Origin: Deltaproteobacteria bacterium
Lineage (GTDB): Bacteria; Desulfobacterota; Desulfobacteria; Desulfobacterales; Desulfosarcinaceae
Assembly: GCA_021824175.1 (NCBI GenBank)
Contig: JAKALP010000006.1
Coordinates: 62,001-126,000 of the forward strand
DNA length: 64,000 nucleotides
Direction: 5' to 3'
Below, in pieces: positions 1 through 64,000 of the stretch. Position numbers and translations under genes: made by a program. The notes beneath the pieces are model-generated. The model saw only the letters and a list, made by a program, of their open reading frames with translations. It was not told the origin of the DNA and did no database searches. Each line of letters opens with the position of its first letter. Within the stretch, counting starts at the first letter, position 1.

Positions 1-1694
1 TGACCCAATACGCCTCGGTCAAGGCCATCAACGGTCCCCAGGGCCAAAGCGCCTTGAAGGATTTCATGGAAATGCTTCAGATTTACTCCATGTCGTCCTT
101 TGCGGCCCAGGGCAAGGAGCAGCTCAAGATGCTCGACCGTCTGGGATTAAAGATCGATCCCGGAGTGGATCTGGACGATGTGGCCAAACATCCTGAGAAG
201 TACAAAAACAGCAAGCGCAGACCCAAAGTCAAGGTCGACAAGTCCAAGCTCATGAGCAATATCGAGGATTGGAAAAAGCAGGCCAAAACGGCGGAGAACG
301 AATTGGCCACGGGCAAGACCGGAGCCCTCACGGAGCTGGTGTCCCAGGTCGATCCGTTTGTCGCCATATTGCAGATCGATCCCCAGGCCTACGCCGACCC
401 CATGAACATCATCATCCAGAAGCACAACTTCGCCGTGCACAACCGCAAGAGCAATCTCTACCGCGGCTATCTGCGCTCGGTGAACAAACGGGTGCACCAG
501 GCGCTGCTCGATATCACCCGCGGTTACAACGACAAGGTCTTCCAGGCCGGCAAACTCCGGGACGAACAGCTGGATCAAATCGAGAAGCAATGTGAAGCCG
601 CCAAGATCAGCGGCAGCGCCGAATGCCTGCTGCGCAAACACGCTGCCCATGTCACCTATTTCAACGCCTGCAACGGCGCGGCCAACACCGCCTTCGGTTC
701 GGCCACCAATGTGACCACGGTGGCTTATATGCAGAAGATCAAACCCAACGCCGAGGCCTACTACTACGATGTGTTCCGCCACGTGGCCCTGATCAGTGAT
801 CCGGAGGTGCGCGTCCAAAAGGATTCCGAACTGCGCCAGACCATCTACTCCGAGCTGGTCTATGCCTTGACCATGGTGGGCGCGGCCCACGGCTCTTTCG
901 AATACCATGATGAGTGGGATTGCGGCTGCAGCCTGGAGCAACTGCTCAAGCAACGGGAAATGGAAGCAGAGGCGCGCCGGGAGGAAGAAAACGCGCGCAT
1001 CGAACGCAACAAGGCCGCCAAGCTGGCCTTTGAATCGGGCGAAATTCCCGAGTCCACGCCCCTGTTCAAGAAGATCGACGGCTACGGTTTTGACTTCGAC
1101 TACTTCTTTTTCAAGGGCCGCATGTCGCCGGCCCGCACGGTGGTCAACTTCAACATCAAACTGCCCATCCCCGGCGCGCCCGAGCTGTTCGCCTCCCAAT
1201 CCATCAGCGAATTCACCGGTGCCGCGACCTATGGTCAGGGCATCAAGGTGACCCTGGGCGCGGAACAAGGCGGGGTCAAGGCCGGCGCTTTCTTCAATCT
1301 GAGTTCTTCGGTCACCACCGACGGCCAGGGGGTGGTCAAGGATTACTCGGTCACGGCCGGCACGGGCCTGACGGTTTCGGGCAAGGGCGGCACCTCCCTT
1401 TCCGTGGGCGGCGAGCTCACCTTTGGTCCCAATGGAGTGCAGGATTCGGACTTTTCAGCGGGCATCAGCCGGGATTTCAAGAACGATTACGGCGGCGCGG
1501 GCAATGTGGCCTTCGAGGCCTCCACCAAGCGCGGCTGCAAGCTCTCGGGGGCGGTCGAGCAGACCCTGGAAGGCCCCGGTGAGTTCATCAACGAAGCCAA
1601 GGAAAAGGCCGTGGGTAAAGACCTGGCCGACCAGATCCCCACCGATGATCTGTTCAAGCAGAAGCAGGAGTGGTCGGGGACCTTTACGAAGTGA
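1..1694 (+). CDS. C-terminal part of a large unrecognised protein (5' end outside window)
   Basis: The reading frame is open from base 3 with no stop, so the gene starts upstream of the window; a TTG at 54 is only an internal codon. About 563 residues are visible. The first two thirds are charged and helical, with a short Cys-containing stretch (ECLLRKH...NACNG), a DCGC motif and a coiled-coil-like segment rich in E, R and A around residues 315-345. The last 180 residues are Gly/Ser/Thr-rich and look beta-stranded (repeated V-x-G-G patterns), as in surface or secreted beta-rich proteins. I do not recognise the family and assign no function. It ends 69 bp before the toxin gene, with the toxin promoter in between. 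Confidence is high that it is coding and low for any role. Confidence 0.7.
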   Translation, partial: TQYASVKAINGPQGQSALKDFMEMLQIYSMSSFAAQGKEQLKMLDRLGLKIDPGVDLDDVAKHPEKYKNSKRRPKVKVDKSKLMSNIEDWKKQAKTAENELATGKTGALTELVSQVDPFVAILQIDPQAYADPMNIIIQKHNFAVHNRKSNLYRGYLRSVNKRVHQALLDITRGYNDKVFQAGKLRDEQLDQIEKQCEAAKISGSAECLLRKHAAHVTYFNACNGAANTAFGSATNVTTVAYMQKIKPNAEAYYYDVFRHVALISDPEVRVQKDSELRQTIYSELVYALTMVGAAHGSFEYHDEWDCGCSLEQLLKQREMEAEARREEENARIERNKAAKLAFESGEIPESTPLFKKIDGYGFDFDYFFFKGRMSPARTVVNFNIKLPIPGAPELFASQSISEFTGAATYGQGIKVTLGAEQGGVKAGAFFNLSSSVTTDGQGVVKDYSVTAGTGLTVSGKGGTSLSVGGELTFGPNGVQDSDFSAGISRDFKNDYGGAGNVAFEASTKRGCKLSGAVEQTLEGPGEFINEAKEKAVGKDLADQIPTDDLFKQKQEWSGTFTK

Positions 1695-1728
1695 GGCCGT
1701 TCGCATATTGCATGGCGCGCTGCAAAAC

Positions 1729-1762
1729 TTGACATTTAAAAAAAGACCGGTACAATTGTACA
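1729..1762 (+). promoter_or_regulatory. Sigma70-type promoter with palindromic operator for the toxin-antitoxin pair
   Basis: A perfect -35 TTGACA (1729-1734) is followed after 16 bp by TACAAT (1751-1756). The -10 lies inside a perfect 12-bp palindrome GTACAATTGTAC (1750-1761), a good candidate autoregulatory operator. Transcription would start about 1762-1763, immediately before the ATG at 1764, so the toxin mRNA would be essentially leaderless; no Shine-Dalgarno sequence precedes the ATG. Confidence 0.65.
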
Positions 1763-1763
1763 T

Positions 1764-2162
1764 ATGAACATCGTGGCCGATACCAATACATTCCTAGCGG
1801 TGGCCCTGAATGAGCCTGAGAGGGAATTGATTGTTGAGCTCACCGAAGGTGCCAATCTGGTGGCACCGGAAGTGTTGCCCTTTGAAATCGGTAATGCATT
1901 AACAGCAATGCTCAAACGCAATGCACTAAATGCTGATGAAGTTCTTAGCGCTTGGCAAGTCGTCCAGCATATACCTGTGGATTTAAGGCATGTTGATATT
2001 GCCGCGGCCTTAAAGATAGCGAGCCATTTCGGGATATACGCTTATGATGCCTATTTCTTGGAATGTGCCCAGCGTCTTAGAAGTCCGCTACTTACTCTGG
2101 ATCGCGGCATGCGGCGAATTGCCAAAGAGTTGGGAATCATCATTTTGGAGCCATTATTATGA
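1764..2162 (+). CDS. vapC: VapC-like PIN-domain ribonuclease toxin
   Basis: This 132-residue protein has the full PIN acidic quartet: D6 in VADTN, E41 in FEIGN, D95 in YDAYF and D113 in TLDRG. Such proteins are Mg2+-dependent endoribonucleases that cleave tRNA or rRNA when not held by their antitoxin. Length and residue spacing fit the VapC family. The start is fixed because D6 must be retained. The stop overlaps the antitoxin start by four bases (ATGA), so the two are translationally coupled. Unusually the toxin gene comes first. The region looks somewhat richer in A+T than its neighbours, in keeping with a mobile cassette, but composition was judged by eye. The RNA target cannot be predicted. 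Confidence 0.88.
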   Translation: MNIVADTNTFLAVALNEPERELIVELTEGANLVAPEVLPFEIGNALTAMLKRNALNADEVLSAWQVVQHIPVDLRHVDIAAALKIASHFGIYAYDAYFLECAQRLRSPLLTLDRGMRRIAKELGIIILEPLL

Positions 2163-2383
2163 AAGTATACACCTTTTCTGAAGCAAGACAGAGGCTTGCA
2201 GACGTTCTGAATATCGCCCGGACGGAGGAGGTGGTCATTAAACGCAGAGGCGGGGAAAGCTTTTCAATCATCTTCAGGAAAGGTGAGAAGTCTCCGTTCG
2301 ATGTTAAAGGGATCAAAACCAAAGCAACTACCAAGGATATTCTCAACGCCGTTAAAAAATCAAGGGAACACAAAGGGCGTTGA
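2159..2383 (+). CDS. Phd/YefM-like antitoxin partner of the PIN toxin
   Basis: This 74-residue protein begins MKVYTFSEARQRLADVL, the short beta strand plus helix typical of Phd/YefM (type II) antitoxins. A strand follows with VVIKRRGGESFSII, matching the conserved IxRRGxxxxxI pattern. The basic, flexible C-terminus (KKSREHKGR) is where such proteins usually wrap around and block the toxin. It begins inside the toxin stop codon (ATGA), so its synthesis depends on toxin translation. It probably binds DNA through its N-terminal half, the palindrome at 1750-1761 being the obvious candidate site. Pairing with a VapC-type PIN protein rather than a RelE/Doc-type toxin is seen in other genomes. Confidence 0.83.
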   Translation: MKVYTFSEARQRLADVLNIARTEEVVIKRRGGESFSIIFRKGEKSPFDVKGIKTKATTKDILNAVKKSREHKGR

Positions 2384-2387
2384 TTCA

Positions 2388-3071
2388 ATGGCTCTCCCCA
2401 TATGCAAAACCGATTTGAAACGCAACTCCGCCTTCGGCTATGCCTGCCACCGCTGTCTTTCCTGTTGCCGTTTCAAGAAGATCCAGCTCAATCCTTATGA
2501 AATCGCCCGATTGGCCGCCAACCGCGGCCTTTCCACCACCGATTTCATCGCTGGCTACACCACCAACGGCGGCACGGTGCTGCGCTTCCTGGAGCAGGGC
2601 ACCTGCGTCTTTCTCAACGACCAGGGATGCGCCGTGCATCCGGATCGGCCCCTGGTGTGCCGGCTCTATCCCCTGGGCCGGCACGTCCATTTTTTGGGCG
2701 CGGAACACTTCAATCTGATGGAATGCGAGCCGGGCTGCCAAGGCGTGTTTCATGAAAAGGGTACGATCGAACAATACCTGGAGGAGCAGGGGGCCAAACC
2801 GTTCATGCACGCGGCCGACCTCTACCTGGATCTGCTCTGGCGGCTGCTTGAGCAACTCAAGGATCAGGAGTTGGCGCCTTCGCAGTCGGAAAGCATACTT
2901 GGGACCGTGCGCACGGTCAGCCAGGACCCGACAGGCGCTCACGATCTGTCTTGGATTGACATGGACCGGGCCGTGAGCGATTATTGCAGGCAGTGTGGAT
3001 TGCCGGTTCCCACGGACCTGGAGGCCAAAATGGGCCTGCATATCAAAGCGGTCCGGGCGTGGGCGGCCTAA
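2388..3071 (+). CDS. YkgJ-family cysteine-cluster (putative metal-chelating) protein
   Basis: A 227-residue protein with a dense N-terminal Cys set: CHRCLSCC near residues 20-27, then GTCVFLNDQGCAVHPDRPLVCRLYP. This is the signature of the YkgJ/Fe-Zn cluster-binding family (CxxCxxCC plus Cx7C...CRxYP). The family is thought to bind a metal or Fe-S cluster; the biochemical role is mostly unknown. Further Cys occur at MECEPGC and in the C-terminal half (YCRQCG). I start it at ATG 2388, just after the antitoxin stop, because upstream codons would run through the antitoxin gene. It could be co-transcribed with the toxin-antitoxin pair. It is followed 18 bp later by a small secreted-protein gene with a good ribosome site (AGGAG). 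Confidence 0.8.
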   Translation: MALPICKTDLKRNSAFGYACHRCLSCCRFKKIQLNPYEIARLAANRGLSTTDFIAGYTTNGGTVLRFLEQGTCVFLNDQGCAVHPDRPLVCRLYPLGRHVHFLGAEHFNLMECEPGCQGVFHEKGTIEQYLEEQGAKPFMHAADLYLDLLWRLLEQLKDQELAPSQSESILGTVRTVSQDPTGAHDLSWIDMDRAVSDYCRQCGLPVPTDLEAKMGLHIKAVRAWAA

Positions 3072-3089
3072 CTTCAACAGGAGATCAAA

Positions 3090-3437
3090 ATGGGCAACAA
3101 ATCACTGAAAGAGAGTTTAAAGAAGAATTTGGCCATCGCCACCATGGCGGCTTCCCTGGGCGTATCCCTGGGCGTGCCGGTGGGCGATGTGCTGGCCGAT
3201 GACAACAAAGCCAGCAGTCCGCCGGGCTATTCGCGCCAGGACAAGGACAATGCGGCCTCGCAGCAGTCGAAGTTCTCCACCCAGAGCAAGATGTCCAAAC
3301 AGGGCAAGATCGACTCGGCCCAGGGCAAATTCAAATCTGACCAGAGCAAGAACGAAGCCACTCAAAAAGATGCGGCCTCTTCCCAAGGCAAGGTGGGCTA
3401 CAAAGTGGAACCCAAACCGGAAGCGAGCAAGAAATAG
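3090..3437 (+). CDS. Small exported, low-complexity hydrophilic protein
   Basis: 115 residues. The N-terminus has Lys residues, then a hydrophobic/Ala-Gly stretch (AIATMAASLGVSLGVPVG) and a likely signal peptidase site at VLA-DD near residue 36. The mature part is low-complexity, rich in S, Q, K, D and A, with loosely repeated QSK/QGK units such as QQSKFS, QSKMSKQGK and AQGKFKSDQSK, and has no Cys. It is probably periplasmic and intrinsically disordered. I recognise no family. A Shine-Dalgarno AGGAG precedes the ATG. Its position 18 bp after the Cys-cluster gene suggests a shared transcript. Confidence 0.62.
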   Translation: MGNKSLKESLKKNLAIATMAASLGVSLGVPVGDVLADDNKASSPPGYSRQDKDNAASQQSKFSTQSKMSKQGKIDSAQGKFKSDQSKNEATQKDAASSQGKVGYKVEPKPEASKK

Positions 3438-3555
3438 CGTTTTTACGGCGGCCGGGCCGGGGTTTCAATGCCGCGGCCCGGCCGCCGCCAGTTCCTCGTA
3501 AAAGCCCCAATCGTCCCCCACCAGGGATTATACAAATGGTTGGGAATTCAACCCC

Positions 3556-3804
3556 ATGAAATACAGCGACCTGCTCAAAGCCCGGCGCAAGGCCGGCGAC
3601 ACCCCCACCTTAAAGCAGCGCCAGTGGAGCGATCAGGAGAAGGCCTGGCGCGATGCCGGGCGTTGCATCGAGTGTGGCCAGGCGCCGCCGGTCGATAACA
3701 GCTTGATCTGCGCGAGCTGTCTGGCCGCCCAATCCTTAGACGACATCCAACGCGAAATTGAAGCTCTGCGCCGGGACATTTTGAACCACCCCAAAAATAA
3801 ATAG
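3556..3804 (+). CDS. Small zinc-ribbon-like protein, function unknown
   Basis: 82 residues with two paired cysteines, CIECG and CASC, about 15 residues apart. This four-Cys arrangement could bind one zinc ion. The N-terminus is basic (KARRKAGD) and contains a W-rich helix (RQWSDQEKAWRDAGRC). The C-terminal 25 residues form an amphipathic, coiled-coil-like helix (DDIQREIEALRRDI). Such layouts occur in nucleic-acid-binding or adaptor proteins, but no specific family is recognised. The start ATG was chosen because the composition turns protein-like there; no strong ribosome site is visible. Confidence 0.55.
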   Translation: MKYSDLLKARRKAGDTPTLKQRQWSDQEKAWRDAGRCIECGQAPPVDNSLICASCLAAQSLDDIQREIEALRRDILNHPKNK

Positions 3805-4113
3805 AACGTTCGTTCGGATTTTCCCCCGGAATTCGCCCTCAGCCCTTGACGGGGGCTGATTCATTCCTATTGTGTTGAACGAAATTCAGCAAATGCCGGA
3901 GCTTGCAACTGGGATGATCCGCGCCATAAACTGGCTGCGCTCCATCGATGGATCAACATTGGACCGGCGACGCCAAAAAGGTCGTACTCCAGCGATTCTT
4001 TAAAATGCCGGGGATCTGACGATCCACATCCCCAAATGATTCTTTCGTGCCGCCCGCCATGGATCGGCCACTTTATCAGGACTTGCCAACCCAACCAACA
4101 AAGGAGAGAGAAA
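3805..4113. other. Intergenic region with a weak hairpin
   Basis: About 309 bp with no convincing gene. A short hairpin (TCAGCCC 3839-3845 with GGGCTGA 3853-3859) follows the small zinc-ribbon gene; it lacks a proper T-run and is at best a weak terminator. The last 20 bases carry the strong ribosome site AAAGGAGAG of the next gene. Confidence 0.4.
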
Positions 4114-5565
4114 ATGGGCATTCGCACTGTGGAACAATACAAACAGAGTTTGCGCGACGGCCGCCGGGTTTACATCAGCGGCGAACGCGTGGAAGACATC
4201 ACCCAACATCGTGTTTTGGGGCTGACGGTGGATACCATCGGCGCGGCCTATGAGCTGGCGGAGAAAGGCGACGCCAAGACCAAGGAGCTGCTCATCGCCA
4301 GGCACCCGGACACCGGTGAACCCATCAACCGTTTTTACGTTACCCCCAGAACCCCCGAGGATCTGGCCAACCGCACCAAGGCCATTCACACCTTAATGCG
4401 CCAGACCGGCGGACTGCCCTTTGGCAAGGATATTGGCACCGACTGCCTGAACGCGGCCATGGCCGTGGCCAAGCAGATGGGCAACAAGCAGTACGAGGCC
4501 AACGCCAAGAACTTCCTGGAGCATCTGCGCAAAAACGACTTGCACACCTGCGGCGCCATCACCTGCGTCAAGGGTGATCGCGGCCTGGAGCCGGCCCATC
4601 AGAAACATCCCGATTACTACCTGCGCGTGGTGGACAAAACCAAAGAAGGCATCTACGTCAAGGGCGCCAAGATCCACATCACCAGCGCGCCGGCGGCCAA
4701 TGAAATCATGGTGGTGCCCACGCGCCAGATGCGCGAAAACGAGGCCCAATATGCGGTCAGCTTCGCCATCCCGGCCAACACCAAGGGCATCACCTTCATC
4801 TGCCGCAACGGCCGCGGTCCCTGGTCGGACAAGGAATTTCACGCCGACCGGCCGGTGCGCGAGTTGACCGAGGCCATGATCGTCTTTGACAATGTGTTTG
4901 TGCCCTGGGAGCGGGTCTTCATGTGCGGCGAGTGGCAGCACTCCATGAACATCGCCTATACCTTCGCCACCTTCCACCGCTTCACGGCCATCAGCTACAA
5001 GGTGCCCAACGTGGAAGTCATGGCTGGCTGCGCCGTGGCCATGGCCAAGTATAATGGCTTATTTAAGGTGAGCCATGTGCGCGAAAAGCTGGCCGACATC
5101 GCGGCCTATGTGGAAACCCTGCGCGCCCTGGCCGACGCGGCCGCCATGAAACCGGTGATGTATGGTGACATCGCGGTGCCCAACCCGCTCATCGCCAACA
5201 TGGCCAAGCTGCACTTTGCCAGCAAGTACCACGAGTTCGTCAAGCTGATCCAGGACATCGGCGGCGGCATTCTGGCCACTTCGCCGGACAAGCGCGATTG
5301 GGACAATCCTGAAATCCACGACTATCTGGAGCACTACCTGGGCGGTCACGACTGCACCACCGAGGAGCGGTTGCGCATGATCCACGAGACCATGCGCCAC
5401 GTGGCTTCCCACGAAGCGGCCTTCCATGAAGTGACCACGGTACATGCCGAAGGCTCCATGGCGGCTCAAAAGATGATGATCCTGCACGAGTCGCCGTTGG
5501 ACAAATATGAGAAGCGGGCCAAGATCGCGGCCGGGATTCTGCCCATCGGCACCAAGATCGATTAG
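4114..5565 (+). CDS. HpaB/AbfD superfamily flavoprotein (4-hydroxybutyryl-CoA dehydratase-like, Fe-S ligands apparently lost)
   Basis: This 483-residue protein belongs to the family of 4-hydroxyphenylacetate 3-monooxygenase (HpaB) and 4-hydroxybutyryl-CoA dehydratase (AbfD). Recognisable stretches include EQYKQSLRDGRRVY at the N-terminus, KGDRG, the FAD-side motif VFDNVFVPWERVF, the SHVREKL segment and CTTEER near the end. Start 4114 follows AAAGGAGAGAG. In the Clostridium AbfD enzyme a [4Fe-4S] cluster is held by two N-terminal Cys, a His and a further Cys. By eye, the His is kept in TFHRF, but the positions matching the three Cys look like Pro and Asp (LPFGKD) and Tyr (ISYKV). It is therefore probably a flavin-dependent oxidoreductase or dehydratase with another substrate. 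It is followed by a convergent gene with overlapping stops. Confidence 0.82.
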   Translation: MGIRTVEQYKQSLRDGRRVYISGERVEDITQHRVLGLTVDTIGAAYELAEKGDAKTKELLIARHPDTGEPINRFYVTPRTPEDLANRTKAIHTLMRQTGGLPFGKDIGTDCLNAAMAVAKQMGNKQYEANAKNFLEHLRKNDLHTCGAITCVKGDRGLEPAHQKHPDYYLRVVDKTKEGIYVKGAKIHITSAPAANEIMVVPTRQMRENEAQYAVSFAIPANTKGITFICRNGRGPWSDKEFHADRPVRELTEAMIVFDNVFVPWERVFMCGEWQHSMNIAYTFATFHRFTAISYKVPNVEVMAGCAVAMAKYNGLFKVSHVREKLADIAAYVETLRALADAAAMKPVMYGDIAVPNPLIANMAKLHFASKYHEFVKLIQDIGGGILATSPDKRDWDNPEIHDYLEHYLGGHDCTTEERLRMIHETMRHVASHEAAFHEVTTVHAEGSMAAQKMMILHESPLDKYEKRAKIAAGILPIGTKID

Positions 5566-7739
5566 TCCATTAAATCCGCATTCTGGAAATCGGTCTGCAC
5601 TTGAGTCACCAGGGCATTGTTTTTTTCGGCGCAGATGCCGATGATGCGCAGCAGCTCATTGAGCTGGGGGGAGGCTGCTTCCAATCCTGGTTGGGGGTGG
5701 CTGCCCCAGAGGTGACTGAGATGGTCGGCATAGGTGATCATGGCGGCCAAAACAATATGATCGCTGGCTTCGTCCGGGTGATGGTGGCACTCCACGCAGC
5801 GCTGAACCGCCTCGGGCATGTGCCACTTTTCCATGAGCATGCGGCCGATTTCGGTGTGGCTGGCGCCCACGACTTGAATCTCCACCTCGAGGTCGGGGCG
5901 CTTTTCAGTCACTTTGATGCGATTGATCTCCTGATATTTTTTGTCATCCAGCATCAAAATGGCCAGCTTGCCGATGTCGTGCATCAGGCCGCTGATAAAG
6001 GCCTGCTCGATATCGGCATAACCGCAGGCCGCGGCAATGCGCCGCGCCGCCAGTCCGCATTCCACCGAATGCTGCCATAAGATCGGTCCCCACACCTTCA
6101 TCCCTTTATGTTCCTTGAAGAAATAACTGCGCGTGGAAGCCGCCAGGATCAAGCTTTTTGTGGTCTTGGCACCCAGGCGGGTCAAAGCCTGGCGCAGGGA
6201 TTCGACCTTCTGGAGCCCCCCGTAAAGCGCCGAGTTGCTGACCCGGATGATCTTGGCCACCAGGGCCTGATCGTGGGCAATGGCCCGCTCGATGGCTTCA
6301 GTGGCGGTTTCAGGATCGGAGAGCAGTTGCAGGGCCTTGGTGGCCATGGCCGGCAGCGGCGGCAGCTCTTCGATTTTAGCCACCAGTTGACCTATGCCGC
6401 CCTGGGGGGCTGGTTCTTTGGCCGGGGCGGAAGCGGTCGGTACAGGGGTGTCGGTTTGAAGCGCCCCCACGGCCTTGGCTTTTTCCATGGGCATGATCAG
6501 CCAGGAGAGCAGCTCCAGATAGTGATGGGCCGACAAGCCCTGTTGGGGCACGACGTTGTAGGCATAAAAAAACATGGTGAGCTGGGCCTGGATGGCAATG
6601 GGGAACAATGCGCACTCGCCGTTGGCCGGCAGTTGCGCTACTTTGTTGAGGATGGCCGAAGGAAAAATTTTGCCAAAAAAGCCGATGCCGGTTTTCTGAA
6701 CCGCTTGAAGCACCGGGTCCTGATCCAGGCTGCCCAGCTGTCCTTTGAAGGTCTGTTGGCGAATGTTTTTGCCCTTTTCAATGGCAATGGCCTTACAGTG
6801 GATCACCTGCTTTTCCCTGGCGGTCAAAATCAAAATGCCGTCAAAGTATTTTTTACAGAAACCAACCACGGCCTCCACTTTCTTGAGCACCTCATCGGTG
6901 TGCATCAACAGCTTGACCGCTTGCTTGTACATGCCAAAGAGCGAATCGGCCGAGGGCACATAGACCTGGGTATCACTGCCGGGCTTTACGCACACCGGCG
7001 CCAGATCGAACAGCTTGCCGATCTGTTTTTCTATGCTCTGCATGGTCTTATGGCTGTAATAGGGGGCCACGGTCATGAGCTGACGCACCGAAGAGACCCG
7101 GCCGGCCAGATAGGCGATGGTGCGCTCTTCCGGGGGTAATTCGGCCAACTGCTCGGGGGTGGCTTTGACTACCAGCCCGCGATCCAGGGTCACGATGGAT
7201 TTTTCAAAGCTGCGCAGCTCCTCGGCATGGGAAAGAACGCGGATGGCAATGGCCACCGTGTCCTGCTGGATGCCGGCGCCATCTTCTTCCACGGGCGTAT
7301 CGGTAAAATGAAACTCGCCGCGCTCCATGAGAAATAGCTCCAGCAACGCCTCATTGATGCTAATCTCCAACCATTTTTTGATTTCGCCGAGGGGGAACAA
7401 CTTCAGCGCGGTCAACACCTGGCGCACGGGAATGCCGGTTTCGGTCTGCACTTTGCGGATCTGGCCTTCCTGGGCCTGGGTGACAGCCTTATGGAAGCGC
7501 AACGCCTGCAGCAATTTTTCATCACCAGCCTTGGAATGGGCATCCACCAGATGTCCGCCCTTAAAGGTCAGGATGACAAGCTGCTGACCGCAGGCGATGG
7601 TCAACACGCCGTTGAGGCTGAGTTGGGACAAAAACATCAGGGCGTCCGATGGGTGGTATTTGCTGACATCGCCTTGAAAAATCATTGCTTTATCAATCCA
7701 TTTCCCTATCTGCGCGCGGTTGGGCCACTGGATAACCAT
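5562..7739 (-). CDS. DUF4388 (PATAN) plus HDOD signalling protein
   Basis: A 725-residue protein. Residues about 19-120 resemble a DUF4388/PATAN domain (MIFQGDVSKYHPSDALMFL, then LSLNGVLTI and GGHLVDAHS). The middle is long and helical. Residues about 455-660 are an HDOD domain, with LPPLPAMATKALQLLSD, VSNSALYGG, LGAKTTKSLIL and an intact metal-binding HD pair in LMHDIGK. HDOD proteins of delta-type bacteria act in two-component and motility signalling; whether this HD pair is catalytic is unknown. An internal ATG at 7685, where homology to PATAN begins, is an alternative start. Its stop codon overlaps that of the convergent flavoprotein gene (5562-5565), with no terminator between them. Confidence 0.85.
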   Translation of the reverse strand: MVIQWPNRAQIGKWIDKAMIFQGDVSKYHPSDALMFLSQLSLNGVLTIACGQQLVILTFKGGHLVDAHSKAGDEKLLQALRFHKAVTQAQEGQIRKVQTETGIPVRQVLTALKLFPLGEIKKWLEISINEALLELFLMERGEFHFTDTPVEEDGAGIQQDTVAIAIRVLSHAEELRSFEKSIVTLDRGLVVKATPEQLAELPPEERTIAYLAGRVSSVRQLMTVAPYYSHKTMQSIEKQIGKLFDLAPVCVKPGSDTQVYVPSADSLFGMYKQAVKLLMHTDEVLKKVEAVVGFCKKYFDGILILTAREKQVIHCKAIAIEKGKNIRQQTFKGQLGSLDQDPVLQAVQKTGIGFFGKIFPSAILNKVAQLPANGECALFPIAIQAQLTMFFYAYNVVPQQGLSAHHYLELLSWLIMPMEKAKAVGALQTDTPVPTASAPAKEPAPQGGIGQLVAKIEELPPLPAMATKALQLLSDPETATEAIERAIAHDQALVAKIIRVSNSALYGGLQKVESLRQALTRLGAKTTKSLILAASTRSYFFKEHKGMKVWGPILWQHSVECGLAARRIAAACGYADIEQAFISGLMHDIGKLAILMLDDKKYQEINRIKVTEKRPDLEVEIQVVGASHTEIGRMLMEKWHMPEAVQRCVECHHHPDEASDHIVLAAMITYADHLSHLWGSHPQPGLEAASPQLNELLRIIGICAEKNNALVTQVQTDFQNADLMD

Positions 7740-8020
7740 CCGCTGATAGCGCCATCTGGACCCCGGTGCGGGCCAAGCCGCTGGCGCCGAGCCGTTTGAT
7801 CTACTTCAATTATTGGCGCAACGGCCTGAAAAGTTTAGTCCGGGAGTCATGCATGCGAAGATTCTACGCCTCGGCATATGATAACGGTGAGTAAAACCCC
7901 GTGATTTGGGCGACCGCCAAGTCGGCCCTGAAGTCATCCCAACCTTTTATCTTGAGCATCGGCCAGTACCAGAGTAAATAGTTTTGAATACAGAATTATT
8001 TGGAATCGAAAGGAGCTTCC
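7740..8020. other. Divergent intergenic region
   Basis: About 280 bp between two divergently transcribed genes, so it must contain promoters for both. I see no clear consensus promoter or known riboswitch. The last bases hold a strong ribosome site (AAAGGAGC) that sets the start of the NYN gene at 8021 rather than at an upstream TTG at 8000. Confidence 0.4.
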
Positions 8021-8860
8021 ATGGGCAAAACCACGGAAACTGAAAACATGGCCGTGTTTTGTGATTTTGAAAATGTGGCCCTGGGTGTGCGCGATGCCCG
8101 CTACGATGAGTTCGACATTGACAAGGTGCTGGAACGGCTGCTGCTCAAGGGCAGCATTGTGGTCAAAAAGGCGTACTGCGACTGGGAGCGCTATAAGGAT
8201 TTCAAGGCCACCATGCATGAGGCGGCCTTTGAGATGATCGAGATTCCCCACGTGCGCCAGTCAGGTAAAAACTCGGCCGACATCCGCATGGTCGTGGATG
8301 CCCTGGATCTGTGCTACACCAAATCCCATGTGGACACCTTTGTCATTGTCAGCGGTGACTCGGATTTCTCTCCGCTGGTCAGCAAACTGCGCGAAAACAA
8401 CAAGATCGTCATTGGCGTGGGGGTCAAGAACTCCAGCTCCGATCTGCTGATCGCCAATTGTGATGAGTTCATCTATTACGATGACCTGGTACGCAAAAAG
8501 AAGACTCGTAAGAAAACCACACGCAAGACCCCGCGGCCCGAAGTGAAAGCCGCGCCCGCCGCTGCCGCCGCCACCCCCACCACGGATAAAGACCCCGAAG
8601 AACGGATTCAAGAGGTGCTGGATCTGATTATGGAGACGCTGGAGGCCCTGGCCGAAGAGCGCGGCTCAGAAGAAAAGATCTGGGGCTCCATGGTCAAGCA
8701 AACCCTCAAGCGTCGCCGCCCAGGGTTCAATGAGTCATATTATGGGTTTCGTTCCTTCAACCGCCTGCTGGAAGAGGCCGCGGCCCGCGAGCTGATGGAA
8801 TTGGAACTGGATGAGAAGTCCGGCGGATACATCATCAAGCGCTTTCACCACGAAGAGTAA
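8021..8860 (+). CDS. NYN (LabA/DUF88-like) putative RNase with C-terminal OST-HTH/LOTUS domain
   Basis: 279 residues. Residues about 10-160 form an NYN domain, a PIN-like nuclease fold, with conserved acidic residues in VFCDFEN, SADIRMVVDAL and VSGDSDFSPLV, an arrangement expected to bind Mg2+. A basic linker (KKKTRKKTTRK) and an Ala-rich hinge lead to residues about 195-275, which resemble an OST-HTH/LOTUS domain, an RNA-binding winged helix (WGSMVKQTLKRRRPGFN, then GFRSFNRLLEEA). This pairing is well known in bacterial NYN proteins and suggests RNA binding and cleavage, though the bacterial target is unknown. The start follows AAAGGAGCTTCC. It stands alone. Confidence 0.9.
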   Translation: MGKTTETENMAVFCDFENVALGVRDARYDEFDIDKVLERLLLKGSIVVKKAYCDWERYKDFKATMHEAAFEMIEIPHVRQSGKNSADIRMVVDALDLCYTKSHVDTFVIVSGDSDFSPLVSKLRENNKIVIGVGVKNSSSDLLIANCDEFIYYDDLVRKKKTRKKTTRKTPRPEVKAAPAAAAATPTTDKDPEERIQEVLDLIMETLEALAEERGSEEKIWGSMVKQTLKRRRPGFNESYYGFRSFNRLLEEAAARELMELELDEKSGGYIIKRFHHEE

Positions 8861-9168
8861 TCCCCCCTGGGTTCTCCCTGCATTGGTCTGGCAAGTCAAT
8901 TGCATATCTTACCTGATCGCAGTCTGGCATTCGACCCATTGACAGCAGGAATGCCGCAGAACGCAGTTAACATTTTGTTATCAGATGGTTTATTTCATTT
9001 TACACTCCTGCTTGCCCGATTCGGATTTATGGCAGGGCAAGCGTACGCGAATGGCTGGGTTAACAAAATGGTAACCACCGCGGCTAAAAACGAAACTGCG
9101 GGCCATCCGTCCCTGGCCGATTTTTTAGGCGAGGGCCCAAACCCAGGCCGCGGAAAGAATCTTGGCCC

Positions 9169-9783
9169 ATGAAAAAAGAAGGCGCCCCCACCAAAATCCT
9201 GGTGGTCGAAGATGATGAACATGTCGCGGATGTTCTGGAGGCCCGTCTGGAATCCTTTGGCCACCAGGTATGCGACATTGTCAAGAGTGGTCCGGCCGCT
9301 GTGCGAAGCGCGCTCCAGCATCGCCCGGACCTAGTGTTGATGGATATTTTACTGGAAGGAGAGATGAACGGGGTCGAAGCCGCGGAGCTCATCCATAACC
9401 AGGTGGATGTCCCCATTGTGTTCATCACCTGCCTGAGCGACCAAGCGGTTTTGAATCGCGCCGTTCAGGCCAATGCCTATGGTTACATTCTCAAACCCTA
9501 CGATACGGCCGAATTGCGCTACACCATCGAAATCGCGCTGCTTAAGCACAAAAATGCCCGTGAGCATCAGATCTTGATTCAGCGGTTGGAAAAGGCGTTG
9601 GAAGAGGTCAAAAAGCTTAGTGGTTTACTGCCCATTTGCTCCTCGTGCAAAAAGATCCGTGATGATCAAGGTCAGTGGCAGGAGATTGAGGAGTACATCC
9701 ATTCCCATTCGGATGCCGATTTCTCCCACGGCATTTGCCCCCAATGCGCCCAAAAACTCTATCCGGAGATTTATAAAAAGTAA
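9169..9783 (+). CDS. Response regulator with C-terminal Cys-rich tail
   Basis: 204 residues. Residues 8-125 are a CheY-like receiver domain with the acidic pair in VVEDDEH, the phosphoacceptor Asp in LVLMDILL, the Thr/Ser position in FITCLSD and the Lys in ILKPYD. A coiled-coil linker (QRLEKALEEVKKL) joins it to a C-terminal module of about 50 residues with SGLLPICSSCKKIRDD, IEEYI and HSDADFSHGICPQCA. This Cys2...Cys2 module recurs in many Desulfobacterota receivers and hybrid kinases; it probably binds a metal, but its output is not known. There is no DNA-binding domain. The cognate kinase is not adjacent. Confidence 0.9.
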   Translation: MKKEGAPTKILVVEDDEHVADVLEARLESFGHQVCDIVKSGPAAVRSALQHRPDLVLMDILLEGEMNGVEAAELIHNQVDVPIVFITCLSDQAVLNRAVQANAYGYILKPYDTAELRYTIEIALLKHKNAREHQILIQRLEKALEEVKKLSGLLPICSSCKKIRDDQGQWQEIEEYIHSHSDADFSHGICPQCAQKLYPEIYKK

Positions 9784-9807
9784 TTGGCTGAATACAGACA
9801 GCTCAAT

Positions 9808-10965
9808 CTATCGTCCCTTGGGAAACATCCAAATCAGCGGCAAAGACAGGATGGGCACCAAAGAGATAGCCGTCAGAGTGGGTTGGATGGAATAGAGATC
9901 CGCGATCTTGCCCACCAGCGGGCTGACCATCCCGCCCAGGCCAAAGGCAAAACCCATCATCAGGCTGGCCACGATGGAGCGCCCCTTGGGCGCCAGTTGT
10001 TGGCCCAGCGTCACCCCCAGCGGCAGGGTGGCCAGCACGAACATGCCGGCCAGCGCACTGCCCACATAGATCCAGTTTCCCTGCAATTTCAAGAAGAGCA
10101 GCAGCACCGGCACCATCAAGACATGGGTTGTTAGGAAGATTTTTTTAAATCCGATACGATCCGAAAGATGACCGGCGACCAAGCCGCTGAGCGTACCCGC
10201 CGTGGTGAACAGAGTGAAAATCAGGCCAGCCGACACCACGGAGTGCCCTCTCTGGACGTAGAGCACGGGCATGAAGGTCATAAAAGACTGGCTCACAATG
10301 GCGCGCAGCACCATCACCATCCATATCAAAGCCACGCTCTTCCAGGCGCTGCCCAGGCTCTCCTTGATGGACCCCACAAAGCCCAGCGAACCCATCCCTT
10401 CGCTTTGGGGCATGGGGATGGCCGGCAACAGAAACAGCGCGATACTTAACCCCAGGACCATGGTGAACGGCAGGGCCGAGAGTCCCAACCGCGAAGCATA
10501 CCAGGTGATGAACAACGGGCCGATGCCGAAAGCCAAGGTTCCGCCGGTATTGAAGATCGACATGGCAAAACCAGCCTTGTTGCCGGAGTAAAGCGGCACC
10601 ATGCCGGTCACCGAGGGGTGGAACATGGCTGAGCCAACCGATCCCAGGGCCACGGTCAACATCAAGGTCCAGAACCCGATGGACACACCCGACAGCGGGA
10701 TGAACACGATCACCATCAGCAGGCCGGCCATGAAGAAAAGCCGGGTGGGATAACGGTCGGCCAAATATCCCACCGATGGCTGCACCACAAAGGCCAGCAT
10801 GCGGTTGAGTCCGGCGATAAAGCCCACCTGGGTCAGGGAGAGCCCCAGTTTTTCCACAAAAAGAGGAAAGAGCGGCGTGGTGAAGGAGCTGTAAAAATCA
10901 CCGGTGAAATGAACCAGGGTGAGCGCGAACAGCACTTTGATATTGGTTTTGGCGGAGGGGGACAT
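9808..10965 (-). CDS. MFS transporter, fosmidomycin-resistance (Fsr)-like
   Basis: 385 residues with about 12 hydrophobic segments. The motif GYLADRYPTR after the second membrane segment and GHLSDRIGFKK in the second half are the paired MFS loop motifs (GxLaDRxGrr). The N-terminus LTLVHFTGDFYSSFTTPLFPLF resembles Fsr-type drug exporters. These work as proton-coupled efflux pumps in the inner membrane; the substrate here is unknown. It converges on the response regulator gene, leaving 24 bp between stops. Confidence 0.85.
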   Translation of the reverse strand: MSPSAKTNIKVLFALTLVHFTGDFYSSFTTPLFPLFVEKLGLSLTQVGFIAGLNRMLAFVVQPSVGYLADRYPTRLFFMAGLLMVIVFIPLSGVSIGFWTLMLTVALGSVGSAMFHPSVTGMVPLYSGNKAGFAMSIFNTGGTLAFGIGPLFITWYASRLGLSALPFTMVLGLSIALFLLPAIPMPQSEGMGSLGFVGSIKESLGSAWKSVALIWMVMVLRAIVSQSFMTFMPVLYVQRGHSVVSAGLIFTLFTTAGTLSGLVAGHLSDRIGFKKIFLTTHVLMVPVLLLFLKLQGNWIYVGSALAGMFVLATLPLGVTLGQQLAPKGRSIVASLMMGFAFGLGGMVSPLVGKIADLYSIQPTLTAISLVPILSLPLIWMFPKGR

Positions 10966-11071
10966 GCAGGCGGCCTATACCCAGGATTATGGAACAAGAC
11001 GGGGCAATATAGAGGGTCACGGATTCGGCGTCAATGCCAATGGAAATAAATCGCGGCGGGAAAAGGCAGGC

Positions 11072-11509
11072 TCAAGGGGGGCTGATTTTAATCCAGCGGC
11101 TCAAACACGCAAGGGCGGTTCCATTGCGCAGCCGGGTGGAGTTAATGGGGATCAAACCGATGCGCATGGACACCCTTTGGTCTTCTCCCCAAGGCCACCA
11201 GGCCACGCACAGCACCAGATTGCATAAGGGGTAGGAGGTGAAGACCACCTGGCCGGGCATCAGGCCAAACTGGTCATTGATATACTCCTGGATACCGTCA
11301 GTGGAAGGTGGCGCGGAAGAAAAATTCCAATGGTGGCGGAATTCCTTAAACAGGGGGTAAAAGACCATTTCCGCGTCTTCACCCTCCAGGACCACCACGG
11401 CCATGTCGCGCTGGCTGTCCCATGCCCAAGTGTAAGTTTTTGGAATATTGATACAAATCTTGCGACAGATCTCCTGAAAGGGCTCCAAATGGGAGAGTTT
11501 GATTTGCAT
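11072..11509 (-). CDS. Conserved-looking hypothetical protein
   Basis: 145 residues beginning MQIKLSHLEPFQEICRK after a ribosome site (AAAGGA, about 9 bp spacing). It is Trp/Phe-rich (TYTWAWDSQRDM, HHWNFSS, VAWWPWGED) and ends with a basic stretch. There is no signal peptide or clear membrane helix. I do not recognise a family. The aromatic content and alternating strands suggest a small alpha/beta domain. It lies upstream of, and on the same strand as, the MFS gene, but 106 bp separate them. Confidence 0.5.
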   Translation of the reverse strand: MQIKLSHLEPFQEICRKICINIPKTYTWAWDSQRDMAVVVLEGEDAEMVFYPLFKEFRHHWNFSSAPPSTDGIQEYINDQFGLMPGQVVFTSYPLCNLVLCVAWWPWGEDQRVSMRIGLIPINSTRLRNGTALACLSRWIKISPP

Positions 11510-11737
11510 CCGATCATCCTTTGTCTGTTTCCCTGACCGAAAAATGAGGCCAGGGTGGTATTCAGAAAGGAATATCGGCCGTTTGAATTCAGCCCTTTAA
11601 TCTTGATGACCAGGTAAAAAAATCTATATAGTGCCTTTATCGCCATATGCCGCCTAACGATTTCATTTAGTTATAAAAAGAGTATCAAACCGTGTAATCG
11701 CTATCGACCTTTTAACTTCACGCTGAGGATGCCTGCC

Positions 11738-12667
11738 ATGAAGATCTGCTTACCCCTCCTGTTTTGGCTATTGATTATAGCCATCCAAAACCCAGCTTTG
11801 GGGGCCGACGCCGAGCCGCCAGGCGCCACGCCAGCCGAAGCCCGTATCACATCCCCTTCAGTCCCGGAAGGGACGCCAAATGCAGCTGAATCAAAAAGCG
11901 GGGACCCCAAAACCGACCTCTCCGAATTCATCAGTACCTATCAGCCCTATGCCAAAAACATCTCCTTTTACCAACCCATGTATTTTCTGGTGGGCACCGA
12001 TCCCAAGAACAGCAAATTTCAAGTCAGCTTCAAATACCGCTTTATTGATCCAGCCAAATCTTGGTCCCAGCACCACCCCTGGCTGCAGGGAATCCACCTG
12101 GCCTACACCCAAACCTCGTTCTGGGATCTGGCCTCTGCCTCCAAACCCTTTGAAGACACCAGTTACAAACCCGAGCTGTTCTGGCAAAGTCAGAATATGG
12201 ATACGTCGCTGGCCTGGCTCAAGGGATTTTTCGTGCAGACCGGCTTGCAGCATGAATCCAACGGCCGCGCGGGAGAAGAGTCGCGCAGTACCAATTTCGC
12301 CTACATCGAGCCCAGCTTTGTTTTGATGAATGAAAAGAAGTTGACCGGTTTGAAGATATCCCCCCGCTTCCATCTATTTGTTGGCAATGACGGCGAGACC
12401 AACCCGGATCTGCCCGACTATCGGGGCTATTGGGATTTGCGCTTGACTTTCGGCCGGGCCGACCGCTTCATTATAGACTCCCGCATGCACTGGGCCAACG
12501 CCGGCGGCTCCTTCCAGGTGGATATCACCTATCCCCTGCACCGGCTTTTTGGCGACAACTTGGATCTTTATCTTCAAGCCGAATATGTAAACGCCTTGGC
12601 CGAGAGCCTCTTGAACTATAATGAGCGCACCGAAGCGGTCCGGATTGGCTTGGCCATCGTGCGCTGA
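11738..12667 (+). CDS. pldA: Outer-membrane phospholipase A (OMPLA)
   Basis: 309 residues with a signal peptide (MKICLPLLFWLLIIAI...ALG-AD). A Pro/Ala-rich stretch follows, then a beta-barrel with alternating aromatic strands. The catalytic signature QHESNG is present: H172 and S174, with N186 twelve residues after the Ser, matching the His142-Ser144-Asn156 triad spacing of E. coli PldA. The enzyme hydrolyses acyl chains from phospholipids in the outer leaflet and is normally switched on by membrane damage through Ca2+-dependent dimerisation. I prefer the ATG at 11738 because GAGG (11724-11727) is well spaced for it but too close to the ATG at 11729. Confidence 0.9.
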   Translation: MKICLPLLFWLLIIAIQNPALGADAEPPGATPAEARITSPSVPEGTPNAAESKSGDPKTDLSEFISTYQPYAKNISFYQPMYFLVGTDPKNSKFQVSFKYRFIDPAKSWSQHHPWLQGIHLAYTQTSFWDLASASKPFEDTSYKPELFWQSQNMDTSLAWLKGFFVQTGLQHESNGRAGEESRSTNFAYIEPSFVLMNEKKLTGLKISPRFHLFVGNDGETNPDLPDYRGYWDLRLTFGRADRFIIDSRMHWANAGGSFQVDITYPLHRLFGDNLDLYLQAEYVNALAESLLNYNERTEAVRIGLAIVR

Positions 12668-12860
12668 AGGCTCATGCCGATAGCAAAAAAGAAATGTTCC
12701 GCGCATAAAAATGAGCAGCTGAAATATTCCAATTGAAAGAAAGCCCATTTTCTGTAAACGTATTTTTATTATTCTACGATAACTCCGTAAAAAAATGACA
12801 AGCAGAATGCCGACGCGAATTTCGCGAAAAGCATAAGAGCTTCAAGCCTTTTTAAAAGGG

Positions 12861-13292
12861 ATGGCGATGAACAAAAAGTCGGGATTCACACTTATCGAAT
12901 TAATGGTGGTTATCGCCATCATCGGAATTTTGGCGGCCATCGCCATCCCCCAATTTTCATCATTCAGGGATCGCGCCTACCGCAGTGAAGGTTACTCCTT
13001 GGGGGGCGCCATGCGCCAGGAGATCAGTGCTTATTTTGATACAGTGGGCACGCTGCCGGAGAACAACGAAGCCCTGGGATTGCCCGAGCCCAGTGCCATC
13101 CGCGGCAAGTATGTCTCTTCCCTGTGGGTTGAAAATGGGGCCGTGGTGTTACAGTTTGATTCCCAAATAAAATGTGGGTATGCGGGCAAAATCTTCCGTC
13201 TTGTTCCGCACATCAGCGCCCAATATCCAACCGGCCCCGTGGTGTGGGAGTGGATCGATCCGCCCAAGGAAGAAGAACAAAATAAGAAGTAA
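12861..13292 (+). CDS. Type IV pilin/pseudopilin-like protein
   Basis: 143 residues. The N-terminus is a classical class III prepilin signal: a short basic leader ending in Gly, then FTLIELMVVIAIIGILAA with Glu at +5. Prepilin peptidase should cut after KKSG and methylate the Phe. The remaining globular part is small, with a C-terminal GPVVWEWI motif also found in weaker form in the next two pilin-like genes. It is the first gene of a four-gene pilus/secretion cluster. A second in-frame ATG at 12867 would give a more typical six-residue leader. Confidence 0.88.
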   Translation: MAMNKKSGFTLIELMVVIAIIGILAAIAIPQFSSFRDRAYRSEGYSLGGAMRQEISAYFDTVGTLPENNEALGLPEPSAIRGKYVSSLWVENGAVVLQFDSQIKCGYAGKIFRLVPHISAQYPTGPVVWEWIDPPKEEEQNKK

Positions 13293-13311
13293 CATGAGCA
13301 GGTAGGGAGAA

Positions 13312-13857
13312 ATGGATCTTTGGCGCCTTCTGTTTTTGGGCGGATATCCGGTTGGTATTCCAAAGCAACCCGCAGGAATTTCCAGGATCTATTGGATCGA
13401 ATTACTTTGCTGCATTCTAATTATAGCTGCTTTAGCGGCCATGGCGGCTACTATCTATGGCGGCTATCGGAAGATGGCTCAGGTTTCAGCGCAAATTTTA
13501 AGCGCGCTTGGGTCCACGCCCAAAATCGAAATGGCGGTTTATCACGCCCTGACCGGCGATTGGCCGCAAAATATAGAGCAGGTGCAATCTCAGCCTTGGA
13601 GCCTGGTTCGAGATCTTTCAACTTCCAGCGACCGAGCCCTGCAAGCCATTACCATCAAAGAGAAGACTCTCGTGGTGCAAATGACGGCGCCTTTTGAAGG
13701 GCACGTTGTAACTGTCCGGCCCGCCGTACCGGAGAGAGATCCATTGGGGCCAGTGGTTTGGTTTGCAGGAACACCCCTGCATGGCGACGGCTGGCACATC
13801 GAAGGCATGGACCAGACTAATGTTCCCTTAGAATATATCAGCCCCACACTACGGTGA
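13312..13857 (+). CDS. Degenerate pilin-like membrane protein
   Basis: 181 residues. An unusual 28-residue hydrophilic leader precedes YWIELLCCILIIAALAAMA, which aligns with the FTLIEL hydrophobic helix of pilins, including the Glu at +5. The residue at -1 would be Arg rather than Gly, so normal prepilin peptidase cleavage is doubtful. The C-terminal GPVVWFAG matches GPVVWEWI of the preceding pilin, so the two are probably paralogues. It may be a minor pilin kept as a membrane anchor. It starts 20 bp after the first pilin and ends 3 bp before the PilC gene, consistent with one operon. Confidence 0.65.
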   Translation: MDLWRLLFLGGYPVGIPKQPAGISRIYWIELLCCILIIAALAAMAATIYGGYRKMAQVSAQILSALGSTPKIEMAVYHALTGDWPQNIEQVQSQPWSLVRDLSTSSDRALQAITIKEKTLVVQMTAPFEGHVVTVRPAVPERDPLGPVVWFAGTPLHGDGWHIEGMDQTNVPLEYISPTLR

Positions 13858-13860
13858 CCT

Positions 13861-14889
13861 ATGATGATCTTTTTAAGAAAGCGGCTCGCTCCCGAGCAGC
13901 GCGCCTTGCTGTTTAGGCAATTGGCCCTGTTGTGCGCCAGCGGTATGACTATCCCCAAAGCCATTCAGCGCCTATCCCAGAGAAATGAATCCAAGCCTGT
14001 TCGTACCCATTGCCGTGCCTTGATGGAAAATAGCCCGGCTCAGACTGGTCTAGAGGAAGCACTGGACCCATTGCTGGGGCGGGCCATTGCTTGTCTATCT
14101 GCAAAAGCCGATCCCAACGAATTGTCCGCGGCGCTGCACGAAATGGCTGATACCATCGAAACCACGAATAGATACGGCGCTTCCCTGAAAGCGGCCCTGG
14201 CCTACCCAATCACGGTCTTCACGGTTTGCATCATCGTTTGGGCACTTCTTCTCATCTTCGTGATTCCGGTCTTCGAGAAGATCTTCTTGGACTTTTCCGG
14301 CGCGCTTCCGGCTCCGACGTCGAGTGTCCTGGCATTCAGCGGCTGGGTTCGGGCTTTTGGGATTTATCTGGTCCCCGTGGCGTCCTTGCTCTTTGTGCTG
14401 CTGAAATACTTTCCCCAGTGCCAGACGCCACTGCTATGGTTGTTTGCGCCTTTGCGAACAGTAATCCAAAATGTGGCCGCGATTCAGTTCTCTCATCTAT
14501 TCGCCGCACTGCTCAAGGCAGGCCTTCCCATCAGTGAAGCGGTTACGCTCGCCACCCAAGCCGTGGACCCCAGCGCCTATGGCCGACGATTGAAACGCGC
14601 CGGGCAGGCGGTGAGCGATCTGGAGAGCTTTAAAGACCAAATGAAACGCATGAAAGTATTTCCGGAATCAATTATGGCCGTGGTGGACATAGTGGACCAA
14701 ACACAAACCCTTAGTGCCGCTTTCACCCGCTTTTCGCAATACCTGCGCAGCGGTTTTGAGGCGCGCTTGAGCAAAGCCTACCGGACCGTGGAAATCAGCG
14801 CTTTTCTGGTCGTGGCCCTGGTGGTCGGCACCATGGTGATCGCCATGTATCTGCCCATATTCAAGATGGCGGGAGCCATTGGCGGATAG
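13861..14889 (+). CDS. Type IV pilus / type II secretion inner-membrane platform protein (PilC/GspF family)
   Basis: 342 residues with two GspF-type domains. The first has FRQLALLCASGMTIPKAI and ends in a membrane segment (TVFTVCIIVWALLLIFVIPVF); the second has FSHLFAALLKAGLPISEAV, the classic 'llxaGlpi' repeat, and ends in a final membrane helix (VALVVGTMVIAMYLPIF). The protein is shorter than typical PilC (about 400 residues) because the N-terminal extension is missing. It would sit in the inner membrane beneath the pilins encoded on both sides. No PilB/GspE ATPase lies in this cluster, so one must come from elsewhere if the apparatus works. Confidence 0.85.
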   Translation: MMIFLRKRLAPEQRALLFRQLALLCASGMTIPKAIQRLSQRNESKPVRTHCRALMENSPAQTGLEEALDPLLGRAIACLSAKADPNELSAALHEMADTIETTNRYGASLKAALAYPITVFTVCIIVWALLLIFVIPVFEKIFLDFSGALPAPTSSVLAFSGWVRAFGIYLVPVASLLFVLLKYFPQCQTPLLWLFAPLRTVIQNVAAIQFSHLFAALLKAGLPISEAVTLATQAVDPSAYGRRLKRAGQAVSDLESFKDQMKRMKVFPESIMAVVDIVDQTQTLSAAFTRFSQYLRSGFEARLSKAYRTVEISAFLVVALVVGTMVIAMYLPIFKMAGAIGG

Positions 14890-14936
14890 TTGGGAAGTTA
14901 TTCAAAGTCTTTTAACGATGGGATAGAGGAATAATT

Positions 14937-15419
14937 ATGAAAGTAAACACCAGGGGATTTACTCTCATTGAATTGATGATCGTGTTGTCCATCATCGGCA
15001 TCCTGGCCACCATGGCTGTGCCCTCCTTCCAGGACCGTGTCATCCGTGCCCAAGTGGAAGAGGCCTTGGCGCTCTCCAAAATGGCCGAAGAAGAGATTCA
15101 AGCTTACTACAAAGTGAGGGGGATCCTACCTAAAGATAATGCGGCCGTGGGCCTGCCCGCCCCGCAAATCATCGTGGGCAATTACGTCACCGCCGTGGCG
15201 GTTCAAGACGGCGCGGTCCACGTCACCCTGGGCAACCGCGTCAACCGCCATGCGGCCGGTAAAACCATATCCATTCGGCCCGCGGTAGTAGAACAATCCA
15301 CCAAGATCCCCATTGCCTGGGTGCGCGGTTTGGCGCCCGTGCCCAACGGGATGGCAGCCAGAGGCGAAAACCGCACCGATCTTCTTCCCCGGCATCTTCC
15401 TTTATCCTGCCGGTATTGA
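14937..15419 (+). CDS. Type IV pilin/pseudopilin-like protein
   Basis: 160 residues with a perfect prepilin start: MKVNTRG then FTLIELMIVLSIIGILATMAV, with Glu at +5. The globular part contains a helix with KMAEEEIQAYYKV and ends near IPIAWVRG, the counterpart of the GPVVW motif in the other two. The ATG follows GAGGAATAATT, a good ribosome site. As third pilin-like member of the cluster it could be the major subunit or a pseudopilin; sequence does not decide. Confidence 0.87.
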   Translation: MKVNTRGFTLIELMIVLSIIGILATMAVPSFQDRVIRAQVEEALALSKMAEEEIQAYYKVRGILPKDNAAVGLPAPQIIVGNYVTAVAVQDGAVHVTLGNRVNRHAAGKTISIRPAVVEQSTKIPIAWVRGLAPVPNGMAARGENRTDLLPRHLPLSCRY

Positions 15420-15551
15420 TCAATCCTCGCTCCAAAAAGAGCGCCGGTCCAAAAATTGCAAGGCGACGCGCTTCCCATCGAAGAGAAAACCGCTTATCTT
15501 TTTTTCAAATGTCGCTGGATTTGTTCAATCCAAATGGCGTTGCCGGCATTA

Positions 15552-16460
15552 TTATTTCGTGACTCTTTTGGCATAATCAGCCGCATTGATGCCCGCCACG
15601 CACCCTTCGCCCACGGCTTTGGCCACTTGCCAGGGCGGGCCGCACACATCGCCGGCCGCGAAGATGCCGGGCATGTTGGTGGCCTGCTGTTTGTCGGTGC
15701 GGATGTAACGCATCTCGTCATCGAGCTGGATGCCCAGGTTGGTGGCCAGTTGCAGCAAGCCCTTGGCGCCTTGCTCGATGAACACGCCATTGATGGCCAT
15801 CATCTCGCCGTCGCTCAGCTCTAAAGCCTCCACCTCTTTGTCGCCGCGGATGGCCTTGACTTTCCTGCCCAGGTGCACCTTGACGGTGCTGGCGTCCAGC
15901 TCGGATTTCAAGGTCGTGGAAACATCCAGACGCTCGCTGACCAAGTGAACCTCGGCCGCGATTTTGGTCAGGGTCAGAGCACCGTCCGCGGCCGCGCTCT
16001 CGTTGCCCACCACGGCCACTTTCTGGCCTTTGTAGAAATATCCATCACAATCCACGCAATAGCTGACCCCTTTGCCAGTCAGCTCCTTTTCGCCTTTGAC
16101 GTTTAAGCGGTTGCGATGGGTGCCGGTGGCGATGATCAAGGCTGAGGCATCGATGGTGGCGCCATCTTCGGTTTTCAGTTCCAGGCCGTTGTCCTTGGGG
16201 GTGATGGAGAGCACATCGGCATCGGAAAACTTGGCACCGAAACCAGCGGCCTGTTTGCGGCCATTGCCGATCATGTCAGCGCCGGTCACATTGAACAGGC
16301 AGCAGAAGTTCTCCACATGGGCATTGAACAGACTGCTTTTATTCTCTTTGCCCAGCACCAGGACCGACACTTTTTTGCGCGAGGCGTGTATGGCGGCCTG
16401 CAGGCCGGCCGGTCCGGTGCCGAGGATGACGACATCATAGTGTTGGGTGGCGGCGCTCAT
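15552..16460 (-). CDS. Thioredoxin reductase-like FAD/NAD(P)-dependent oxidoreductase
   Basis: 302 residues. The FAD-binding Rossmann motif is GTGPAGL (residues 14-20). The redox-active pair is C135-V-D-C138 inside SYCVDCDGYF, the position of CATC in bacterial TrxB. A second nucleotide-binding region follows at VAVVGNESAAADGAL; this is not the usual GxGxxA. The C-terminus has the FAD-contacting IFAAGDVCG. An extra CysCys pair (NFCCLF) lies near residue 53. It probably transfers electrons from NAD(P)H or another donor to a thioredoxin-like protein, but the atypical second motif leaves the donor open. ATG 16460 is chosen for its GGAGGAG ribosome site. Confidence 0.85.
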   Translation of the reverse strand: MSAATQHYDVVILGTGPAGLQAAIHASRKKVSVLVLGKENKSSLFNAHVENFCCLFNVTGADMIGNGRKQAAGFGAKFSDADVLSITPKDNGLELKTEDGATIDASALIIATGTHRNRLNVKGEKELTGKGVSYCVDCDGYFYKGQKVAVVGNESAAADGALTLTKIAAEVHLVSERLDVSTTLKSELDASTVKVHLGRKVKAIRGDKEVEALELSDGEMMAINGVFIEQGAKGLLQLATNLGIQLDDEMRYIRTDKQQATNMPGIFAAGDVCGPPWQVAKAVGEGCVAGINAADYAKRVTK

Positions 16461-16651
16461 GATCTCCTCCTTACTGTTGAAAAAACCTATCCCCAATTCG
16501 TAAAGCGGCTCCCAAAAGGTGGAGACGCGGCAAGTGACACAGGGCATGAAGATGGACATCAATAGGCGAATGGCAAGGCAGCGCCAGAGATGTGCTGAAT
16601 CGTAGGGTGGGCCTGCTCACCAAAGCGGTGCATAAAATGCATTATTGGCGC

Positions 16652-19600
16652 TCAGACTTCGGCGTCCAGGGCCTCGCGGACTTTGGCGAGCAGATCCTTC
16701 ATGCTGAAGGGCTTCTGAAGAAAGTACACGCCAGGGTCCAGCACGCCGTGGTGGGCGATCACATCGGCTGTATAGCCGGACATGAACAGACGCTTGAGGT
16801 TCGGGTATAGGGATAAAAGATTTCTAGCCAGGTCGCGGCCATTCATTTCGGGCATGACCACATCGGTCATGAGCAGATGAATAGCATCGGCGTTTTCATG
16901 GGCCAGACGGATGGCTTCGCCCGGAGCCCCGGCGGCCAGCACGGTGTACCCCTGGCGTTGGAGCATGCGCATGGTCATCATCATCAAGGCCGGTTCATCT
17001 TCCACCAACAGAATGGTTTCGTGACCGCGGGCCACCGCTTGGCCTTCCTTGGTTTTGGGCAGCGGGACGGCCTGGGGCGCGCGGGGCAGGTAGATATTGA
17101 TAGTGCTGCCATGGCCAGGTTCGCTGACCACATCGATGAAACCATTGTTCTGGCCCACAATGCCATAAACCGTGGCCAGACCTAAACCGGTCCCCTTGCC
17201 AATCTCCTTGGTAGTAAAAAAGGGCTCGAAGAGATGGGCGCGGGTCTGGGCATCCATGCCACAGCCATTATCACTCACGCTCAGCCGGAGAAAATCGCCG
17301 GGAAGAAATCCGGGGCGGCCGGCGCACCAGGCCTGATCAAAGGCGGCGGCGCCGGTTTCAATAGTGACCTTGCCGGCCTCTTTATTGATGAGGGCATCCC
17401 GGGCGTTGACGCACAGGTTGGCCAGAATCTGATCAATCTGCGAGGGGTCGATCTTGAGTGGGCCCAGATTGTGTCCCGGCAGCCAGGCCAAATTGATATC
17501 TTCGCCGATGAGCCGCCGCAGCATCTTGAGCATGCCCTCGACGGTTTCGTTAAGGTCCAGTATCTTGGGCGCCACGGTCTGCTTGCGGGCAAAGGCCAGC
17601 AGTTGCCGGGTGAGTTCGGCCGAGCTTTCGGCGGCCCGGCGGATCTCCATCAATTCCGTATGCAGCGTCTGTTCCGGCGGCACCCGGTCCAGGGCCAGCT
17701 CCGTATAGCCCAAAATCACCCCCAGCATATTGTTGAAATCGTGAGCCACGCCGCCGGCCAGGCGACCCACGGATTCCAGCTTTTGGGCTTGCTGGAGCTG
17801 GGACTCCAGGTTGGCCTTTTCCTGCTCGGCCTGTTTGCGCGCCGTGATGTCCACGAAGGTCACAATGACTTGAACCAGCGCGGCATCCCCCGCGAAGACG
17901 GGGTCCGCATTCACCAGAAACCATAGATCTTTTTTGGCTTCTTCATATGGAAAGTGGACTCTGAGAATCAAGTCTCTAATGGCCTGGCGCGTTGTAATCA
18001 CCCTATTCACCGGAAATTCTTCCACGGACAGCGCGGTTCCATCTTCGTCATAAATATCAAAAGCCGGCCTCTTTTCAGCTTTTCCTAAAATTTGATCTTC
18101 CGTTAATCCTAGCATTTCAAGCGCCATGGGATTGCAAATCACTATGTGACTGTCCGGACCATGCACAAGAATGGCGACGTGTATCTTCTGGACCAAAGTT
18201 CGAAAATTTTCTTCGGACTTTTTCAGAGCCTCCTCAACTCGCCGCCGCTCGGTGATATCGTTTACCACGCCGTCAATTCGGATGGGTTGATTCTTTTCGT
18301 CTTTGACAAGATGGGCGTTGAGCAAAACAAATATCTCTTCTCCACCGGCCCTCTTTGCGTTGACCGGATAATTTTTTACAAATCCATGGGTCAGGAGCAA
18401 ATCGAGATATTGTTTGCGGTCTGGGGGGTTCTGTAAAAAATCCGGCGTTTTTTCTCCTCTCAAGTCGTGGCTCCCATCAAACCCGAAAACCCGGCTGAAG
18501 GCCGGGTTGTGATCCAGCAGCACGCCGTCCAGGGTGACGCTGTAGTAGCCTTCATCCAGGTATTGCAGCGTTTCGCGGAATTTCTTCTCGCTTTGCCGCA
18601 GTGCTTCTTCGGCGTGCTTGCGTTGGCTGATATCCGTGGAAATGATCATAAGGCGTGGGATGGTCTGCCCCTCGGGCAAAGGTACCGCGCGGGCGCGCGC
18701 CCATCTCCCGCCGGTCATGGTGTGTTCGAATTCCTGAATTTCGCTGGTTTCAAAGCATCGATCAAGGCTTTGTCTCACGAAATTTTGATGCTCCGGCGGC
18801 AGTATCGCGATGGAGTCCATACCGACCAGCTCGCGGGCGGTGAGACCTAACCGATCCTGGTTAATCATTTCGATTTTGTAGTTGCGGTTAATGATCAAAA
18901 TGAGGTCTGGCGAATGTTTGAACTGGGAGTTGAGCAACTCGGCGGTGCGCTTTTGATCGGTGATATCCTTGGCAATATAAATGGCGGTCTCGGATCGGCC
19001 TTCAATTATGACCGGCATGATCCGCACATTGTAATAGCGAATCTCGCCATGGGGTCCAGGCCCAGCGGATTCGTACTCCTGGCGCTGGCCCGTGGCAAAG
19101 GCGTCGGCCAGGGCCTTGGCGACCACCGGATGGTCGTCTTGGGGCACCCACTGGAAAATAGTGGTGCCAATGAACTGCTCTTCAGTCATACCAGGAATCG
19201 GACGGTTGACGAATTCGATGATCCCGTTGCGGCTGACCTGCAAAATGGTGTCCGGCGCGTTTTCGGTTATGGTGCGCAGGCGGCTTTCGCTTTCTCGGAG
19301 TTGTTCTTCCGCCCGTTTGCGCTCGGTAATGTCATGGGCCGTGCCGCAGGTGCCGGTGATACGGCCGTCATCATCCCGCATGAATTTGGCATTGAACGCG
19401 AGATATATTGGGCGCCCATCTTTGCCAAGGTGAACGGTTTCATACAGTTTGACGCTGTCGCCTCGCATCAACCGGCTGAATTCCCGCATGTCGCGCTTGG
19501 CATATTCAGGGGATTGAAAATCGGTAAAGGGCCGACCGAGCATTTCTTGAACCGGGTAACCGAATACCTCTTCCCAAGCAGCATTCAAGTAAATGTAGCG

Positions 19601-20116
19601 CCCCTTATCATCGCATTGCCAGATTAAGTCCTGGGAAGTCTCCACGAGGTTGTGGTAAAGTGCTTCGGACTTCCCCAATTGCTCCTCGGCTCGTTTTTTA
19701 GCGGTAATATCTCTCACGAAAGAAACGATCCGCCCGCCCTCAAAAGAATAATACTGGACGCTGACTTCGATATCAAAGCTGCTGCCATCCTTGCGGCGGT
19801 GCCGGGTTTCAAACTTGCGCCCCCCTTGGGTCGTAATTCCATGAATGTTATTTTCTATTTCGGTTTGATTTTGAACGGCTTCAAGATCGGTCAGTCCCAT
19901 GGTCAGCAGCTCAGCCGCGCTGTAGCCGCTCATCTGGCAATAGGCTTCATTGACTTCCAGCAGGTGTCCTTTCAAATCCATCATTACAAAGCCATCCATG
20001 GCGGTCTGCAGGATGGCCTGATGGAGTTCAGTGCCTGGTCCTGTTTTCTCCGCGGCGGTTTGCTTTATCGGATTGCGCCTCTGCCGGGCTTGGTCATCAT
20101 CACACTGAATATTCAT
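16652..20116 (-). CDS. Hybrid sensor histidine kinase with six PAS domains and a receiver
   Basis: 1154 residues, soluble, with no membrane segments. Six successive PAS/PAC modules occupy about residues 30-770; five end in a DIT-or-DIS-x-(R/K)K-A type linker. A HisKA domain with the phosphoacceptor His in GGVAHDFNNML (about 787), a HATPase domain with GTGLGLATVYGIV, and a C-terminal receiver (about 1030-1150) with phosphoacceptor Asp in LLMTDVVMPEMNG follow. This is a cytoplasmic multi-sensor phosphorelay kinase. No heme- or flavin-binding signature is obvious in the PAS modules, so ligands are unknown. No partner response regulator is adjacent. The trxB-like gene lies 192 bp downstream on the same strand. 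Confidence 0.9.
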   Translation of the reverse strand: MNIQCDDDQARQRRNPIKQTAAEKTGPGTELHQAILQTAMDGFVMMDLKGHLLEVNEAYCQMSGYSAAELLTMGLTDLEAVQNQTEIENNIHGITTQGGRKFETRHRRKDGSSFDIEVSVQYYSFEGGRIVSFVRDITAKKRAEEQLGKSEALYHNLVETSQDLIWQCDDKGRYIYLNAAWEEVFGYPVQEMLGRPFTDFQSPEYAKRDMREFSRLMRGDSVKLYETVHLGKDGRPIYLAFNAKFMRDDDGRITGTCGTAHDITERKRAEEQLRESESRLRTITENAPDTILQVSRNGIIEFVNRPIPGMTEEQFIGTTIFQWVPQDDHPVVAKALADAFATGQRQEYESAGPGPHGEIRYYNVRIMPVIIEGRSETAIYIAKDITDQKRTAELLNSQFKHSPDLILIINRNYKIEMINQDRLGLTARELVGMDSIAILPPEHQNFVRQSLDRCFETSEIQEFEHTMTGGRWARARAVPLPEGQTIPRLMIISTDISQRKHAEEALRQSEKKFRETLQYLDEGYYSVTLDGVLLDHNPAFSRVFGFDGSHDLRGEKTPDFLQNPPDRKQYLDLLLTHGFVKNYPVNAKRAGGEEIFVLLNAHLVKDEKNQPIRIDGVVNDITERRRVEEALKKSEENFRTLVQKIHVAILVHGPDSHIVICNPMALEMLGLTEDQILGKAEKRPAFDIYDEDGTALSVEEFPVNRVITTRQAIRDLILRVHFPYEEAKKDLWFLVNADPVFAGDAALVQVIVTFVDITARKQAEQEKANLESQLQQAQKLESVGRLAGGVAHDFNNMLGVILGYTELALDRVPPEQTLHTELMEIRRAAESSAELTRQLLAFARKQTVAPKILDLNETVEGMLKMLRRLIGEDINLAWLPGHNLGPLKIDPSQIDQILANLCVNARDALINKEAGKVTIETGAAAFDQAWCAGRPGFLPGDFLRLSVSDNGCGMDAQTRAHLFEPFFTTKEIGKGTGLGLATVYGIVGQNNGFIDVVSEPGHGSTINIYLPRAPQAVPLPKTKEGQAVARGHETILLVEDEPALMMMTMRMLQRQGYTVLAAGAPGEAIRLAHENADAIHLLMTDVVMPEMNGRDLARNLLSLYPNLKRLFMSGYTADVIAHHGVLDPGVYFLQKPFSMKDLLAKVREALDAEV

Positions 20117-20544
20117 AGCCTATGAGCCTGCTTGCATTTTGGGGTTAGACGGTTGAAAAGCGCTGAAGTGCTCTTAGACGCGCTTTCCAGGACAGGCACT
20201 GATTCTATTCCGCGGTGTGGTGATGCGTCCAAAAACGATTTCGGCCATTGCAATTCGATTCCAAGGACAAAAGGTCAGAGGTAGTGATGTGGTGAATTGG
20301 ATTTGAAATCGTCTGGGGCAACACTATTTTTAAGACTTGTCCGGGAATTGATCAATGACAAAAAAGCCCCACGTACCAAAAGCTCGGGACTTCAACTGTC
20401 AAACCGGATTGCCGTTCCGGTTTGCCTGGAGCCGGCATGTGTCCAGCCACGTGCTTGCCTGGATGGCAATTCGTCTTATATTCTGAGACTTATTTTTCCA
20501 GATGGCGTGTAGATTGTGCCAAACCATGGAAGGAGTACGCGGGT
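20117..20544. promoter_or_regulatory. Leader region of cysE with a perfect hairpin
   Basis: 428 bp between the divergent kinase and cysE genes. It contains an 8-bp perfect inverted repeat, AAACCGGA (20401-20408) and TCCGGTTT (20416-20423), with loop TTGCCGT, about 120 bp upstream of the cysE start. No T-run follows, so it looks more like an operator or leader structure than a terminator. I recognise no T-box or known riboswitch. Confidence 0.4.
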
Positions 20545-21537
20545 ATGGACGAACAAAAAAGCGTTTCCACTGAAAAATGCTTGGAAGAATCAGATGCGTG
20601 CAAGATCGATGTGGCAGCCTGCAAGCAGATGAAAGCGCGGGTACCGGAGATCGCGGAAAAGATCATCGCCCATTGCGACAGCCAGGAGTGTTACACCCAC
20701 ATTGATTATGAACCGATTCCTTCGGAAGGATTTGTCAGTGATTTGATCGACCATTTCCGCGCCCTGCTGTTCCCAGGCTATTTTTCAAAGGAAAAGCTCG
20801 ATCCCGCCAACATGAAATACAGCCTGGGCCGCACTGTGTCGGTTCTCTATGACATGCTGGCCGAGCAGATCACCCATCATGTGCGCCACGATTGCCTGCG
20901 CTACCATCTGCCGTGCAGTGAATGCGAGCACAGCGGCCAGGTCAAGGCCATAGCCATGCTGGAGTCCATCCCCCGTCTGCGGCAACTGCTCTCCACCGAT
21001 GTGCAGGCCACCTACGAAGGTGATCCGGCGGCCAAGAGCCATGACGAGATCATCTTCAGCTATCCGGGGATTTATGCCATGACCGTGCACCGGGTGGCCC
21101 ACCGGCTCTTTGAGCTGGGCGTGCCTCTGCTGCCGCGCATCATGAATGAGCATGCCCACAGTCTGACCGGTATCGATATCCATCCGGGAGCCACCATCGG
21201 CCCGCGTTTTGTCATTGATCACGGCACCGGCGTGGTGATTGGCGAGACCACGCAGATCGGCACCAATGTCCGCATCTACCAGGGCGTGACCCTGGGCGCT
21301 TTGAGTCTGCCCAAAAACGCCGGTGAGCAGTTCCGCGGCAAGAAGCGGCATCCCACCATCGAGGATGATGTCATTATCTACTCTGGCGCCACCATCTTGG
21401 GCGGCGACACGGTCATCGGCGCGCGATCAGTGATTGGCGGCAATGTGTGGCTGACCGAATCGGTGCCGCCCGAAACCATGGTATTGATGGAGCATCCGCG
21501 ACTGATTTACAAATCGGCGAATGATAGAAAAGTTTAA
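20545..21537 (+). CDS. cysE: Serine O-acetyltransferase
   Basis: 330 residues. It transfers acetyl from acetyl-CoA to L-serine, giving O-acetylserine for cysteine synthesis. The C-terminal half is a left-handed beta-helix of hexapeptide repeats (HPGATIGPRFVIDHG, VIIYSGATILGG), containing the catalytic His in DHGTGVVIGET. The N-terminal 160 residues are the helical SATase domain, longer than in E. coli CysE and with many Cys (CLEESDACKIDVAAC, CLRYHLPCSEC). This matches the long deltaproteobacterial/EpsC-like form. ATG 20545 follows AGGAG at 20531. Its product is the substrate of the cysK product encoded 165 bp downstream. Confidence 0.93.
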   Translation: MDEQKSVSTEKCLEESDACKIDVAACKQMKARVPEIAEKIIAHCDSQECYTHIDYEPIPSEGFVSDLIDHFRALLFPGYFSKEKLDPANMKYSLGRTVSVLYDMLAEQITHHVRHDCLRYHLPCSECEHSGQVKAIAMLESIPRLRQLLSTDVQATYEGDPAAKSHDEIIFSYPGIYAMTVHRVAHRLFELGVPLLPRIMNEHAHSLTGIDIHPGATIGPRFVIDHGTGVVIGETTQIGTNVRIYQGVTLGALSLPKNAGEQFRGKKRHPTIEDDVIIYSGATILGGDTVIGARSVIGGNVWLTESVPPETMVLMEHPRLIYKSANDRKV

Positions 21538-21701
21538 AGTTTTGAGTTTGGAGTTTTAAGTTATGAATTCTGTCGATTTGATTTGGTGGTGGGTTGGTCA
21601 TATCAATGCCGGGACACCTTAGCTTTACACTTTTAGCTTTATCCTTAAAACTTAGATTCTACCCCATTCCACTACATCAATTCCTGCTAAAGGAGCCCAC
21701 A

Positions 21702-22622
21702 ATGCAACTTTATAATACCGTAAACGCAACCATTGGCCGCACCCCCATGGTGCGCTTGAACCGGCTGGCCATTGAGGCGCCGGCCGAAGTGTTGGCCAAG
21801 CTGGAATTTTTCAACCCCCTGGGCAGCGTCAAGGATCGCATCGCCGCTTATATGATCAGCGAGGCCGAGCGCCAGGGGCTGATCAATGCCCAGAGCCTGA
21901 TCGTGGAGCCCACCAGTGGCAACACCGGCATAGGACTGGCGTTTGTGTGCGCCGTGAAAGGTTATCGCCTCTGCCTGACCATGCCCGAGACCATGAGCGT
22001 GGAACGGCGAAAATTGCTGATCCATCTGGGCGCCGAACTGGTGTTGACCCCGGGCCCCGAAGGCATAGGCGGTGCCATTGCCAAGGCCAAGGAAATCCTC
22101 GCCCAAAACAAAAACGCCTATATGCCAAACCAGTTTGAAAACCCGGCGAATCCCCAGGCCCACCGGGAGACCACGGGCCCCGAGATTTGGAACGATACCG
22201 AGGGGCGGGTGGATATCCTGGTGTCAGGGGTAGGCACGGGTGGTACCATCACGGGTGTCAGCCAGTATATCAAAGCCAAAAATCCCAATTTTAAGGCCAT
22301 TGCCGTTGAGCCGGCCAGCTCGCAGGTGTTGTCGGGCGGCGCCAAGGGCCCGCATAAGATCCAGGGCATCGGCGCGGGGTTCGTGCCTAAAATTCTGGAT
22401 CAAACCTTGATTGACGAAGTAATCGCGGTAACTGATGATGCGGCCTTTGACACTGCCCGGCGTCTGGCCGCGGCCGAAGGCATTCTGTGCGGGATATCAT
22501 CGGGCGCGGCGGTGTGGGCCGCCTTGCAGGTGGCGCAGCGCAAGGAGAACAGCGGCAAACGCATCGTGGCTATCTTGCCCAGCACGGGTGAGCGCTATAT
22601 CAGCACGCCGCTTTTTGCGTGA
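21702..22622 (+). CDS. cysK: Cysteine synthase A (O-acetylserine sulfhydrylase)
   Basis: 306 residues. A PLP enzyme that joins sulfide with O-acetylserine to give cysteine. The PLP Lys is K44 in NPLGSVKDR; the substrate loop is TSGNTG (71-76); the phosphate-binding loop is [10 protein letters not shown]; and SSGAA lies near the C-terminus. The length is standard. ATG 21702 follows AAAGGAG. It lies downstream of cysE and its stop overlaps the next gene (TGATG). In a sulfide-producing anaerobe this pathway also consumes internal sulfide. Confidence 0.95.
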
Positions 22623-23131
22623 TGAAGCTGGTTTTGGTGGATGCCTCGTCGGCCATTTTGCTTTTTAAGGCCGCTTTGTTGGAGCGGGTCGCAGCCTGCT
22701 ATGAGCTCACTGCAGTGCCAGCAGTCTATAAAGAGATTACCGTTGCGGGTCAGCCCGGAGCTCTTTTTTTCGAGCGGATGGTTTCCGGTGGCCTTTTGCG
22801 AGTGTGCGGCCATGAACGCCCAGCCGCCCTTTTCCAAGGGTTCCATACACTGGGGGCCGGCGAGCGCGACACCATGATCGCATTTTTCCAGTACCCAATT
22901 AATTTTGTGATTATGGATGACCGCAAGGGCGCATCGTTGTGCCGATCCAAGAAAATTCCATATATCAATGCCCTGCTATGCCCCAAAATTCTTTTGTTCT
23001 CGGGCCATGCGGATGCCGGGGTGTGTGAAGAAGCTTTTGGACGGCTGTTGCGCATCGGTCGATACAGCCGCTGGGTGCGCGAATTTGCCGAGCGTGCCCA
23101 AAGAAGCGATTTGGAACTATTTCTACCTTAA
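22622..23131 (+). CDS. PIN-domain protein (DUF3368-like), translationally coupled to cysK
   Basis: 169 residues. Acidic residues at PIN positions are visible: D7 in LVDASS, E38 in VYKEI, E81 and D83 in GAGERDTMI, and D99/D100 in MDDRKG. The GxGExxxIxxA...DDRKA pattern is that of DUF3368-type PIN proteins, often toxins. The ATG overlaps the cysK stop by one base (TGATG); a GTG three bases earlier is also possible. No antitoxin-like small gene lies beside it. Either it is an orphan or its partner is elsewhere. A role in cysteine metabolism has no direct support beyond position. Confidence 0.75.
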   Translation: MKLVLVDASSAILLFKAALLERVAACYELTAVPAVYKEITVAGQPGALFFERMVSGGLLRVCGHERPAALFQGFHTLGAGERDTMIAFFQYPINFVIMDDRKGASLCRSKKIPYINALLCPKILLFSGHADAGVCEEAFGRLLRIGRYSRWVREFAERAQRSDLELFLP

Positions 23132-23175
23132 TACACTCAGATATCCGCGATTAAGAGAGCGGGTGGACTGGACAC

Positions 23176-23190
23176 TCATTTATTAAATGA
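23176..23190. promoter_or_regulatory. Palindrome upstream of the TetR gene, candidate operator
   Basis: TCATTTATTAAATGA is a perfect inverted repeat (6-bp arms, 3-base spacer) immediately next to a TTGACA box at 23191 and about 150 bp before the TetR start. TetR-family repressors commonly bind such palindromes at their own promoters. A TATAAT at 23218 is 21 bp from the TTGACA, too far for an ideal pair, so the exact promoter is uncertain. Confidence 0.4.
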
Positions 23191-23337
23191 TTGACATTTT
23201 TTTTATTTTGCTTCAATTATAATTCATAAGAGCCAATTTTCAAAAATCTCACCAGGCAATAAGAAGGTAGCAAAAGCGTTTTGCCGCCACGGGATATAAA
23301 GGCAACAAGCCAACAACAGCCAAGCGGATAATGACTG

Positions 23338-23979
23338 ATGGGCATCCAAGAACGTAAAGAGAGAGAAAAAGAGCGGCGGCGCCAACAAATTATCGTGGCC
23401 GCCAAACGGGTCTTTTCCGAAAAAGGGTTCAACAAAGCCACCATGGAGGACATCGCCAAGGAGGCCGAGCTCAGTCCGGGCACCCTTTATCTCTATTTTA
23501 AAAACAAGGAAGAGCTCTACGCCTCACTTTCCCTGAGAATCCTGCAATACCTGCACATCCGAGTCTCCCACGTGATCAACCAAACTGAGCTGGATCCCAT
23601 CGCCAAGCTGGATGCGCTCAAAGAAGTAATGTTTGATGTTTACAATTTTGATCCCCTGATCATCATCAACATGTTCCACTTGCAATCCAGCGAGACATTG
23701 AAAAATCTATCTGATGAGCTGATTGAGGAGATCAAAACCCTATCGCGCAACTCCATAGGGGCCATCGCTAAAATCTTTCAGGAAGGCATTGACAGAGGTG
23801 TCTTCATCGACCGCCATCCCATTGCTTTGTCGGACATCACCTGGAGCATTTTTTCCGGAGTGGTGCTGTGGGAGAACAGCAAGAAGATCATCAACGAGAA
23901 CAAGGACTACCTCAAAGAGACCCTCAAACTGGCCTTCGAGATCTTTGATCGGGGCGTCCTGGTCAACAAGCCAAATTAA
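23338..23979 (+). CDS. TetR/AcrR-family transcriptional regulator
   Basis: 213 residues. The N-terminal helix-turn-helix domain (about residues 13-60) has the standard pattern, AAKRVFSEKGFNKATMEDIA followed by GTLYLYFKNKEELY. The remainder is a helical ligand-binding domain with no sequence signature for its ligand. The strongly basic N-terminus (RKEREKERRRQQ) would contact DNA. Regulators of this shape often control fatty-acid or efflux genes. The beta-oxidation genes starting at 27.6 kb are a possible target, but that is inference. It converges with the cytochrome gene across a strong hairpin. Confidence 0.9.
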   Translation: MGIQERKEREKERRRQQIIVAAKRVFSEKGFNKATMEDIAKEAELSPGTLYLYFKNKEELYASLSLRILQYLHIRVSHVINQTELDPIAKLDALKEVMFDVYNFDPLIIINMFHLQSSETLKNLSDELIEEIKTLSRNSIGAIAKIFQEGIDRGVFIDRHPIALSDITWSIFSGVVLWENSKKIINENKDYLKETLKLAFEIFDRGVLVNKPN

Positions 23980-23986
23980 TTTTCGC

Positions 23987-24021
23987 CAAAAAAGAACCTG
24001 CCATGGTGTCATGGCAGGTTC
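23987..24021 (-). terminator. Rho-independent terminator of the cytochrome c3 gene
   Basis: A perfect 12-bp stem, GAACCTGCCATG (23994-24005) with CATGGCAGGTTC (24010-24021), and a 4-base loop. Read on the minus strand it is followed by TTTTTT (complement of 23988-23993). It lies between convergent genes; the T-run shows that it serves the minus-strand cytochrome gene. Confidence 0.85.
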
Positions 24022-24081
24022 GGGAATGTTGTCATCAAAGGGTTGGGTGGAACCCCAACGCTTTTTTTGTGATGTTTCGCG

Positions 24082-24558
24082 CTACTCTTCCTTGGGATGA
24101 CACTGGATACATCCAGTGGGGCCGGCGGCTGCGATCTTGGCTCCACCTTGGATTTGGGTCGCCTCCACTATTTCGTTTTTCTGTTGGATCGATTTGTGGC
24201 AACCGATGCACATGGTGTGATACGCATTTTTGAAGTAGCGAATTGTCAACTTCGCATCTTTCGAGGGCTTGCCGTTTTCATCCTTGGGCGCTTCCGTCAG
24301 ATCGTGGCACCCGGCCGTGCTGCACCCGGTGATCATTGATTCGGTGTTCCACTGGTGGTGGCACTTTTGACATTGGTAGCTGAAGTGCACGGCATGGGGG
24401 AAGCTGACGGCCGCCCTTTTGGCTTCAGAAGAGATGGATTTCAACACAATGTCTCCCATGGGCACGCACATCTGATTGTCCTCGGCCCACGCCACGCCCC
24501 CAAGCAAGCCCACGAGCAAAAATGCGGCCACCACCATTCGACTCTTTATCGTACCCAT
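24082..24558 (-). CDS. Periplasmic tetraheme cytochrome c3 (class III)
   Basis: 158 residues with a cleavable signal peptide (VVAAFLLVGLLGGVAWA-ED). Four heme attachment sites are visible: CQKCH, CSTAGCH (the CxxxxCH variant typical of cytochrome c3), CIGCH and CIQCH. Extra His residues (FPHAVHFSYQC, AYHTMC) can serve as sixth ligands. Such proteins shuttle electrons in the periplasm between hydrogenases or formate dehydrogenases and membrane redox complexes of sulfate reducers. The sequence is a main clue to the organism. A strong terminator follows. No redox complex gene is adjacent. Confidence 0.93.
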   Translation of the reverse strand: MGTIKSRMVVAAFLLVGLLGGVAWAEDNQMCVPMGDIVLKSISSEAKRAAVSFPHAVHFSYQCQKCHHQWNTESMITGCSTAGCHDLTEAPKDENGKPSKDAKLTIRYFKNAYHTMCIGCHKSIQQKNEIVEATQIQGGAKIAAAGPTGCIQCHPKEE

Positions 24559-24659
24559 GCTCCGCTCCTCTGACGCAAATTAAAAATTTCCAGCCGCTAT
24601 ATTATGCTCTGGTTGATTTTTCAATCGAAATTAAAAGGGCATGGCGTGAAAAGGGACCC

Positions 24660-27149
24660 TCATGGCCGGACGGCCCTGACGGTGCCGCATTCACTGGTAT
24701 CGCGCTGTTCGCGATTGAAAACAGACTCGGGCTTGGCGGTCACGATATCCACCACGGTATGGTACCCCTTGGTATAGCGTTCGGAGGTCCAGTACCAATC
24801 AGCGCCGCTGCCTGGGAAAAAGGGGCGTTGTTTATAGATGGTGGCCAGCTCATTGGCTTTTGGTAAACGCCAATCCTGATGACCGCCAGTTTGCAGACTC
24901 TGGACATACTGTTCGGCGGCGTCATAATCGAGGCATCCGCCCAGCTCTTGAAATGAATCCAATAGTGTCCATACCTGGCCGGTCTTGAGATCCGTAAAAG
25001 TGTCATCTCCATTCACCCGGTAGCGCTTCTGATGGCTCAATTGTGCTTCCAGGTCGGTCCGCATTTGTTGGACCTGCGCTTTTTGCTTGGCGATGCGCTC
25101 TTTTTCGCGTTCCTGCCGAGCCAGCTCTTCCTGGCGCTTGGCTTCTATTTTGCTTCTCTTCAGGCTCTGCTGGCGCTGCATCTCCAGTTGGCGCATCAAT
25201 TCCTGGGCATCCGAGGTATATGGGCCGGTGTGATGCTCATTGATATAGCGATCCACCTTCTGAATCCGTTCGAACAGGCCATTGCTCTCATTGAGCGCGT
25301 AGGATCGAACCGTTTCCCATTGGCGCTGGGTTCCCAAGTTCTTCTTCAATTCGGCCAATTCAGCGTCAATGGTGGTGCGCTGCGTGCTGTTGGGATGCTC
25401 TTGCAAATAATTTTCATAAGCCCGGATGGCCCGAGCGTAATCATTGCCGGCCTCTTCTCTTTCGGCCCGCAATTTAAGCAGCTCTTGTTTGTCTTTCATC
25501 ATTGTAATGGTATTGCGGGCCGCTTCCGCCAGGGGCAGGCCTTCATATTCCGAAATAAAAGTTTGGTAGCGCTCAATGCAAGGCTCCCAACGCCTAAGCT
25601 TGTCGCACTGCTCATCTTCGGTCTTCAGATAGGATAAATACTGCTGTCCCATTTCCTGGATCAGCACATTAACATCCTGATGATATTTGCCTTTGGGGAA
25701 TCGTTGGAGATACTGCCTGTACACTTGCAGACGCTTGCCGAAGTCCAGGCGCGCGGCTTGCTTGAGTTCTTCGTAGTAATATTGGTCCAGTAAATTTTTG
25801 ATGTCATTGATGGCGGTGTTGATTCGCTTCTGATAGCGGCTGTTGGGGTATTTCTCCAAAAAATCACCATACATGGTGATGGCCTTGTTCTCGTACTCCT
25901 CATTGATCGGCAGACTGCTGATCTGGAGTTGGACCTGTTCAAAATCGCGGTCTTCGATACTCTTGGAGATCTCCTCTATTTGATGCTTGATATCTGATTC
26001 ATGGGGCGTTTGAGGATTGCTTTTGAGATACTTTTCCAAAAGAGCCAGCTTTTCTTCCGGGACCGCAGCTTTCTCAACTTCTTTATTCAGTTTGTCAAAC
26101 AGATCGGTCTCCGCGTGGATGCTTAAGTAATAGAGCGTCAGGACCATGATGCTGCCGACCACCACCAACGTGGTGAGGGCCACGACCGCCATCCTGGCCA
26201 GGCTGGGGCGCTGAAATCGGCTTTTGGGACCCGCTACCCGTTCCAGGCGCACCAGGCGTTTGCCCGGCGCGCCGGGCATGCCCGCCTCCGGCCTGGCAGC
26301 CCGCGGAGGTGGCACCGGTGGGGCTTCAAAGGATTTGGTGATCTCATCTTTGATCTTCAGACTCTCCATCAAGACGTGCATCAAGGGCTGGTTGATTTGA
26401 TCTTTTTTAGAGGGATCGACCGGCGCGATCTGAATCGTGACATCTTCCCAGGCAATGATGCGGTAGGCGGCATCGCGGCCGGTATGATTGGCGGTTTCAG
26501 CGTCAATGAGCACCCCTTTGGCCACATGCAGCTTGCCGGAGCGCTCCGGCGAGGTAATCATCAGACAAAAGGAGGATTGCTCCATCTCCGCCATCTGCAA
26601 AAAGGAGGGCAGCCCGACCCCGCGGATCTGGCCGCCGGCGCTGGTATCCATGCGCTCAAAGGCGCTGTGGCTCAAACTGCGCTTCACCAGCCTTTCCAAC
26701 TGCTGGTAGTGCTCATCCACCATCCAATCTGAGGCGTAGCCCATGTGAATTTCTATTTTCGCCTTGTTGCGGCGCCAGGGCCAGAGGGCACCGTAGAATT
26801 CGCCGGTCTTCAAGGGAATTAGAAACAACGATTGGTCAGTTTCAATACCGCCGAGATATTTTACGGAGGGATTTTTGCGAAACTTACGTGGCAGGGGCTT
26901 GCCGGCCGGCTTAACCGGCGGGCCGAAGAATTTGGTCAGCAAGACTTCCAAATCGGTAATGGAGCGGTTGGTGCAAGTGGCTTGATAAAGGCTGCGGGAC
27001 TCTTCATAAAAGCGCTTGCTGATCTCCGGCAACGCATCCAGTTCACGGGCCAGCTGGATGAAGCCTTCCAAGATATTGAGATTTGCCTTGAGCTCTTCAA
27101 TTTCATCGCTGTCGCCGGTTAATGCTTCGGCCATGAGCCTTTCATTCAT
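24660..27149 (-). CDS. DUF4388-transmembrane-helical-repeat-DUF1566 protein
   Basis: 829 residues. Residues about 165-245 resemble a DUF4388/PATAN domain (GVGLPSFLQMAEMEQSSF, then SGKLHVAKGVLIDAE). A Pro-rich stretch leads to one membrane helix (about 318-340, VVALTTLVVVGSIMVLTLYYL). Beyond it come BamD/TPR-like helical repeats with recurring YxxFLEKYPNS, YLQRFPKGKY and YLQEHPNS motifs, a charged coiled coil (EAKRQEELARQEREKERI), and a C-terminal DUF1566/Lcl-like domain with VWTLLDS, QDWRLPKANEL and WYWTSERY. The likely topology has an N-terminal cytoplasmic sensor and a large periplasmic part. Function is unknown; a signalling or scaffold role is plausible. Confidence 0.8.
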   Translation of the reverse strand: MNERLMAEALTGDSDEIEELKANLNILEGFIQLARELDALPEISKRFYEESRSLYQATCTNRSITDLEVLLTKFFGPPVKPAGKPLPRKFRKNPSVKYLGGIETDQSLFLIPLKTGEFYGALWPWRRNKAKIEIHMGYASDWMVDEHYQQLERLVKRSLSHSAFERMDTSAGGQIRGVGLPSFLQMAEMEQSSFCLMITSPERSGKLHVAKGVLIDAETANHTGRDAAYRIIAWEDVTIQIAPVDPSKKDQINQPLMHVLMESLKIKDEITKSFEAPPVPPPRAARPEAGMPGAPGKRLVRLERVAGPKSRFQRPSLARMAVVALTTLVVVGSIMVLTLYYLSIHAETDLFDKLNKEVEKAAVPEEKLALLEKYLKSNPQTPHESDIKHQIEEISKSIEDRDFEQVQLQISSLPINEEYENKAITMYGDFLEKYPNSRYQKRINTAINDIKNLLDQYYYEELKQAARLDFGKRLQVYRQYLQRFPKGKYHQDVNVLIQEMGQQYLSYLKTEDEQCDKLRRWEPCIERYQTFISEYEGLPLAEAARNTITMMKDKQELLKLRAEREEAGNDYARAIRAYENYLQEHPNSTQRTTIDAELAELKKNLGTQRQWETVRSYALNESNGLFERIQKVDRYINEHHTGPYTSDAQELMRQLEMQRQQSLKRSKIEAKRQEELARQEREKERIAKQKAQVQQMRTDLEAQLSHQKRYRVNGDDTFTDLKTGQVWTLLDSFQELGGCLDYDAAEQYVQSLQTGGHQDWRLPKANELATIYKQRPFFPGSGADWYWTSERYTKGYHTVVDIVTAKPESVFNREQRDTSECGTVRAVRP

Positions 27150-27633
27150 GCAGCCAGCTCCTTACGCTGAGGGCTACTATTTATTAACCCTTTGAATGTG
27201 CTAATATTTTAGCTTACCACTATAAGAAAAAAGCGCGAGCTTGTCAAAGGGAACCTGTGCGACGGCATGGTGATCACGCATCTTCGCTGATAATTCAAAA
27301 AGGTACTTTAAATGAGGTCAAGCAAAGGACAATAGTTGTATGTAAATGCATGTTGCTATAACCGAGCTGGGCGATGGCTTGGACTTCCACCCAAATTATT
27401 GACACAACCTAGGGATGTTGCTATGGGGTTCCGTTCGGCGTGAATACCGGAGGGTTGCCATTAAGACTAATATTTGAAGTTTTGACTCCTGCGCCAGCCG
27501 GCTGGGGCGTGTTATCCGTGACGCGTGCGCGCCTGATGTGCGCTGGGTGCATGCAATACATATCTATCTCATATTGTTCTGAATCGACCAGGACCCATCG
27601 GTCCTTTAACTTATTGAAAAAGAGGAAATGCTT
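27150..27633 (+). promoter_or_regulatory. Intergenic region with candidate promoter and palindrome before the thiolase gene
   Basis: 484 bp without a convincing gene. TTGACA at 27399-27404 with TATGGG at 27422-27427 (17-bp spacing) is a possible promoter. A palindrome AGGACC-CATC-GGTCCT (27590-27605) lies just before the ribosome site AGAGG (27621-27625) of the thiolase gene and could be a repressor site. Elsewhere I see nothing clear. Confidence 0.4.
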
Positions 27634-28875
27634 ATGAAAGAAGTGGTGATTGTCAGCGGATGCCGGACCCCGGTGGGCAGCTACATGGGTGCTTTAAAAA
27701 CGGTCGAAGCCTACGACCTGGCGGCCCTGGTGATGAACGCGGTGATCAAAAAGGCCGGCATCGAGGCCAAGGATGTGGACGAGGTGGTGTTCGGCCAGTC
27801 CTATCAAAACGGCGAGTACGTCAACATCGCCCGCATGGGCTTGCTCACGGCCGGCTGGCCAGACTCGGTCCCCGGCGTCACCCTGGACCGCCGCTGCTGC
27901 ACGGGCTTGGACGTGGTGCGTTTTGCCTCGGCCCTGATTCAATCCGGCCAGGCTGAAATCGTGGTGGCCGGCGGCGTGGAAAGCATGAGCAACGCCGAAT
28001 TCTATCTGCCCGGCTTTATCAAGTGGGGCGTGGGCGGCACCGGCGGTATGCCCCGCGGCCATGGCGATCTGAGCATCTGGGGCTTGCGCTTTTACGATCG
28101 TATCCAGCGCGCCCGGGTCATGTCTCAGCCCGAGAAACGGTTCGGCGTGCTGCCCTCCATGATGGCGTGGGCTGAAACCGCGGCCCAGGTGGAGCAGATC
28201 TCCCGCGAGGCCTGCGACCAGTGGGCCTTGGAGAGCCATCGCAAGGCGTGCGCCGCCATTGAAGCCGGCAAATTCAGCGACGAGATCGTGCCGGTGCCCG
28301 TGGCTCAGGCCAAAGGCGACCCCATCCTGGTGACCAAGGATGAAAATCCGCGCAAGGACACGGCCATCGAAAAACTGGCCAAACTCAAGCCGGTTCTCAA
28401 AGGCGTGTGCACGGCCGGCAACTCCTCCACTGAAAATGACGGTGCCGCGGCCGTGGTGGTGATGAGCAAGGAAAAGGCCCAGGCCCTGGGACTCACGCCC
28501 CTGGCCACCTTCAAGGCCTGTGTGGTGGCCGGCGACGATCCCCGCCACGCCTACCGCACCGTGGCCGTGGCCGCGGAAAAAGTGCTGGCCAGGACCGGCC
28601 TGAACGTCGATCAGATGGAGCTGATCGAGATCCAGGAAGCCTTCGCGGCCCAGGTGCTGGCGGACCTCAAGGAGATGGGCGTGGGGCCCAAAGATTTTGG
28701 CAAGGTCAATGTCAACGGCTCAGGCATCTCCCTGGGCCATCCCATTGCCTGCACGGGTACGCGCGTGCTGGTGACCCTGGTGCATGAGATGCAGCGCCGC
28801 AATGCCCGCCTGGCCATGGAGTGCATCTGCGGCGGCGGCGGCTTGGGCATCGCGGCCATTTTGGAGCGGAAGTAA
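27634..28875 (+). CDS. Acetyl-CoA acyltransferase (thiolase)
   Basis: 413 residues. Thiolases cleave 3-ketoacyl-CoA with CoA, or condense two acyl-CoAs. The acyl-accepting Cys is C88 in DRRCCTGL (usual form NRxCxSGL; here Asp replaces Asn and Thr replaces Ser). The catalytic His is in GHPIACTG, and the second Cys is in CICGGGGLG. The segment IEIQEAFAAQ matches the conserved NEAFA loop with Gln in place of Asn. These changes place it in a divergent thiolase group, so the substrate is not certain. ATG 27634 is better spaced from AGAGG than the ATG at 27628. It precedes the acyl-CoA dehydrogenase genes. Confidence 0.9.
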   Translation: MKEVVIVSGCRTPVGSYMGALKTVEAYDLAALVMNAVIKKAGIEAKDVDEVVFGQSYQNGEYVNIARMGLLTAGWPDSVPGVTLDRRCCTGLDVVRFASALIQSGQAEIVVAGGVESMSNAEFYLPGFIKWGVGGTGGMPRGHGDLSIWGLRFYDRIQRARVMSQPEKRFGVLPSMMAWAETAAQVEQISREACDQWALESHRKACAAIEAGKFSDEIVPVPVAQAKGDPILVTKDENPRKDTAIEKLAKLKPVLKGVCTAGNSSTENDGAAAVVVMSKEKAQALGLTPLATFKACVVAGDDPRHAYRTVAVAAEKVLARTGLNVDQMELIEIQEAFAAQVLADLKEMGVGPKDFGKVNVNGSGISLGHPIACTGTRVLVTLVHEMQRRNARLAMECICGGGGLGIAAILERK

Positions 28876-28895
28876 AGGGACAAAGGGTTTGCTAT

Positions 28896-28982
28896 GTCGC
28901 GTTGGTGGAACGTTAACGCGACCTACGGTAGCGACGCCGCGCCCGCGATAAGTCGGTCGCGTTAAGGCGCCATCAACGCGAC
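28896..28982. repeat. Tandem hairpins of a GTCGCGTT/AACGCGAC repeat (REPIN-like)
   Basis: The 8-mer GTCGCGTT and its reverse complement AACGCGAC alternate four times (28896-28903, 28915-28922, 28956-28963, 28975-28982), giving two perfect hairpins 33 bases apart. This pattern is that of paired REP palindromes and is not expected by chance. It occupies the thiolase-dehydrogenase gap and could act as mobile repeat or transcript boundary. Confidence 0.7.
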
Positions 28983-29010
28983 ACTAATAATCAGGTTTGC
29001 AGAATAATGG

Positions 29011-29097
29011 CTCGCACAAAGACACGAAGACACAAAGTTAATGGCCTTCTAAAAAACAGCCCGGCGTCCGTTGACGTCATCCCCGCGCAGGCGGGGA
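29011..29097. repeat. Intergenic repeat fragments: ACACGAAGACAC-type and CCCCGC-hairpin
   Basis: Two motifs often seen between genes of Desulfobacterota and other bacteria: a run of CACAAAGACACGAAGACAC (29014-29032), and a hairpin TCCCCGC-gcag-GCGGGGA (29080-29097) of the 'cgtcattcccgcg...cgggaatcc' type. They appear to be non-coding repeats; recognition is from memory. Confidence 0.55.
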
Positions 29098-29177
29098 ACC
29101 AGTAAGTATAGTTTTACTATCTCGGCTCAACTTTCATACTTTAACTTCTCCACTCAGCGGAGAACAGGAGTCAACAC

Positions 29178-30341
29178 ATGGATTTCAAACTGTCAAAACA
29201 ACATGAGATGCTGCAAAAAGCGGTACGGGATTTCGCTAAGAAGAAGATCGCCCCCTTTGTGGATGAGTGGGATCGCAATCACTACCTGCCCATCAAGGAA
29301 GTCATCAAACCCATGGGAGAACTGGGATTTTTCGGCGCCGTGATTCCCGAAGAATGGGGCGGCGAAAACATGGGCTGGCTGGCCACCTCCATCATCACCG
29401 AAGAGATCGCGCGCGTGTCGAGCTCCCTGCGCGTGCAGTATAACCTGTCGGCCATCGGCTGCGCCTTCCCCATCTATAAATACGGCTCTGAAGCAGCCAA
29501 AAAGAAGTATGTCAAGAAGCTGGCCGAGGGAGACTATCTGGGCGGCTTTGCCATCACCGAACCCAATGCCGGCTCGGACATCATGTCCATCGAAACCTTG
29601 GCCGAAGACAAAGGCGATCACTTTGTGCTCAACGGCTCCAAGACCTGGATCTCCAACGCCAACCAGGCCGACGTGGTAATCGTCTACTGCTTCACCGACA
29701 AATCCAAGGGCGGCAAGGGCCTTTCCGCCTTTGTAGTAGAACTGCGCAACTTCAACGGCATCAAAACCACGGATCTTGACAAGATGGGCTCTCACTCTTC
29801 GCCCACCGGAGAGATCTTCTTCGACAACACCAAAGTGCCCAAAGAAAACCTGTTGGGCGAAGTGGGCGACGGCGCCAAGATCGTCTTTTCCTCCCTGAAC
29901 AACACGCGCCTATCGGCCGCGGCCGGCGCCGTGGGTTGCGCCCAGGCCTGCCTGGACATCGCCACCAAATACTGCAACGAGCGCAAACAGTTCGGCCAAC
30001 AGATCGGCAAGTTCCAGATGAACCAGGATCTCATCGCCCAGATGGTATGCGATGTGGAAGCGGCCCGGCTGTTGGTCTACCGCGCCTCGCTGCAAAAAGA
30101 TGACGGCAATCTGGGCAACGGCATGGAAGTGGCCCAGGCCAAATACTTCGCCGGCGAAACCGCCATGAAGTGCGCCAACTACGCCCTGCGCATCCTGGGC
30201 GCTTATGGCTACTCCACCGAATATCCGGTAGCCCGGTACTATCGCGACATTCCCACCTATATCATGGTGGAAGGCTCGGCCAACATCTGCAAGACCATCA
30301 TTGCTCAAGATCAGTTGGGCTACCGCAAGGCCAATCGCTAA
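29178..30341 (+). CDS. Acyl-CoA dehydrogenase, probably non-decarboxylating glutaryl-CoA dehydrogenase
   Basis: 387 residues of standard acyl-CoA dehydrogenase layout: helical N-domain, beta domain with FAITEPNAGSD and KTWISNA, C-terminal helices with RxQFGxxIGxFQ and LGAYGYSTEYPVARYYRD. The catalytic base is the Glu in IMVEGSANICK, about residue 365. The sequence strongly resembles, from memory, the Desulfococcus multivorans glutaryl-CoA dehydrogenase. Decarboxylating members have Tyr immediately before the catalytic Glu; the non-decarboxylating Desulfococcus enzyme has Val, and this one also has Val. The expected product is glutaconyl-CoA, with electrons passed to ETF. Alternative substrates are benzylsuccinyl-CoA-like or other short acyl-CoAs. 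A strong terminator follows. Confidence 0.85.
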   Translation: MDFKLSKQHEMLQKAVRDFAKKKIAPFVDEWDRNHYLPIKEVIKPMGELGFFGAVIPEEWGGENMGWLATSIITEEIARVSSSLRVQYNLSAIGCAFPIYKYGSEAAKKKYVKKLAEGDYLGGFAITEPNAGSDIMSIETLAEDKGDHFVLNGSKTWISNANQADVVIVYCFTDKSKGGKGLSAFVVELRNFNGIKTTDLDKMGSHSSPTGEIFFDNTKVPKENLLGEVGDGAKIVFSSLNNTRLSAAAGAVGCAQACLDIATKYCNERKQFGQQIGKFQMNQDLIAQMVCDVEAARLLVYRASLQKDDGNLGNGMEVAQAKYFAGETAMKCANYALRILGAYGYSTEYPVARYYRDIPTYIMVEGSANICKTIIAQDQLGYRKANR

Positions 30342-30370
30342 ACCTATCCTTTTTCGTGCATAGTTCAATA

Positions 30371-30406
30371 CAGCAGCCCGGCCGGTGCCGGGCTGCTGCT
30401 CTTTTT
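30371..30406 (+). terminator. Rho-independent terminator after the glutaryl-CoA-type dehydrogenase gene
   Basis: A perfect 12-bp GC-rich stem, CAGCAGCCCGGC (30371-30382) with GCCGGGCTGCTG (30387-30398), loop CGGT, followed by CTCTTTTT. It lies 30 bp after the stop codon and separates this gene from the next dehydrogenase. Confidence 0.92.
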
Positions 30407-30715
30407 GAGCCGGCACCCCGACCGACATGTGAAAAACCTCCGAAGGTGTTCATTGCGCAGCCTCTTAATGCGGGGTTACATCTGTCTTTATTCGAAGCAA
30501 AACCGGATTGTGATCAAAATTAAGTCAAAGAGCGCTTTACATGAGCAGATCACATTTGGTAGCATGCGTTCTCGCAATGATTGGCTGGAACGCTTTGGCG
30601 GGAAAGCGCAGCGGAGCGGAAACTGATGGGCGGGATACAGTTGCGAGGGTTCATAAATTACCCGACACCCTGGTGCCGGTCTATTTAACAACCCCATTGA
30701 AAAGGAGCCCCCACC
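30407..30715 (+). other. Intergenic leader of the second acyl-CoA dehydrogenase
   Basis: About 310 bp. Apart from the ribosome site AAAAGGAG just before ATG 30716, I see no clear promoter, repeat or gene. Because the terminator at 30371-30406 precedes it, a promoter for the next gene must lie here. Confidence 0.35.
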
Positions 30716-32524
30716 ATGACCCAACTCATCACGGACCGCCGCGACATTGATTTTATCCTGTATGAACAACTCGACACCCAAGCCTTGCTCAAAGAAGAAA
30801 AGTACCGCGGCTTTACCCGCAAATCCCTGGACATGATGATCACCGAAGCGCGCAACTTCGCCCTTAAGGAGCTGCTGCCCGTGTGCGCCGAGGGCGACCG
30901 CCAGGGGGTGAGTCTGGACAATGGCGAGGTCAAGGTGCCGCCTTGTTTTCGACGACCCCATAACCTCTATGTGGAGGGGGCCTGGACCTCCTTGCATGAA
31001 CCCGAGGAACTGGGCGGCCAGGGGTTGCCTCCTTCGGTGGCCCGGGCCGTACAGGAGTTCATGGTGGGCGCCAACTACACCCTGGTCAACTACGCCAACT
31101 TCGGCCACGGCACCGGCAAAATGATCGATCTGTTCGGCACGCCGGAGCAAAAAAAGCTCTTTGTCAAAAAGCTTTACACGGCCCAGTGGACCGGCGGCAT
31201 GTTGCTGACCGAATCCGAAGCCGGCTCGGATGTGGGCGCCTTGACTACAGAAGCAGTCAAGAATCCCGACGGCACCTACTCGCTCACCGGCACCAAGATC
31301 TTCATCACCAACGGCGAACATGACCTGGCCGAGAACATCATCTCACCTGTCCTGGCCAGGGTGCCGGGCGCGCCCGCTGGCACCAGGGGCATCTCCATTT
31401 TCATCGTGCCCAAATACTGGGTCAACTCCGACGGCTCCCTGGGTGAGCGCAACGACATTTGGTGCACCGGCATCGAAGAGAAGATGGGCATTCACGGCAG
31501 CGCCTGCTGCACCATGACCTTGGGCAGCAAAGGACGCTGCCGCGGTTTTCTTCTGGGAGAAGAAAACCAGGGCATGAAAATCATGTTCCACATGATGAAC
31601 GAGGCGCGCCTCAATGTGGGTTTCCAGGGGTTCGTGCATGGCGCCGTCAGCTATCAGTATGCCCTCAACTATGCCAGGGAACGCGTGCAGGGCAAAGACC
31701 TGACCGGCGCCAAGGATGCGCCCTCGGTGCCCATCATCCGCCACCCGGACGTGCGCCGCATGCTCATGTGGATGAAGGCCCACGTGGAAGGGTTGCGCAG
31801 CTTCATTTACTACACCGAAACGCTTTTCGCCAAAGCAGACCTGGCGTGCACCACCGAAGAGTGCGATTACTACAAAGCGCTGATCGAACTCTTCACGCCC
31901 CTGGTCAAGGCGTACAGCGCCCAGCGCGGCTTTGAGGTGACCGTTCAGGCCATGCAGGTGTACGGCGGCGCCGGTTACTGCAAGGAGTATCCGGTGGAGC
32001 AGCAAATGCGCGACTGCAAAATTGCATCCATCTACGAGGGCACCGACGGCATCCAGGCCATGGATCTGCTGGGCCGCAAGCTTGTGGCGGACGGCGGTAA
32101 AGCCTTCAATTATTTTATCAAGCAGGTTCAGCAGACCATTGGCGCGGCCAAAGAGAAGAATGGATTGGGCCATATGGCCCTGGCCCTGGAAAACGCCAGC
32201 CACCGCCTGGCCGAAGCCGCGGCGGTGTTGAGCAAAACCGCCAAAAGCCCCAACGTGAAGCAAGCCTTTGCCCACGCCTTCCCCTTCCTCGAAGCCATGG
32301 GCGACGTGATCATGGGCTGGATGCGCCTGTGGCGGGCGGTGGTGGCCACCGACGCCCTGGCCAAGGGCGCCAAGGCCAAGGATCAAGAGTTCTACCTCGG
32401 CCAGATCAAAACCAGCGAATTTTTCATCCACGCCGTGCTGCCCTGCACCCTGGGCAAGATGGACAGCATCATCCATATGTGCAACGCGGCCAATGAGATG
32501 GAGGAGGCGTGGTTTGGGAATTAG
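30716..32524 (+). CDS. Acyl-CoA dehydrogenase, long (about 600-residue) type
   Basis: 602 residues. The central part is a normal acyl-CoA dehydrogenase: LLTESEAGSDVG, a TGTKIFITNGEHD loop, and the catalytic base in IYEGTDGIQAMDLLGRK. The C-terminal 140 residues form the extra helical domain seen in the DmdC/FadE group (acyl-CoA dehydrogenase C-terminal domain). Such enzymes act on varied acyl-CoAs, and the long variants are frequent in gene-rich beta-oxidation sets of Desulfobacterota and Mycobacterium. The substrate is unknown. Between the insert and the C-terminus the motif VQAMQVYGGAGYCKEYPVEQ matches the conserved cofactor-binding segment. The neighbouring gene is a divergent paralogue. 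Confidence 0.88.
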   Translation: MTQLITDRRDIDFILYEQLDTQALLKEEKYRGFTRKSLDMMITEARNFALKELLPVCAEGDRQGVSLDNGEVKVPPCFRRPHNLYVEGAWTSLHEPEELGGQGLPPSVARAVQEFMVGANYTLVNYANFGHGTGKMIDLFGTPEQKKLFVKKLYTAQWTGGMLLTESEAGSDVGALTTEAVKNPDGTYSLTGTKIFITNGEHDLAENIISPVLARVPGAPAGTRGISIFIVPKYWVNSDGSLGERNDIWCTGIEEKMGIHGSACCTMTLGSKGRCRGFLLGEENQGMKIMFHMMNEARLNVGFQGFVHGAVSYQYALNYARERVQGKDLTGAKDAPSVPIIRHPDVRRMLMWMKAHVEGLRSFIYYTETLFAKADLACTTEECDYYKALIELFTPLVKAYSAQRGFEVTVQAMQVYGGAGYCKEYPVEQQMRDCKIASIYEGTDGIQAMDLLGRKLVADGGKAFNYFIKQVQQTIGAAKEKNGLGHMALALENASHRLAEAAAVLSKTAKSPNVKQAFAHAFPFLEAMGDVIMGWMRLWRAVVATDALAKGAKAKDQEFYLGQIKTSEFFIHAVLPCTLGKMDSIIHMCNAANEMEEAWFGN

Positions 32525-32590
32525 GGGGAAGGAAAGGCTGAAGATTGAAGGCTGAAGGAAGAAGGTGGAAGGAGTAAGATAGCATTCCGA

Positions 32591-32615
32591 CGTTCCCACG
32601 TAGAGCGTGGGAACG
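32591..32615. repeat. CGTTCCCACG hairpin repeat
   Basis: A perfect 10-bp stem, CGTTCCCACG (32591-32600) and CGTGGGAACG (32606-32615), loop TAGAG, in the gap between two dehydrogenase genes. The same GTTCCCACG...CGTGGGAAC element occurs widely in intergenic DNA of Desulfobacterota (from memory). No T-run follows, so it is not a standard terminator. Confidence 0.6.
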
Positions 32616-32641
32616 AGGAGAAACGAGGAGAGGAACCTATC

Positions 32642-32690
32642 GTACTCGGGAAGTCTTTCGAGTACGAGTACGAGTACGAGTGCGAGTACG
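32642..32690. repeat. CGAGTA hexamer tandem repeat with foldback
   Basis: Five head-to-tail CGAGTA units (32659-32688; the fourth reads CGAGTG) preceded by GTACTCG (32642-32648), which can pair with the first unit. A simple-sequence element, of a kind seen between genes in this bacterial group. Confidence 0.65.
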
Positions 32691-32762
32691 AAAATCATAA
32701 TGTTTCATATGCAATTGTCATATAATTACTCCAGTTGATCTACAGAAAGAAAGGGAAGTACA

Positions 32763-34568
32763 ATGGCCGGCAAGTTTGTTAGCATGCGCAATTTGAAGTT
32801 CATGATCTACGAAGTATTTGACGCGGTGGCGCTCACCAAATCCGATTACTACCGCCAGCATAATCAAAAGGCATTGGACATGGTGCTGGATGCCTCCATG
32901 AAATTAGCCCAAAAGAAGCTCAATCCCCTGTTCGAGGAGATGGATCGCAAGGCCCCCTATCTGGAAGACGGACAGGTCAAAGTCCATCCCCAGGTGCGCC
33001 CCATCCTCAAGGAGTTCGGCGAAGGCGGCTGGATTGGCGCCACCTTTCCCGAAGCCTGGGATGGTCAGCAGATTCCGTCGCTGGTGTACTGCGCCTGTCA
33101 GGTAATCAAATGTTCGTCCAACTACTCGGCCGGCGCTTATATGGGCCTGACTTCCGGGGCGGCCCGCCTGATCCACTCTTTTGCTTCCGACGATCTAAAA
33201 GAGACCTATCTGCCCAATATGATGGCCGGCAAATGGCAAGGCACCATGGCCCTGACCGAGCCCCAGGCCGGCAGTTCCCTCAGCGACATCACCACCACGG
33301 CCACGCCCACGGACAAGGGTTATTATCTTCTCAAGGGCCAGAAGGTGTTCATCTCGGCCGGTGACCATGACGGCGTGGACAATGTGGTGCACATGCTGCT
33401 GGCCCGCATCGAAGGCGCGCCGCCGGGCGTCAAGGGTATCTCGCTCTTTCTGGTGCCCAAGCTGCGGGTGGAGGGCAAGGGCAAACTGGTGCCCAACGAT
33501 GTCGCGGTCTCCCAGGTGTTCCACAAAATGGGCTACCGCGGCACGCCCATCACCGAATTGAGCTTTGGCGACAAAGACGACTGCCGTTGCTTTCTGGTGG
33601 GCAAACCCCATCAGGGCTTGATGTACATGTTCCAGATGATGAACGAAGCCCGCATCGGCGTGGGCCTGGGTGCCGCGGCCATTGCTTCGGCGGCCTACTA
33701 TGCGGCCCTGGAATACTGCAAATCCCGTCCCCAGGGTCGCAAGCTGGGCCAGAAAGACCCGCTCACGCCCCAAGTACCCATCATCGAACACGCCGATGTC
33801 CGTCGCATGCTGCTGTTCCAGCGCGCCATCGCCCAAGGTTCCGAAGGGCTGTTGATGCAGTGCGCCCTGTACGAGGATTTTCTACACACCACGCCCAAGG
33901 CCGAGCATGAGCGCTGGGAACTGCTGCTGGATCTGCTCACGCCGGTGGCCAAGAGCTATCCTTCGGAAATGGGCATTTTGGCCACCAGCCAGGCTGTCCA
34001 ATGTTTGGGCGGTTACGGTTATTGCGAAGATTTTCCGGTGGAGCAGCATTTCCGCGATTGCCGCATCCATGCCATTCACGAAGGCACCACCGGCATCCAG
34101 GGCATGGATCTGCTGGGCCGCAAGGTGATCATGAAAGAGGGCAAGGCCCTGAAGTACTACCTGGAAGAAGCGCGCGCCACCATTGCCCAGGCCCGTGACC
34201 TCACCGGCCTGAAACCGCTGGCCGAGAAATTGGAAGCGGCCCTGGCAACCTTGGAAAAGACCACCATGCAGTTGGCCGGGCTGGCCATGACCAAAGGGGC
34301 GGAAGTATTTCTGGCGGATGCCACGCTCTATCTGGAGTATTTCGGCATCATCGCCATTGCCTGGCAGTGGTTGAAGCAGGCCATCGCGGCCCAACAAGCA
34401 CTGGACAGCACGGCCAAAGCCGCGGATCATAATTTCTACCAAGGCAAGATCATTACCGCGCGCTACTTCTTCGCCTACGAACTGCCCAAAATCAAAGGCC
34501 TGATGGATCGCCTGCTCGACGGCGATCCGCTGACCGTGGAGATGCAGAGCGGGCATTTTAGTGATTAA
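32763..34568 (+). CDS. Acyl-CoA dehydrogenase, long (about 600-residue) type
   Basis: 601 residues, paralogous to the preceding gene over its whole length: MALTEPQAGSSLSD, LKGQKVFISAGDHD, the catalytic base in IHEGTTGIQGMDLLGRK (His before Glu instead of Tyr), and the same C-terminal helical domain. Residues such as CLGGYGYCEDFPVEQH line the cofactor site. Divergence between the two copies suggests different acyl-CoA substrates. With the preceding ORF (separated by 238 bp with two repeats) it forms a tandem pair. The specific pathway cannot be told from sequence, but a thiolase lies nearby. Confidence 0.88.
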   Translation: MAGKFVSMRNLKFMIYEVFDAVALTKSDYYRQHNQKALDMVLDASMKLAQKKLNPLFEEMDRKAPYLEDGQVKVHPQVRPILKEFGEGGWIGATFPEAWDGQQIPSLVYCACQVIKCSSNYSAGAYMGLTSGAARLIHSFASDDLKETYLPNMMAGKWQGTMALTEPQAGSSLSDITTTATPTDKGYYLLKGQKVFISAGDHDGVDNVVHMLLARIEGAPPGVKGISLFLVPKLRVEGKGKLVPNDVAVSQVFHKMGYRGTPITELSFGDKDDCRCFLVGKPHQGLMYMFQMMNEARIGVGLGAAAIASAAYYAALEYCKSRPQGRKLGQKDPLTPQVPIIEHADVRRMLLFQRAIAQGSEGLLMQCALYEDFLHTTPKAEHERWELLLDLLTPVAKSYPSEMGILATSQAVQCLGGYGYCEDFPVEQHFRDCRIHAIHEGTTGIQGMDLLGRKVIMKEGKALKYYLEEARATIAQARDLTGLKPLAEKLEAALATLEKTTMQLAGLAMTKGAEVFLADATLYLEYFGIIAIAWQWLKQAIAAQQALDSTAKAADHNFYQGKIITARYFFAYELPKIKGLMDRLLDGDPLTVEMQSGHFSD

Positions 34569-34570
34569 TT

Positions 34571-34656
34571 AAACTGGGCGGCAGAATGACCTCCGTGCGA
34601 TTTTGAGAACACCACCGCTATCGGCTCGTGCGGCGCTTCATTATGCCGCCCAGTTT
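34571..34656. repeat. 86-bp inverted-repeat element after the dehydrogenase gene
   Basis: The arms AAACTGGGCGGCA (34571-34583) and TGCCGCCCAGTTT (34644-34656) are a perfect 13-bp inverted repeat, extended inward by AATGA/TCATT after one mismatch. The centre is about 50 bp. The layout resembles a short MITE-like unit or a long-loop terminator; no flanking direct repeat is obvious, and a T-run is absent. Confidence 0.6.
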
Positions 34657-34764
34657 ACTTCTAAATACTGAATGCTATAATGGTTAAAAAATCTTTTTCT
34701 TCTCCATGAGGTCCCCATCACTGCCATCATAATCATTTCAGTTCTTGTCTGGATCGGAACGCTG

Positions 34765-35097
34765 GTGGCCGTGCCCATGATTCTCCTCTGGCTGCCCAGC
34801 GACTACCTGAACAGCGAAAACGGCCTGGGCATCAGCCGTCGTCTGCCACCGGTGTTGCGCTATCCGTATTGGCTGTTGAAAAACCTGCTGGGCGGCATTT
34901 TCCTCATCGCCGGCTTTATTATGCTTTTTACTCCCGGCCAGGGCATCCTGACCATAGTGCTCGGCCTGGCCCTGGTCAATTTTCCCGGCAAACGTCGGGT
35001 GATCCGGCGCACCCTTGGTCACCACACGGTTCTGGCAGCCATCAATCGCCTGCGCCTCAAGGCCCATAAAGAACCGCTGCAACCACCCCATCCTTGA
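34765..35097 (+). CDS. Small membrane protein of the PGPGW-like family
   Basis: 110 residues from GTG 34765, with two membrane segments and the loop FTPGQGILTIVLGLALVNFPGKRR, matching the putative PGPGW transmembrane family (here PGQG). The frame stays open upstream through IIIISVLVWIG, which would complete the first membrane helix, but no ATG, GTG or TTG is available there. GAGG at 34708-34711 is well placed for an ATC at 34717. A non-standard start is therefore possible. The function of the family is unknown. Confidence 0.7.
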   Translation: MAVPMILLWLPSDYLNSENGLGISRRLPPVLRYPYWLLKNLLGGIFLIAGFIMLFTPGQGILTIVLGLALVNFPGKRRVIRRTLGHHTVLAAINRLRLKAHKEPLQPPHP

Positions 35098-35271
35098 CAA
35101 ACCTACCCCAAATTGAAATCCTTAGCCCTGTTTCGCGGGTTGGCCGGCCCGCGGGCAGATGTTCAAACCCTAATGCAGGACCATCAAAGGGCCGATATTA
35201 GATTGAATGGGGCGCCTGGGGGAGGTTTGCGCGCCAAACCGAATGGGAGGCAATGGTTTTAGGGTAAGTTC

Positions 35272-36024
35272 ATGTCGCAGTCGAATAAACATAGCTCCGC
35301 CCTGCCGGCCCGACCGGCACCCAAGAAGCGCATCTGCCTGGCGTGTGGTGGTGAGCTGCCGCCCCGGCACCGCCGCTACTGCGCCAACGCCTGCCGCCAA
35401 AACCTGCTGGCCACCCTCAACCGACGCACCGGACTGCTGCGGGCTTTGAACGCCCGCTATGCCACCTTCTACTTTACCGACTGGGTCATCATCATGGACC
35501 TGCTGCTCTACGACACCGAGCAGATTTTTAGTTATATGATGCCACGTTCGGCCGGCCGCAAACCGGTGGAAGATTTCTGCGAACTCTCCAACATGCTGGG
35601 AACCTTGTGGTGGAACGAAAAGAACCGCACCAAGAAAAGATACATGGCCACGCAGTTCATCCTGGATCAGGCCAAAAAACCCGCTGATCAACCCAAGGAT
35701 ACGGTGGTGCCCGCCATGCTGGCCGTGCCGGCCGTGCAATCCAGCAGCCTGATCACACTGGAGCTGCGGGCCGATGAATTGACCTTCGCCAACATGCAAA
35801 AGCGCATCAAGCAAGCCTACCGCCGCCAGGCCATGAAGCACCATCCGGACATCGGCGGCAATACCCACGCCTTTCGCAAAATTCAGGAAGCCTATGAAAA
35901 GCTGCTGGAATGGACCAAACATCCTACCTATGTGCGCCGCAGCGGCTTCCCCGACAAATGGCTCTACGAAGGGGCCAACAACCGCTGGTTGCAACCCATT
36001 GTGATACGAACCTCGGCCAAATGA
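35272..36024 (+). CDS. J-domain (DnaJ-like) protein with N-terminal Cys motif
   Basis: 250 residues. The N-terminus has a basic stretch and a Cys set (CLACGGELPPRHRRYCANACRQN), which looks like a small zinc finger. The C-terminal part, about residues 175-225, is a J domain with the essential HPD in KHHPDIGG, flanked by KRIKQAYRRQAMK and HAFRKIQEAYEKLLE. J domains stimulate Hsp70 ATPase activity. The long helical middle does not resemble the DnaJ Gly/Phe or zinc domains, so it may be a specialised adaptor delivering a client to DnaK. No DnaK gene is nearby. Confidence 0.85.
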   Translation: MSQSNKHSSALPARPAPKKRICLACGGELPPRHRRYCANACRQNLLATLNRRTGLLRALNARYATFYFTDWVIIMDLLLYDTEQIFSYMMPRSAGRKPVEDFCELSNMLGTLWWNEKNRTKKRYMATQFILDQAKKPADQPKDTVVPAMLAVPAVQSSSLITLELRADELTFANMQKRIKQAYRRQAMKHHPDIGGNTHAFRKIQEAYEKLLEWTKHPTYVRRSGFPDKWLYEGANNRWLQPIVIRTSAK

Positions 36025-36189
36025 GCGCCCCACGGTCTCAGCCTAGGGACCCTGCTGTTGGGGCACCCACCGGATGGATCTGTTGAGGTATGGCTTAATG
36101 GCATCCATGCGCCGGGCGGTAGTGCCTTAATCTAAAATCAAATGTCTGAATTCGAATGCGTTGGGATTCGGCCATCCCCGGCGGCCGGC

Positions 36190-38130
36190 TCAGGCCGCTC
36201 TCATGGAGGCATCGGATTGAATGTTCGCGGGGGAGGCAACGGTGCGAGGCAAATAGATCATAACACGCGTTCCTTTGCCCATCTGTGAATCCACGACGAT
36301 CAGGCCGTTATGGTTGCGCACGATGCCAAAGGCCGCGGCCATGCCCAGTCCCCGGCCGATAAATTTAGTGGTGAAAAAGGGCTCGAAAATACGCCGGCGG
36401 GTCTCCTCGTCCATGCCCACGCCTTTATCCTCCACGGTGATTAAGGCATAGGGACCCGGCACAAGGCCTTCGGCCACCAGGCCGTCGTCTTTTTCGATGT
36501 TGAGGCTGCGCGTGGCAATGATGACGTCGCCTTTATTGTCCATGGCTTCCATGGCGTTAACCAAAACAGCCGCCAAAACGGTTTGGATCTGGGTAATGTC
36601 GCTGTCGGCCAGGACCACGTCATCCTCAAATCGCGTGCTAATCCGCATGGCACTGTCGTGAAAAAGCTTTTTGGATGACAAACACTCCTGAATCAATTTT
36701 TCAGCTTTGTAATCCACGGGTTGATATTTTCCACCCCGGGCATAGGCCAGCAGCTGTTCGGTCAGACCGCGAATGCGTTCGGAGGATTGGCGCAGTGAAC
36801 TTACTGATTTTTGATTTTCAGGCGACGGGGGATTGTTCAACTCCATCAGATCGATGTGACCGCAGATTACGGCCAAGGCATTGTTGAACTGGTGAGCGAT
36901 GCCGCCGGCCAGGGTGGCGACAGCCTGGATCTGGCGTGTATGCTGGACCTGATTTTCGACGCGCTTTTTCTCCTCCTCCACGGCCTGCCTTTCGGTGATA
37001 TCGTATACCGAGGAAAAAACCTTTTCCCACCCCTGTTCGTAGCCGGCCGGTATGGTGCTGCTCACCAGCAAATGCAGTTTGCGACCCTTGACCGTCTGGG
37101 CCTCCAACTGGCTGTGGTAGCAACCGTTGCGGTACAGGGAACTTAAGCGCTCGGCCATATAGCCCAAAAGGTCCGAGGGCAGAATGGCTATAATGTGGCG
37201 CAAGAGTTCGGCCATGCTGTCTACTTCATACAGAGAGAGCGTGGCGCGGTTGACGGCTGTAATCCAGACTGTGTTGATGCATTTGCTCAATTCATTGGGA
37301 TTTCGTAGCAGAAAGTGTTTGAGGTCGTCGGCTGCTTCCTGGGGCAGGCTGTCCAGGTAAGTTTTGACCTTGGAGTAGTCCTCCTCCCATAAAGAGACTG
37401 CCGATTCCTCGAACAGGGCCCGATAGCGCAGTTCGCTCTGAGACAAGGCCCTTTCGGATTGCACCCGCATCGCGATTTCACTTTTAAGCTCCTCGTTGGT
37501 CAAGCGCTGGCGCTCCTCGGCCTGCTTGTGCTTGTTGCGGGCTTCCAGCAAATGATTGCGCATGCGCACACGGGTGCGCTCGGCGAGCAGAGAGTAGGCC
37601 AGCAGCGAAAGGAGCGCAAAAGTCGAATTCCACTTGAACAGCGAAATGGAATGGTCATCCCAGGGGGGCAAAGTACTCCAGTGAAAGGCGATGCTGGCGA
37701 TGATGCAAAAGCCAAGTGCGAAAAAAATTCCAATGCGCTCACCGAACATGAGCAACACGACCACCGGATAAATAGAACTCCAGGGGATCGCAATGTAAAT
37801 ATCGTTGCTGAAGAGCCGATCCACCAGTACGGCGGCCAAGAGGCCGAAGGCGATGGCCGTGCCGATCTGTTTCAACCGCACCAGTTTGCCCAGGTCCTTG
37901 ATATACATGCCCAAGATGACGGTGACCACGGCGTTGAGGGCCATTATCGCCAACAATGTGCCTGACAGGGGCGCGCCACGAAAAAAAAAGAAGATTGAAA
38001 AGAACAAGAAGGCCGGCATCGCGATGAGCACAAAACCGCGGTTGAGCTTCTGATGATATTTGATTTCGGTCAAACGCCGATCGGAGGGCTGCCCCGCTGT
38101 TTTTTGCCCGGTTTTTTCTGCCTGCGCCAT
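36190..38130 (-). CDS. Membrane-bound sensor histidine kinase
   Basis: 646 residues. Six hydrophobic segments lie between about residues 30 and 180. Then come a coiled-coil, a PAS-like region (about 220-390, ending VYDITERQAVEEEKKRV) and a HisKA with the phosphoacceptor His in LAGGIAHQFNNALAV (about 408), followed by a HATPase with GRGLGMAAAFGIVRNHNG. Gly-rich ATP-binding loops are intact. It ends without a receiver domain, so phosphate goes to an unlinked regulator. The multi-pass N-terminus resembles membrane-sensing (MASE-like) input domains. No partner lies next to it. Confidence 0.88.
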   Translation of the reverse strand: MAQAEKTGQKTAGQPSDRRLTEIKYHQKLNRGFVLIAMPAFLFFSIFFFFRGAPLSGTLLAIMALNAVVTVILGMYIKDLGKLVRLKQIGTAIAFGLLAAVLVDRLFSNDIYIAIPWSSIYPVVVLLMFGERIGIFFALGFCIIASIAFHWSTLPPWDDHSISLFKWNSTFALLSLLAYSLLAERTRVRMRNHLLEARNKHKQAEERQRLTNEELKSEIAMRVQSERALSQSELRYRALFEESAVSLWEEDYSKVKTYLDSLPQEAADDLKHFLLRNPNELSKCINTVWITAVNRATLSLYEVDSMAELLRHIIAILPSDLLGYMAERLSSLYRNGCYHSQLEAQTVKGRKLHLLVSSTIPAGYEQGWEKVFSSVYDITERQAVEEEKKRVENQVQHTRQIQAVATLAGGIAHQFNNALAVICGHIDLMELNNPPSPENQKSVSSLRQSSERIRGLTEQLLAYARGGKYQPVDYKAEKLIQECLSSKKLFHDSAMRISTRFEDDVVLADSDITQIQTVLAAVLVNAMEAMDNKGDVIIATRSLNIEKDDGLVAEGLVPGPYALITVEDKGVGMDEETRRRIFEPFFTTKFIGRGLGMAAAFGIVRNHNGLIVVDSQMGKGTRVMIYLPRTVASPANIQSDASMRAA

Positions 38131-38219
38131 TGCTCACCGTCATAGAAGATTGCCCATGCACTCCTCCTTTGATCGGCTCAGACAGGCTTTACCTTTAGAA
38201 AAATGGTCTTTTTTCCGCC

Positions 38220-38489
38220 GTGTCCCTGCAAAAATCGGTGCGCGACCGCCTGGAGAACATTCCGGTCACCAACATCTACTTCGGCCTGTGCTGGCTCTCC
38301 CTGGGCTTGTCTTTGCTTCTGCTGGGGGTCGGCCTGTGGAATGCCGAGCTGGCTCTCAGCGAAAAGGGCTTTTACTCCATGTCCTATCTGCTGAGTCTGT
38401 TTGCGGCCGTGGCGGTGCAAAAAAATGTACGCGATTTGGCGCTCTTCGAACCGGAAACCGTGCCCGAACGGGAAATGGAGACGGAATAA
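38220..38489 (+). CDS. YiaA/YiaB-family two-helix membrane protein
   Basis: 89 residues from GTG 38220. Two hydrophobic helices (IYFGLCWLSLGLSLLLLGVGLWNAELAL and GFYSMSYLLSLFAAVAVQKNVRDL) match the yiaA/B two-helix domain. The function of this family is unknown. No good ribosome site is visible, so the start is tentative. It runs convergently with the DHH gene. Confidence 0.7.
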   Translation: MSLQKSVRDRLENIPVTNIYFGLCWLSLGLSLLLLGVGLWNAELALSEKGFYSMSYLLSLFAAVAVQKNVRDLALFEPETVPEREMETE

Positions 38490-38531
38490 TCCATCTCCCA
38501 CTGGTACAGGAAATCAGTATTACTACAGCAA

Positions 38532-39428
38532 TTACTCTTCTTCTGACTGGTTCGTCTTGAGGATCGCTACGATTTCATCGAGCTGGGTGGAGAATTGTTC
38601 CCGCGGGATGCGGCAGGCGCCGGCGCCTTCATGACCGCCGCCGCCGTAGCGGGCCAACAGCCGCCCCACATTGACCCGGCAGCCGCGGTTGACGATGCTG
38701 TGCCCCAGCTTGATCACGGTATGCGGGCCTTCGTGGAAGATCTTGGCGTTGACAATGGATTGGGGGAATAGGGAATAGACCAGAAACCGGTTGCCATCGG
38801 GCACCGGTGGTGGCAGGGAGCGGAAATCCGTGATCGCCACCTGGCCGTCCATGCAAGTGTGGCTCTTCAAGAAGGATTCATACTGCTGATTGGCGGCCAC
38901 GGCGGTCGCGCAGCGCTGCTTCACGGTGGGGTCGGCCAGCACTTGATCCATTGAACCCGTGCGCAGCAGGCGCGTCAGAAGATTGCAATAGGCTTCATCC
39001 GAAGGCTGGCGGGTAAAGATGGTCATGGAGAGCAGCACATGGGGGTAGCACTCGGGGCGCAGAATTTCATCCAGGGTGAGCTGGGCTGAATCGATGCGGT
39101 CCGCCTGCCGCACCAGCTCGGCAAAACGGTTGGACAGTTTAGCTTTGAAGTACTCATAGACCAGGCCGGCCGCCGAGGGTGCGATGCGGTAAGCGCCCTT
39201 ATAGGGAATGGTCGTGGCGTTGGAGACGTGGTGATCAAACCACAGCGCCACCTGCCTAGAAAGGGGCAAATTGGCCACCACGTCATCCGGCTCCAACATC
39301 ATGGTGCCGCGCTGAACCTCGTTGGGCTGGGTCCAGACCACGGGCAGGGTATCGCCCAGGGCCTCGGTGAGCAGAACGGCACACACCACCCCATCGAAAT
39401 CGGGCCGGGTAACGATTCGTTTAATCAT
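38532..39428 (-). CDS. DHH-family phosphoesterase (exopolyphosphatase/oligoribonuclease-like)
   Basis: 298 residues. The metal-binding motifs are DFDGVVCA (D10, D12), the WFDHH motif that names the family, and a C-terminal DHHA1 region with GGGGHEGAGACRIP for substrate binding. The family includes exopolyphosphatases, NrnA-like oligoribonucleases and pyrophosphatases; this smaller type has an unclear natural substrate. ATG 39428 is preferred, since the 18 residues before it look non-conserved and the DHH signature starts right there. Confidence 0.87.
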   Translation of the reverse strand: MIKRIVTRPDFDGVVCAVLLTEALGDTLPVVWTQPNEVQRGTMMLEPDDVVANLPLSRQVALWFDHHVSNATTIPYKGAYRIAPSAAGLVYEYFKAKLSNRFAELVRQADRIDSAQLTLDEILRPECYPHVLLSMTIFTRQPSDEAYCNLLTRLLRTGSMDQVLADPTVKQRCATAVAANQQYESFLKSHTCMDGQVAITDFRSLPPPVPDGNRFLVYSLFPQSIVNAKIFHEGPHTVIKLGHSIVNRGCRVNVGRLLARYGGGGHEGAGACRIPREQFSTQLDEIVAILKTNQSEEE

Positions 39429-39604
39429 CTTTTTATTCCCAAATGCCGGTTCAGCCCCCATGAACGGGAGGTGAAGGTTCAATGCCGTAAAAAAACAACA
39501 AGGTCTTCGTGGCTCAGGGGCGCTCTGAACATCGCTGCCCGGTTTGAAAGGTTTCAGCCAAAAAGAACCTGCACCAATAATGGACGGCCCTGAGGAGTTG
39601 AGGA

Positions 39605-39913
39605 CTAGATATGCCGGCCGTCCGGTCTGATTTTAGTAAGTACGCGGCCGCCGCCATCCAGCATGAATACTAAAAAACCGCCATCCTCGGCATGGCGCAG
39701 CAGGTCTTCATATATGATGGCTTGAATCTCGAATTTCTGGCCCGGGCTTTTGGCCATATACATCACGCCTTGTTGAGCGTCGTCTCTGCTTTTAAAGACT
39801 GGAATAAAGTCGATCTGGCTCTCGGTATCGCGTTGCCCCACGATGGTTTCGTGTTGGCCTGGATTCTGAATCACCACATAGACCCATTGGTCCTGCTTGA
39901 TGGTCTCGCTCAT
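39605..39913 (-). CDS. Small hypothetical protein
   Basis: 102 residues, soluble, with alternating strands (QWVYVVIQNPG, ESQIDFIPVF, EIQAIIYEDLL, GGFLVFMLDGGGRVL). It has no signal peptide or cysteines. The compact alpha/beta composition and good codon use suggest a real gene, but I do not recognise the family. ATG 39913 is preceded by GGAAG (spacing about 5 bases). Confidence 0.55.
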   Translation of the reverse strand: MSETIKQDQWVYVVIQNPGQHETIVGQRDTESQIDFIPVFKSRDDAQQGVMYMAKSPGQKFEIQAIIYEDLLRHAEDGGFLVFMLDGGGRVLTKIRPDGRHI

Positions 39914-40119
39914 AGCTCAACTTCCTTGGGTGGCACCTGAGTCGGCAACCGGTTCGCGAAAGGGCAAAATAATGCCCGTTTATAAAAAAACAAGGGTGTA
40001 CTGTCAAGCAACTACCGGTTAAAACTGGAATTCCTGACGCTGGAAATTGTGCTTTACTTTTAAGGCGATCTGATTATATTTTGCGCCCACACTGGGTTGA
40101 ACTGCGGCAAGGAGCCACC

Positions 40120-40455
40120 ATGGAAACAGGTTTTACGGTCCCACCCGAGCTAAGAGAGTCCTATTACAGGTTATTGCCCTATATGGTCGCGGCCGTACGC
40201 GGCAATGTGCAGAGCCAGGAAGCCATTCTGCTCTATTTGAAATTCGGTGGTGAAAAGCTGGCGCGCGTCGTCATCGATGCCTTTAATCAAACCCATCGCC
40301 TGGAAGCAGCCAAAATGCAAAAGCTGCGGTTGGAGGAGGCGATGCTGAATGATCAAATAGACGAAGAGTCGGAAGAAGATGAAGAAGAAGATGATGAAGA
40401 AGCGTCCGCGCTGAATGAAAAAACCGATGGCGACGATGATGTCCCTGAATACTGA
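40120..40455 (+). CDS. Small protein with acidic tail, function unknown
   Basis: 111 residues from ATG 40120, preceded by AAGGAGCCACC. The N-terminal 75 residues are helical (PPELRESYYRLLPYMVAAVRG, LYLKFGGEKLARVVIDAFNQ). The last 45 are almost all acidic (EESEEDEEEDDEE). Such tails often mimic nucleic acid or regulate partners, but no family is recognised. Confidence 0.6.
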   Translation: METGFTVPPELRESYYRLLPYMVAAVRGNVQSQEAILLYLKFGGEKLARVVIDAFNQTHRLEAAKMQKLRLEEAMLNDQIDEESEEDEEEDDEEASALNEKTDGDDDVPEY

Positions 40456-40583
40456 AACTCTGAAGCCAAAAGCATAGCCCCGTTCATCACATCCTCCATT
40501 TCAATGCGGGGGAAATAATAGGAAGCGCTGACCTAGAATCCCGACCCCTCGTCGGGAGGGGAGATGCTCTGAAATCAGCCCCG

Positions 40584-41441
40584 TTGTTTGCCCACCTTGG
40601 TACCGAACTCTTCCGCACCTACAGCCTGGTGCTCTCATCCAGCGCCATTGCTTTTCGCGCCTATGTACAGGAATCCGGTTGGTGCATAGAAGTCCCCGTG
40701 CATCAGCGCCGTGAAGCGTTGCGGGCCGTCCGCCTCTATCTTCAGGAAAACCCGCCCAAGCGCGCGGCCAAACCCCAGCCAAAGATGGAACACCCCGGCT
40801 CAACCTCGGCGATATTTGCGGCCTTGATACTGCTGTCCGTACAACTGGCCGTGGCCACCGAGCCGCACCCGCAGGATTTGATGGCCGCCTTTGGCGCCGA
40901 CGCCGGCAAGATCCTGAATGGCGAATTGTACCGCTGCGTGACGGCCCTGTTGCTCCATCACGGCTGGCCCCATTTGACCGCCAATGCGGTCGCCGTATTG
41001 CTTTTCGGGACCTTCGCCGTGCGTCTATATGGCTGGGGAATGGCATGGCTGCTGATGTTGCTCTGCGGCGCCCTGGGCAATTATCTGGCCGCGGTCTGGT
41101 ATGGCGGCCTGCATCTCAGCGTCGGAGCCTCCACCGCCATCTTCGGCGGGGTGGGATTATGTGCCGCCGCAGCCTTCTGGCGCCAGCTCAAGAGTGAAAC
41201 GCAACCCTGGCGCGCCTGGCTGCCCCTGGCCGCCGGCCTGGCCCTGGTGGGCTGGCTGGGCACTGGCCCCCAAGCGGACCTGGTGGCCCATATGACCGGT
41301 TTTCTCTCGGGTTTACTCATCGGCGGGCTGTGGGGTTGGAAGGTCAAACGCCTTCCTTCGGGCCGCGTGCAAACAGCGGCCGTCGGCATTGTGGCCGGAG
41401 TGGTCTTGGGGAGTTGGTTTTGGGGATATCTAACGGGCTAA
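40584..41441 (+). CDS. Rhomboid-family intramembrane serine protease
   Basis: 285 residues. The N-terminal 70 residues are soluble. Six or so membrane helices follow, with the oxyanion HxxxN pattern (HLTAN, H130/N134), catalytic Ser S183 in SVGASTAIFG, and catalytic His H236 in LVAHMTGF. This matches active rhomboids, which cleave membrane proteins within or near a helix. The listed TTG 40584 has no ribosome site; CTG at 40569, nine bases after GGAGGGGAG, is a possible start that adds five residues. Substrate unknown. Confidence 0.85.
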   Translation: MFAHLGTELFRTYSLVLSSSAIAFRAYVQESGWCIEVPVHQRREALRAVRLYLQENPPKRAAKPQPKMEHPGSTSAIFAALILLSVQLAVATEPHPQDLMAAFGADAGKILNGELYRCVTALLLHHGWPHLTANAVAVLLFGTFAVRLYGWGMAWLLMLLCGALGNYLAAVWYGGLHLSVGASTAIFGGVGLCAAAAFWRQLKSETQPWRAWLPLAAGLALVGWLGTGPQADLVAHMTGFLSGLLIGGLWGWKVKRLPSGRVQTAAVGIVAGVVLGSWFWGYLTG

Positions 41442-41454
41442 CGGGCACACGCCC

Positions 41455-42351
41455 CTAAAGCGGATAAGGCGTCAAACTCTCCCACCCTTCGTCGGTGACC
41501 AGGATGGTCTGCTCGAATTGGGCCGAGAGGGAGCCGTCCTTGGTCACGGCCGTCCATTGGTCTTCCAGGATGACAAGTTCGTGACCCCCGAGATTGATCA
41601 TGGGCTCAATGGTGAACACCATGCCCGGTACCAGATAGACGCCATCGCCGCGCTGGCCGAAGTGGGGCACCTGGGGTGGTTCATGAAAGTCAAAGCCGAT
41701 GCCGTGGCCCACGAAGTCACGCACCACCGAGCAGCCCTGGCTCTCCGCATAGGCTTGAATGGCCCAGCCGATATCGCCCACGGTGTTGCCCGGCTTGACC
41801 ATGGTCAGCCCCTCTTTGAGGCTTTGGCGGGCCACGGCCACGATCTTTTGGGCGCTGGATCCTGGCGAGCCGATAAAGTAGGTTTTGTTGGCATCAGCGT
41901 AATAGCCGCTGAGGATGGAGGTCACATCCACATTGAGAATATCGCCCTCCTTGAGTACCCGCGGGCCGGGAATGCCATGGCAGATCACTTCGTTGACCGA
42001 AGTGCAGACGCTTTTGGGAAAGCCGCGGTAGTTGAGCGGCGCCGGAATGGCGTTGTGTTTGAGGGTGAATTCATGCACCCAGGTGTTGATTTCGTCGGTG
42101 GTGAGGCCAGGGGCCAGGCGGGACTCCACCATGTCCAGGGTGTCCAAGACGAGCTGGCCAGCACGACGGATGCCCAGGATGTCAGCCTCGGTTTTCAGTC
42201 GAATCTTGGGCTTTTGGGGGTGGGTCTTGGGGCGCTCCTGCGTGCTGCTGCTTCCGCAACAGCGTTTATATTTTTTGCCGCTGCCGCAGGGGCAGGGATC
42301 GTTGCGTTGAACTTTGACTCCACGTTGTGGCTGGCTTACCCGCAAGGTCAT
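41455..42351 (-). CDS. map: Type I methionine aminopeptidase with N-terminal SEC-C motif
   Basis: 298 residues from ATG 42351. A SEC-C zinc-binding motif (NDPCPCGSGKKYKRCCG) comes first, then the aminopeptidase: metal ligands Asp in LNVDVT, Asp in YYADANKT, His in GHGIG, Glu in TIEPM and Glu in QFEQT. It removes the initiator Met from nascent chains; the SEC-C motif probably aids ribosome contact. A longer frame back to 42495 has a plausible ribosome site, but those 48 residues look non-conserved. Confidence 0.92.
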   Translation of the reverse strand: MTLRVSQPQRGVKVQRNDPCPCGSGKKYKRCCGSSSTQERPKTHPQKPKIRLKTEADILGIRRAGQLVLDTLDMVESRLAPGLTTDEINTWVHEFTLKHNAIPAPLNYRGFPKSVCTSVNEVICHGIPGPRVLKEGDILNVDVTSILSGYYADANKTYFIGSPGSSAQKIVAVARQSLKEGLTMVKPGNTVGDIGWAIQAYAESQGCSVVRDFVGHGIGFDFHEPPQVPHFGQRGDGVYLVPGMVFTIEPMINLGGHELVILEDQWTAVTKDGSLSAQFEQTILVTDEGWESLTPYPL

Positions 42352-42583
42352 CCCCTTATGCTGTGTTGAATTTGGATAGTACAACCGTCCTGAATTGTTC
42401 ACCAACCTATACCCGCCGGCCCGAACTGTCAATTGATCTCCTAGGAGATCTTGCCACGGGAGGATGTGAGCTAGACCAGGACTCTGGCACGGCATAGTCC
42501 CCCCAGCAGAAAGAATCTATGGCCATGGACCCGGTATGAATTAACCCTGAGGAACTGGCCATGATGAATTTCGAAAATTTTTA

Positions 42584-42646
42584 CGCATAGAGCTATAAAG
42601 CCACGAAGAGTCTTTCATCATCTTCGTGGCTTCGGGGCTTTATGCG
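42584..42646 (-). terminator. Hairpin at the end of the minus-strand permease gene
   Basis: A 12-bp stem, AAGCCACGAAGA (42598-42609) with TCTTCGTGGCTT (42621-42632), plus an outer pair CGCATA/TATGCG (42584-42589, 42641-42646). Read on the minus strand it lies 18 bp after the permease stop and is followed by AAAAATTTT. The 'cttcgtggc' motif also belongs to a common intergenic repeat. Confidence 0.55.
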
Positions 42647-42663
42647 AGAATAATGGTTAACGC

Positions 42664-43872
42664 TTACTCATACCGCAATGCTTCAATGGGGTCCAGGCGC
42701 GCGGCTTTACGCGCCGGAAAGTAGCCGAAGATGATGCCCACGGCCCCCGAGAAGAAAAAGGCCGTGATGATAATATCCGGCCTCAAGATGAATGGCATCT
42801 CAAGCAGATGGGCGCCCACGGCAGCCATGCCCAACCCCGTGATGACGCCGATCAGGCCCCCGAAAGAGGCCAGCACCACGGCTTCCACCAGAAACTGCAT
42901 CAAGACCTGACGCTCCAGCGCGCCGATGGCCAGACGGGTGCCGATCTCCCGGGTGCGCTCGGTCACCGACACCATCATGATATTCATGATGCCGATGCCG
43001 CCCACCAGCAGACTGACGGCCGCCACGGCGCCCAGCAACGCCGTAAGCACTTTGGTCGTGTTGGAGAGCGTGTCGATAATCTCTTTCATGTCATGAACAT
43101 TGAAATTGTCTTCTTCACTGGGGGTGATGCCGCGAAGCTCCCGCAGCAGCCGTTCCAGATCAGCCTTGACCCGCGTGGTGGAGACGCCGTCTTCGGCGGA
43201 AACAATAATGCTGCCCACCTCGGTGTTGCCGGCAATGCGACGGTGAAAGGTGCTGATGGGGATGAGCACGAAATCATCCTGATTGCTGCCGAAGCCGGAA
43301 CCCTTGGATTCCAGTACGCCAATGACCGTGAAGGAGAGTTTGCCCAGCCGGATGCTTTGACCGATGGGATCTTCATTGCCCATCAGCTTCTGCCGGACCG
43401 TGTCGCCCAACAAGCAGACCGCTTGGCCCGAACGCTCCTCGGTGTCGTTAAACACCCGCCCCTCCGTAACCTTCCAATCGCGCACGGTCAGATAGGCGGC
43501 CGTGCTGCCGGTGACGCTGGTGGAGCGGTTGCCGCTGCCGAAGATGGCCTGCATGGGTTTGATGGCCACCGGCGCCGCGGCCCGCAGCCCCGTGATTTGT
43601 TTTTCGATGGCCGCCACATCGGAGAGTTTAAAGGCCGGCGCATCCGAACGCACCCCACCGGTGCGGCGAAAGGCCTGGCCTACCCATACCTGAAGCATAT
43701 TGCTGCCCAGCTTGGTGATATCGCCGGTGATCTTTTCAGTGGCGCCGCTGCCCAGGGTCACCATGACGATCACGGCCGCCACGCCGATGACGATTCCCAG
43801 TACCGTCAGAGATGAACGCAGCACATTGCGGCGAATCTCGCGTTGGGCCAATAAATAGGTTTCCATCAGCAT
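42664..43872 (-). CDS. MacB-like ABC transporter permease
   Basis: 402 residues. An N-terminal membrane helix (LGIVIGVAAVIVMVTLGSG), a large periplasmic domain, and three C-terminal helices (LLGAVAAVSLLVGGIGIMNIMMVSVTERTREIG) ending FPARKAARLDPIEALRYE identify the FtsX/MacB permease family. The ATPase domain of full MacB (about 650 residues) is absent, and no ATPase gene lies beside it. It starts 16 bp downstream of the MacA-like gene, so these two form an exporter pair. The substrate may be the product of the synthase genes upstream. Confidence 0.87.
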   Translation of the reverse strand: MLMETYLLAQREIRRNVLRSSLTVLGIVIGVAAVIVMVTLGSGATEKITGDITKLGSNMLQVWVGQAFRRTGGVRSDAPAFKLSDVAAIEKQITGLRAAAPVAIKPMQAIFGSGNRSTSVTGSTAAYLTVRDWKVTEGRVFNDTEERSGQAVCLLGDTVRQKLMGNEDPIGQSIRLGKLSFTVIGVLESKGSGFGSNQDDFVLIPISTFHRRIAGNTEVGSIIVSAEDGVSTTRVKADLERLLRELRGITPSEEDNFNVHDMKEIIDTLSNTTKVLTALLGAVAAVSLLVGGIGIMNIMMVSVTERTREIGTRLAIGALERQVLMQFLVEAVVLASFGGLIGVITGLGMAAVGAHLLEMPFILRPDIIITAFFFSGAVGIIFGYFPARKAARLDPIEALRYE

Positions 43873-43888
43873 GGTGCCGTGATCCTTT

Positions 43889-45169
43889 CTATTCGGCGGC
43901 CGCTGTATCTACCACCACGGGTGTGCCGGGTTGCAGATCGCCATCGATCATGGCGGTATAAACGCCGTCGGTCAAGCCAGCAGTGACCGCCATGGCGGTC
44001 GGACGGCCATTTTGAAGGACCCACACCAAGGATTGCCCGGTTTTCAACGGGGATTTTAATTGGGCCTCACCTGTGCTATCCGCGGCGCCATTCCGTGATT
44101 TGAACAACCCGCGCTTTTCGGTGGTATCGCTTTGCCGGGAGGGTGAAAAACGCAAGGCCGCGTTGGGAATCTTGATGGTATTGGAAAGGTTTGTGGCCAC
44201 CATTTTGACGGTGGCGGTCATGCCGGGCCGCAGCAGAAGATCGGGATTGTCGACCTTTAGCAAGGTGGGATAGGTCACCACGCCATTGGTGATTTGAGGG
44301 TTATAGCGCTGCTGGACGATCCTGGCTTTAAACAGACGGTCGGGATGGGATTCCACGGTGAAGGTGGCCTCCTTGCCCTCCAGCACCTGGCCCACATCGG
44401 CTTCGTCCACATCCACTTGAAGCTCCAGCTTGGTCAAATCGTCGGCCAGGGAGAAGAGCACGGGTGTCTGAAAGGCGGCGGCCACGGTCTGACCGGGGTC
44501 GATGCTGCGTTTGAGCACGACCCCTTTGATGGGCGACACGATGGTGGTTTTGGATAGACTGGTCTCGTCGATTTTGAGCCGGGCCTGGGCCTGCTGGATC
44601 AAGGCTTTGGCGGCCTCTTCATCCGCTTGGGCTCGCAGCAGGTCGGCTTGGGCCGCTTCCATCTCGCCTTGGGACGGCGCCTTGCCTTCGGAAAGCTCAA
44701 AGACCTGGCGCATGCGCTTCAAGTTTTGGCTTTTCAGCTCGGTGGAAGTCTGGGCCTGGGCCAATTTGGCTTCGGCCGATGCCAGCGAGGCCTTGGATTG
44801 GGCCACGGCCGCCAAAAACTGGGTGTCGTCCAGGCGCGCCAGGACTTGTCCGGCCTTGACATGATCATTGAAATCCACGGCCACGCTTTTTATGATGCCC
44901 GACACCTCACAGCCCACATCCACCTTATTGGTGGGCGTCAGATTACCGGTGGCGCTGATCACAATGGACAGATCGCCGCGTTCCACGGGTTCGGTTTTAT
45001 AATGAATGCGCGCTTTGCCTTTACCGGACAAACCCAGCAACACAATCAACAATACCGGCAACGCAATCAAAGCCAGCACCAGGCCGCGCCGGCCCATTTT
45101 ACTTTTAACCAAGCCAGGGTCGAGCCCTAGCGTATTGACGATCTCTTCTCTTCTATTAATTAGTCCCAT
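43889..45169 (-). CDS. MacA/HlyD-like periplasmic adaptor protein
   Basis: 426 residues. An N-terminal membrane anchor (LVLALIALPVLLIVLLGLSG), the lipoyl-like start with EVSGIIKSVAVDFNDHVKAGQVLARLDD, a long coiled-coil hairpin (about 120-200, rich in A, Q, E), a second lipoyl half with VVSPIKGVVL-like TIVSPIKGVVLKRSIDPGQ, and a beta-barrel domain. It resembles MacA, which joins MacB to an outer-membrane channel. An insert (about 350-380) is low-complexity. ATG 45169 is preceded by GGAG. Confidence 0.88.
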   Translation of the reverse strand: MGLINRREEIVNTLGLDPGLVKSKMGRRGLVLALIALPVLLIVLLGLSGKGKARIHYKTEPVERGDLSIVISATGNLTPTNKVDVGCEVSGIIKSVAVDFNDHVKAGQVLARLDDTQFLAAVAQSKASLASAEAKLAQAQTSTELKSQNLKRMRQVFELSEGKAPSQGEMEAAQADLLRAQADEEAAKALIQQAQARLKIDETSLSKTTIVSPIKGVVLKRSIDPGQTVAAAFQTPVLFSLADDLTKLELQVDVDEADVGQVLEGKEATFTVESHPDRLFKARIVQQRYNPQITNGVVTYPTLLKVDNPDLLLRPGMTATVKMVATNLSNTIKIPNAALRFSPSRQSDTTEKRGLFKSRNGAADSTGEAQLKSPLKTGQSLVWVLQNGRPTAMAVTAGLTDGVYTAMIDGDLQPGTPVVVDTAAAE

Positions 45170-45202
45170 GTAGGATTGGCTCCATTGAATTCTAAGAATT
45201 TA

Positions 45203-45241
45203 CCTCTGCGTTCCTCAGCGACCTCCGCGCCTTTGCGTTAA
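45203..45241. repeat. CTCTGCGTTCCTCAGCG... intergenic repeat
   Basis: The text CTCTGCGTTCCTCAGCGACC and the following CTTTGCGTTAAAA match a repeat frequently seen between genes of this and other bacterial groups (from memory). It fills part of the 105-bp gap between the MacA-like and sulfotransferase genes. Confidence 0.45.
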
Positions 45242-45274
45242 AAAAGGAGGGCCGCGAAGGACAAACCCGTGGCG

Positions 45275-46462
45275 TTACACGCCCTCTTCCTCATAGCCGA
45301 ATTTCAGCAGAACTTCTTCAAAATAGTTTTTAAATTCCGCCTCGCTGATATTGTATTTTTCAAAAGAGTAGCGGTTTTGGCTGACATAGTGCTTCTCCTT
45401 CTTGGATCTTTCGGCCAGGGCCTTTTGGAGTTCTTCCGGGCAACGCAGGCTGAATTGGGTGAGCACTCTTTCCACCGTGGCCTTGGTGTCCGCCACCAGA
45501 TCTTCGAAGCGGATCATGGCATGATGCTTTTGATCGTTGAAGTCAAGCACTTCGAGTGGATAGGTGTATTCAATCTTGAGCATCTGGAATAAAGCGTCTT
45601 TGATGAACTGATCATCCACATAGCGCAAATAGTCTTTGTAGTAAGTCGACAGACTGATCGCCGACGGCGCCACCTTGTAAGGCGTGCGGGTCATGAAGAT
45701 GAAGCGGGCATCTGTGATGTGCGCTTTGAGCGTCAGGATGTAGGTGCTGAAGAGCGGATTTTTGCTCAAATAGATTTTGTGGCGGCCGAATACATAGAGA
45801 TGCTTTTGGATACACCGTTTATAGAACTTCATGTATTTGGCTTTGTATTCAGGGGAGGTGAGCTGATCGAAATTCATGAAAGGGGTTTTGAGTTCAATGA
45901 ACGGAAAGAAAAACAGAAAAAAGGGGGAGTTCCCGCTGTGGTAGAAGAGCATGGCATCTTCTTCGTAATGAAAAAGTCCGGTATCGTGAATCTTCTTAAA
46001 TTCGCCGAAGAGCTTGGCATCAATTTTACGATAGGCGTTGTATAGCGGACTTCCCAGCCAACGGTCCAGTTTGCCGATCTGAAGGTAGAACAGCTTTTGA
46101 ATGATGGCGGGCGCGACATTGAGCTCCCACAACTTCATGGAGGTGATTTCGTCGCTTTTATTAAGCAATTCCAGGAAAAGGCTGGTGCCGCAACGCGGTG
46201 GCCCGACCATGAAGATGGCGCCGTCCGTGGAAATCTTGCGATAGGAGCGAAAGAAGACTTCATCCAGCAAGAAGAAAAACTGCTGGACGATATGATTCAA
46301 AATAATCACCGGCAACAGCAGGAGCAGGTAGCGCCAGGTCGTGGCACCCAGCCCCTTATGCTTGAAGTGGAGCTTGAAAATACGCCATTGCATCTTGTAG
46401 TCAAAAGGTATCATGGGGGTCCGTCCTCTTAATATCTTCCTCTTTGTATCTTCATAGTGCAT
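45275..46462 (-). CDS. PAPS-dependent sulfotransferase-family protein
   Basis: 395 residues. Residues 42-70 are hydrophobic and may attach to the membrane. The 5'-phosphosulfate-binding loop is GPPRCGTSLF (87-96), the standard PxRxGTS form. The 3'-phosphate site is suggested by FMTRTPYKVAPSAIS, and a His-containing W/E region precedes. It should transfer sulfate from PAPS to a hydroxyl group. It starts 3 bp after the stop of the KS-AT-DH synthase gene, with GAGG ribosome site inside that gene, so the two are co-translated. This makes a sulfated lipid product likely (inference). Confidence 0.85.
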   Translation of the reverse strand: MHYEDTKRKILRGRTPMIPFDYKMQWRIFKLHFKHKGLGATTWRYLLLLLPVIILNHIVQQFFFLLDEVFFRSYRKISTDGAIFMVGPPRCGTSLFLELLNKSDEITSMKLWELNVAPAIIQKLFYLQIGKLDRWLGSPLYNAYRKIDAKLFGEFKKIHDTGLFHYEEDAMLFYHSGNSPFFLFFFPFIELKTPFMNFDQLTSPEYKAKYMKFYKRCIQKHLYVFGRHKIYLSKNPLFSTYILTLKAHITDARFIFMTRTPYKVAPSAISLSTYYKDYLRYVDDQFIKDALFQMLKIEYTYPLEVLDFNDQKHHAMIRFEDLVADTKATVERVLTQFSLRCPEELQKALAERSKKEKHYVSQNRYSFEKYNISEAEFKNYFEEVLLKFGYEEEGV

Positions 46463-46465
46463 GCA

Positions 46466-49400
46466 CTACCTCAATAAATCGATTTTCAGTTCGGAAAATT
46501 CTTCCATGGGCAATGGCGCCGCCATGGCCACCGTTTCATTGTGATGCTTGGCCGTCAGCACCGACAGTGGAGTGATATCCCTGGCCACGCCGCCATTGGT
46601 TTTGACGCTGAATTGGCCCGAACTGTTTTGCCGGGCGATGATTTGCGATGGATAAACAAAGATCTTTTTCTGCTGAAGCAAGCCCCTGGCCGCATCCTTG
46701 ATGGCGATATATTCCACCAGGCTCTCCAGCTGTTGCGCCTTGGGCAGTTGGCTCCAATTTTGATACTCGATGGTATGCAAATACAAGCGTGCCACCCAGT
46801 CCGGGTCGATGCCGGCCAGCTCATTGGCATCCAGACCGTAAAAGGCATAATAATCCTGGGCAACGGCCTTATGCTTCTCTTTTTTTCGCGCCAGCAAGCT
46901 CTTGTTGGGGTTTTGCCAGGCGGCCAGCAAGCGCTCGGACCATTTCATGCGCCAGTCGCGCCAGCCCATGATGAGCATGAAGATCTCACCCTCACTGGCC
47001 AGCGCCATGTCAAAGCGCACCAGATTAGAGTCATTGGCGCGGATGATCATCTTGGCCTGGACCGTGGCGCCGGGCGCCGGCGCCGGTTTATAGATCATGA
47101 TGCGTTCGATGGATACCGGCGCCACCCAGTTGTTGCGGGTGTTCATGGCCAGGTCGTAGCAGCAAATCATTTGAGAGGCGGCATCCATGGTTTGGACCGG
47201 CAGAATCATGGTGCGGCCGCTGTGGTTGGCGAAAAAGCCATGCACGGGCGGCACAGTCAGCAGGGCCTCCACGCCGGCATCCGTGGTGTGTAGTATTTTC
47301 TCCAGTCCTTGGAAACAGGCGCCGTGATACAGGCCGCCGGGCCGATACAATTGTTTGGGCTCAATGGGTTCAAAGGTCCGCGTGGCCTTGGGCTCCGGCT
47401 GAATGGGAAGCGGCTGCGCGGCAGCGTAGGGATGGTCGGCCATCAGCACCGTGCCGGTCAGACAACTGTCCGTGGCCGCATCCTCAACGGCCAGGGAACA
47501 GGCCACTTGGATTTCACCGCCGGCTTCTTTTCCCGCGACTTGGGCGCTGATGATCACGCCCTTTTCCGGATGACTTTCAGTCAAGCCGATCCAGCGCTTG
47601 TTGGAAATGCTTTTCAGACCACACACCTGCATTGCCGGAAGAAGGGTTTTGGCAGCCTCGGCAATGAGCTCGATGGCAACGGCCATGGGAAGGGTCGGCA
47701 GCTTTTCTTCGGGCGATTTTACTTCATTGGGGCAGGGAATAAAGGCATGATCTTTCAAAAACAGGTCGGAATTCAAATTCAAGTTGCGCCGGATCACAAT
47801 TTTTTGACCGGCGACGTGCTCGCGGATCTCTCCGACAAAGGGCAGCGGCTCGGGAAACGGCTCGGCCGGCGGACGGGCCATGGTGGGCATCGCCACCGGG
47901 CCGCTTTCCGACAAGATCAATTTGGCCTGGCAGTCGAGCATATTCAGAAAATGAGACATGTCGCTCATCTCATCTTCTTTCTGCATGGCGTAGATGCGGG
48001 TCATGGTATTGATCTGCTCGGCAATGACTTCTTCCCAGGCAGATGTCGGCCGCTCCGCGGGCGCCGGCTTTGGTTCGGCGGGCGCGGGCGATTTTGCTTC
48101 CACAGGTGGTGAAGGCGCTGGAGCCGCCGCTGGCTTTACTTCCGTTTCTATCTTAAGGGATGGGTCCTTGATCTCGTATCGCGGGATGGTCATTTTGAGG
48201 TTGATGGTGAACTCGGCACGCTTGCTCTTGGTCTTCACCGAACGATCCAGGTAGCGGTTGCGATGCTGGTAGAGCACCTCCACATCCACGGGCGTATGAT
48301 GGGCATAGAGACTGGCGATGAGGTGGAGTAATTGATCAAGGGGATGACGGTTGGGCACATCCAGCGATTCCATGATAAAGGCCTTGCCTTCCAGGGTTTC
48401 ATGGATCGGGGTGGCGATTTTGCCGCCGCCGCCCAACTGCACGAAGATCCGCGCGCCTTGATCATAGAGCTTTTCAAACAGCCGCCGCATCTGCACCGGC
48501 AGGATGGCGTTGTCCGCCAGCAAGGTCCGGATTTTCTCGGCGTCGTTGGGAAACTGCTCGGTGGTGGCCGCGCTGTACACCGGAATCTTGGCTTCGCGGA
48601 CTCTCAACCCCTCTAGGCGCTCATAGATCAGATCGGCGATGGGCTTGCACACCGGGCTGTGGATGGGGAAGAGATGCAGGTATTTGGCCCAGATGCCGGC
48701 CTGGTTGAGGATCTTGCAGAAGCGATCCACGCCTTCGCGCGTGCCGGCAAAGATCACCTGCTTGGGCGACAAATCCATGGAACAGGTGACCGTGACCTCC
48801 TGGCGGTTGAATTCATCCAAAAAGGGCCGCAAAGTTTCCATGGGGCATTGGCACAACCCAATGGCGCCTTTGATTTCGTCGATTTCCCGGCCCTGGGCCT
48901 CGGCATCCATCTCCACCAGTTGGTGAATATCCACCATGCCGGCCGCGACCACGGCCGACCACTCGCCCAGGCTGGTGCCGGTGATCATGTCCGGCAAAAT
49001 GCCCAGGCGCGTCATCAGATCATTGCCGGCCGTGTTGGCCACGAACACGCCCGAGGCGGAATTGTCCAGCACGCGCAACTCTTTTTTGAGGGCCACGAAT
49101 TTTTCATGTTCAATGTTAGGGGGCGAAAAAAGGATGGTGCTGTAGCGGTAGGATTTGCCGGCCAAATTCTTCTCTAGGTCCAAATGGTCAAAAAAAAGTC
49201 GGAAGAACGGCAGATAGAGACTGAGCTCGCTCAACCGCTGGGTGTAGTCATCGCCCAGACCGGGAAACGCGTTGCCCGGGAACACGAAGACAATCTTGCC
49301 GTTCTTCTTCAGGGGCTCGTTTTCATAGTAGATAAAATCGGTGCGGATGGGATTCTGCCCATTGGAGGTCCTGAGCCACGCCAGGGCCTTGCCGAGCCGT

Positions 49401-51022
49401 TCGCTCAAAGCATCATAATCCGGGGCAATGATGGCCAGCCGATATTTTAAAGGCTTGTTGCCGGCCCGGCACACCTCACGGCTCAATAAGGCAAACAATC
49501 TCTTTTTGCTTTGATAGTCGTTGATCTTCTCCCTGAGCTCCGTCATAGCGGCCAGCAGGGCATCGATGGTGTCAGCGCTGAGCAAGAAGAGCTCCGCGGG
49601 CCAATCCATCACCAGGTCATCGATGTTCAAGCCGTGCTCGTCATGTTCTTCCAAAACCGCATGGCCGTTGATGCCGCCGAAGCCAAAGGCATTGATACCG
49701 GCCCGGCGCTTGGCATTGGGCGGATGGACCCAGGGCCGGGTGGCGGTATTGAGGTAAAAGCTGGAACCGGTCAAACTCTCCGCGCCCGAATCGCTGCACA
49801 AGGTGGGCGGCAGTATTTTATGATACAGCGACAGGGCCATCTTTATGAGCGAGGCCGATCCCGAGGCCGGCATGGTGTGCCCGATCATGGACTTCACGCT
49901 GCCCAGGGCGCGGGTGGGCACACCATCCAGGGCCATGCCGTAAAATTCATTGATGGCCTCCAATTCGGTCTGGTCGCCCACCTTGGTGGCCGTGCCGTGG
50001 CCTTCCAGCAGATCGATGGTGCGCGGATCAATGCCCGCATCCCGATAGGCACGCCGCAGGCACTCCAGTTGTCCTTCCTTGCGCGGCGCCAGCAGCCCCG
50101 CGCCGTTGCCGTCGCTGGCCGTGCCGATGCCGCGGATCACCGCATAGACCCGGCGGCCCGCCTTGAGCGCATCCTCCAAGCGTTCCAACACCAGAACTCC
50201 GACGCCTTCGCCGGCCAGCATGCCGTCGGCGAATTTTGAAAAGGGCTTGATCACACCGGAAGCAGAAAGTGCTTCCAGCCGCGCGAACAACCACCAGAAG
50301 GAAGGATTGCTGGCCAGAAAGATTCCGCCCGTCAACACCCGGTCGCACCGGTCCTGGCGCAGGGACATGACCGCGTTGTCCGCCGCGATCAGCGCCGAGG
50401 CGCAGGCCGCGTCAATGGTATAATTGGGGCCCATCATATTAAAGCGATTGGCGATGCGGCCGGTGCTGATATTGGGAATGGCCAGTGGCGCGCTGTCGGT
50501 ATTCAGGTGGGCAAAGCAGGAGCGCAGTTCTTTTTGTATTCTGGCCAGCTTGCTTTTGCTCACGTCCGGCAGCAATTGATGCAGGAGATGGATCACCTGG
50601 GGCAGCACATCGATGTATTGGTAGCCCTGGCGCAAGAAGCTGCTCAGATAGCCGCCCCGGCCCATGATGATTTCGGTATTGCTCAAATCCGTTTTTTGCG
50701 GATCGATACCTGAGTCCTTGAGAGCGCGATCCGCCATCAGCAGGGTGAGCATCTGTTCCGGGTCGCCGTTTTCGCAGATGCTGGGCATGATGCCGTACTC
50801 CAGCGGCGGAAAAGGGATGCGCGAATCCAGAAAACCGCCTTGGGTGCAAAAGGGCGGTTCGTTATGCTCCGTGCCCTCGAAGACATTGACCAGGTCGCGG
50901 TCTTTGGGCACCGGGCCAATGGCGTACTTGCCCGCCAGAATATTTTTCCAGTAGGTATCCAGATCATATGCCCCGGGGAATATGCAGGACATGCCGGTAA
51001 TAGCAATTGCTTTGTCTCTCAT
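46466..51022 (-). CDS. PfaC-like KS-AT-DH synthase with C-terminal PPTase-like region
   Basis: 1518 residues. KS (about 5-455): active Cys in DAACASA, His in GHGTAT, His in IGHT; all present. AT-like (about 577-905): nucleophile Ser in GTSLGEW, His in PIHSPVC; both motifs are altered from GHSxGE and GQGxQ (PGNAFPG). After a Pro/Ala-rich linker, a hot-dog DH region (about 1060-1330) has DHAFIPC and MDAASQM. The last 150 residues resemble an Sfp-type phosphopantetheinyl transferase (VEYIAIKDAARGLL, YPSQIIARQNSSG, LTAKHHNETVAMAA), but the first metal-binding motif is not clear. The whole would extend acyl chains with the large synthase upstream; the genes are 10 bp apart. Confidence 0.85.
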   Translation of the reverse strand: MRDKAIAITGMSCIFPGAYDLDTYWKNILAGKYAIGPVPKDRDLVNVFEGTEHNEPPFCTQGGFLDSRIPFPPLEYGIMPSICENGDPEQMLTLLMADRALKDSGIDPQKTDLSNTEIIMGRGGYLSSFLRQGYQYIDVLPQVIHLLHQLLPDVSKSKLARIQKELRSCFAHLNTDSAPLAIPNISTGRIANRFNMMGPNYTIDAACASALIAADNAVMSLRQDRCDRVLTGGIFLASNPSFWWLFARLEALSASGVIKPFSKFADGMLAGEGVGVLVLERLEDALKAGRRVYAVIRGIGTASDGNGAGLLAPRKEGQLECLRRAYRDAGIDPRTIDLLEGHGTATKVGDQTELEAINEFYGMALDGVPTRALGSVKSMIGHTMPASGSASLIKMALSLYHKILPPTLCSDSGAESLTGSSFYLNTATRPWVHPPNAKRRAGINAFGFGGINGHAVLEEHDEHGLNIDDLVMDWPAELFLLSADTIDALLAAMTELREKINDYQSKKRLFALLSREVCRAGNKPLKYRLAIIAPDYDALSERLGKALAWLRTSNGQNPIRTDFIYYENEPLKKNGKIVFVFPGNAFPGLGDDYTQRLSELSLYLPFFRLFFDHLDLEKNLAGKSYRYSTILFSPPNIEHEKFVALKKELRVLDNSASGVFVANTAGNDLMTRLGILPDMITGTSLGEWSAVVAAGMVDIHQLVEMDAEAQGREIDEIKGAIGLCQCPMETLRPFLDEFNRQEVTVTCSMDLSPKQVIFAGTREGVDRFCKILNQAGIWAKYLHLFPIHSPVCKPIADLIYERLEGLRVREAKIPVYSAATTEQFPNDAEKIRTLLADNAILPVQMRRLFEKLYDQGARIFVQLGGGGKIATPIHETLEGKAFIMESLDVPNRHPLDQLLHLIASLYAHHTPVDVEVLYQHRNRYLDRSVKTKSKRAEFTINLKMTIPRYEIKDPSLKIETEVKPAAAPAPSPPVEAKSPAPAEPKPAPAERPTSAWEEVIAEQINTMTRIYAMQKEDEMSDMSHFLNMLDCQAKLILSESGPVAMPTMARPPAEPFPEPLPFVGEIREHVAGQKIVIRRNLNLNSDLFLKDHAFIPCPNEVKSPEEKLPTLPMAVAIELIAEAAKTLLPAMQVCGLKSISNKRWIGLTESHPEKGVIISAQVAGKEAGGEIQVACSLAVEDAATDSCLTGTVLMADHPYAAAQPLPIQPEPKATRTFEPIEPKQLYRPGGLYHGACFQGLEKILHTTDAGVEALLTVPPVHGFFANHSGRTMILPVQTMDAASQMICCYDLAMNTRNNWVAPVSIERIMIYKPAPAPGATVQAKMIIRANDSNLVRFDMALASEGEIFMLIMGWRDWRMKWSERLLAAWQNPNKSLLARKKEKHKAVAQDYYAFYGLDANELAGIDPDWVARLYLHTIEYQNWSQLPKAQQLESLVEYIAIKDAARGLLQQKKIFVYPSQIIARQNSSGQFSVKTNGGVARDITPLSVLTAKHHNETVAMAAPLPMEEFSELKIDLLR

Positions 51023-51032
51023 AACTTTACCT

Positions 51033-54000
51033 CTATGAGCTGACCGCTGTCTCCCGTTGAATACTTCCCGGCCGGGTCTTATTCAGCTCCTTCTTCATGA
51101 TGGCGGCCACATCGGCGGCTTTGGCGTAGAGCACGCCGGCGCCATCGCTGAAATGGAAATCGAGAATGACTTTGGGAAAGTTGGCGGTTTTCACCACCAC
51201 ATCGCAATGGATCGGGCCGCCGTTATAAGGCCGGTATTGGATATACTTCTTCACATCGCCGGGCAGCGCCATCATGCTGTAGCACTCCTGAATCCATAAC
51301 AGGGAGAGTTGATAGGCGCAGTCAAAGACAACGGGATCAATCAGCCAGGCCCCCTCGGCGGCGGCTCCCAAAATATGCTCAGGAGAAGAGGTTTGCGCCC
51401 GGCCGCGAATCCCATTGTTTTGAAGATCAGCGATCTCAATGCTTTCAATGGTTTTCAGCCCTTTGAACACACCGGTATGAAACAGCCGCTGTTCGTATAC
51501 TTGCTCAATGGATTGATCAAAGCTTCGGCTGTGTTTACTGCTGGAAGGCAACGGGACATGCCCATTCTTCTCCTTGGTGAGAATGACGCAAGCAGAGTAA
51601 TTGCACCGGTGCTCCTGGTCGGGCATGGCCAGGCGCACATCGATGAGCGCGCTTTTATCCGTGGCGCCGCTCTGCTTTTCAGCGGTGACGGTCAGCTTTG
51701 GCCGACCGCCGGAGGGCAGCGTGATGCCTTTGATCAATTTGAAGTCGTGTATTCCTTTGAAGCGGTAACCGGGTAAAGCGGCCATGGCCGCCTGAGCCAT
51801 GATCTCCATAGCCATGGCCGCGGGCAAAACAGCGATGCCGTTGATGCGGTGGTCATTGAGATAAGGGGCTGATGGGTCCAATGTCAGATGCCATGCCGCG
51901 CGCTGATGATCAGTGGTTTCCAGCGGCTCCAACAGGCCGGCCAGGGGCAGCTGGGCCGGCGCTTCTTCCAGATGCACCACCGGCAAACGCTTCTCGATAT
52001 CCCGGGCCCCGAAGATCACCACCTCGGCGGCCCGGCCGGGCTGATTGATTTCGTTTTTGAGCATGCGCGCCCCGGCGGCCCTGGGCAGAAGATAGACACC
52101 GGCCTGGTCGAATTGCTTTTTAACCTGATCGGAGACCATGCCCTCGCCCTCCCACGGTCCCCAGTTGATGGCCATGGCTTTGCCCGGCCATTGATGATTG
52201 ATTTTGACGGCCATTTTGTTGAGCATCTCGTTGGCCGCGGCATAGTCGGCTTGTCCCTGGTTACCGAAGCGGCCCGATACCGAAGAGAAGAAGACTATAA
52301 AATCCAGCATCTCAAAATCGATGGCGCCCATCAAAATACGGGCGCCCTGGACCTTGGTGTCTAATACCCGCTTGAAACTCTCCACCGATTTCTGGGTGAT
52401 CACGCCATCTTTAAGATATCCGGCGGCGTGAATCACGCCATCGATTTTGCCGTGCTGTTGATACACCTGGGCGATCAGTCTTGAAAAAGACTCCTCGTGG
52501 GTGCAATCGCAGGAGTGATAGAACACCTTGGCGTTGAATCGGCGCATCTTGGCGATGTTTTGGCGCGCCTTAAACTCTTTCATCATGGCATTGTAGCGCT
52601 CGTTGACCAGGGCCGGCGCGACCTGAAGTCCCTTGGATTTGAACTCCGCGATAATGCCGGCTTTGGCCTGTTTCGGATCTTGTTCCGCCAATGCCGCTTG
52701 GGTCATGAATTGGTCCAGCTCTTCAGCCGCGCGTTCCGGCAAGGAAGTACGCCCGGTGACGATCAAGGTCGGCGCATACTCTTTGGCCAGCAATGCGGCC
52801 ACATCGGCGGTAATCCCGTTGGCGCCGCCGGTTATTAGAAATACCGACTCGCTGTTAAACCGGCTCGGAACGTTGATTGACGCCAGGGGCTGGTCGGCCA
52901 GGGCCATCTCATGCCGCGTCAGGTTTAAGAAGCCGATCTCCTTGATAGTAGTATTTACTTCGCCGCACTCATTGAGGATCGCCCGGGAGAGCTGTTCCAG
53001 ATCTGCTTGCGGATGCACATCAATGGTCTTGGCTTGCACACCCGGCCATTCATGGAACAACGATTTGGTAATGCCGTGGGGCCCGTTTTGGCCGGCTTCA
53101 AAATCAGCTTCATGATTCAGACCAAAATCCCCGCCCATGCCGCTGACACTCATCCAGAAGAATTGCCGCTTGGCGTAGGGAAGCAAATCACGATCCGCCC
53201 CCAACACCTTGGCCCACAGGAAACTGTGGATCACGGCATCATAAGCGGCCGCGGGAGTGTTTTGCCCCAAAGCCAACATATTGAGAACGCCGGCCGGAGA
53301 ACCATATCTCTTTTTGATCCGCTCGTAGCACTCCTGGTATTCGCTCTCTTTGGAGGCATTGAAACGGAAACAACCATTGTTCTCGCGGGAGGCGCTGGGG
53401 TCCGCCATCACGCGCAGGCACTGCAGCCCCTTTTTACTCGCCTCCATTTGGATATGGAGGGCAAGGGGATGGCCGCCGTCTAAAATCAGGATAAGGCCGT
53501 CAAAGGAACGGGCTTTGTCGAGATGGAGCGGGCGAGGGATGAGCTTGAGCACGTAGCGATGAAACTGCGACCCTTGGTCATTTGGGTTCTCGGCCAGGAC
53601 GGCCTCCCGCGGGGCACCGGCCGCGTCCGGGGTTTCAAACAGTGATTCGGCCCACTGGACCAGGTCCTTTACGGTGGCAATATTCTCATGGGCCAAGCAC
53701 AGGATTTCAGCGTCGCGATGGGCATGCTCGGGATGGGAATCGGCCAAATAGCACATGACGTTTTTGAGGATATCGGTATCCACGCCCAGATCATCTTCGA
53801 GATCCATTTTCATCTCAATCAGCTCGGCTGGATACAGGGTTCTCTCACTGATGGCCTCCACCACCAATTGGGCATACTTTGTCTTGGACTCAGGCGCGCG
53901 GGCCTGCGGCTTTAAAGGCTCCTCCAAAGCTGCTGTCTGCTGGCCGGGGTCGTCGGCGGAAGACGCGGGGACCGCCTCCGGCGCCAAGGTTTTTCCAAAA

Positions 54001-57000
54001 TTCTTATTGATCCACGCGACAATGTGGCCCAGGGTCTTCATCTGGGCCAGCTCTTCGAAATACTTCTCGTCGGCGATGCCGGCCAGGGTGGGGTGGGCAT
54101 TTTGCATCATGCTGATGATCTCCACCCGCTTGATGGAATCGATGCCCAGGTCCCCCTCGATCTGCTGCTCGGGCGACAGCATCTCCACCGGATACTGGGT
54201 GCGCTCGCTGATGACCGCGAATAACAGGGCCTGATAATCAACCCTTGCGTCGGCCGTGGATGTGGCGCTTTTTTTTGGAGGCGCCGAGGCGGCGGCATCA
54301 GCGGTCTCCTGAAAGACTGGCGCCAGACCAAAATTCTTTTCGATCCAACGGACAATGTCCCCCAGGGTCTTCATCTGGGCCAGCTCTTCGAAATACTTCT
54401 CGTCGGCGATGCCGGCCAGGGTGGGGTGGGCGTTTTGCATCATGCTGATGATTTCCACCCGCTTGATGGAATCGATGCCCAGGTCCCCCTCGATCTGCTG
54501 CTCGGGCGACAGCATCTCCACCGGATACTGGGTGCGCTCGCTGATGATTTCAAACAATAGCAATTGATAGTCGATGCTGGCGCCGCTCCGGGGCGCGGTA
54601 GGCATCGCTTGCGCTGCGGGGCCGGCGGCGCCGGCAACGGCCGGGGTTGGCAGCGCGGCACCGAAATTCTTTTGTATCCAGCGGACAATTTCCCCCAGGG
54701 TCTTCATCTGGGCCAGCTCTTCGAAATACTTCTCGTCGGCGATGCCGGCCAGGGTGGGGTGGGCGTTTTGCATCATGCTGATGATTTCCACCCGCTTGAT
54801 GGAATCGATGCCCAGGTCCCCCTCGATCTGCTGCTCAGGCGACAGCATCTCCACCGGGTACTGGGTGCGCTCGCTGATGATATCAAACAAGAGCGCTTGA
54901 TAGTCGATGCTGGCGCTGGTCCCAGGTACGGCGGGCATCGCTTGCATTGCGGTGCCGGCAACAGCCGGGGTTGACGGCGCCGCGCCAAAATTCTTTTCAA
55001 TCCAGCCAACAATATCGCCCAGGGTCTTCATCTGGGCCAGCTCTTCGAAATACTTCTCGTCGGCGATGCCGGCCAGCGTGGGGTGGGCGTTTTGCATCAT
55101 GCTGATGATTTCCACCCGCTTGATGGAATCGATGCCCAGGTCCCCCTCGATCTGCTGCTCGGGCGACAGCATCTCCACCGGATACTGGGTCCGTTCGCTG
55201 ATTATGTCGAATAAGAGTGCTTTGTAGTCGACCGCTTCTATTTTGGGACTCGGTTCCACGGGCCGCGGCGGCACTACCACCTCGACCACGACCGGCTTGG
55301 ACTCAGGCGGCGGGGAAGATGGATAGCTATCGGCCGGCGTGGGAACCGTGCTAAAAAGGGACGCCGCCTCAGACCGGCCCACCGGAGGACTACTCTGGCC
55401 TTGACTTATAATATCAGTGGGTATGGTTTGATCGGCGCCCATGTTCAGGCCGGCCTGGGGCGCGCCGCCGAGCAGGCCTTGCAGCAATTGCTGGTTGATA
55501 TTCCACATCTTTTCCATCATGGCCAACCGTTGCTGATGGAAACGCTCCTGGGTTTCGAGAAAAAGATTCATGCTCTTTTGGAAGTATTTCATCTTCTTTA
55601 ACTTCTCTTCTTCATCTAAGCGTGAAACGGCGCTGGTCCGCGGTGGGGCAGCGGCCGCATGAACGGTCGGGGGCGTTTTTGGAATCGGCGGAGGGCTGGA
55701 AATAGCCGGCTGGGGCGATTTTGCGGTCTTGGGCATTACCGGAGTTGATGTCGGTGCACTGGCGGCGGGCCTGGCGGCCGCCATGGATGCGGCTGGAACG
55801 CTCGCCGGTGGCGGGGTCCAGCGCGGTACTTTAGGGGCCGTCTCTTTCTTGACCCTCAATTTGATGGTGGGTTTGGCCCGGCCGCCATTGACCAGGAAAG
55901 TGGTGGCTGATGGCGCCGGCTTTTGCTTCTCATGGCTAAGGATGCGGCCGCTGAAGGCTGGCTTAAGATCAATATCGTATCCGCGGACATAGAGCGCAGC
56001 CAGACTGTCCAGCAGCATTTCCACGCCCGGCTTGCCTTCCTTTGGCTGGACGGCAATGGCAAGATGGGGCTGGCCGGCCAGGATCGTATCCACGAAATTG
56101 GTCAGGGTTGCGCCCGGACCGATTTCAATAAAAGTGCGCGCGCCAGCGGCGTGCATCTCTTCGATCTCGCCGACGAAATCCACGCCGTTGCGCAGATGTT
56201 TGCCCAGGGTGCCGGCAATGCTGGGGGCGGTTTTGCCGTAAGGCTTGGCCGTCATATTGGCATACACCGGAATGCCGGGAGCATCGAAGTGCTCCTCGGA
56301 CAAGGCCTCGCTCCACTGCTTCTCGGCCGCGGCCATGAAGGGCGAATGAAAGGCCTGGGATACGGGCAATCGTTTGCTACTCCACTTCTGCTCCTTGCAC
56401 AGGGCTTCGAAATTCTCCAGGGCCGCGATACTGCCGGAAACCACCACCTGCTTGGGCGTATTGTAATTGGCGATGGAAAGATCCGGGATGGCCTCGATAT
56501 GCGGCTTTAGGGCATCCCGATGAATCTGCACTGCCACCATGCCCGTGGGGACCTCCGACGACTGGGCCATGCTCCGGCCCCGTTTGCAGGCCAGAGTGAG
56601 CAGTTGGGCATCGCTCATCACGCCAGCGGCCCACAGGGCTGTCAATTCGCCGAAGCTATGACCGGCGGCCATGGCGATTTTCACGTTGAATTGGGCCAAC
56701 AATCGATAGAGCGCCATTTCCACGGCCGCCAGGGCCGGCTGGGCCACGGTGGTCTGGGTCAGGGCCTGCATGGCCGCTTTTCTGGCTTCCTCGCCGTTGA
56801 TCATCGCGGGGAAGATGTAATCGGTCAACACTCCCTGGGCCAGGGGGAAGAACTCCGGCGCCAAGATGGCGTTGGCCTGTTCCAGGCCCTCGCGCACCAA
56901 GGGGAAGACAAGGGATAGATCTTTCAGCATGTGGAGTTTTTGCGCACCCTGGCCGGGGAACAGCGCGGTCAACGGCCCGGGCGGGGCAGTATTTAGCGCG

Positions 57001-59705
57001 CCCCAAATGCCTTCGCCCAGTAAGATGGTGTTTTGGGCCGACCCGCCATGGGCCGACAAAGCGCCCTCCGCCAGCAGCGATTTGCCCTTGACGAGTTTTT
57101 CCTTCAATTGTTGAACGCTATTGACTCTTATGGCCACGCGCAGTGGAGAAGAGCTGGCCAGATTCTGATACCGATAGTGTTCGTACGCCAAGCGGGTCAG
57201 GGAGTGCTCGCTGCGATTCAACAAGGCCAGGGCGGCCTCGATTCGTTTAATCAGGGCCGGGACATCCATGGCGCCGAAGAAGAACAATTCCGAAGGCCAG
57301 AGAGAGGAAGGCAGATCGGCGAGGCCCCGGCACTGACCATCGAACTCTTCCAATATGGTATGAAAGTTGGTGCCGCCAAAGCCAAAGGCGCTGGCCCCGG
57401 CCCGGCGGGGCCGCTCCGGCAGCTTGCGGAACCAGGGCTTGGTTTCCATGTTGACATAGACGCGGGTCTTGGGGTGGGAGACCGCGGCATGGACCTTATC
57501 CACATTGACATGGGCCGGCAGTATTTTGTGATGCAGCGCCAGGGCGGTTTTGATCACACCGATAATGCCCGCCGCGCCCTTGGTGTGGCCGATGGCCGAT
57601 TTGATGGAACCGATGGCGCAGGGCTGGGTAGCGCCGTGCTGCTGTAGTACTTCGTGGAGCGTCTCCAGCTCCACCCGATCGCCCAGCGGAGTGCCGGTGC
57701 CATGGGCTTCCATCAGATCCACGCTGTCGGTCTTAAAGCCGGCGACTTCGTAGGCGCGGTAGATGGCCATCTTCTGACCGCGCGAGACCGGCACGGTCAT
57801 GCCGCTGCCTTTGCCATCGCTGGCGCCGCCTATGCCCTTGATCACCGCGTAAACGCGATCATTGTCGGCAAGGGCATCGGCCAGGCGCTTCAACACCACC
57901 ACGCCGACGCCTTCGCCCAGCACGATGCCGTCCGCGTCGGAAGAAAAAGGCCTGGATTGGCCCGCCACGCTGAGCGCCTTGGTCTTGCTGAAGCAGGTAA
58001 ATCCAAACGGGTGCTGGGAAGCATCCACGCCGCCCACAATGGCGGTTTTGGTGATCCCATAGGCCAACTCCTGGCAAGCCACCTGCAAGGCGGCCATGGA
58101 GGAAGCGCAGGCCGCGTCCATGGTGAAGTTCAACCCATTGAAGTTGAAGCGGTTGGCCACGCGGCCGGCTATCACATTACCCAGAATGCCCGGAAAGGCG
58201 TCTTCGGTCCATTCGGGCAACACCTCGTTGACTGAAGCAAGGACATCCTGGCGAATGGGGTCGGGAATATCTTTGGCGCGGTCCATGTACTCCCTGAGGG
58301 CCGCCCGGATGCTATAGGCCAGTAGAAGATCACCGCCGCCGGCAAACCCGAAGATCACCGAAGTTTTTTCGCGATCAAACTCCCGCCGGTCGTAGCCGGC
58401 ATCGGCCAGGGCCTGCTTGACGGCTTCCAAAGCCAGCAACTGGGCCGGCTCCACATTCTTCATGGAACCCGGCGGAATGCCCCACTCCATGCTATTGATG
58501 GGGATCTCGTCTAAAAATCCGCCCTTGGTGGAGTAAGCCGTGTCTTTGTGATCCGGGTCTGGATGAAAATTGACCGTGGCGCTCCAGCGCTCTGCGGGTA
58601 CATCGCGAATAGTATAAACTTTGGCCAAAATGTTATGCCAGAACCGGTCCAGATTTTCCGCGCCCGGCACGATGGCCGACATGCCGATGATGGCCACATC
58701 CGTGGCTCGAATATCGGCCGCCGAATTTTCTTTTGGATCGGGATGAAAGACTATTTCTTTGACCTCTTGGGGAAGAAGTTCTTTTTGCAAGGCGCCAATC
58801 ATTTCCTGGATGCAGGAGAATTTTTGGCTCAACTCCTGGGCCCAGGCCGCCTCTTCACCCATGAAGCAACGGGCCATGGTCTGGTATTCTTCCACCAGGG
58901 ACAACACCTGCCTCAGACGCGACTCAACCTGATTTTCATTTTCAGGCACTTGCCGGTCCTGATCATTGCAAAGCGTGCGAATACGTTCGATGAGACCAGG
59001 ATAGGCTTGGCTGAGGCGGATGTGCAGCCCACCGCCGATGTCAATGGCTTGGGTTCGGACTCCTGCCTTTAAGGCCTGCAGATCATGCTCCTTGAGATCC
59101 GCCGCAAGTTCCGGCATCAGCAACAGAGCATCGGAGAAAATCGCGCCATCGGCGCCGCCCTTGGCGTATGCTGGTATGCTTTGTGGGCCGACACCTCCCA
59201 TGACCCAAATCAGCTGATCGGTCTTGGGCCGAATACTTGACAACAGCGTTGAATTATTGGTGTCGGCGCAAATCCCGCCGGCTTCCTTGCCACGCAGAAC
59301 AAATCCATCGGGATTAAATTTCTCCATTTGCTGAGCCATTTCATGGGAGTAGATCTCCACGAATAGACGATCGGCCATCTTGCGCGCGGCGGCCATGACT
59401 TTTTTAGAGGGTTGCTTTGGCCAAGCCAGGATCATGGTTGCCACCTTGGCGGAACAAATTTCAGCCGCCAGCCGGTCAAGCACCGCAAGGCTGTCCGGCA
59501 TGATGCGGATGCATCCATTGCGACGGGCCGCGTCATCTTCTGCCATACGCTTCAGTTGGTGGCTGATTCGTATGGACTCGGTGACATATCCAAAATCAAC
59601 GATAACGGTGAAGGGAAGATTTCTCCCCTGGAGAAATCGTTGAATGCGGCGCTCATCGGCGCTCACGCAGGCGGCCAGGGTAAATGGAGTTTTTGGGGTT
59701 ACCAT
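51033..59705 (-). CDS. PfaA-like giant synthase: NPD-KS-AT-ACPx4(+1)-psiKR-KR-DH
   Basis: About 2890 residues. Approximate domains: NPD/enoyl reductase-like barrel (1-230) with GFVLRGKEAGG; KS (335-785) with DAACASS, HGTGT, IGHT; AT (910-1240) with AGHSFGE and AFHS; Pro-rich linker; four near-identical ACPs (1490-1895) each with LGIDSIKRVE; a fifth ACP-like region with VDTD instead of DS (about 1940-2025); structural KR half (2030-2260); KR (2280-2570) with TGGANGI, FSSVSG and DYAAANE; DH (2600-2880) with H-x3-G-x4-P in DHRINGIAVLP and Asp in DPVVFD. This order is that of PUFA-synthase PfaA. ATG 59705 is preferred to 59786, which lies in a hairpin repeat. It acts with the neighbouring acyltransferase and KS-AT-DH proteins. 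Confidence 0.9.
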   Translation of the reverse strand: MVTPKTPFTLAACVSADERRIQRFLQGRNLPFTVIVDFGYVTESIRISHQLKRMAEDDAARRNGCIRIMPDSLAVLDRLAAEICSAKVATMILAWPKQPSKKVMAAARKMADRLFVEIYSHEMAQQMEKFNPDGFVLRGKEAGGICADTNNSTLLSSIRPKTDQLIWVMGGVGPQSIPAYAKGGADGAIFSDALLLMPELAADLKEHDLQALKAGVRTQAIDIGGGLHIRLSQAYPGLIERIRTLCNDQDRQVPENENQVESRLRQVLSLVEEYQTMARCFMGEEAAWAQELSQKFSCIQEMIGALQKELLPQEVKEIVFHPDPKENSAADIRATDVAIIGMSAIVPGAENLDRFWHNILAKVYTIRDVPAERWSATVNFHPDPDHKDTAYSTKGGFLDEIPINSMEWGIPPGSMKNVEPAQLLALEAVKQALADAGYDRREFDREKTSVIFGFAGGGDLLLAYSIRAALREYMDRAKDIPDPIRQDVLASVNEVLPEWTEDAFPGILGNVIAGRVANRFNFNGLNFTMDAACASSMAALQVACQELAYGITKTAIVGGVDASQHPFGFTCFSKTKALSVAGQSRPFSSDADGIVLGEGVGVVVLKRLADALADNDRVYAVIKGIGGASDGKGSGMTVPVSRGQKMAIYRAYEVAGFKTDSVDLMEAHGTGTPLGDRVELETLHEVLQQHGATQPCAIGSIKSAIGHTKGAAGIIGVIKTALALHHKILPAHVNVDKVHAAVSHPKTRVYVNMETKPWFRKLPERPRRAGASAFGFGGTNFHTILEEFDGQCRGLADLPSSLWPSELFFFGAMDVPALIKRIEAALALLNRSEHSLTRLAYEHYRYQNLASSSPLRVAIRVNSVQQLKEKLVKGKSLLAEGALSAHGGSAQNTILLGEGIWGALNTAPPGPLTALFPGQGAQKLHMLKDLSLVFPLVREGLEQANAILAPEFFPLAQGVLTDYIFPAMINGEEARKAAMQALTQTTVAQPALAAVEMALYRLLAQFNVKIAMAAGHSFGELTALWAAGVMSDAQLLTLACKRGRSMAQSSEVPTGMVAVQIHRDALKPHIEAIPDLSIANYNTPKQVVVSGSIAALENFEALCKEQKWSSKRLPVSQAFHSPFMAAAEKQWSEALSEEHFDAPGIPVYANMTAKPYGKTAPSIAGTLGKHLRNGVDFVGEIEEMHAAGARTFIEIGPGATLTNFVDTILAGQPHLAIAVQPKEGKPGVEMLLDSLAALYVRGYDIDLKPAFSGRILSHEKQKPAPSATTFLVNGGRAKPTIKLRVKKETAPKVPRWTPPPASVPAASMAAARPAASAPTSTPVMPKTAKSPQPAISSPPPIPKTPPTVHAAAAPPRTSAVSRLDEEEKLKKMKYFQKSMNLFLETQERFHQQRLAMMEKMWNINQQLLQGLLGGAPQAGLNMGADQTIPTDIISQGQSSPPVGRSEAASLFSTVPTPADSYPSSPPPESKPVVVEVVVPPRPVEPSPKIEAVDYKALLFDIISERTQYPVEMLSPEQQIEGDLGIDSIKRVEIISMMQNAHPTLAGIADEKYFEELAQMKTLGDIVGWIEKNFGAAPSTPAVAGTAMQAMPAVPGTSASIDYQALLFDIISERTQYPVEMLSPEQQIEGDLGIDSIKRVEIISMMQNAHPTLAGIADEKYFEELAQMKTLGEIVRWIQKNFGAALPTPAVAGAAGPAAQAMPTAPRSGASIDYQLLLFEIISERTQYPVEMLSPEQQIEGDLGIDSIKRVEIISMMQNAHPTLAGIADEKYFEELAQMKTLGDIVRWIEKNFGLAPVFQETADAAASAPPKKSATSTADARVDYQALLFAVISERTQYPVEMLSPEQQIEGDLGIDSIKRVEIISMMQNAHPTLAGIADEKYFEELAQMKTLGHIVAWINKNFGKTLAPEAVPASSADDPGQQTAALEEPLKPQARAPESKTKYAQLVVEAISERTLYPAELIEMKMDLEDDLGVDTDILKNVMCYLADSHPEHAHRDAEILCLAHENIATVKDLVQWAESLFETPDAAGAPREAVLAENPNDQGSQFHRYVLKLIPRPLHLDKARSFDGLILILDGGHPLALHIQMEASKKGLQCLRVMADPSASRENNGCFRFNASKESEYQECYERIKKRYGSPAGVLNMLALGQNTPAAAYDAVIHSFLWAKVLGADRDLLPYAKRQFFWMSVSGMGGDFGLNHEADFEAGQNGPHGITKSLFHEWPGVQAKTIDVHPQADLEQLSRAILNECGEVNTTIKEIGFLNLTRHEMALADQPLASINVPSRFNSESVFLITGGANGITADVAALLAKEYAPTLIVTGRTSLPERAAEELDQFMTQAALAEQDPKQAKAGIIAEFKSKGLQVAPALVNERYNAMMKEFKARQNIAKMRRFNAKVFYHSCDCTHEESFSRLIAQVYQQHGKIDGVIHAAGYLKDGVITQKSVESFKRVLDTKVQGARILMGAIDFEMLDFIVFFSSVSGRFGNQGQADYAAANEMLNKMAVKINHQWPGKAMAINWGPWEGEGMVSDQVKKQFDQAGVYLLPRAAGARMLKNEINQPGRAAEVVIFGARDIEKRLPVVHLEEAPAQLPLAGLLEPLETTDHQRAAWHLTLDPSAPYLNDHRINGIAVLPAAMAMEIMAQAAMAALPGYRFKGIHDFKLIKGITLPSGGRPKLTVTAEKQSGATDKSALIDVRLAMPDQEHRCNYSACVILTKEKNGHVPLPSSSKHSRSFDQSIEQVYEQRLFHTGVFKGLKTIESIEIADLQNNGIRGRAQTSSPEHILGAAAEGAWLIDPVVFDCAYQLSLLWIQECYSMMALPGDVKKYIQYRPYNGGPIHCDVVVKTANFPKVILDFHFSDGAGVLYAKAADVAAIMKKELNKTRPGSIQRETAVSS
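54020..55240 (-). repeat. Four near-identical tandem ACP-encoding repeats within the giant synthase
   Basis: The 190-base stretch that encodes each ACP helix II-III core (starting AGGGTCTTCATCTGGGCC on the plus strand) recurs at 54031, 54364, 54697 and 55021, spaced 333, 333 and 324 bases (111, 111, 108 codons), with only a few base differences. Linkers between copies diverge. This is direct tandem duplication kept uniform by gene conversion or recent origin. Confidence 0.92.
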
Positions 59706-59752
59706 CTGTTCTTGCCTTTTTCTGATAAAAGTCGTTCGCCGATGGCGCCATA

Positions 59753-59809
59753 GCCGCGAATGCGGGAGCCCGAATGCTTGAAGCATTTTCGGATTCCCGC
59801 ATTCGCGGC
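59753..59809. repeat. 57-bp hairpin (GCCGCGAATGCGGGA) upstream of the giant synthase
   Basis: A perfect 15-bp stem, GCCGCGAATGCGGGA (59753-59767) with TCCCGCATTCGCGGC (59795-59809). Within it AATGCTT-g-AAGCATT forms a second stem. It lies in the 184-bp gap between the acyltransferase and giant-synthase genes. It resembles REP elements built on 'attcccgc', and in the mRNA would form a strong structure. Confidence 0.8.
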
Positions 59810-59889
59810 GCTGAAGAACTTTGCAAACCTAACAACCTTGAAATTACGACTACACCGAAGACCATCAACCCAAACCATTTGTCCGGCCA

Positions 59890-61416
59890 TCATGCGCTGG
59901 CCATTTTATTGATCTTTGACAGCTGCAGGTCCAGGGTTTTCAACCGGTCCATCTCGGCGCTCAACATGGCTCCGGTCATTTCCGAAGTTTCTTTGGGGAA
60001 GTCGGCACCCAGCACGGCGGGACGCAACGGCGTCTTGTACATCTCCCACAGCACGCTGGTGTCTTTCACTCGGCCCAGCTTGATGAGCTCAGCCACGGCC
60101 GATAAAAAATGATAGTTGGCATCGCCGCTTTGTTTGTTGGTGCAGATGGCTTGGTGCGGCTTGCCATCGAGAATGCGCCGCACAAACATGGTCAGTCCGT
60201 CCGAAGGCCCGATCTCAACAAAAGTCCGCACCCCGTCGGCGTGCATCTGGTTGATCTGATCGACAAACCGCACCGGCTTTAAACAGCTGACCGAAATGAC
60301 TTTCTTATAGAGAGCCGGATCGTTGGCCAATTTGTTGCCGAAAAGATAGGAGTAGAAATCACAATCAGATTTGCGGAACTCTTCTTCGGCAATATAATCC
60401 ATGAATTGATTGCTGGCTCTCAAAGACAACGGGCAATGGGGAGCCGCGCTGATGGGAATAAGTTTGCTCTTGATCGATGCTTCGGCCAGGATCTGCTTTG
60501 CTTCCTTCATATTCTCCCGTTTGCCGGATAACACCGTCACGGCCGGCGAGTTATGATTGGCGATCCACACCTCTTTGATGTTGTGCTTTTTCAATAACCC
60601 TCGGATTTTTTTAGGCTCGGCGAAAACCATGAGAATGCCGCCCTGGGACGCCATGGGGCAGGCCGCCGCATGAACACCGCGAAAGCCGGCGAAACGGATC
60701 ATCTGTTCGGAAGAGATGATGCCGGCCGCGCAATAGGAGGCCGCATCCCCCGCGCTGTGCGAGGCAATGGCATCGGGTTTGACGAACATGGAAGCGAACA
60801 TCACGCGAATCGATTCACTCATCAAATTGATGGCCGGCATGGACCAATCGGTGCGGGAGAGGTGGTCGGCCTGAAAGGAGGCCTCTTTTTGATCGCGCGC
60901 CTTGGGAGGAAAGACTACTTCATTGATGGTCTTGCCGTTAAACGCGAAGGAGCCCAAATTTTCCCAGACGGCGCGCATCTGCGGATAGATTTCCGAAAGC
61001 GGTTCTCCCATACGCACATATTGAGCGCCTTGGCCCGGGAAGATGAAGGCCATCCTGCCTTCCGGCTCGCCGAATCCGTAGTATAAGCCAGCGGCGTCGA
61101 AGCTGAAAGCCTCATGGGGTTTTTCCTCGATCATTTTGATCAGCTGGGCCAGCTGGCGTTTGAGCTCAAGCACACCATAGGCGACCACGGCGGCTCGATA
61201 CTTTTTAGGAGATTGCGCGTCGCTATAAATACTTTGGGAATGATACGAAATCCACTTTATCCCCGAGGTGTGACAAATATCTTCTCCGTCTAGTACGCGA
61301 TGCATTTTATCTATAAGCGCGTCTGCCGTTGCATCCGAAAAAACAACGAGCTCACAGATCGACCTTGATCGGTCCCGGCCTTCTTTGGGGAATTCCATCG
61401 CATAACTCTTTTCCAT
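59890..61416 (-). CDS. Free-standing PfaB-like acyltransferase
   Basis: 508 residues from ATG 61416 (ribosome site GAGG, eight bases away). The first 110 residues resemble the linker that joins KS to AT in modular synthases (LVVFSDATADALIDKM). The AT follows with FPGQGAQ (127-133), active Ser S221 in SHSAGD rather than GHSxGE, and a His at H327 (APHCPLS) where others have AFHS. Both motifs are altered, as in the PfaB group. It would load or release acyl chains for the synthases. It is the first gene of the run. Confidence 0.85.
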   Translation of the reverse strand: MEKSYAMEFPKEGRDRSRSICELVVFSDATADALIDKMHRVLDGEDICHTSGIKWISYHSQSIYSDAQSPKKYRAAVVAYGVLELKRQLAQLIKMIEEKPHEAFSFDAAGLYYGFGEPEGRMAFIFPGQGAQYVRMGEPLSEIYPQMRAVWENLGSFAFNGKTINEVVFPPKARDQKEASFQADHLSRTDWSMPAINLMSESIRVMFASMFVKPDAIASHSAGDAASYCAAGIISSEQMIRFAGFRGVHAAACPMASQGGILMVFAEPKKIRGLLKKHNIKEVWIANHNSPAVTVLSGKRENMKEAKQILAEASIKSKLIPISAAPHCPLSLRASNQFMDYIAEEEFRKSDCDFYSYLFGNKLANDPALYKKVISVSCLKPVRFVDQINQMHADGVRTFVEIGPSDGLTMFVRRILDGKPHQAICTNKQSGDANYHFLSAVAELIKLGRVKDTSVLWEMYKTPLRPAVLGADFPKETSEMTGAMLSAEMDRLKTLDLQLSKINKMASA

Positions 61417-62009
61417 GGCATTACCTCGCATTCTTAAACGGATAGTAAATAAAATCTATGCCTCTTTGCGGCACTGACCACTTCATTGGCCATGCCGCCA
61501 TCACATGCTGTAAGGTCAGGTTAAAGAACACCCGTTCAGCCCAAATCCAATACCTCCAAGATTCAAGCAGTTGTTGATGCTACGGATCTAGAGCGACAGC
61601 TACGAGGGGGCCAGTTCCGCAAAACGAATGCAACGGATAGAAATTAAGGCAAAAGCGGTTTTTATGAATATTTTGCTTGGCGCGGGGGGGGATCCGCCTT
61701 AGGGGGATTGGGGCGGTGTTTTAAGAAATCAGTAAAATCTCTTAACGCGTCGACTTTTTACAGAAGCTGCCTTGCCTCCCATACACCTTCCGTTTATTGC
61801 ATCCACTTGGCTTACACCTGATGAAACAACACCTAATATCCCAACATCCGGTCTCACTGTGTAACCAATTAGCATGGTTCAACATTGTCGTACAACTAGA
61901 GCAACTCCTAAATCGCCAACGCTAAAAACCTAATTCTGCGTAACAATTCAGGAGTTGTTACTGGGCAACCCGAGCCTTCTTAATACTTTAATGCCGTTAT
62001 TGCAACCCA
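61417..62009. other. Long intergenic region upstream of the synthase operon
   Basis: 593 bp between the synthase operon and pgsA, both on the minus strand. It must contain the operon promoter. I see no clear -35/-10 pair, riboswitch or gene; its text has several poly-G and poly-A runs and no reading frame worth calling. Confidence 0.35.
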
Positions 62010-62573
62010 CTACAGCCGGTCATTGCTTTCCTGCAAAATACCCATGCCCACATAGATATAGTGCAGTCCAGAGATGGTGGTGACCACGGCGGTGGTCCAC
62101 TGCAGCAAAAGATCAAGGAGTGTCATTTTGGTACCGGTGGGATCAAAGAGCGAGGCCATCACCAGCAGGATCTGCGCCGCGGTGGTGCATTTGCTGACAA
62201 TGGAGGGCCGCACTTCGTACTCTTTTTCAGTGATGGTAAAAATAGCGATGCCCAGACTGATGATTACATCCCGCGCAATGACGATGACGGCTACCCAATC
62301 AGGGATCACATCCATTACTACCAGCACAATATAGGCCGAGACCAGCAGTAATTTGTCGGCGACTGGGTCCAGGATTGCTCCCAGGGCGGTACGCTGATTG
62401 AGGTAGCGCGCGATGAAGCCGTCCAGGCCGTCGCTCAGCCCGGCCACGGCAAAGACAAGCAGGGCATGCGTGTAACGATGGTGCAGCATCAAAATAATAA
62501 AGATCGGCGTGAGCAGAATTCGGATGATGGTCAGCACGTTGGGAATGCTGATGGGAGAATGAAAGCGGCTCAA
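62010..62573 (-). CDS. pgsA: CDP-alcohol phosphatidyltransferase, PgsA type
   Basis: 187 residues, five or six membrane helices. The CDP-alcohol motif D-G-x2-A-R-x8-G-x3-D-x3-D is complete: D51 G52 A55 R56 G65 D69 D73 (DGFIARYLNQRTALGAILDPVADK split across the loop). It should transfer a phosphatidyl group to glycerol-3-phosphate for phosphatidylglycerol synthesis. The name is likely but related transferases differ little in motif. It is 13 bp after the FlgT-like gene on the same strand. Confidence 0.88.
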   Translation of the reverse strand: MSRFHSPISIPNVLTIIRILLTPIFIILMLHHRYTHALLVFAVAGLSDGLDGFIARYLNQRTALGAILDPVADKLLLVSAYIVLVVMDVIPDWVAVIVIARDVIISLGIAIFTITEKEYEVRPSIVSKCTTAAQILLVMASLFDPTGTKMTLLDLLLQWTTAVVTTISGLHYIYVGMGILQESNDRL

Positions 62574-62586
62574 ATAGACCTCTTTA

Positions 62587-63768
62587 CTACTTTTGTTTGG
62601 CGACCAATTTTAGACTGATTTTGCTCCCATCCACGCTTTCAATATTGATCCCAAAGGTGTCGAATTCGAGCAACAACAACGCATCGGCCAGGGATTCAGC
62701 CGTACCTTGATAGTCCACGGTCAAGACGGCGGCGCCCGACATCATCTCTTTCAACTGCAGATTGGTCACCCCAGAAGTACTGCTCAGCGCCCCCCGGAAT
62801 TTGACGAAATTGGCAATATTGCCGCCCAGCCCCTGGACCAGGATCTCCAAGGGCGTGCTGGCGGCGGATTGCTTGAACCAAATCTCGCCAATTTGGGTGT
62901 TTAGCTCTTCACCGGCCATGACAGCCGCACTGGCGAGTGCTTCCCGGCCCCCTGCCACAGGGTCATTGCCCGCGGTCATGGCACTGCGTTGAGTGCGGGC
63001 GATGGCTTGACCATCCGACACCCGAATGGCCGTGGCGTTAATGGTGCCCCGGAACGAGCGCACACTGGCGCCCTTGGTGTTGGCCGCTTCCTCGGCCATG
63101 GCCACACCGGTGATCACCACATCGGCCTGCAGTTGCTGGCCGATGGCCGCGGCTTCTGCCGGGCTGAGCTCCGGCGGATAGTTGCCCATGCTCAGCGGGC
63201 CGGCGTGGACCAGTGGATAACCTTTCTCCGCCAGAAACTTCGCCAGTGCGGCACTGAACACGCCTTCTTCCGCGGATTGTCCTTTCCACCAGTACCCAAG
63301 AGTCTCGTCCTGGATTTGCTTCTCGGCGATGCACAGCAGCACGCGTGGATAAGGGATCTGGCCCAGACGTACTCCCGCTTTTTGCAGGGCCCCTTTCAGC
63401 CGCACAGTCGATATGGTGGCCTGAACCAGCAGCCGATAGGTGCTGGTGGCTTTAAATTCAGCCAGTACTTTATAGTCCATCACGAATTGATCGGTGTGAC
63501 TCAGCACGGCTTCATTGAGCGCCTTGAATTGGCCGCTCAGGATTTCCTGGGGCATCAGCTCACCCAGCACCCGGCTGACGGCCATCACCAAGCTGTTGTT
63601 GAGCGCCTCATCACGGCCGGCGGCAAAATCCTCACCACTGAAGCGCCCCGTGCCAACCGCCAGCACCGTCGCCTCATTTTTATTGTTCTGGGCCAGCGCC
63701 TCATTGGACAGGGCCATTGCAGCCAAGAGCAAAACCGTCACCATGGCCAAACCAAATCTTCTTCGCAT
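62587..63768 (-). CDS. Periplasmic protein with FlgT/LPP20-like N-terminal region
   Basis: 393 residues with a signal peptide (LAMVTVLLLAAMALSNEALA-QN). Residues 35-140 resemble the N-terminal domain of FlgT-like proteins (GRDEALNNSLVMAVSRVLGELMP then LRLLVQATISTV-like strands). The middle contains IGQQLQADVVITGVAMA and the C-terminus alternates beta and helix, resembling assembly or lipoprotein-transport proteins. It has one Cys (LLCIAEKQ) and no lipobox. Flagellar genes are not nearby, so a flagellar role is unproven. Confidence 0.65.
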   Translation of the reverse strand: MRRRFGLAMVTVLLLAAMALSNEALAQNNKNEATVLAVGTGRFSGEDFAAGRDEALNNSLVMAVSRVLGELMPQEILSGQFKALNEAVLSHTDQFVMDYKVLAEFKATSTYRLLVQATISTVRLKGALQKAGVRLGQIPYPRVLLCIAEKQIQDETLGYWWKGQSAEEGVFSAALAKFLAEKGYPLVHAGPLSMGNYPPELSPAEAAAIGQQLQADVVITGVAMAEEAANTKGASVRSFRGTINATAIRVSDGQAIARTQRSAMTAGNDPVAGGREALASAAVMAGEELNTQIGEIWFKQSAASTPLEILVQGLGGNIANFVKFRGALSSTSGVTNLQLKEMMSGAAVLTVDYQGTAESLADALLLLEFDTFGINIESVDGSKISLKLVAKQK

Positions 63769-63822
63769 GGTAGAATTCCTTTGTTTTATACTTTACCCTT
63801 TAGACTTTAAACCTGCTTCACC

Positions 63823-64000
63823 TTACGCCGCCCGCGACCATGCGTAATCGACGATATCCAGCAGGGTATCGCGCTCCGGCCAGGGACCGAACTGACGCAA
63901 AGTGTCCTTGGCGTTTTGGATGTGGCGCGCGGCGCATTCGCGGGTGTAGGCCACGCCGCCATAGCGTTCCAGTAATCCCAGCAACCCGCCAAACTCCGCG
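63823..64000 (-). CDS. C-terminus of a polyprenyl diphosphate synthase (cut by window end)
   Basis: The minus strand reads about 58 residues before a stop at 63823, ending ERYGGVAYTRECAARH...GPWPERDTLLDIVDYAWSR. This ERYGGxxYT...A...A...L..F..s.eR..L..l.dY pattern is the usual end of IspB/HepB-type polyprenyl synthases, which make long isoprenoid side chains of quinones. The DDxxD motifs lie outside the window. A different frame yields a 61-residue alternative without similarity. Confidence 0.75.
   Translation of the reverse strand, partial: AEFGGLLGLLERYGGVAYTRECAARHIQNAKDTLRQFGPWPERDTLLDIVDYAWSRAA

Follow-up and report, generated by a model that had tools for sequence, protein, structure and literature searches.

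Two Pfa-like synthase loci suggest a sulfated cell-envelope lipid in a probable sulfate reducer

We analysed a 64,000-nucleotide stretch of a deltaproteobacterial genome (the window) and found on its minus strand, at 42664-61416, a run of six genes for, in order, a free acyltransferase (AT), the synthase proteins SynA and SynB, a sulfotransferase, a MacA-like adaptor and a MacB-like permease. With slightly better than even confidence, we read this run as one of two loci in the genome for a sulfated long-chain cell-envelope lipid, and the gene content of the two loci suggests that the lipid is an undescribed one. Sulfation and export of the product we infer from gene order, domains, catalytic motifs and the recurrence of the coupling. 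The preliminary description had proposed six genes on a single strand in this order, with the sulfotransferase starting 3 bp past the SynB stop; all six open reading frames and that spacing were confirmed. The features are as follows.

59890-61416, minus strand: free AT, PfaB-like (Acyl_transf_1, 1.6e-22)
59753-59809, minus strand: strong hairpin between the AT gene and SynA, spanning the first ATG of SynA (folding energy)
51033-59786, minus strand: SynA, 2917 aa, with an apparently degenerate NMO-like N-terminus, KS, AT, four ACPs, KR and DH (Pfam, TIGR02813)
46466-51022, minus strand: SynB, 1518 aa, KS-AT-DH (Pfam)
45275-46462, minus strand: PAPS-type sulfotransferase, 395 aa (Sulfotransfer_3, 1.8e-16)
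43889-45169, minus strand: MacA-like periplasmic adaptor of the HlyD family (HlyD_D23, 4.3e-19)
42664-43872, minus strand: MacB-like permease without an ATPase domain (MacB_PCD, 2.8e-52; FtsX, 6.7e-18)

The intergenic gaps measure 103 bp between AT and SynA, 10 bp between SynA and SynB, 3 bp between SynB and the sulfotransferase, 105 bp between the latter and the adaptor, and 16 bp between adaptor and permease; a further 168 bp separate the permease from the next gene, which codes for an M24 peptidase. In the AT reading frame the ATG at 61431 comes first and that at 61416 second; a GAGG stretch lies upstream of 61416. The hairpin region (59740-59820) folds with -45.3 kcal/mol (z -6.08 against shuffles), and because the annotated SynA start at 59786 falls within this strong hairpin, the true start may instead be Met28, at about 59705. 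Pattern scans found 36 terminator-like sites (23.1 expected, sd 4.5) and 13 promoter-like sites (10.4 expected); neither long gap (103 bp, 105 bp) has a terminator-like site on the minus strand. The G+C content of the sulfotransferase gene is 0.472, compared with 0.574 for the synthases; since it is the lower, this gene may be a later addition to the run.

SynA exceeds the Pfam cut-offs for KS, AT, PP-binding (four stretches), KR (3.1e-40) and PKS_DH_N, and reaches 1298.8 bits against TIGR02813 omega_3_PfaA (cut-off 1010.1), while SynB exceeds those for KS, AT (42.2, cut-off 32.7) and PS-DH. The motifs of SynA are intact (KS Cys/His/His, AT Ser/His, four LGIDSI, KR YAAAN and DH HxxxGxxxxP), and SynB has a KS Cys loop at 204, His at 340 and 377, and an AT GTSLGE at 682. 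The free AT is above the Pfam cut-off for Acyl_transf_1, carries a SHSAGD Ser loop at 219 and matches the AT region of the TIGR02813 PfaA model at 3e-51, far below the cut-off. According to the excerpts of PMC3098273 used here, a Pfa-like secondary lipid synthase has at least one KS, ACP and KR, with a PfaA-related KS; SynA has all of these, as well as four tandem ACPs, which are usual, not obligatory, in such synthases. In a KS tree, synthases of the SynA/SynB type are separate from the PfaA common in the order, and SynB and its relatives form their own clade. The NPD domain claimed earlier for SynA did not hold up: only a weak partial NMO match was found (residues 124-230; 15.8 bits, cut-off 28), and an enoyl-ACP reductase (E 0.48) was the best solved-structure match of the N-terminal domain. 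The domain looks degenerate. Within the six-gene run, no enoyl reductase was evident, no protein matched the PfaE phosphopantetheinyl transferase, and there was no PfaD beyond this sub-threshold match. The KS-CLF-DH2 architecture of PfaC is likewise absent, SynB being KS-AT-DH with a single KS. A PfaD-like protein is encoded on another contig (C42) of the same genome.

The exporter described earlier as MacA/MacB-like is real in its adaptor and permease, but it is an incomplete set: the permease has only MacB_PCD and FtsX domains (Pfam) and lacks an ABC ATPase, and neither an ABC ATPase nor a TolC-type outer-membrane factor was matched in the run or in ten scanned neighbours. Adaptor and permease pass the Pfam cut-offs for HlyD_D23 and for MacB_PCD and FtsX, respectively. 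The adaptor scores above the cut-off for RND_mfp and below it for PRK11578 MacA (5.2e-49), and the permease is 74-85% identical to four permeases from related loci. A second such locus, with both synthases and a complete TolC-MacA-ATPase-permease set, lies on contig C22 of the same genome in the order OEP, MFP, ATPase, permease, SynA, SynB, phosphodiesterase, hydrolase, small sulfotransferase, unknown, AT. Genomes G008 and G006 have this locus too; G315 has it minus the exporter. Its small sulfotransferase differs from that of the window; as a profile alignment of the two covers just 19 columns, we treat them as separate subfamilies. APS kinase was matched twice in the genome, once within what looks, on inspection by eye, like a combined ATP sulfurylase and APS kinase. 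A dsrA above the cut-off is also present, from which the host is probably a sulfate reducer.

The window sulfotransferase scores 61.5 for Sulfotransfer_3 (Pfam cut-off 27). Its PPRCGTS loop, the 5'-PSB loop, contains R90, G92 and T93; these residues, together with R259, S267 and S270, the 3'-phosphate-binding Arg/Ser, are invariant in 13/13 aligned sequences. Hydropathy reveals a hydrophobic segment near the N-terminus (residues 37-64). The window protein (P0003) as sole query matched no solved structure, whereas a profile of its family matched 2zq5 and 2z6v best, both mycobacterial Stf proteins. The same profile also matched the CurM sulfotransferase 4gbm (3.9e-9) and the polyketide-synthase sulfotransferase 4gox (9.9e-5), which brings in the main chemical rival: a CurM/OLS-like release, in which the beta-hydroxyl of an acyl-ACP would be sulfated and hydrolase-driven decarboxylation with loss of sulfate would leave a terminal alkene, a product free of sulfate. 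The OLS mechanism is known (PMC3903477, in excerpt), the intact KR of SynA would yield a beta-hydroxyacyl-ACP, and at C22 an alpha/beta hydrolase adjoins the small sulfotransferase. We nevertheless consider this release improbable. The CurM match is unspecific, since tyrosine, steroid and alcohol sulfotransferase structures are matched as well, and the two Stf structures score ahead of it. Moreover, the sulfotransferase is a stand-alone protein not joined to an ACP, no hydrolase or thioesterase was matched in the window run (Pfam), the C22 hydrolase has as its best 60 of 143 solved relatives esterases, epoxide hydrolases and enzymes of that kind, and an alkene would need neither an exporter nor a hydrophobic N-terminus.

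Another possibility is that the genes are unrelated neighbours, the exporter being a MacAB-type efflux pump of general use and the sulfotransferase serving some other acceptor, both placed beside the synthase by insertion. Homologues of the individual parts fit this: P0003 was matched in 44 of 389 class genomes (E<=0.001), and among 29 neighbourhoods of its more distant homologues (leaving out its own locus, G008 and G261; seven on contigs below 7 kb) none had full-length SynA/SynB, with small KS-type matches in two (L094, L103). Orthology of the sulfotransferase was therefore rejected as a marker of the coupling, and by itself the gene does not mark the system. The small C22 sulfotransferase was matched in 41/389 order genomes, and 0/20 further neighbourhoods held SynA/SynB, one (L241) having small KS-type ORFs. 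Permease relatives in named genomes, judged by the best 80 of 578 (none from the window's own lineage), mostly belong to exporter operons that lack a synthase (79 of these 80 loci); 76 have an ATPase match at the locus and one (L187) has KS/AT-like matches at 25-32%. In G002 and G009, too, 20-kb stretches contain exporter operons with no synthase. The lower G+C of the sulfotransferase gene points the same way, as do the 103-bp and 105-bp gaps.

With profiles made from sequences that do not belong to the ten loci compared, we found a sulfotransferase near 8 of 10 loci with SynA/SynB-type or related synthases and a MacB/FtsX-type permease likewise near 8 of 10. Neither turned up in any of the 20 control windows around the PfaA that is common in the order, and on this comparison the arrangement is more than chance. 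The sulfotransferase subfamilies and permeases that recur are varied, which argues against unrelated neighbours, as does the spacing of SynB and sulfotransferase in two species (3 bp and 23 bp); we judge that explanation unlikely. In G008 the order SynB-sulfotransferase-MatE-permease is kept, with shared genes 73-85% identical to the window and spacings of 23 bp, a 4-bp overlap and 20 bp (permease start read from the permease alignment). G261 has a split synthase beside a sulfotransferase, a LolA-like carrier, an FtsX permease and an ATPase. No sulfotransferase was found in the ten-locus comparison at G146 and G369, which have synthase and permease, and no MacB/FtsX-type permease at G315 and G233. 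In G182 the contig breaks off within synB. The coupling proposed in the preliminary description recurs at C22 and in G008, and we regard that interpretation as supported in part.

Two sulfotransferases and a glycosyltransferase stand at the G233 synthase locus, and a glycosyltransferase also at G146. They would suit a route in which a sulfated sugar or polyol head group is made first and the chain joined later, giving a sulfated glycolipid whose chain is not directly sulfated, for which mycobacterial sulfolipid with its trehalose 2-sulfate acceptor is a precedent (PMC4183827, in excerpt). Since glycosyltransferases were matched neither in the window run and its scanned neighbours nor in the C22 run, we allow this route a slim chance.

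For the sulfated-lipid reading we count the intact motifs, the PfaA-family score of SynA, the 3-bp gap, the C22, G008, G261 and G233 loci with the 8/10 versus 0/20 comparison, the APS kinase and PAPS supply, the hydrophobic sulfotransferase N-terminus and the terminator-free long gaps. Against it we count the run's lack of an ATPase and outer-membrane factor, the low sulfotransferase G+C, the exporter and sulfotransferase relatives mostly without a synthase in the neighbourhoods examined, the sulfotransferase or permease missing at four related loci and, as to co-transcription, the two long gaps, one with a strong hairpin. Under this reading, SynA, SynB and the free AT would assemble a long acyl chain from malonyl units in iterative cycles on the tandem ACPs, with KR and DH processing it. 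As the run shows no evident enoyl reductase, the chain would remain hydroxylated or unsaturated, or a reductase would act in trans, the PfaD-like protein of C42 being the candidate. The PfaB-like AT probably transfers the finished chain to an acceptor, and the sulfotransferase, working at the membrane, would O-sulfate either the lipid itself or its head group with PAPS as donor, so that the chain would be sulfated directly or via a head group. Adaptor and permease would collect the product at the periplasmic face and move it outwards with a borrowed ATPase and TolC-type channel, for which C22 is the simplest source; co-transcription of the run and this sharing of the ATPase we likewise infer. 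More tentatively, and short of even confidence, sulfate reducers may have Pfa-like synthase pairs of a distinct class that make a sulfated very-long-chain outer-membrane lipid, by a recipe (synthase, sulfotransferase and MacB/Lol-type exporter, in G261 with the LolA-like carrier) put together more than once from non-orthologous parts.

No published link between a Pfa-like synthase and a sulfotransferase was found among the matches listed; in the excerpts of PMC6163206 'PUFA synthase' and 'sulfotransferase' both occur, in different pathways. The product is still to be named for 14 of the 20 Pfa-like synthase types, according to excerpts of PMC3098273, and here the gene context supplies two testable product features, sulfation and export. 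A mass-spectrometric search for sulfate-labelled long-chain lipids could reveal the product class, which, if the reading is true, would stand beside heterocyst glycolipids and mycobacterial sulfolipids as their Gram-negative counterpart, made by an organism whose way of life probably depends on sulfate.

Among known systems, archetypal pfaABCDE differs in that its partner is KS-CLF-DH2 instead of KS-AT-DH, and the run has no pfaD or pfaE match. Of the MacAB-TolC components, the run has the MacB-type permease and periplasmic adaptor but not the ATPase and TolC-type protein. The type I synthase of mycobacterial sulfolipid-1 is Pks2. That pathway involves the Stf0 sulfotransferase and the MmpL8 exporter (PMC4183827); as excerpted, it resembles our locus in combining a sulfotransferase, an iterative type I synthase and an exporter, there for a sulfated surface lipid, and differs in synthase family, MmpL exporter and trehalose head group. 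In CurM/OLS, a sulfotransferase and a thioesterase jointly convert a carrier-bound chain to an alkene (PMC3903477, in excerpt); a PAPS sulfotransferase is likewise paired with a type I synthase, but there it is joined to an ACP and followed by a thioesterase, for which the run has no match. Pfa-like secondary lipid synthases were sorted into types A-T (Shulse and Allen 2011, PMC3098273), and the uncharacterised types C, K and S each occur in a sulfate reducer, according to the table and footnotes. Compared with these types as described in the excerpts, the run shares the giant PfaA-like KS-AT-tandem ACP-KR protein, the separate PfaB-like AT and a KS partner with DH, whereas here SynA ends in DH and sulfotransferase and MacA/MacB genes are attached. 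The type F product, heterocyst glycolipid, is exported by a DevBCA-TolC-type system (PMC5985334). There too a Pfa-like synthase goes with a MacB-superfamily permease; DevBCA uses a separate ATPase, adaptor and TolC homologue, of which the window run lacks ATPase and TolC, and the excerpts mention no sulfotransferase for the heterocyst system. By analogy with heterocyst glycolipid and DevBCA and with mycobacterial sulfolipid, the best reading of the locus would be an O-sulfated long acyl product moved to the outer membrane.

The existence of the six-gene run at 42664-61416 is confirmed: all six open reading frames are real, lie on the minus strand and follow the order given in the preliminary description. 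The genes of the run, with those upstream of it, are as follows.

61416-59890, minus strand, free AT, first gene of the run
59786-51033, minus strand, SynA (KS, AT, four ACPs with LGIDSI, KR, DH)
51022-46466, minus strand, SynB (KS, AT, DH)
46462-45275, minus strand, sulfotransferase
45169-43889, minus strand, adaptor
43872-42664, minus strand, permease
62010-62573, CDP-alcohol phosphatidyltransferase, upstream of the run
62587-63768, LipL46-like protein, upstream of the run (NF033164, 3.7e-9, far under its cut-off)

Downstream, an M24 peptidase gene lies 168 bp beyond the permease. Two intergenic gaps within the run exceed 100 bp, and the one between the free AT and SynA holds a strong hairpin (59753-59809, -45.3 kcal/mol, z -6.08) that covers the first ATG of SynA; when 24 bases of it were searched across the window with up to 3 mismatches allowed, there was one match. 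The G+C content of the sulfotransferase gene (45275-46462) is 0.472, versus 0.574 for the synthases.

By motif pattern, both SynA and SynB retain the KS Cys-His-His and the AT serine, and the free AT retains its serine. In SynB and the free AT the pattern missed the usual AT-type histidines, which were seen by eye, and the first catalytic His of the SynB DH was not found by the pattern. A fifth ACP-like stretch, without serine, was seen by eye past the fourth ACP of SynA. The N-terminal domain of SynA, earlier called NPD, is in fact a partial, sub-threshold NMO match. By eye, it has Ile after EAGG, whereas the NMO- and PfaD-type proteins encoded in this genome carry a nearby His that we take to be functional, and it is probably not an active enoyl reductase. 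Nevertheless it is conserved, since genome G182 carries a similar N-terminus (30% identical). Judged from their domains, SynA and SynB together would condense, reduce and dehydrate; as the run has no enoyl reductase, the chain would keep hydroxyls or double bonds if the PfaD-like protein of contig C42 does not act in trans. That contig of the same genome carries, at ~204000-236500, this 583-aa protein and more Pfa-like genes, including two ORFs (2158 and 2371 aa) that match KS.

The free AT suits the terminal acyltransferase role ascribed to PfaB (PMC12895367). The sulfotransferase has a hydrophobic N-terminal segment, seen by eye in its relatives too, which would suit a membrane-bound lipid acceptor. 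Two APS kinase matches in the genome, one in a 572-aa protein that by eye joins ATP sulfurylase to APS kinase, indicate that PAPS can probably be made by the organism, and as dsrA scores over its cut-off, the energy metabolism probably centres on sulfate.

The MacA/MacB-like exporter proposed earlier stands only in part: adaptor and permease are present, but the permease is without the ATPase part of MacB, and neither the run nor the ten neighbours scanned include a gene for an ATPase or TolC. The KS C-terminal family search of the same genome gave 14 matches, two of them in a paralogous locus (C22 112000-140000; L045, L046) with a complete exporter, two synthases and a small sulfotransferase. 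Its exporter genes code for an OEP, an MFP (58% identical), an ABC ATPase and a permease (74%), so this locus encodes the ATPase and channel missing at the window locus. Five aligned permeases (window, C22 and relatives) are invariant over residues 276-332 except positions 300 and 319, which is compatible with, though no proof of, an ATPase common to the window and C22 permeases. Past the exporter lie SynA, SynB, a PF01663 phosphodiesterase, an alpha/beta hydrolase and a 202-aa Sulfotransfer_3 protein, and at the far end an unassigned 565-aa protein whose N-terminus is hydrophobic, then an AT (41% identical); two TetR-like genes lie upstream. The window and C22 sulfotransferases look like different subfamilies, because their profile comparison aligns only 19 columns.

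In a tree of 47 KS domains, in which bootstrap is not fully settled and the long-branched G261 and G233 rows are unsurely placed, the SynB clade (10 rows, support 100/100) and a SynA-like group (11 rows, 98/94) are separate from the common PfaA of the order (26 rows). The SynA-like group includes G180 and G201, outside the locus count below, where the giant's setting differs (PPTase, MurJ-type flippase, O-antigen-ligase-like gene; seven G180 proteins scanned, none of G201). We compared ten synthase loci (window, C22, two of G008, and G006, G315, G233, G261, G146, G369) with twenty windows around common PfaA, using profiles built from loci outside the ten (large sulfotransferase, 25 sequences; small, 20; permease, 78). 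G182 was left out because its contigs end inside the synthase. Sulfotransferase and permease were each found at 8 of the 10 loci and in 0 of the 20 controls, but the stretches tested are longer than the controls (10.9-45 kb versus 11.9-19.9 kb). The hypergeometric figure of 7.7e-6 is too favourable, since the loci are kin: they form about five lineages, and a module of phosphodiesterase, hydrolase and small sulfotransferase is common to C22-type loci and G233. In all eight positive loci the sulfotransferase lies within ~7.5 kb of a synthase ORF. Controls came from common-PfaA matches with enough flanking contig and were chosen blind to their neighbours; one of them (L280) runs into a contig end. 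An unchosen common-PfaA contig (G110:C156) has a sulfotransferase match ~25 kb from the KS, beyond the control-window size.

Besides the two long gaps and the hairpin in the first, several results tell against the reading. Homologues of both sulfotransferases and the permease occur mostly without a synthase in the neighbourhoods examined. Strong matches to the window sulfotransferase (P0003) occur in 2 of 30 genomes of the family, its own and G008; genome-wide search gave none in G146, G369, G006, G182, G233 and G315, although G006, G233 and G315 have other sulfotransferase types. The stretches examined in G146 and G369 have no sulfotransferase, 34 kb of G315 no exporter match and 45 kb of G233 no MacB/FtsX match. 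The small sulfotransferase has phosphodiesterase-like ORFs in 10 of its 20 neighbourhoods (L240-L259; over 8 kb away in L244); small sulfotransferase and phosphodiesterase are perhaps a separate module. In the order-level search, small-sulfotransferase matches also lie inside open frames of 876-952 aa (G195, G284, G209, G080, G120, G067).

One relative is in G008, of the same genus, with a tightly spaced SynB-sulfotransferase-MatE-permease order (75, 73 and 85% identity for SynB, sulfotransferase and permease), a MatE-family protein occupying the adaptor position; its contig stops before SynA. The C22-type locus is kept with its exporter in G008 and G006, and without it in G315, of another family. 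Related synthases also occur in G146 (beside an ATPase, two FtsX-type permeases, a UGT-like glycosyltransferase and two hydrolases), G369 (ATPase and FtsX permease), G233 (335-aa Sulfotransfer_3, glycosyltransferase, nucleotidyltransferase, radical SAM protein, MFS_2 transporter, besides the small sulfotransferase, hydrolase and phosphodiesterase) and G261. The last has KS-AT, KR and DH on separate ORFs, with one KS, near Sulfotransfer_3, a VTT protein, an FMN oxidoreductase, an FtsX/MacB permease, an ATPase and a LolA-like carrier (L144 16145-16921) adjoining the synthase-linked ABC permease, which suggests that lipid is delivered to the outer membrane.

Overall, the interpretation as a synthase-sulfotransferase-exporter system is partly supported: the gene coupling has comparative support, with a sulfated, exported lipid as its putative product, but the window exporter is incomplete and the homologues mostly lack a synthase. 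By SynA's score the system belongs to the Pfa-like synthases, but not to the archetypal pfaABCDE cluster, and as a MacAB-TolC locus it is incomplete. PMC13291983, which surveyed PUFA-synthase hybrids in 2026, has in its text no words starting with sulfotransfer or sulfat. The putative sulfation step is likened to that of the mycobacterial sulfolipid (PMC4183827). Heterocyst glycolipids are exported by a MacB-type permease whose ATPase is a separate protein, along with an adaptor and a TolC homologue (PMC5985334), and the window system would work like the heterocyst-glycolipid synthase with DevBCA.
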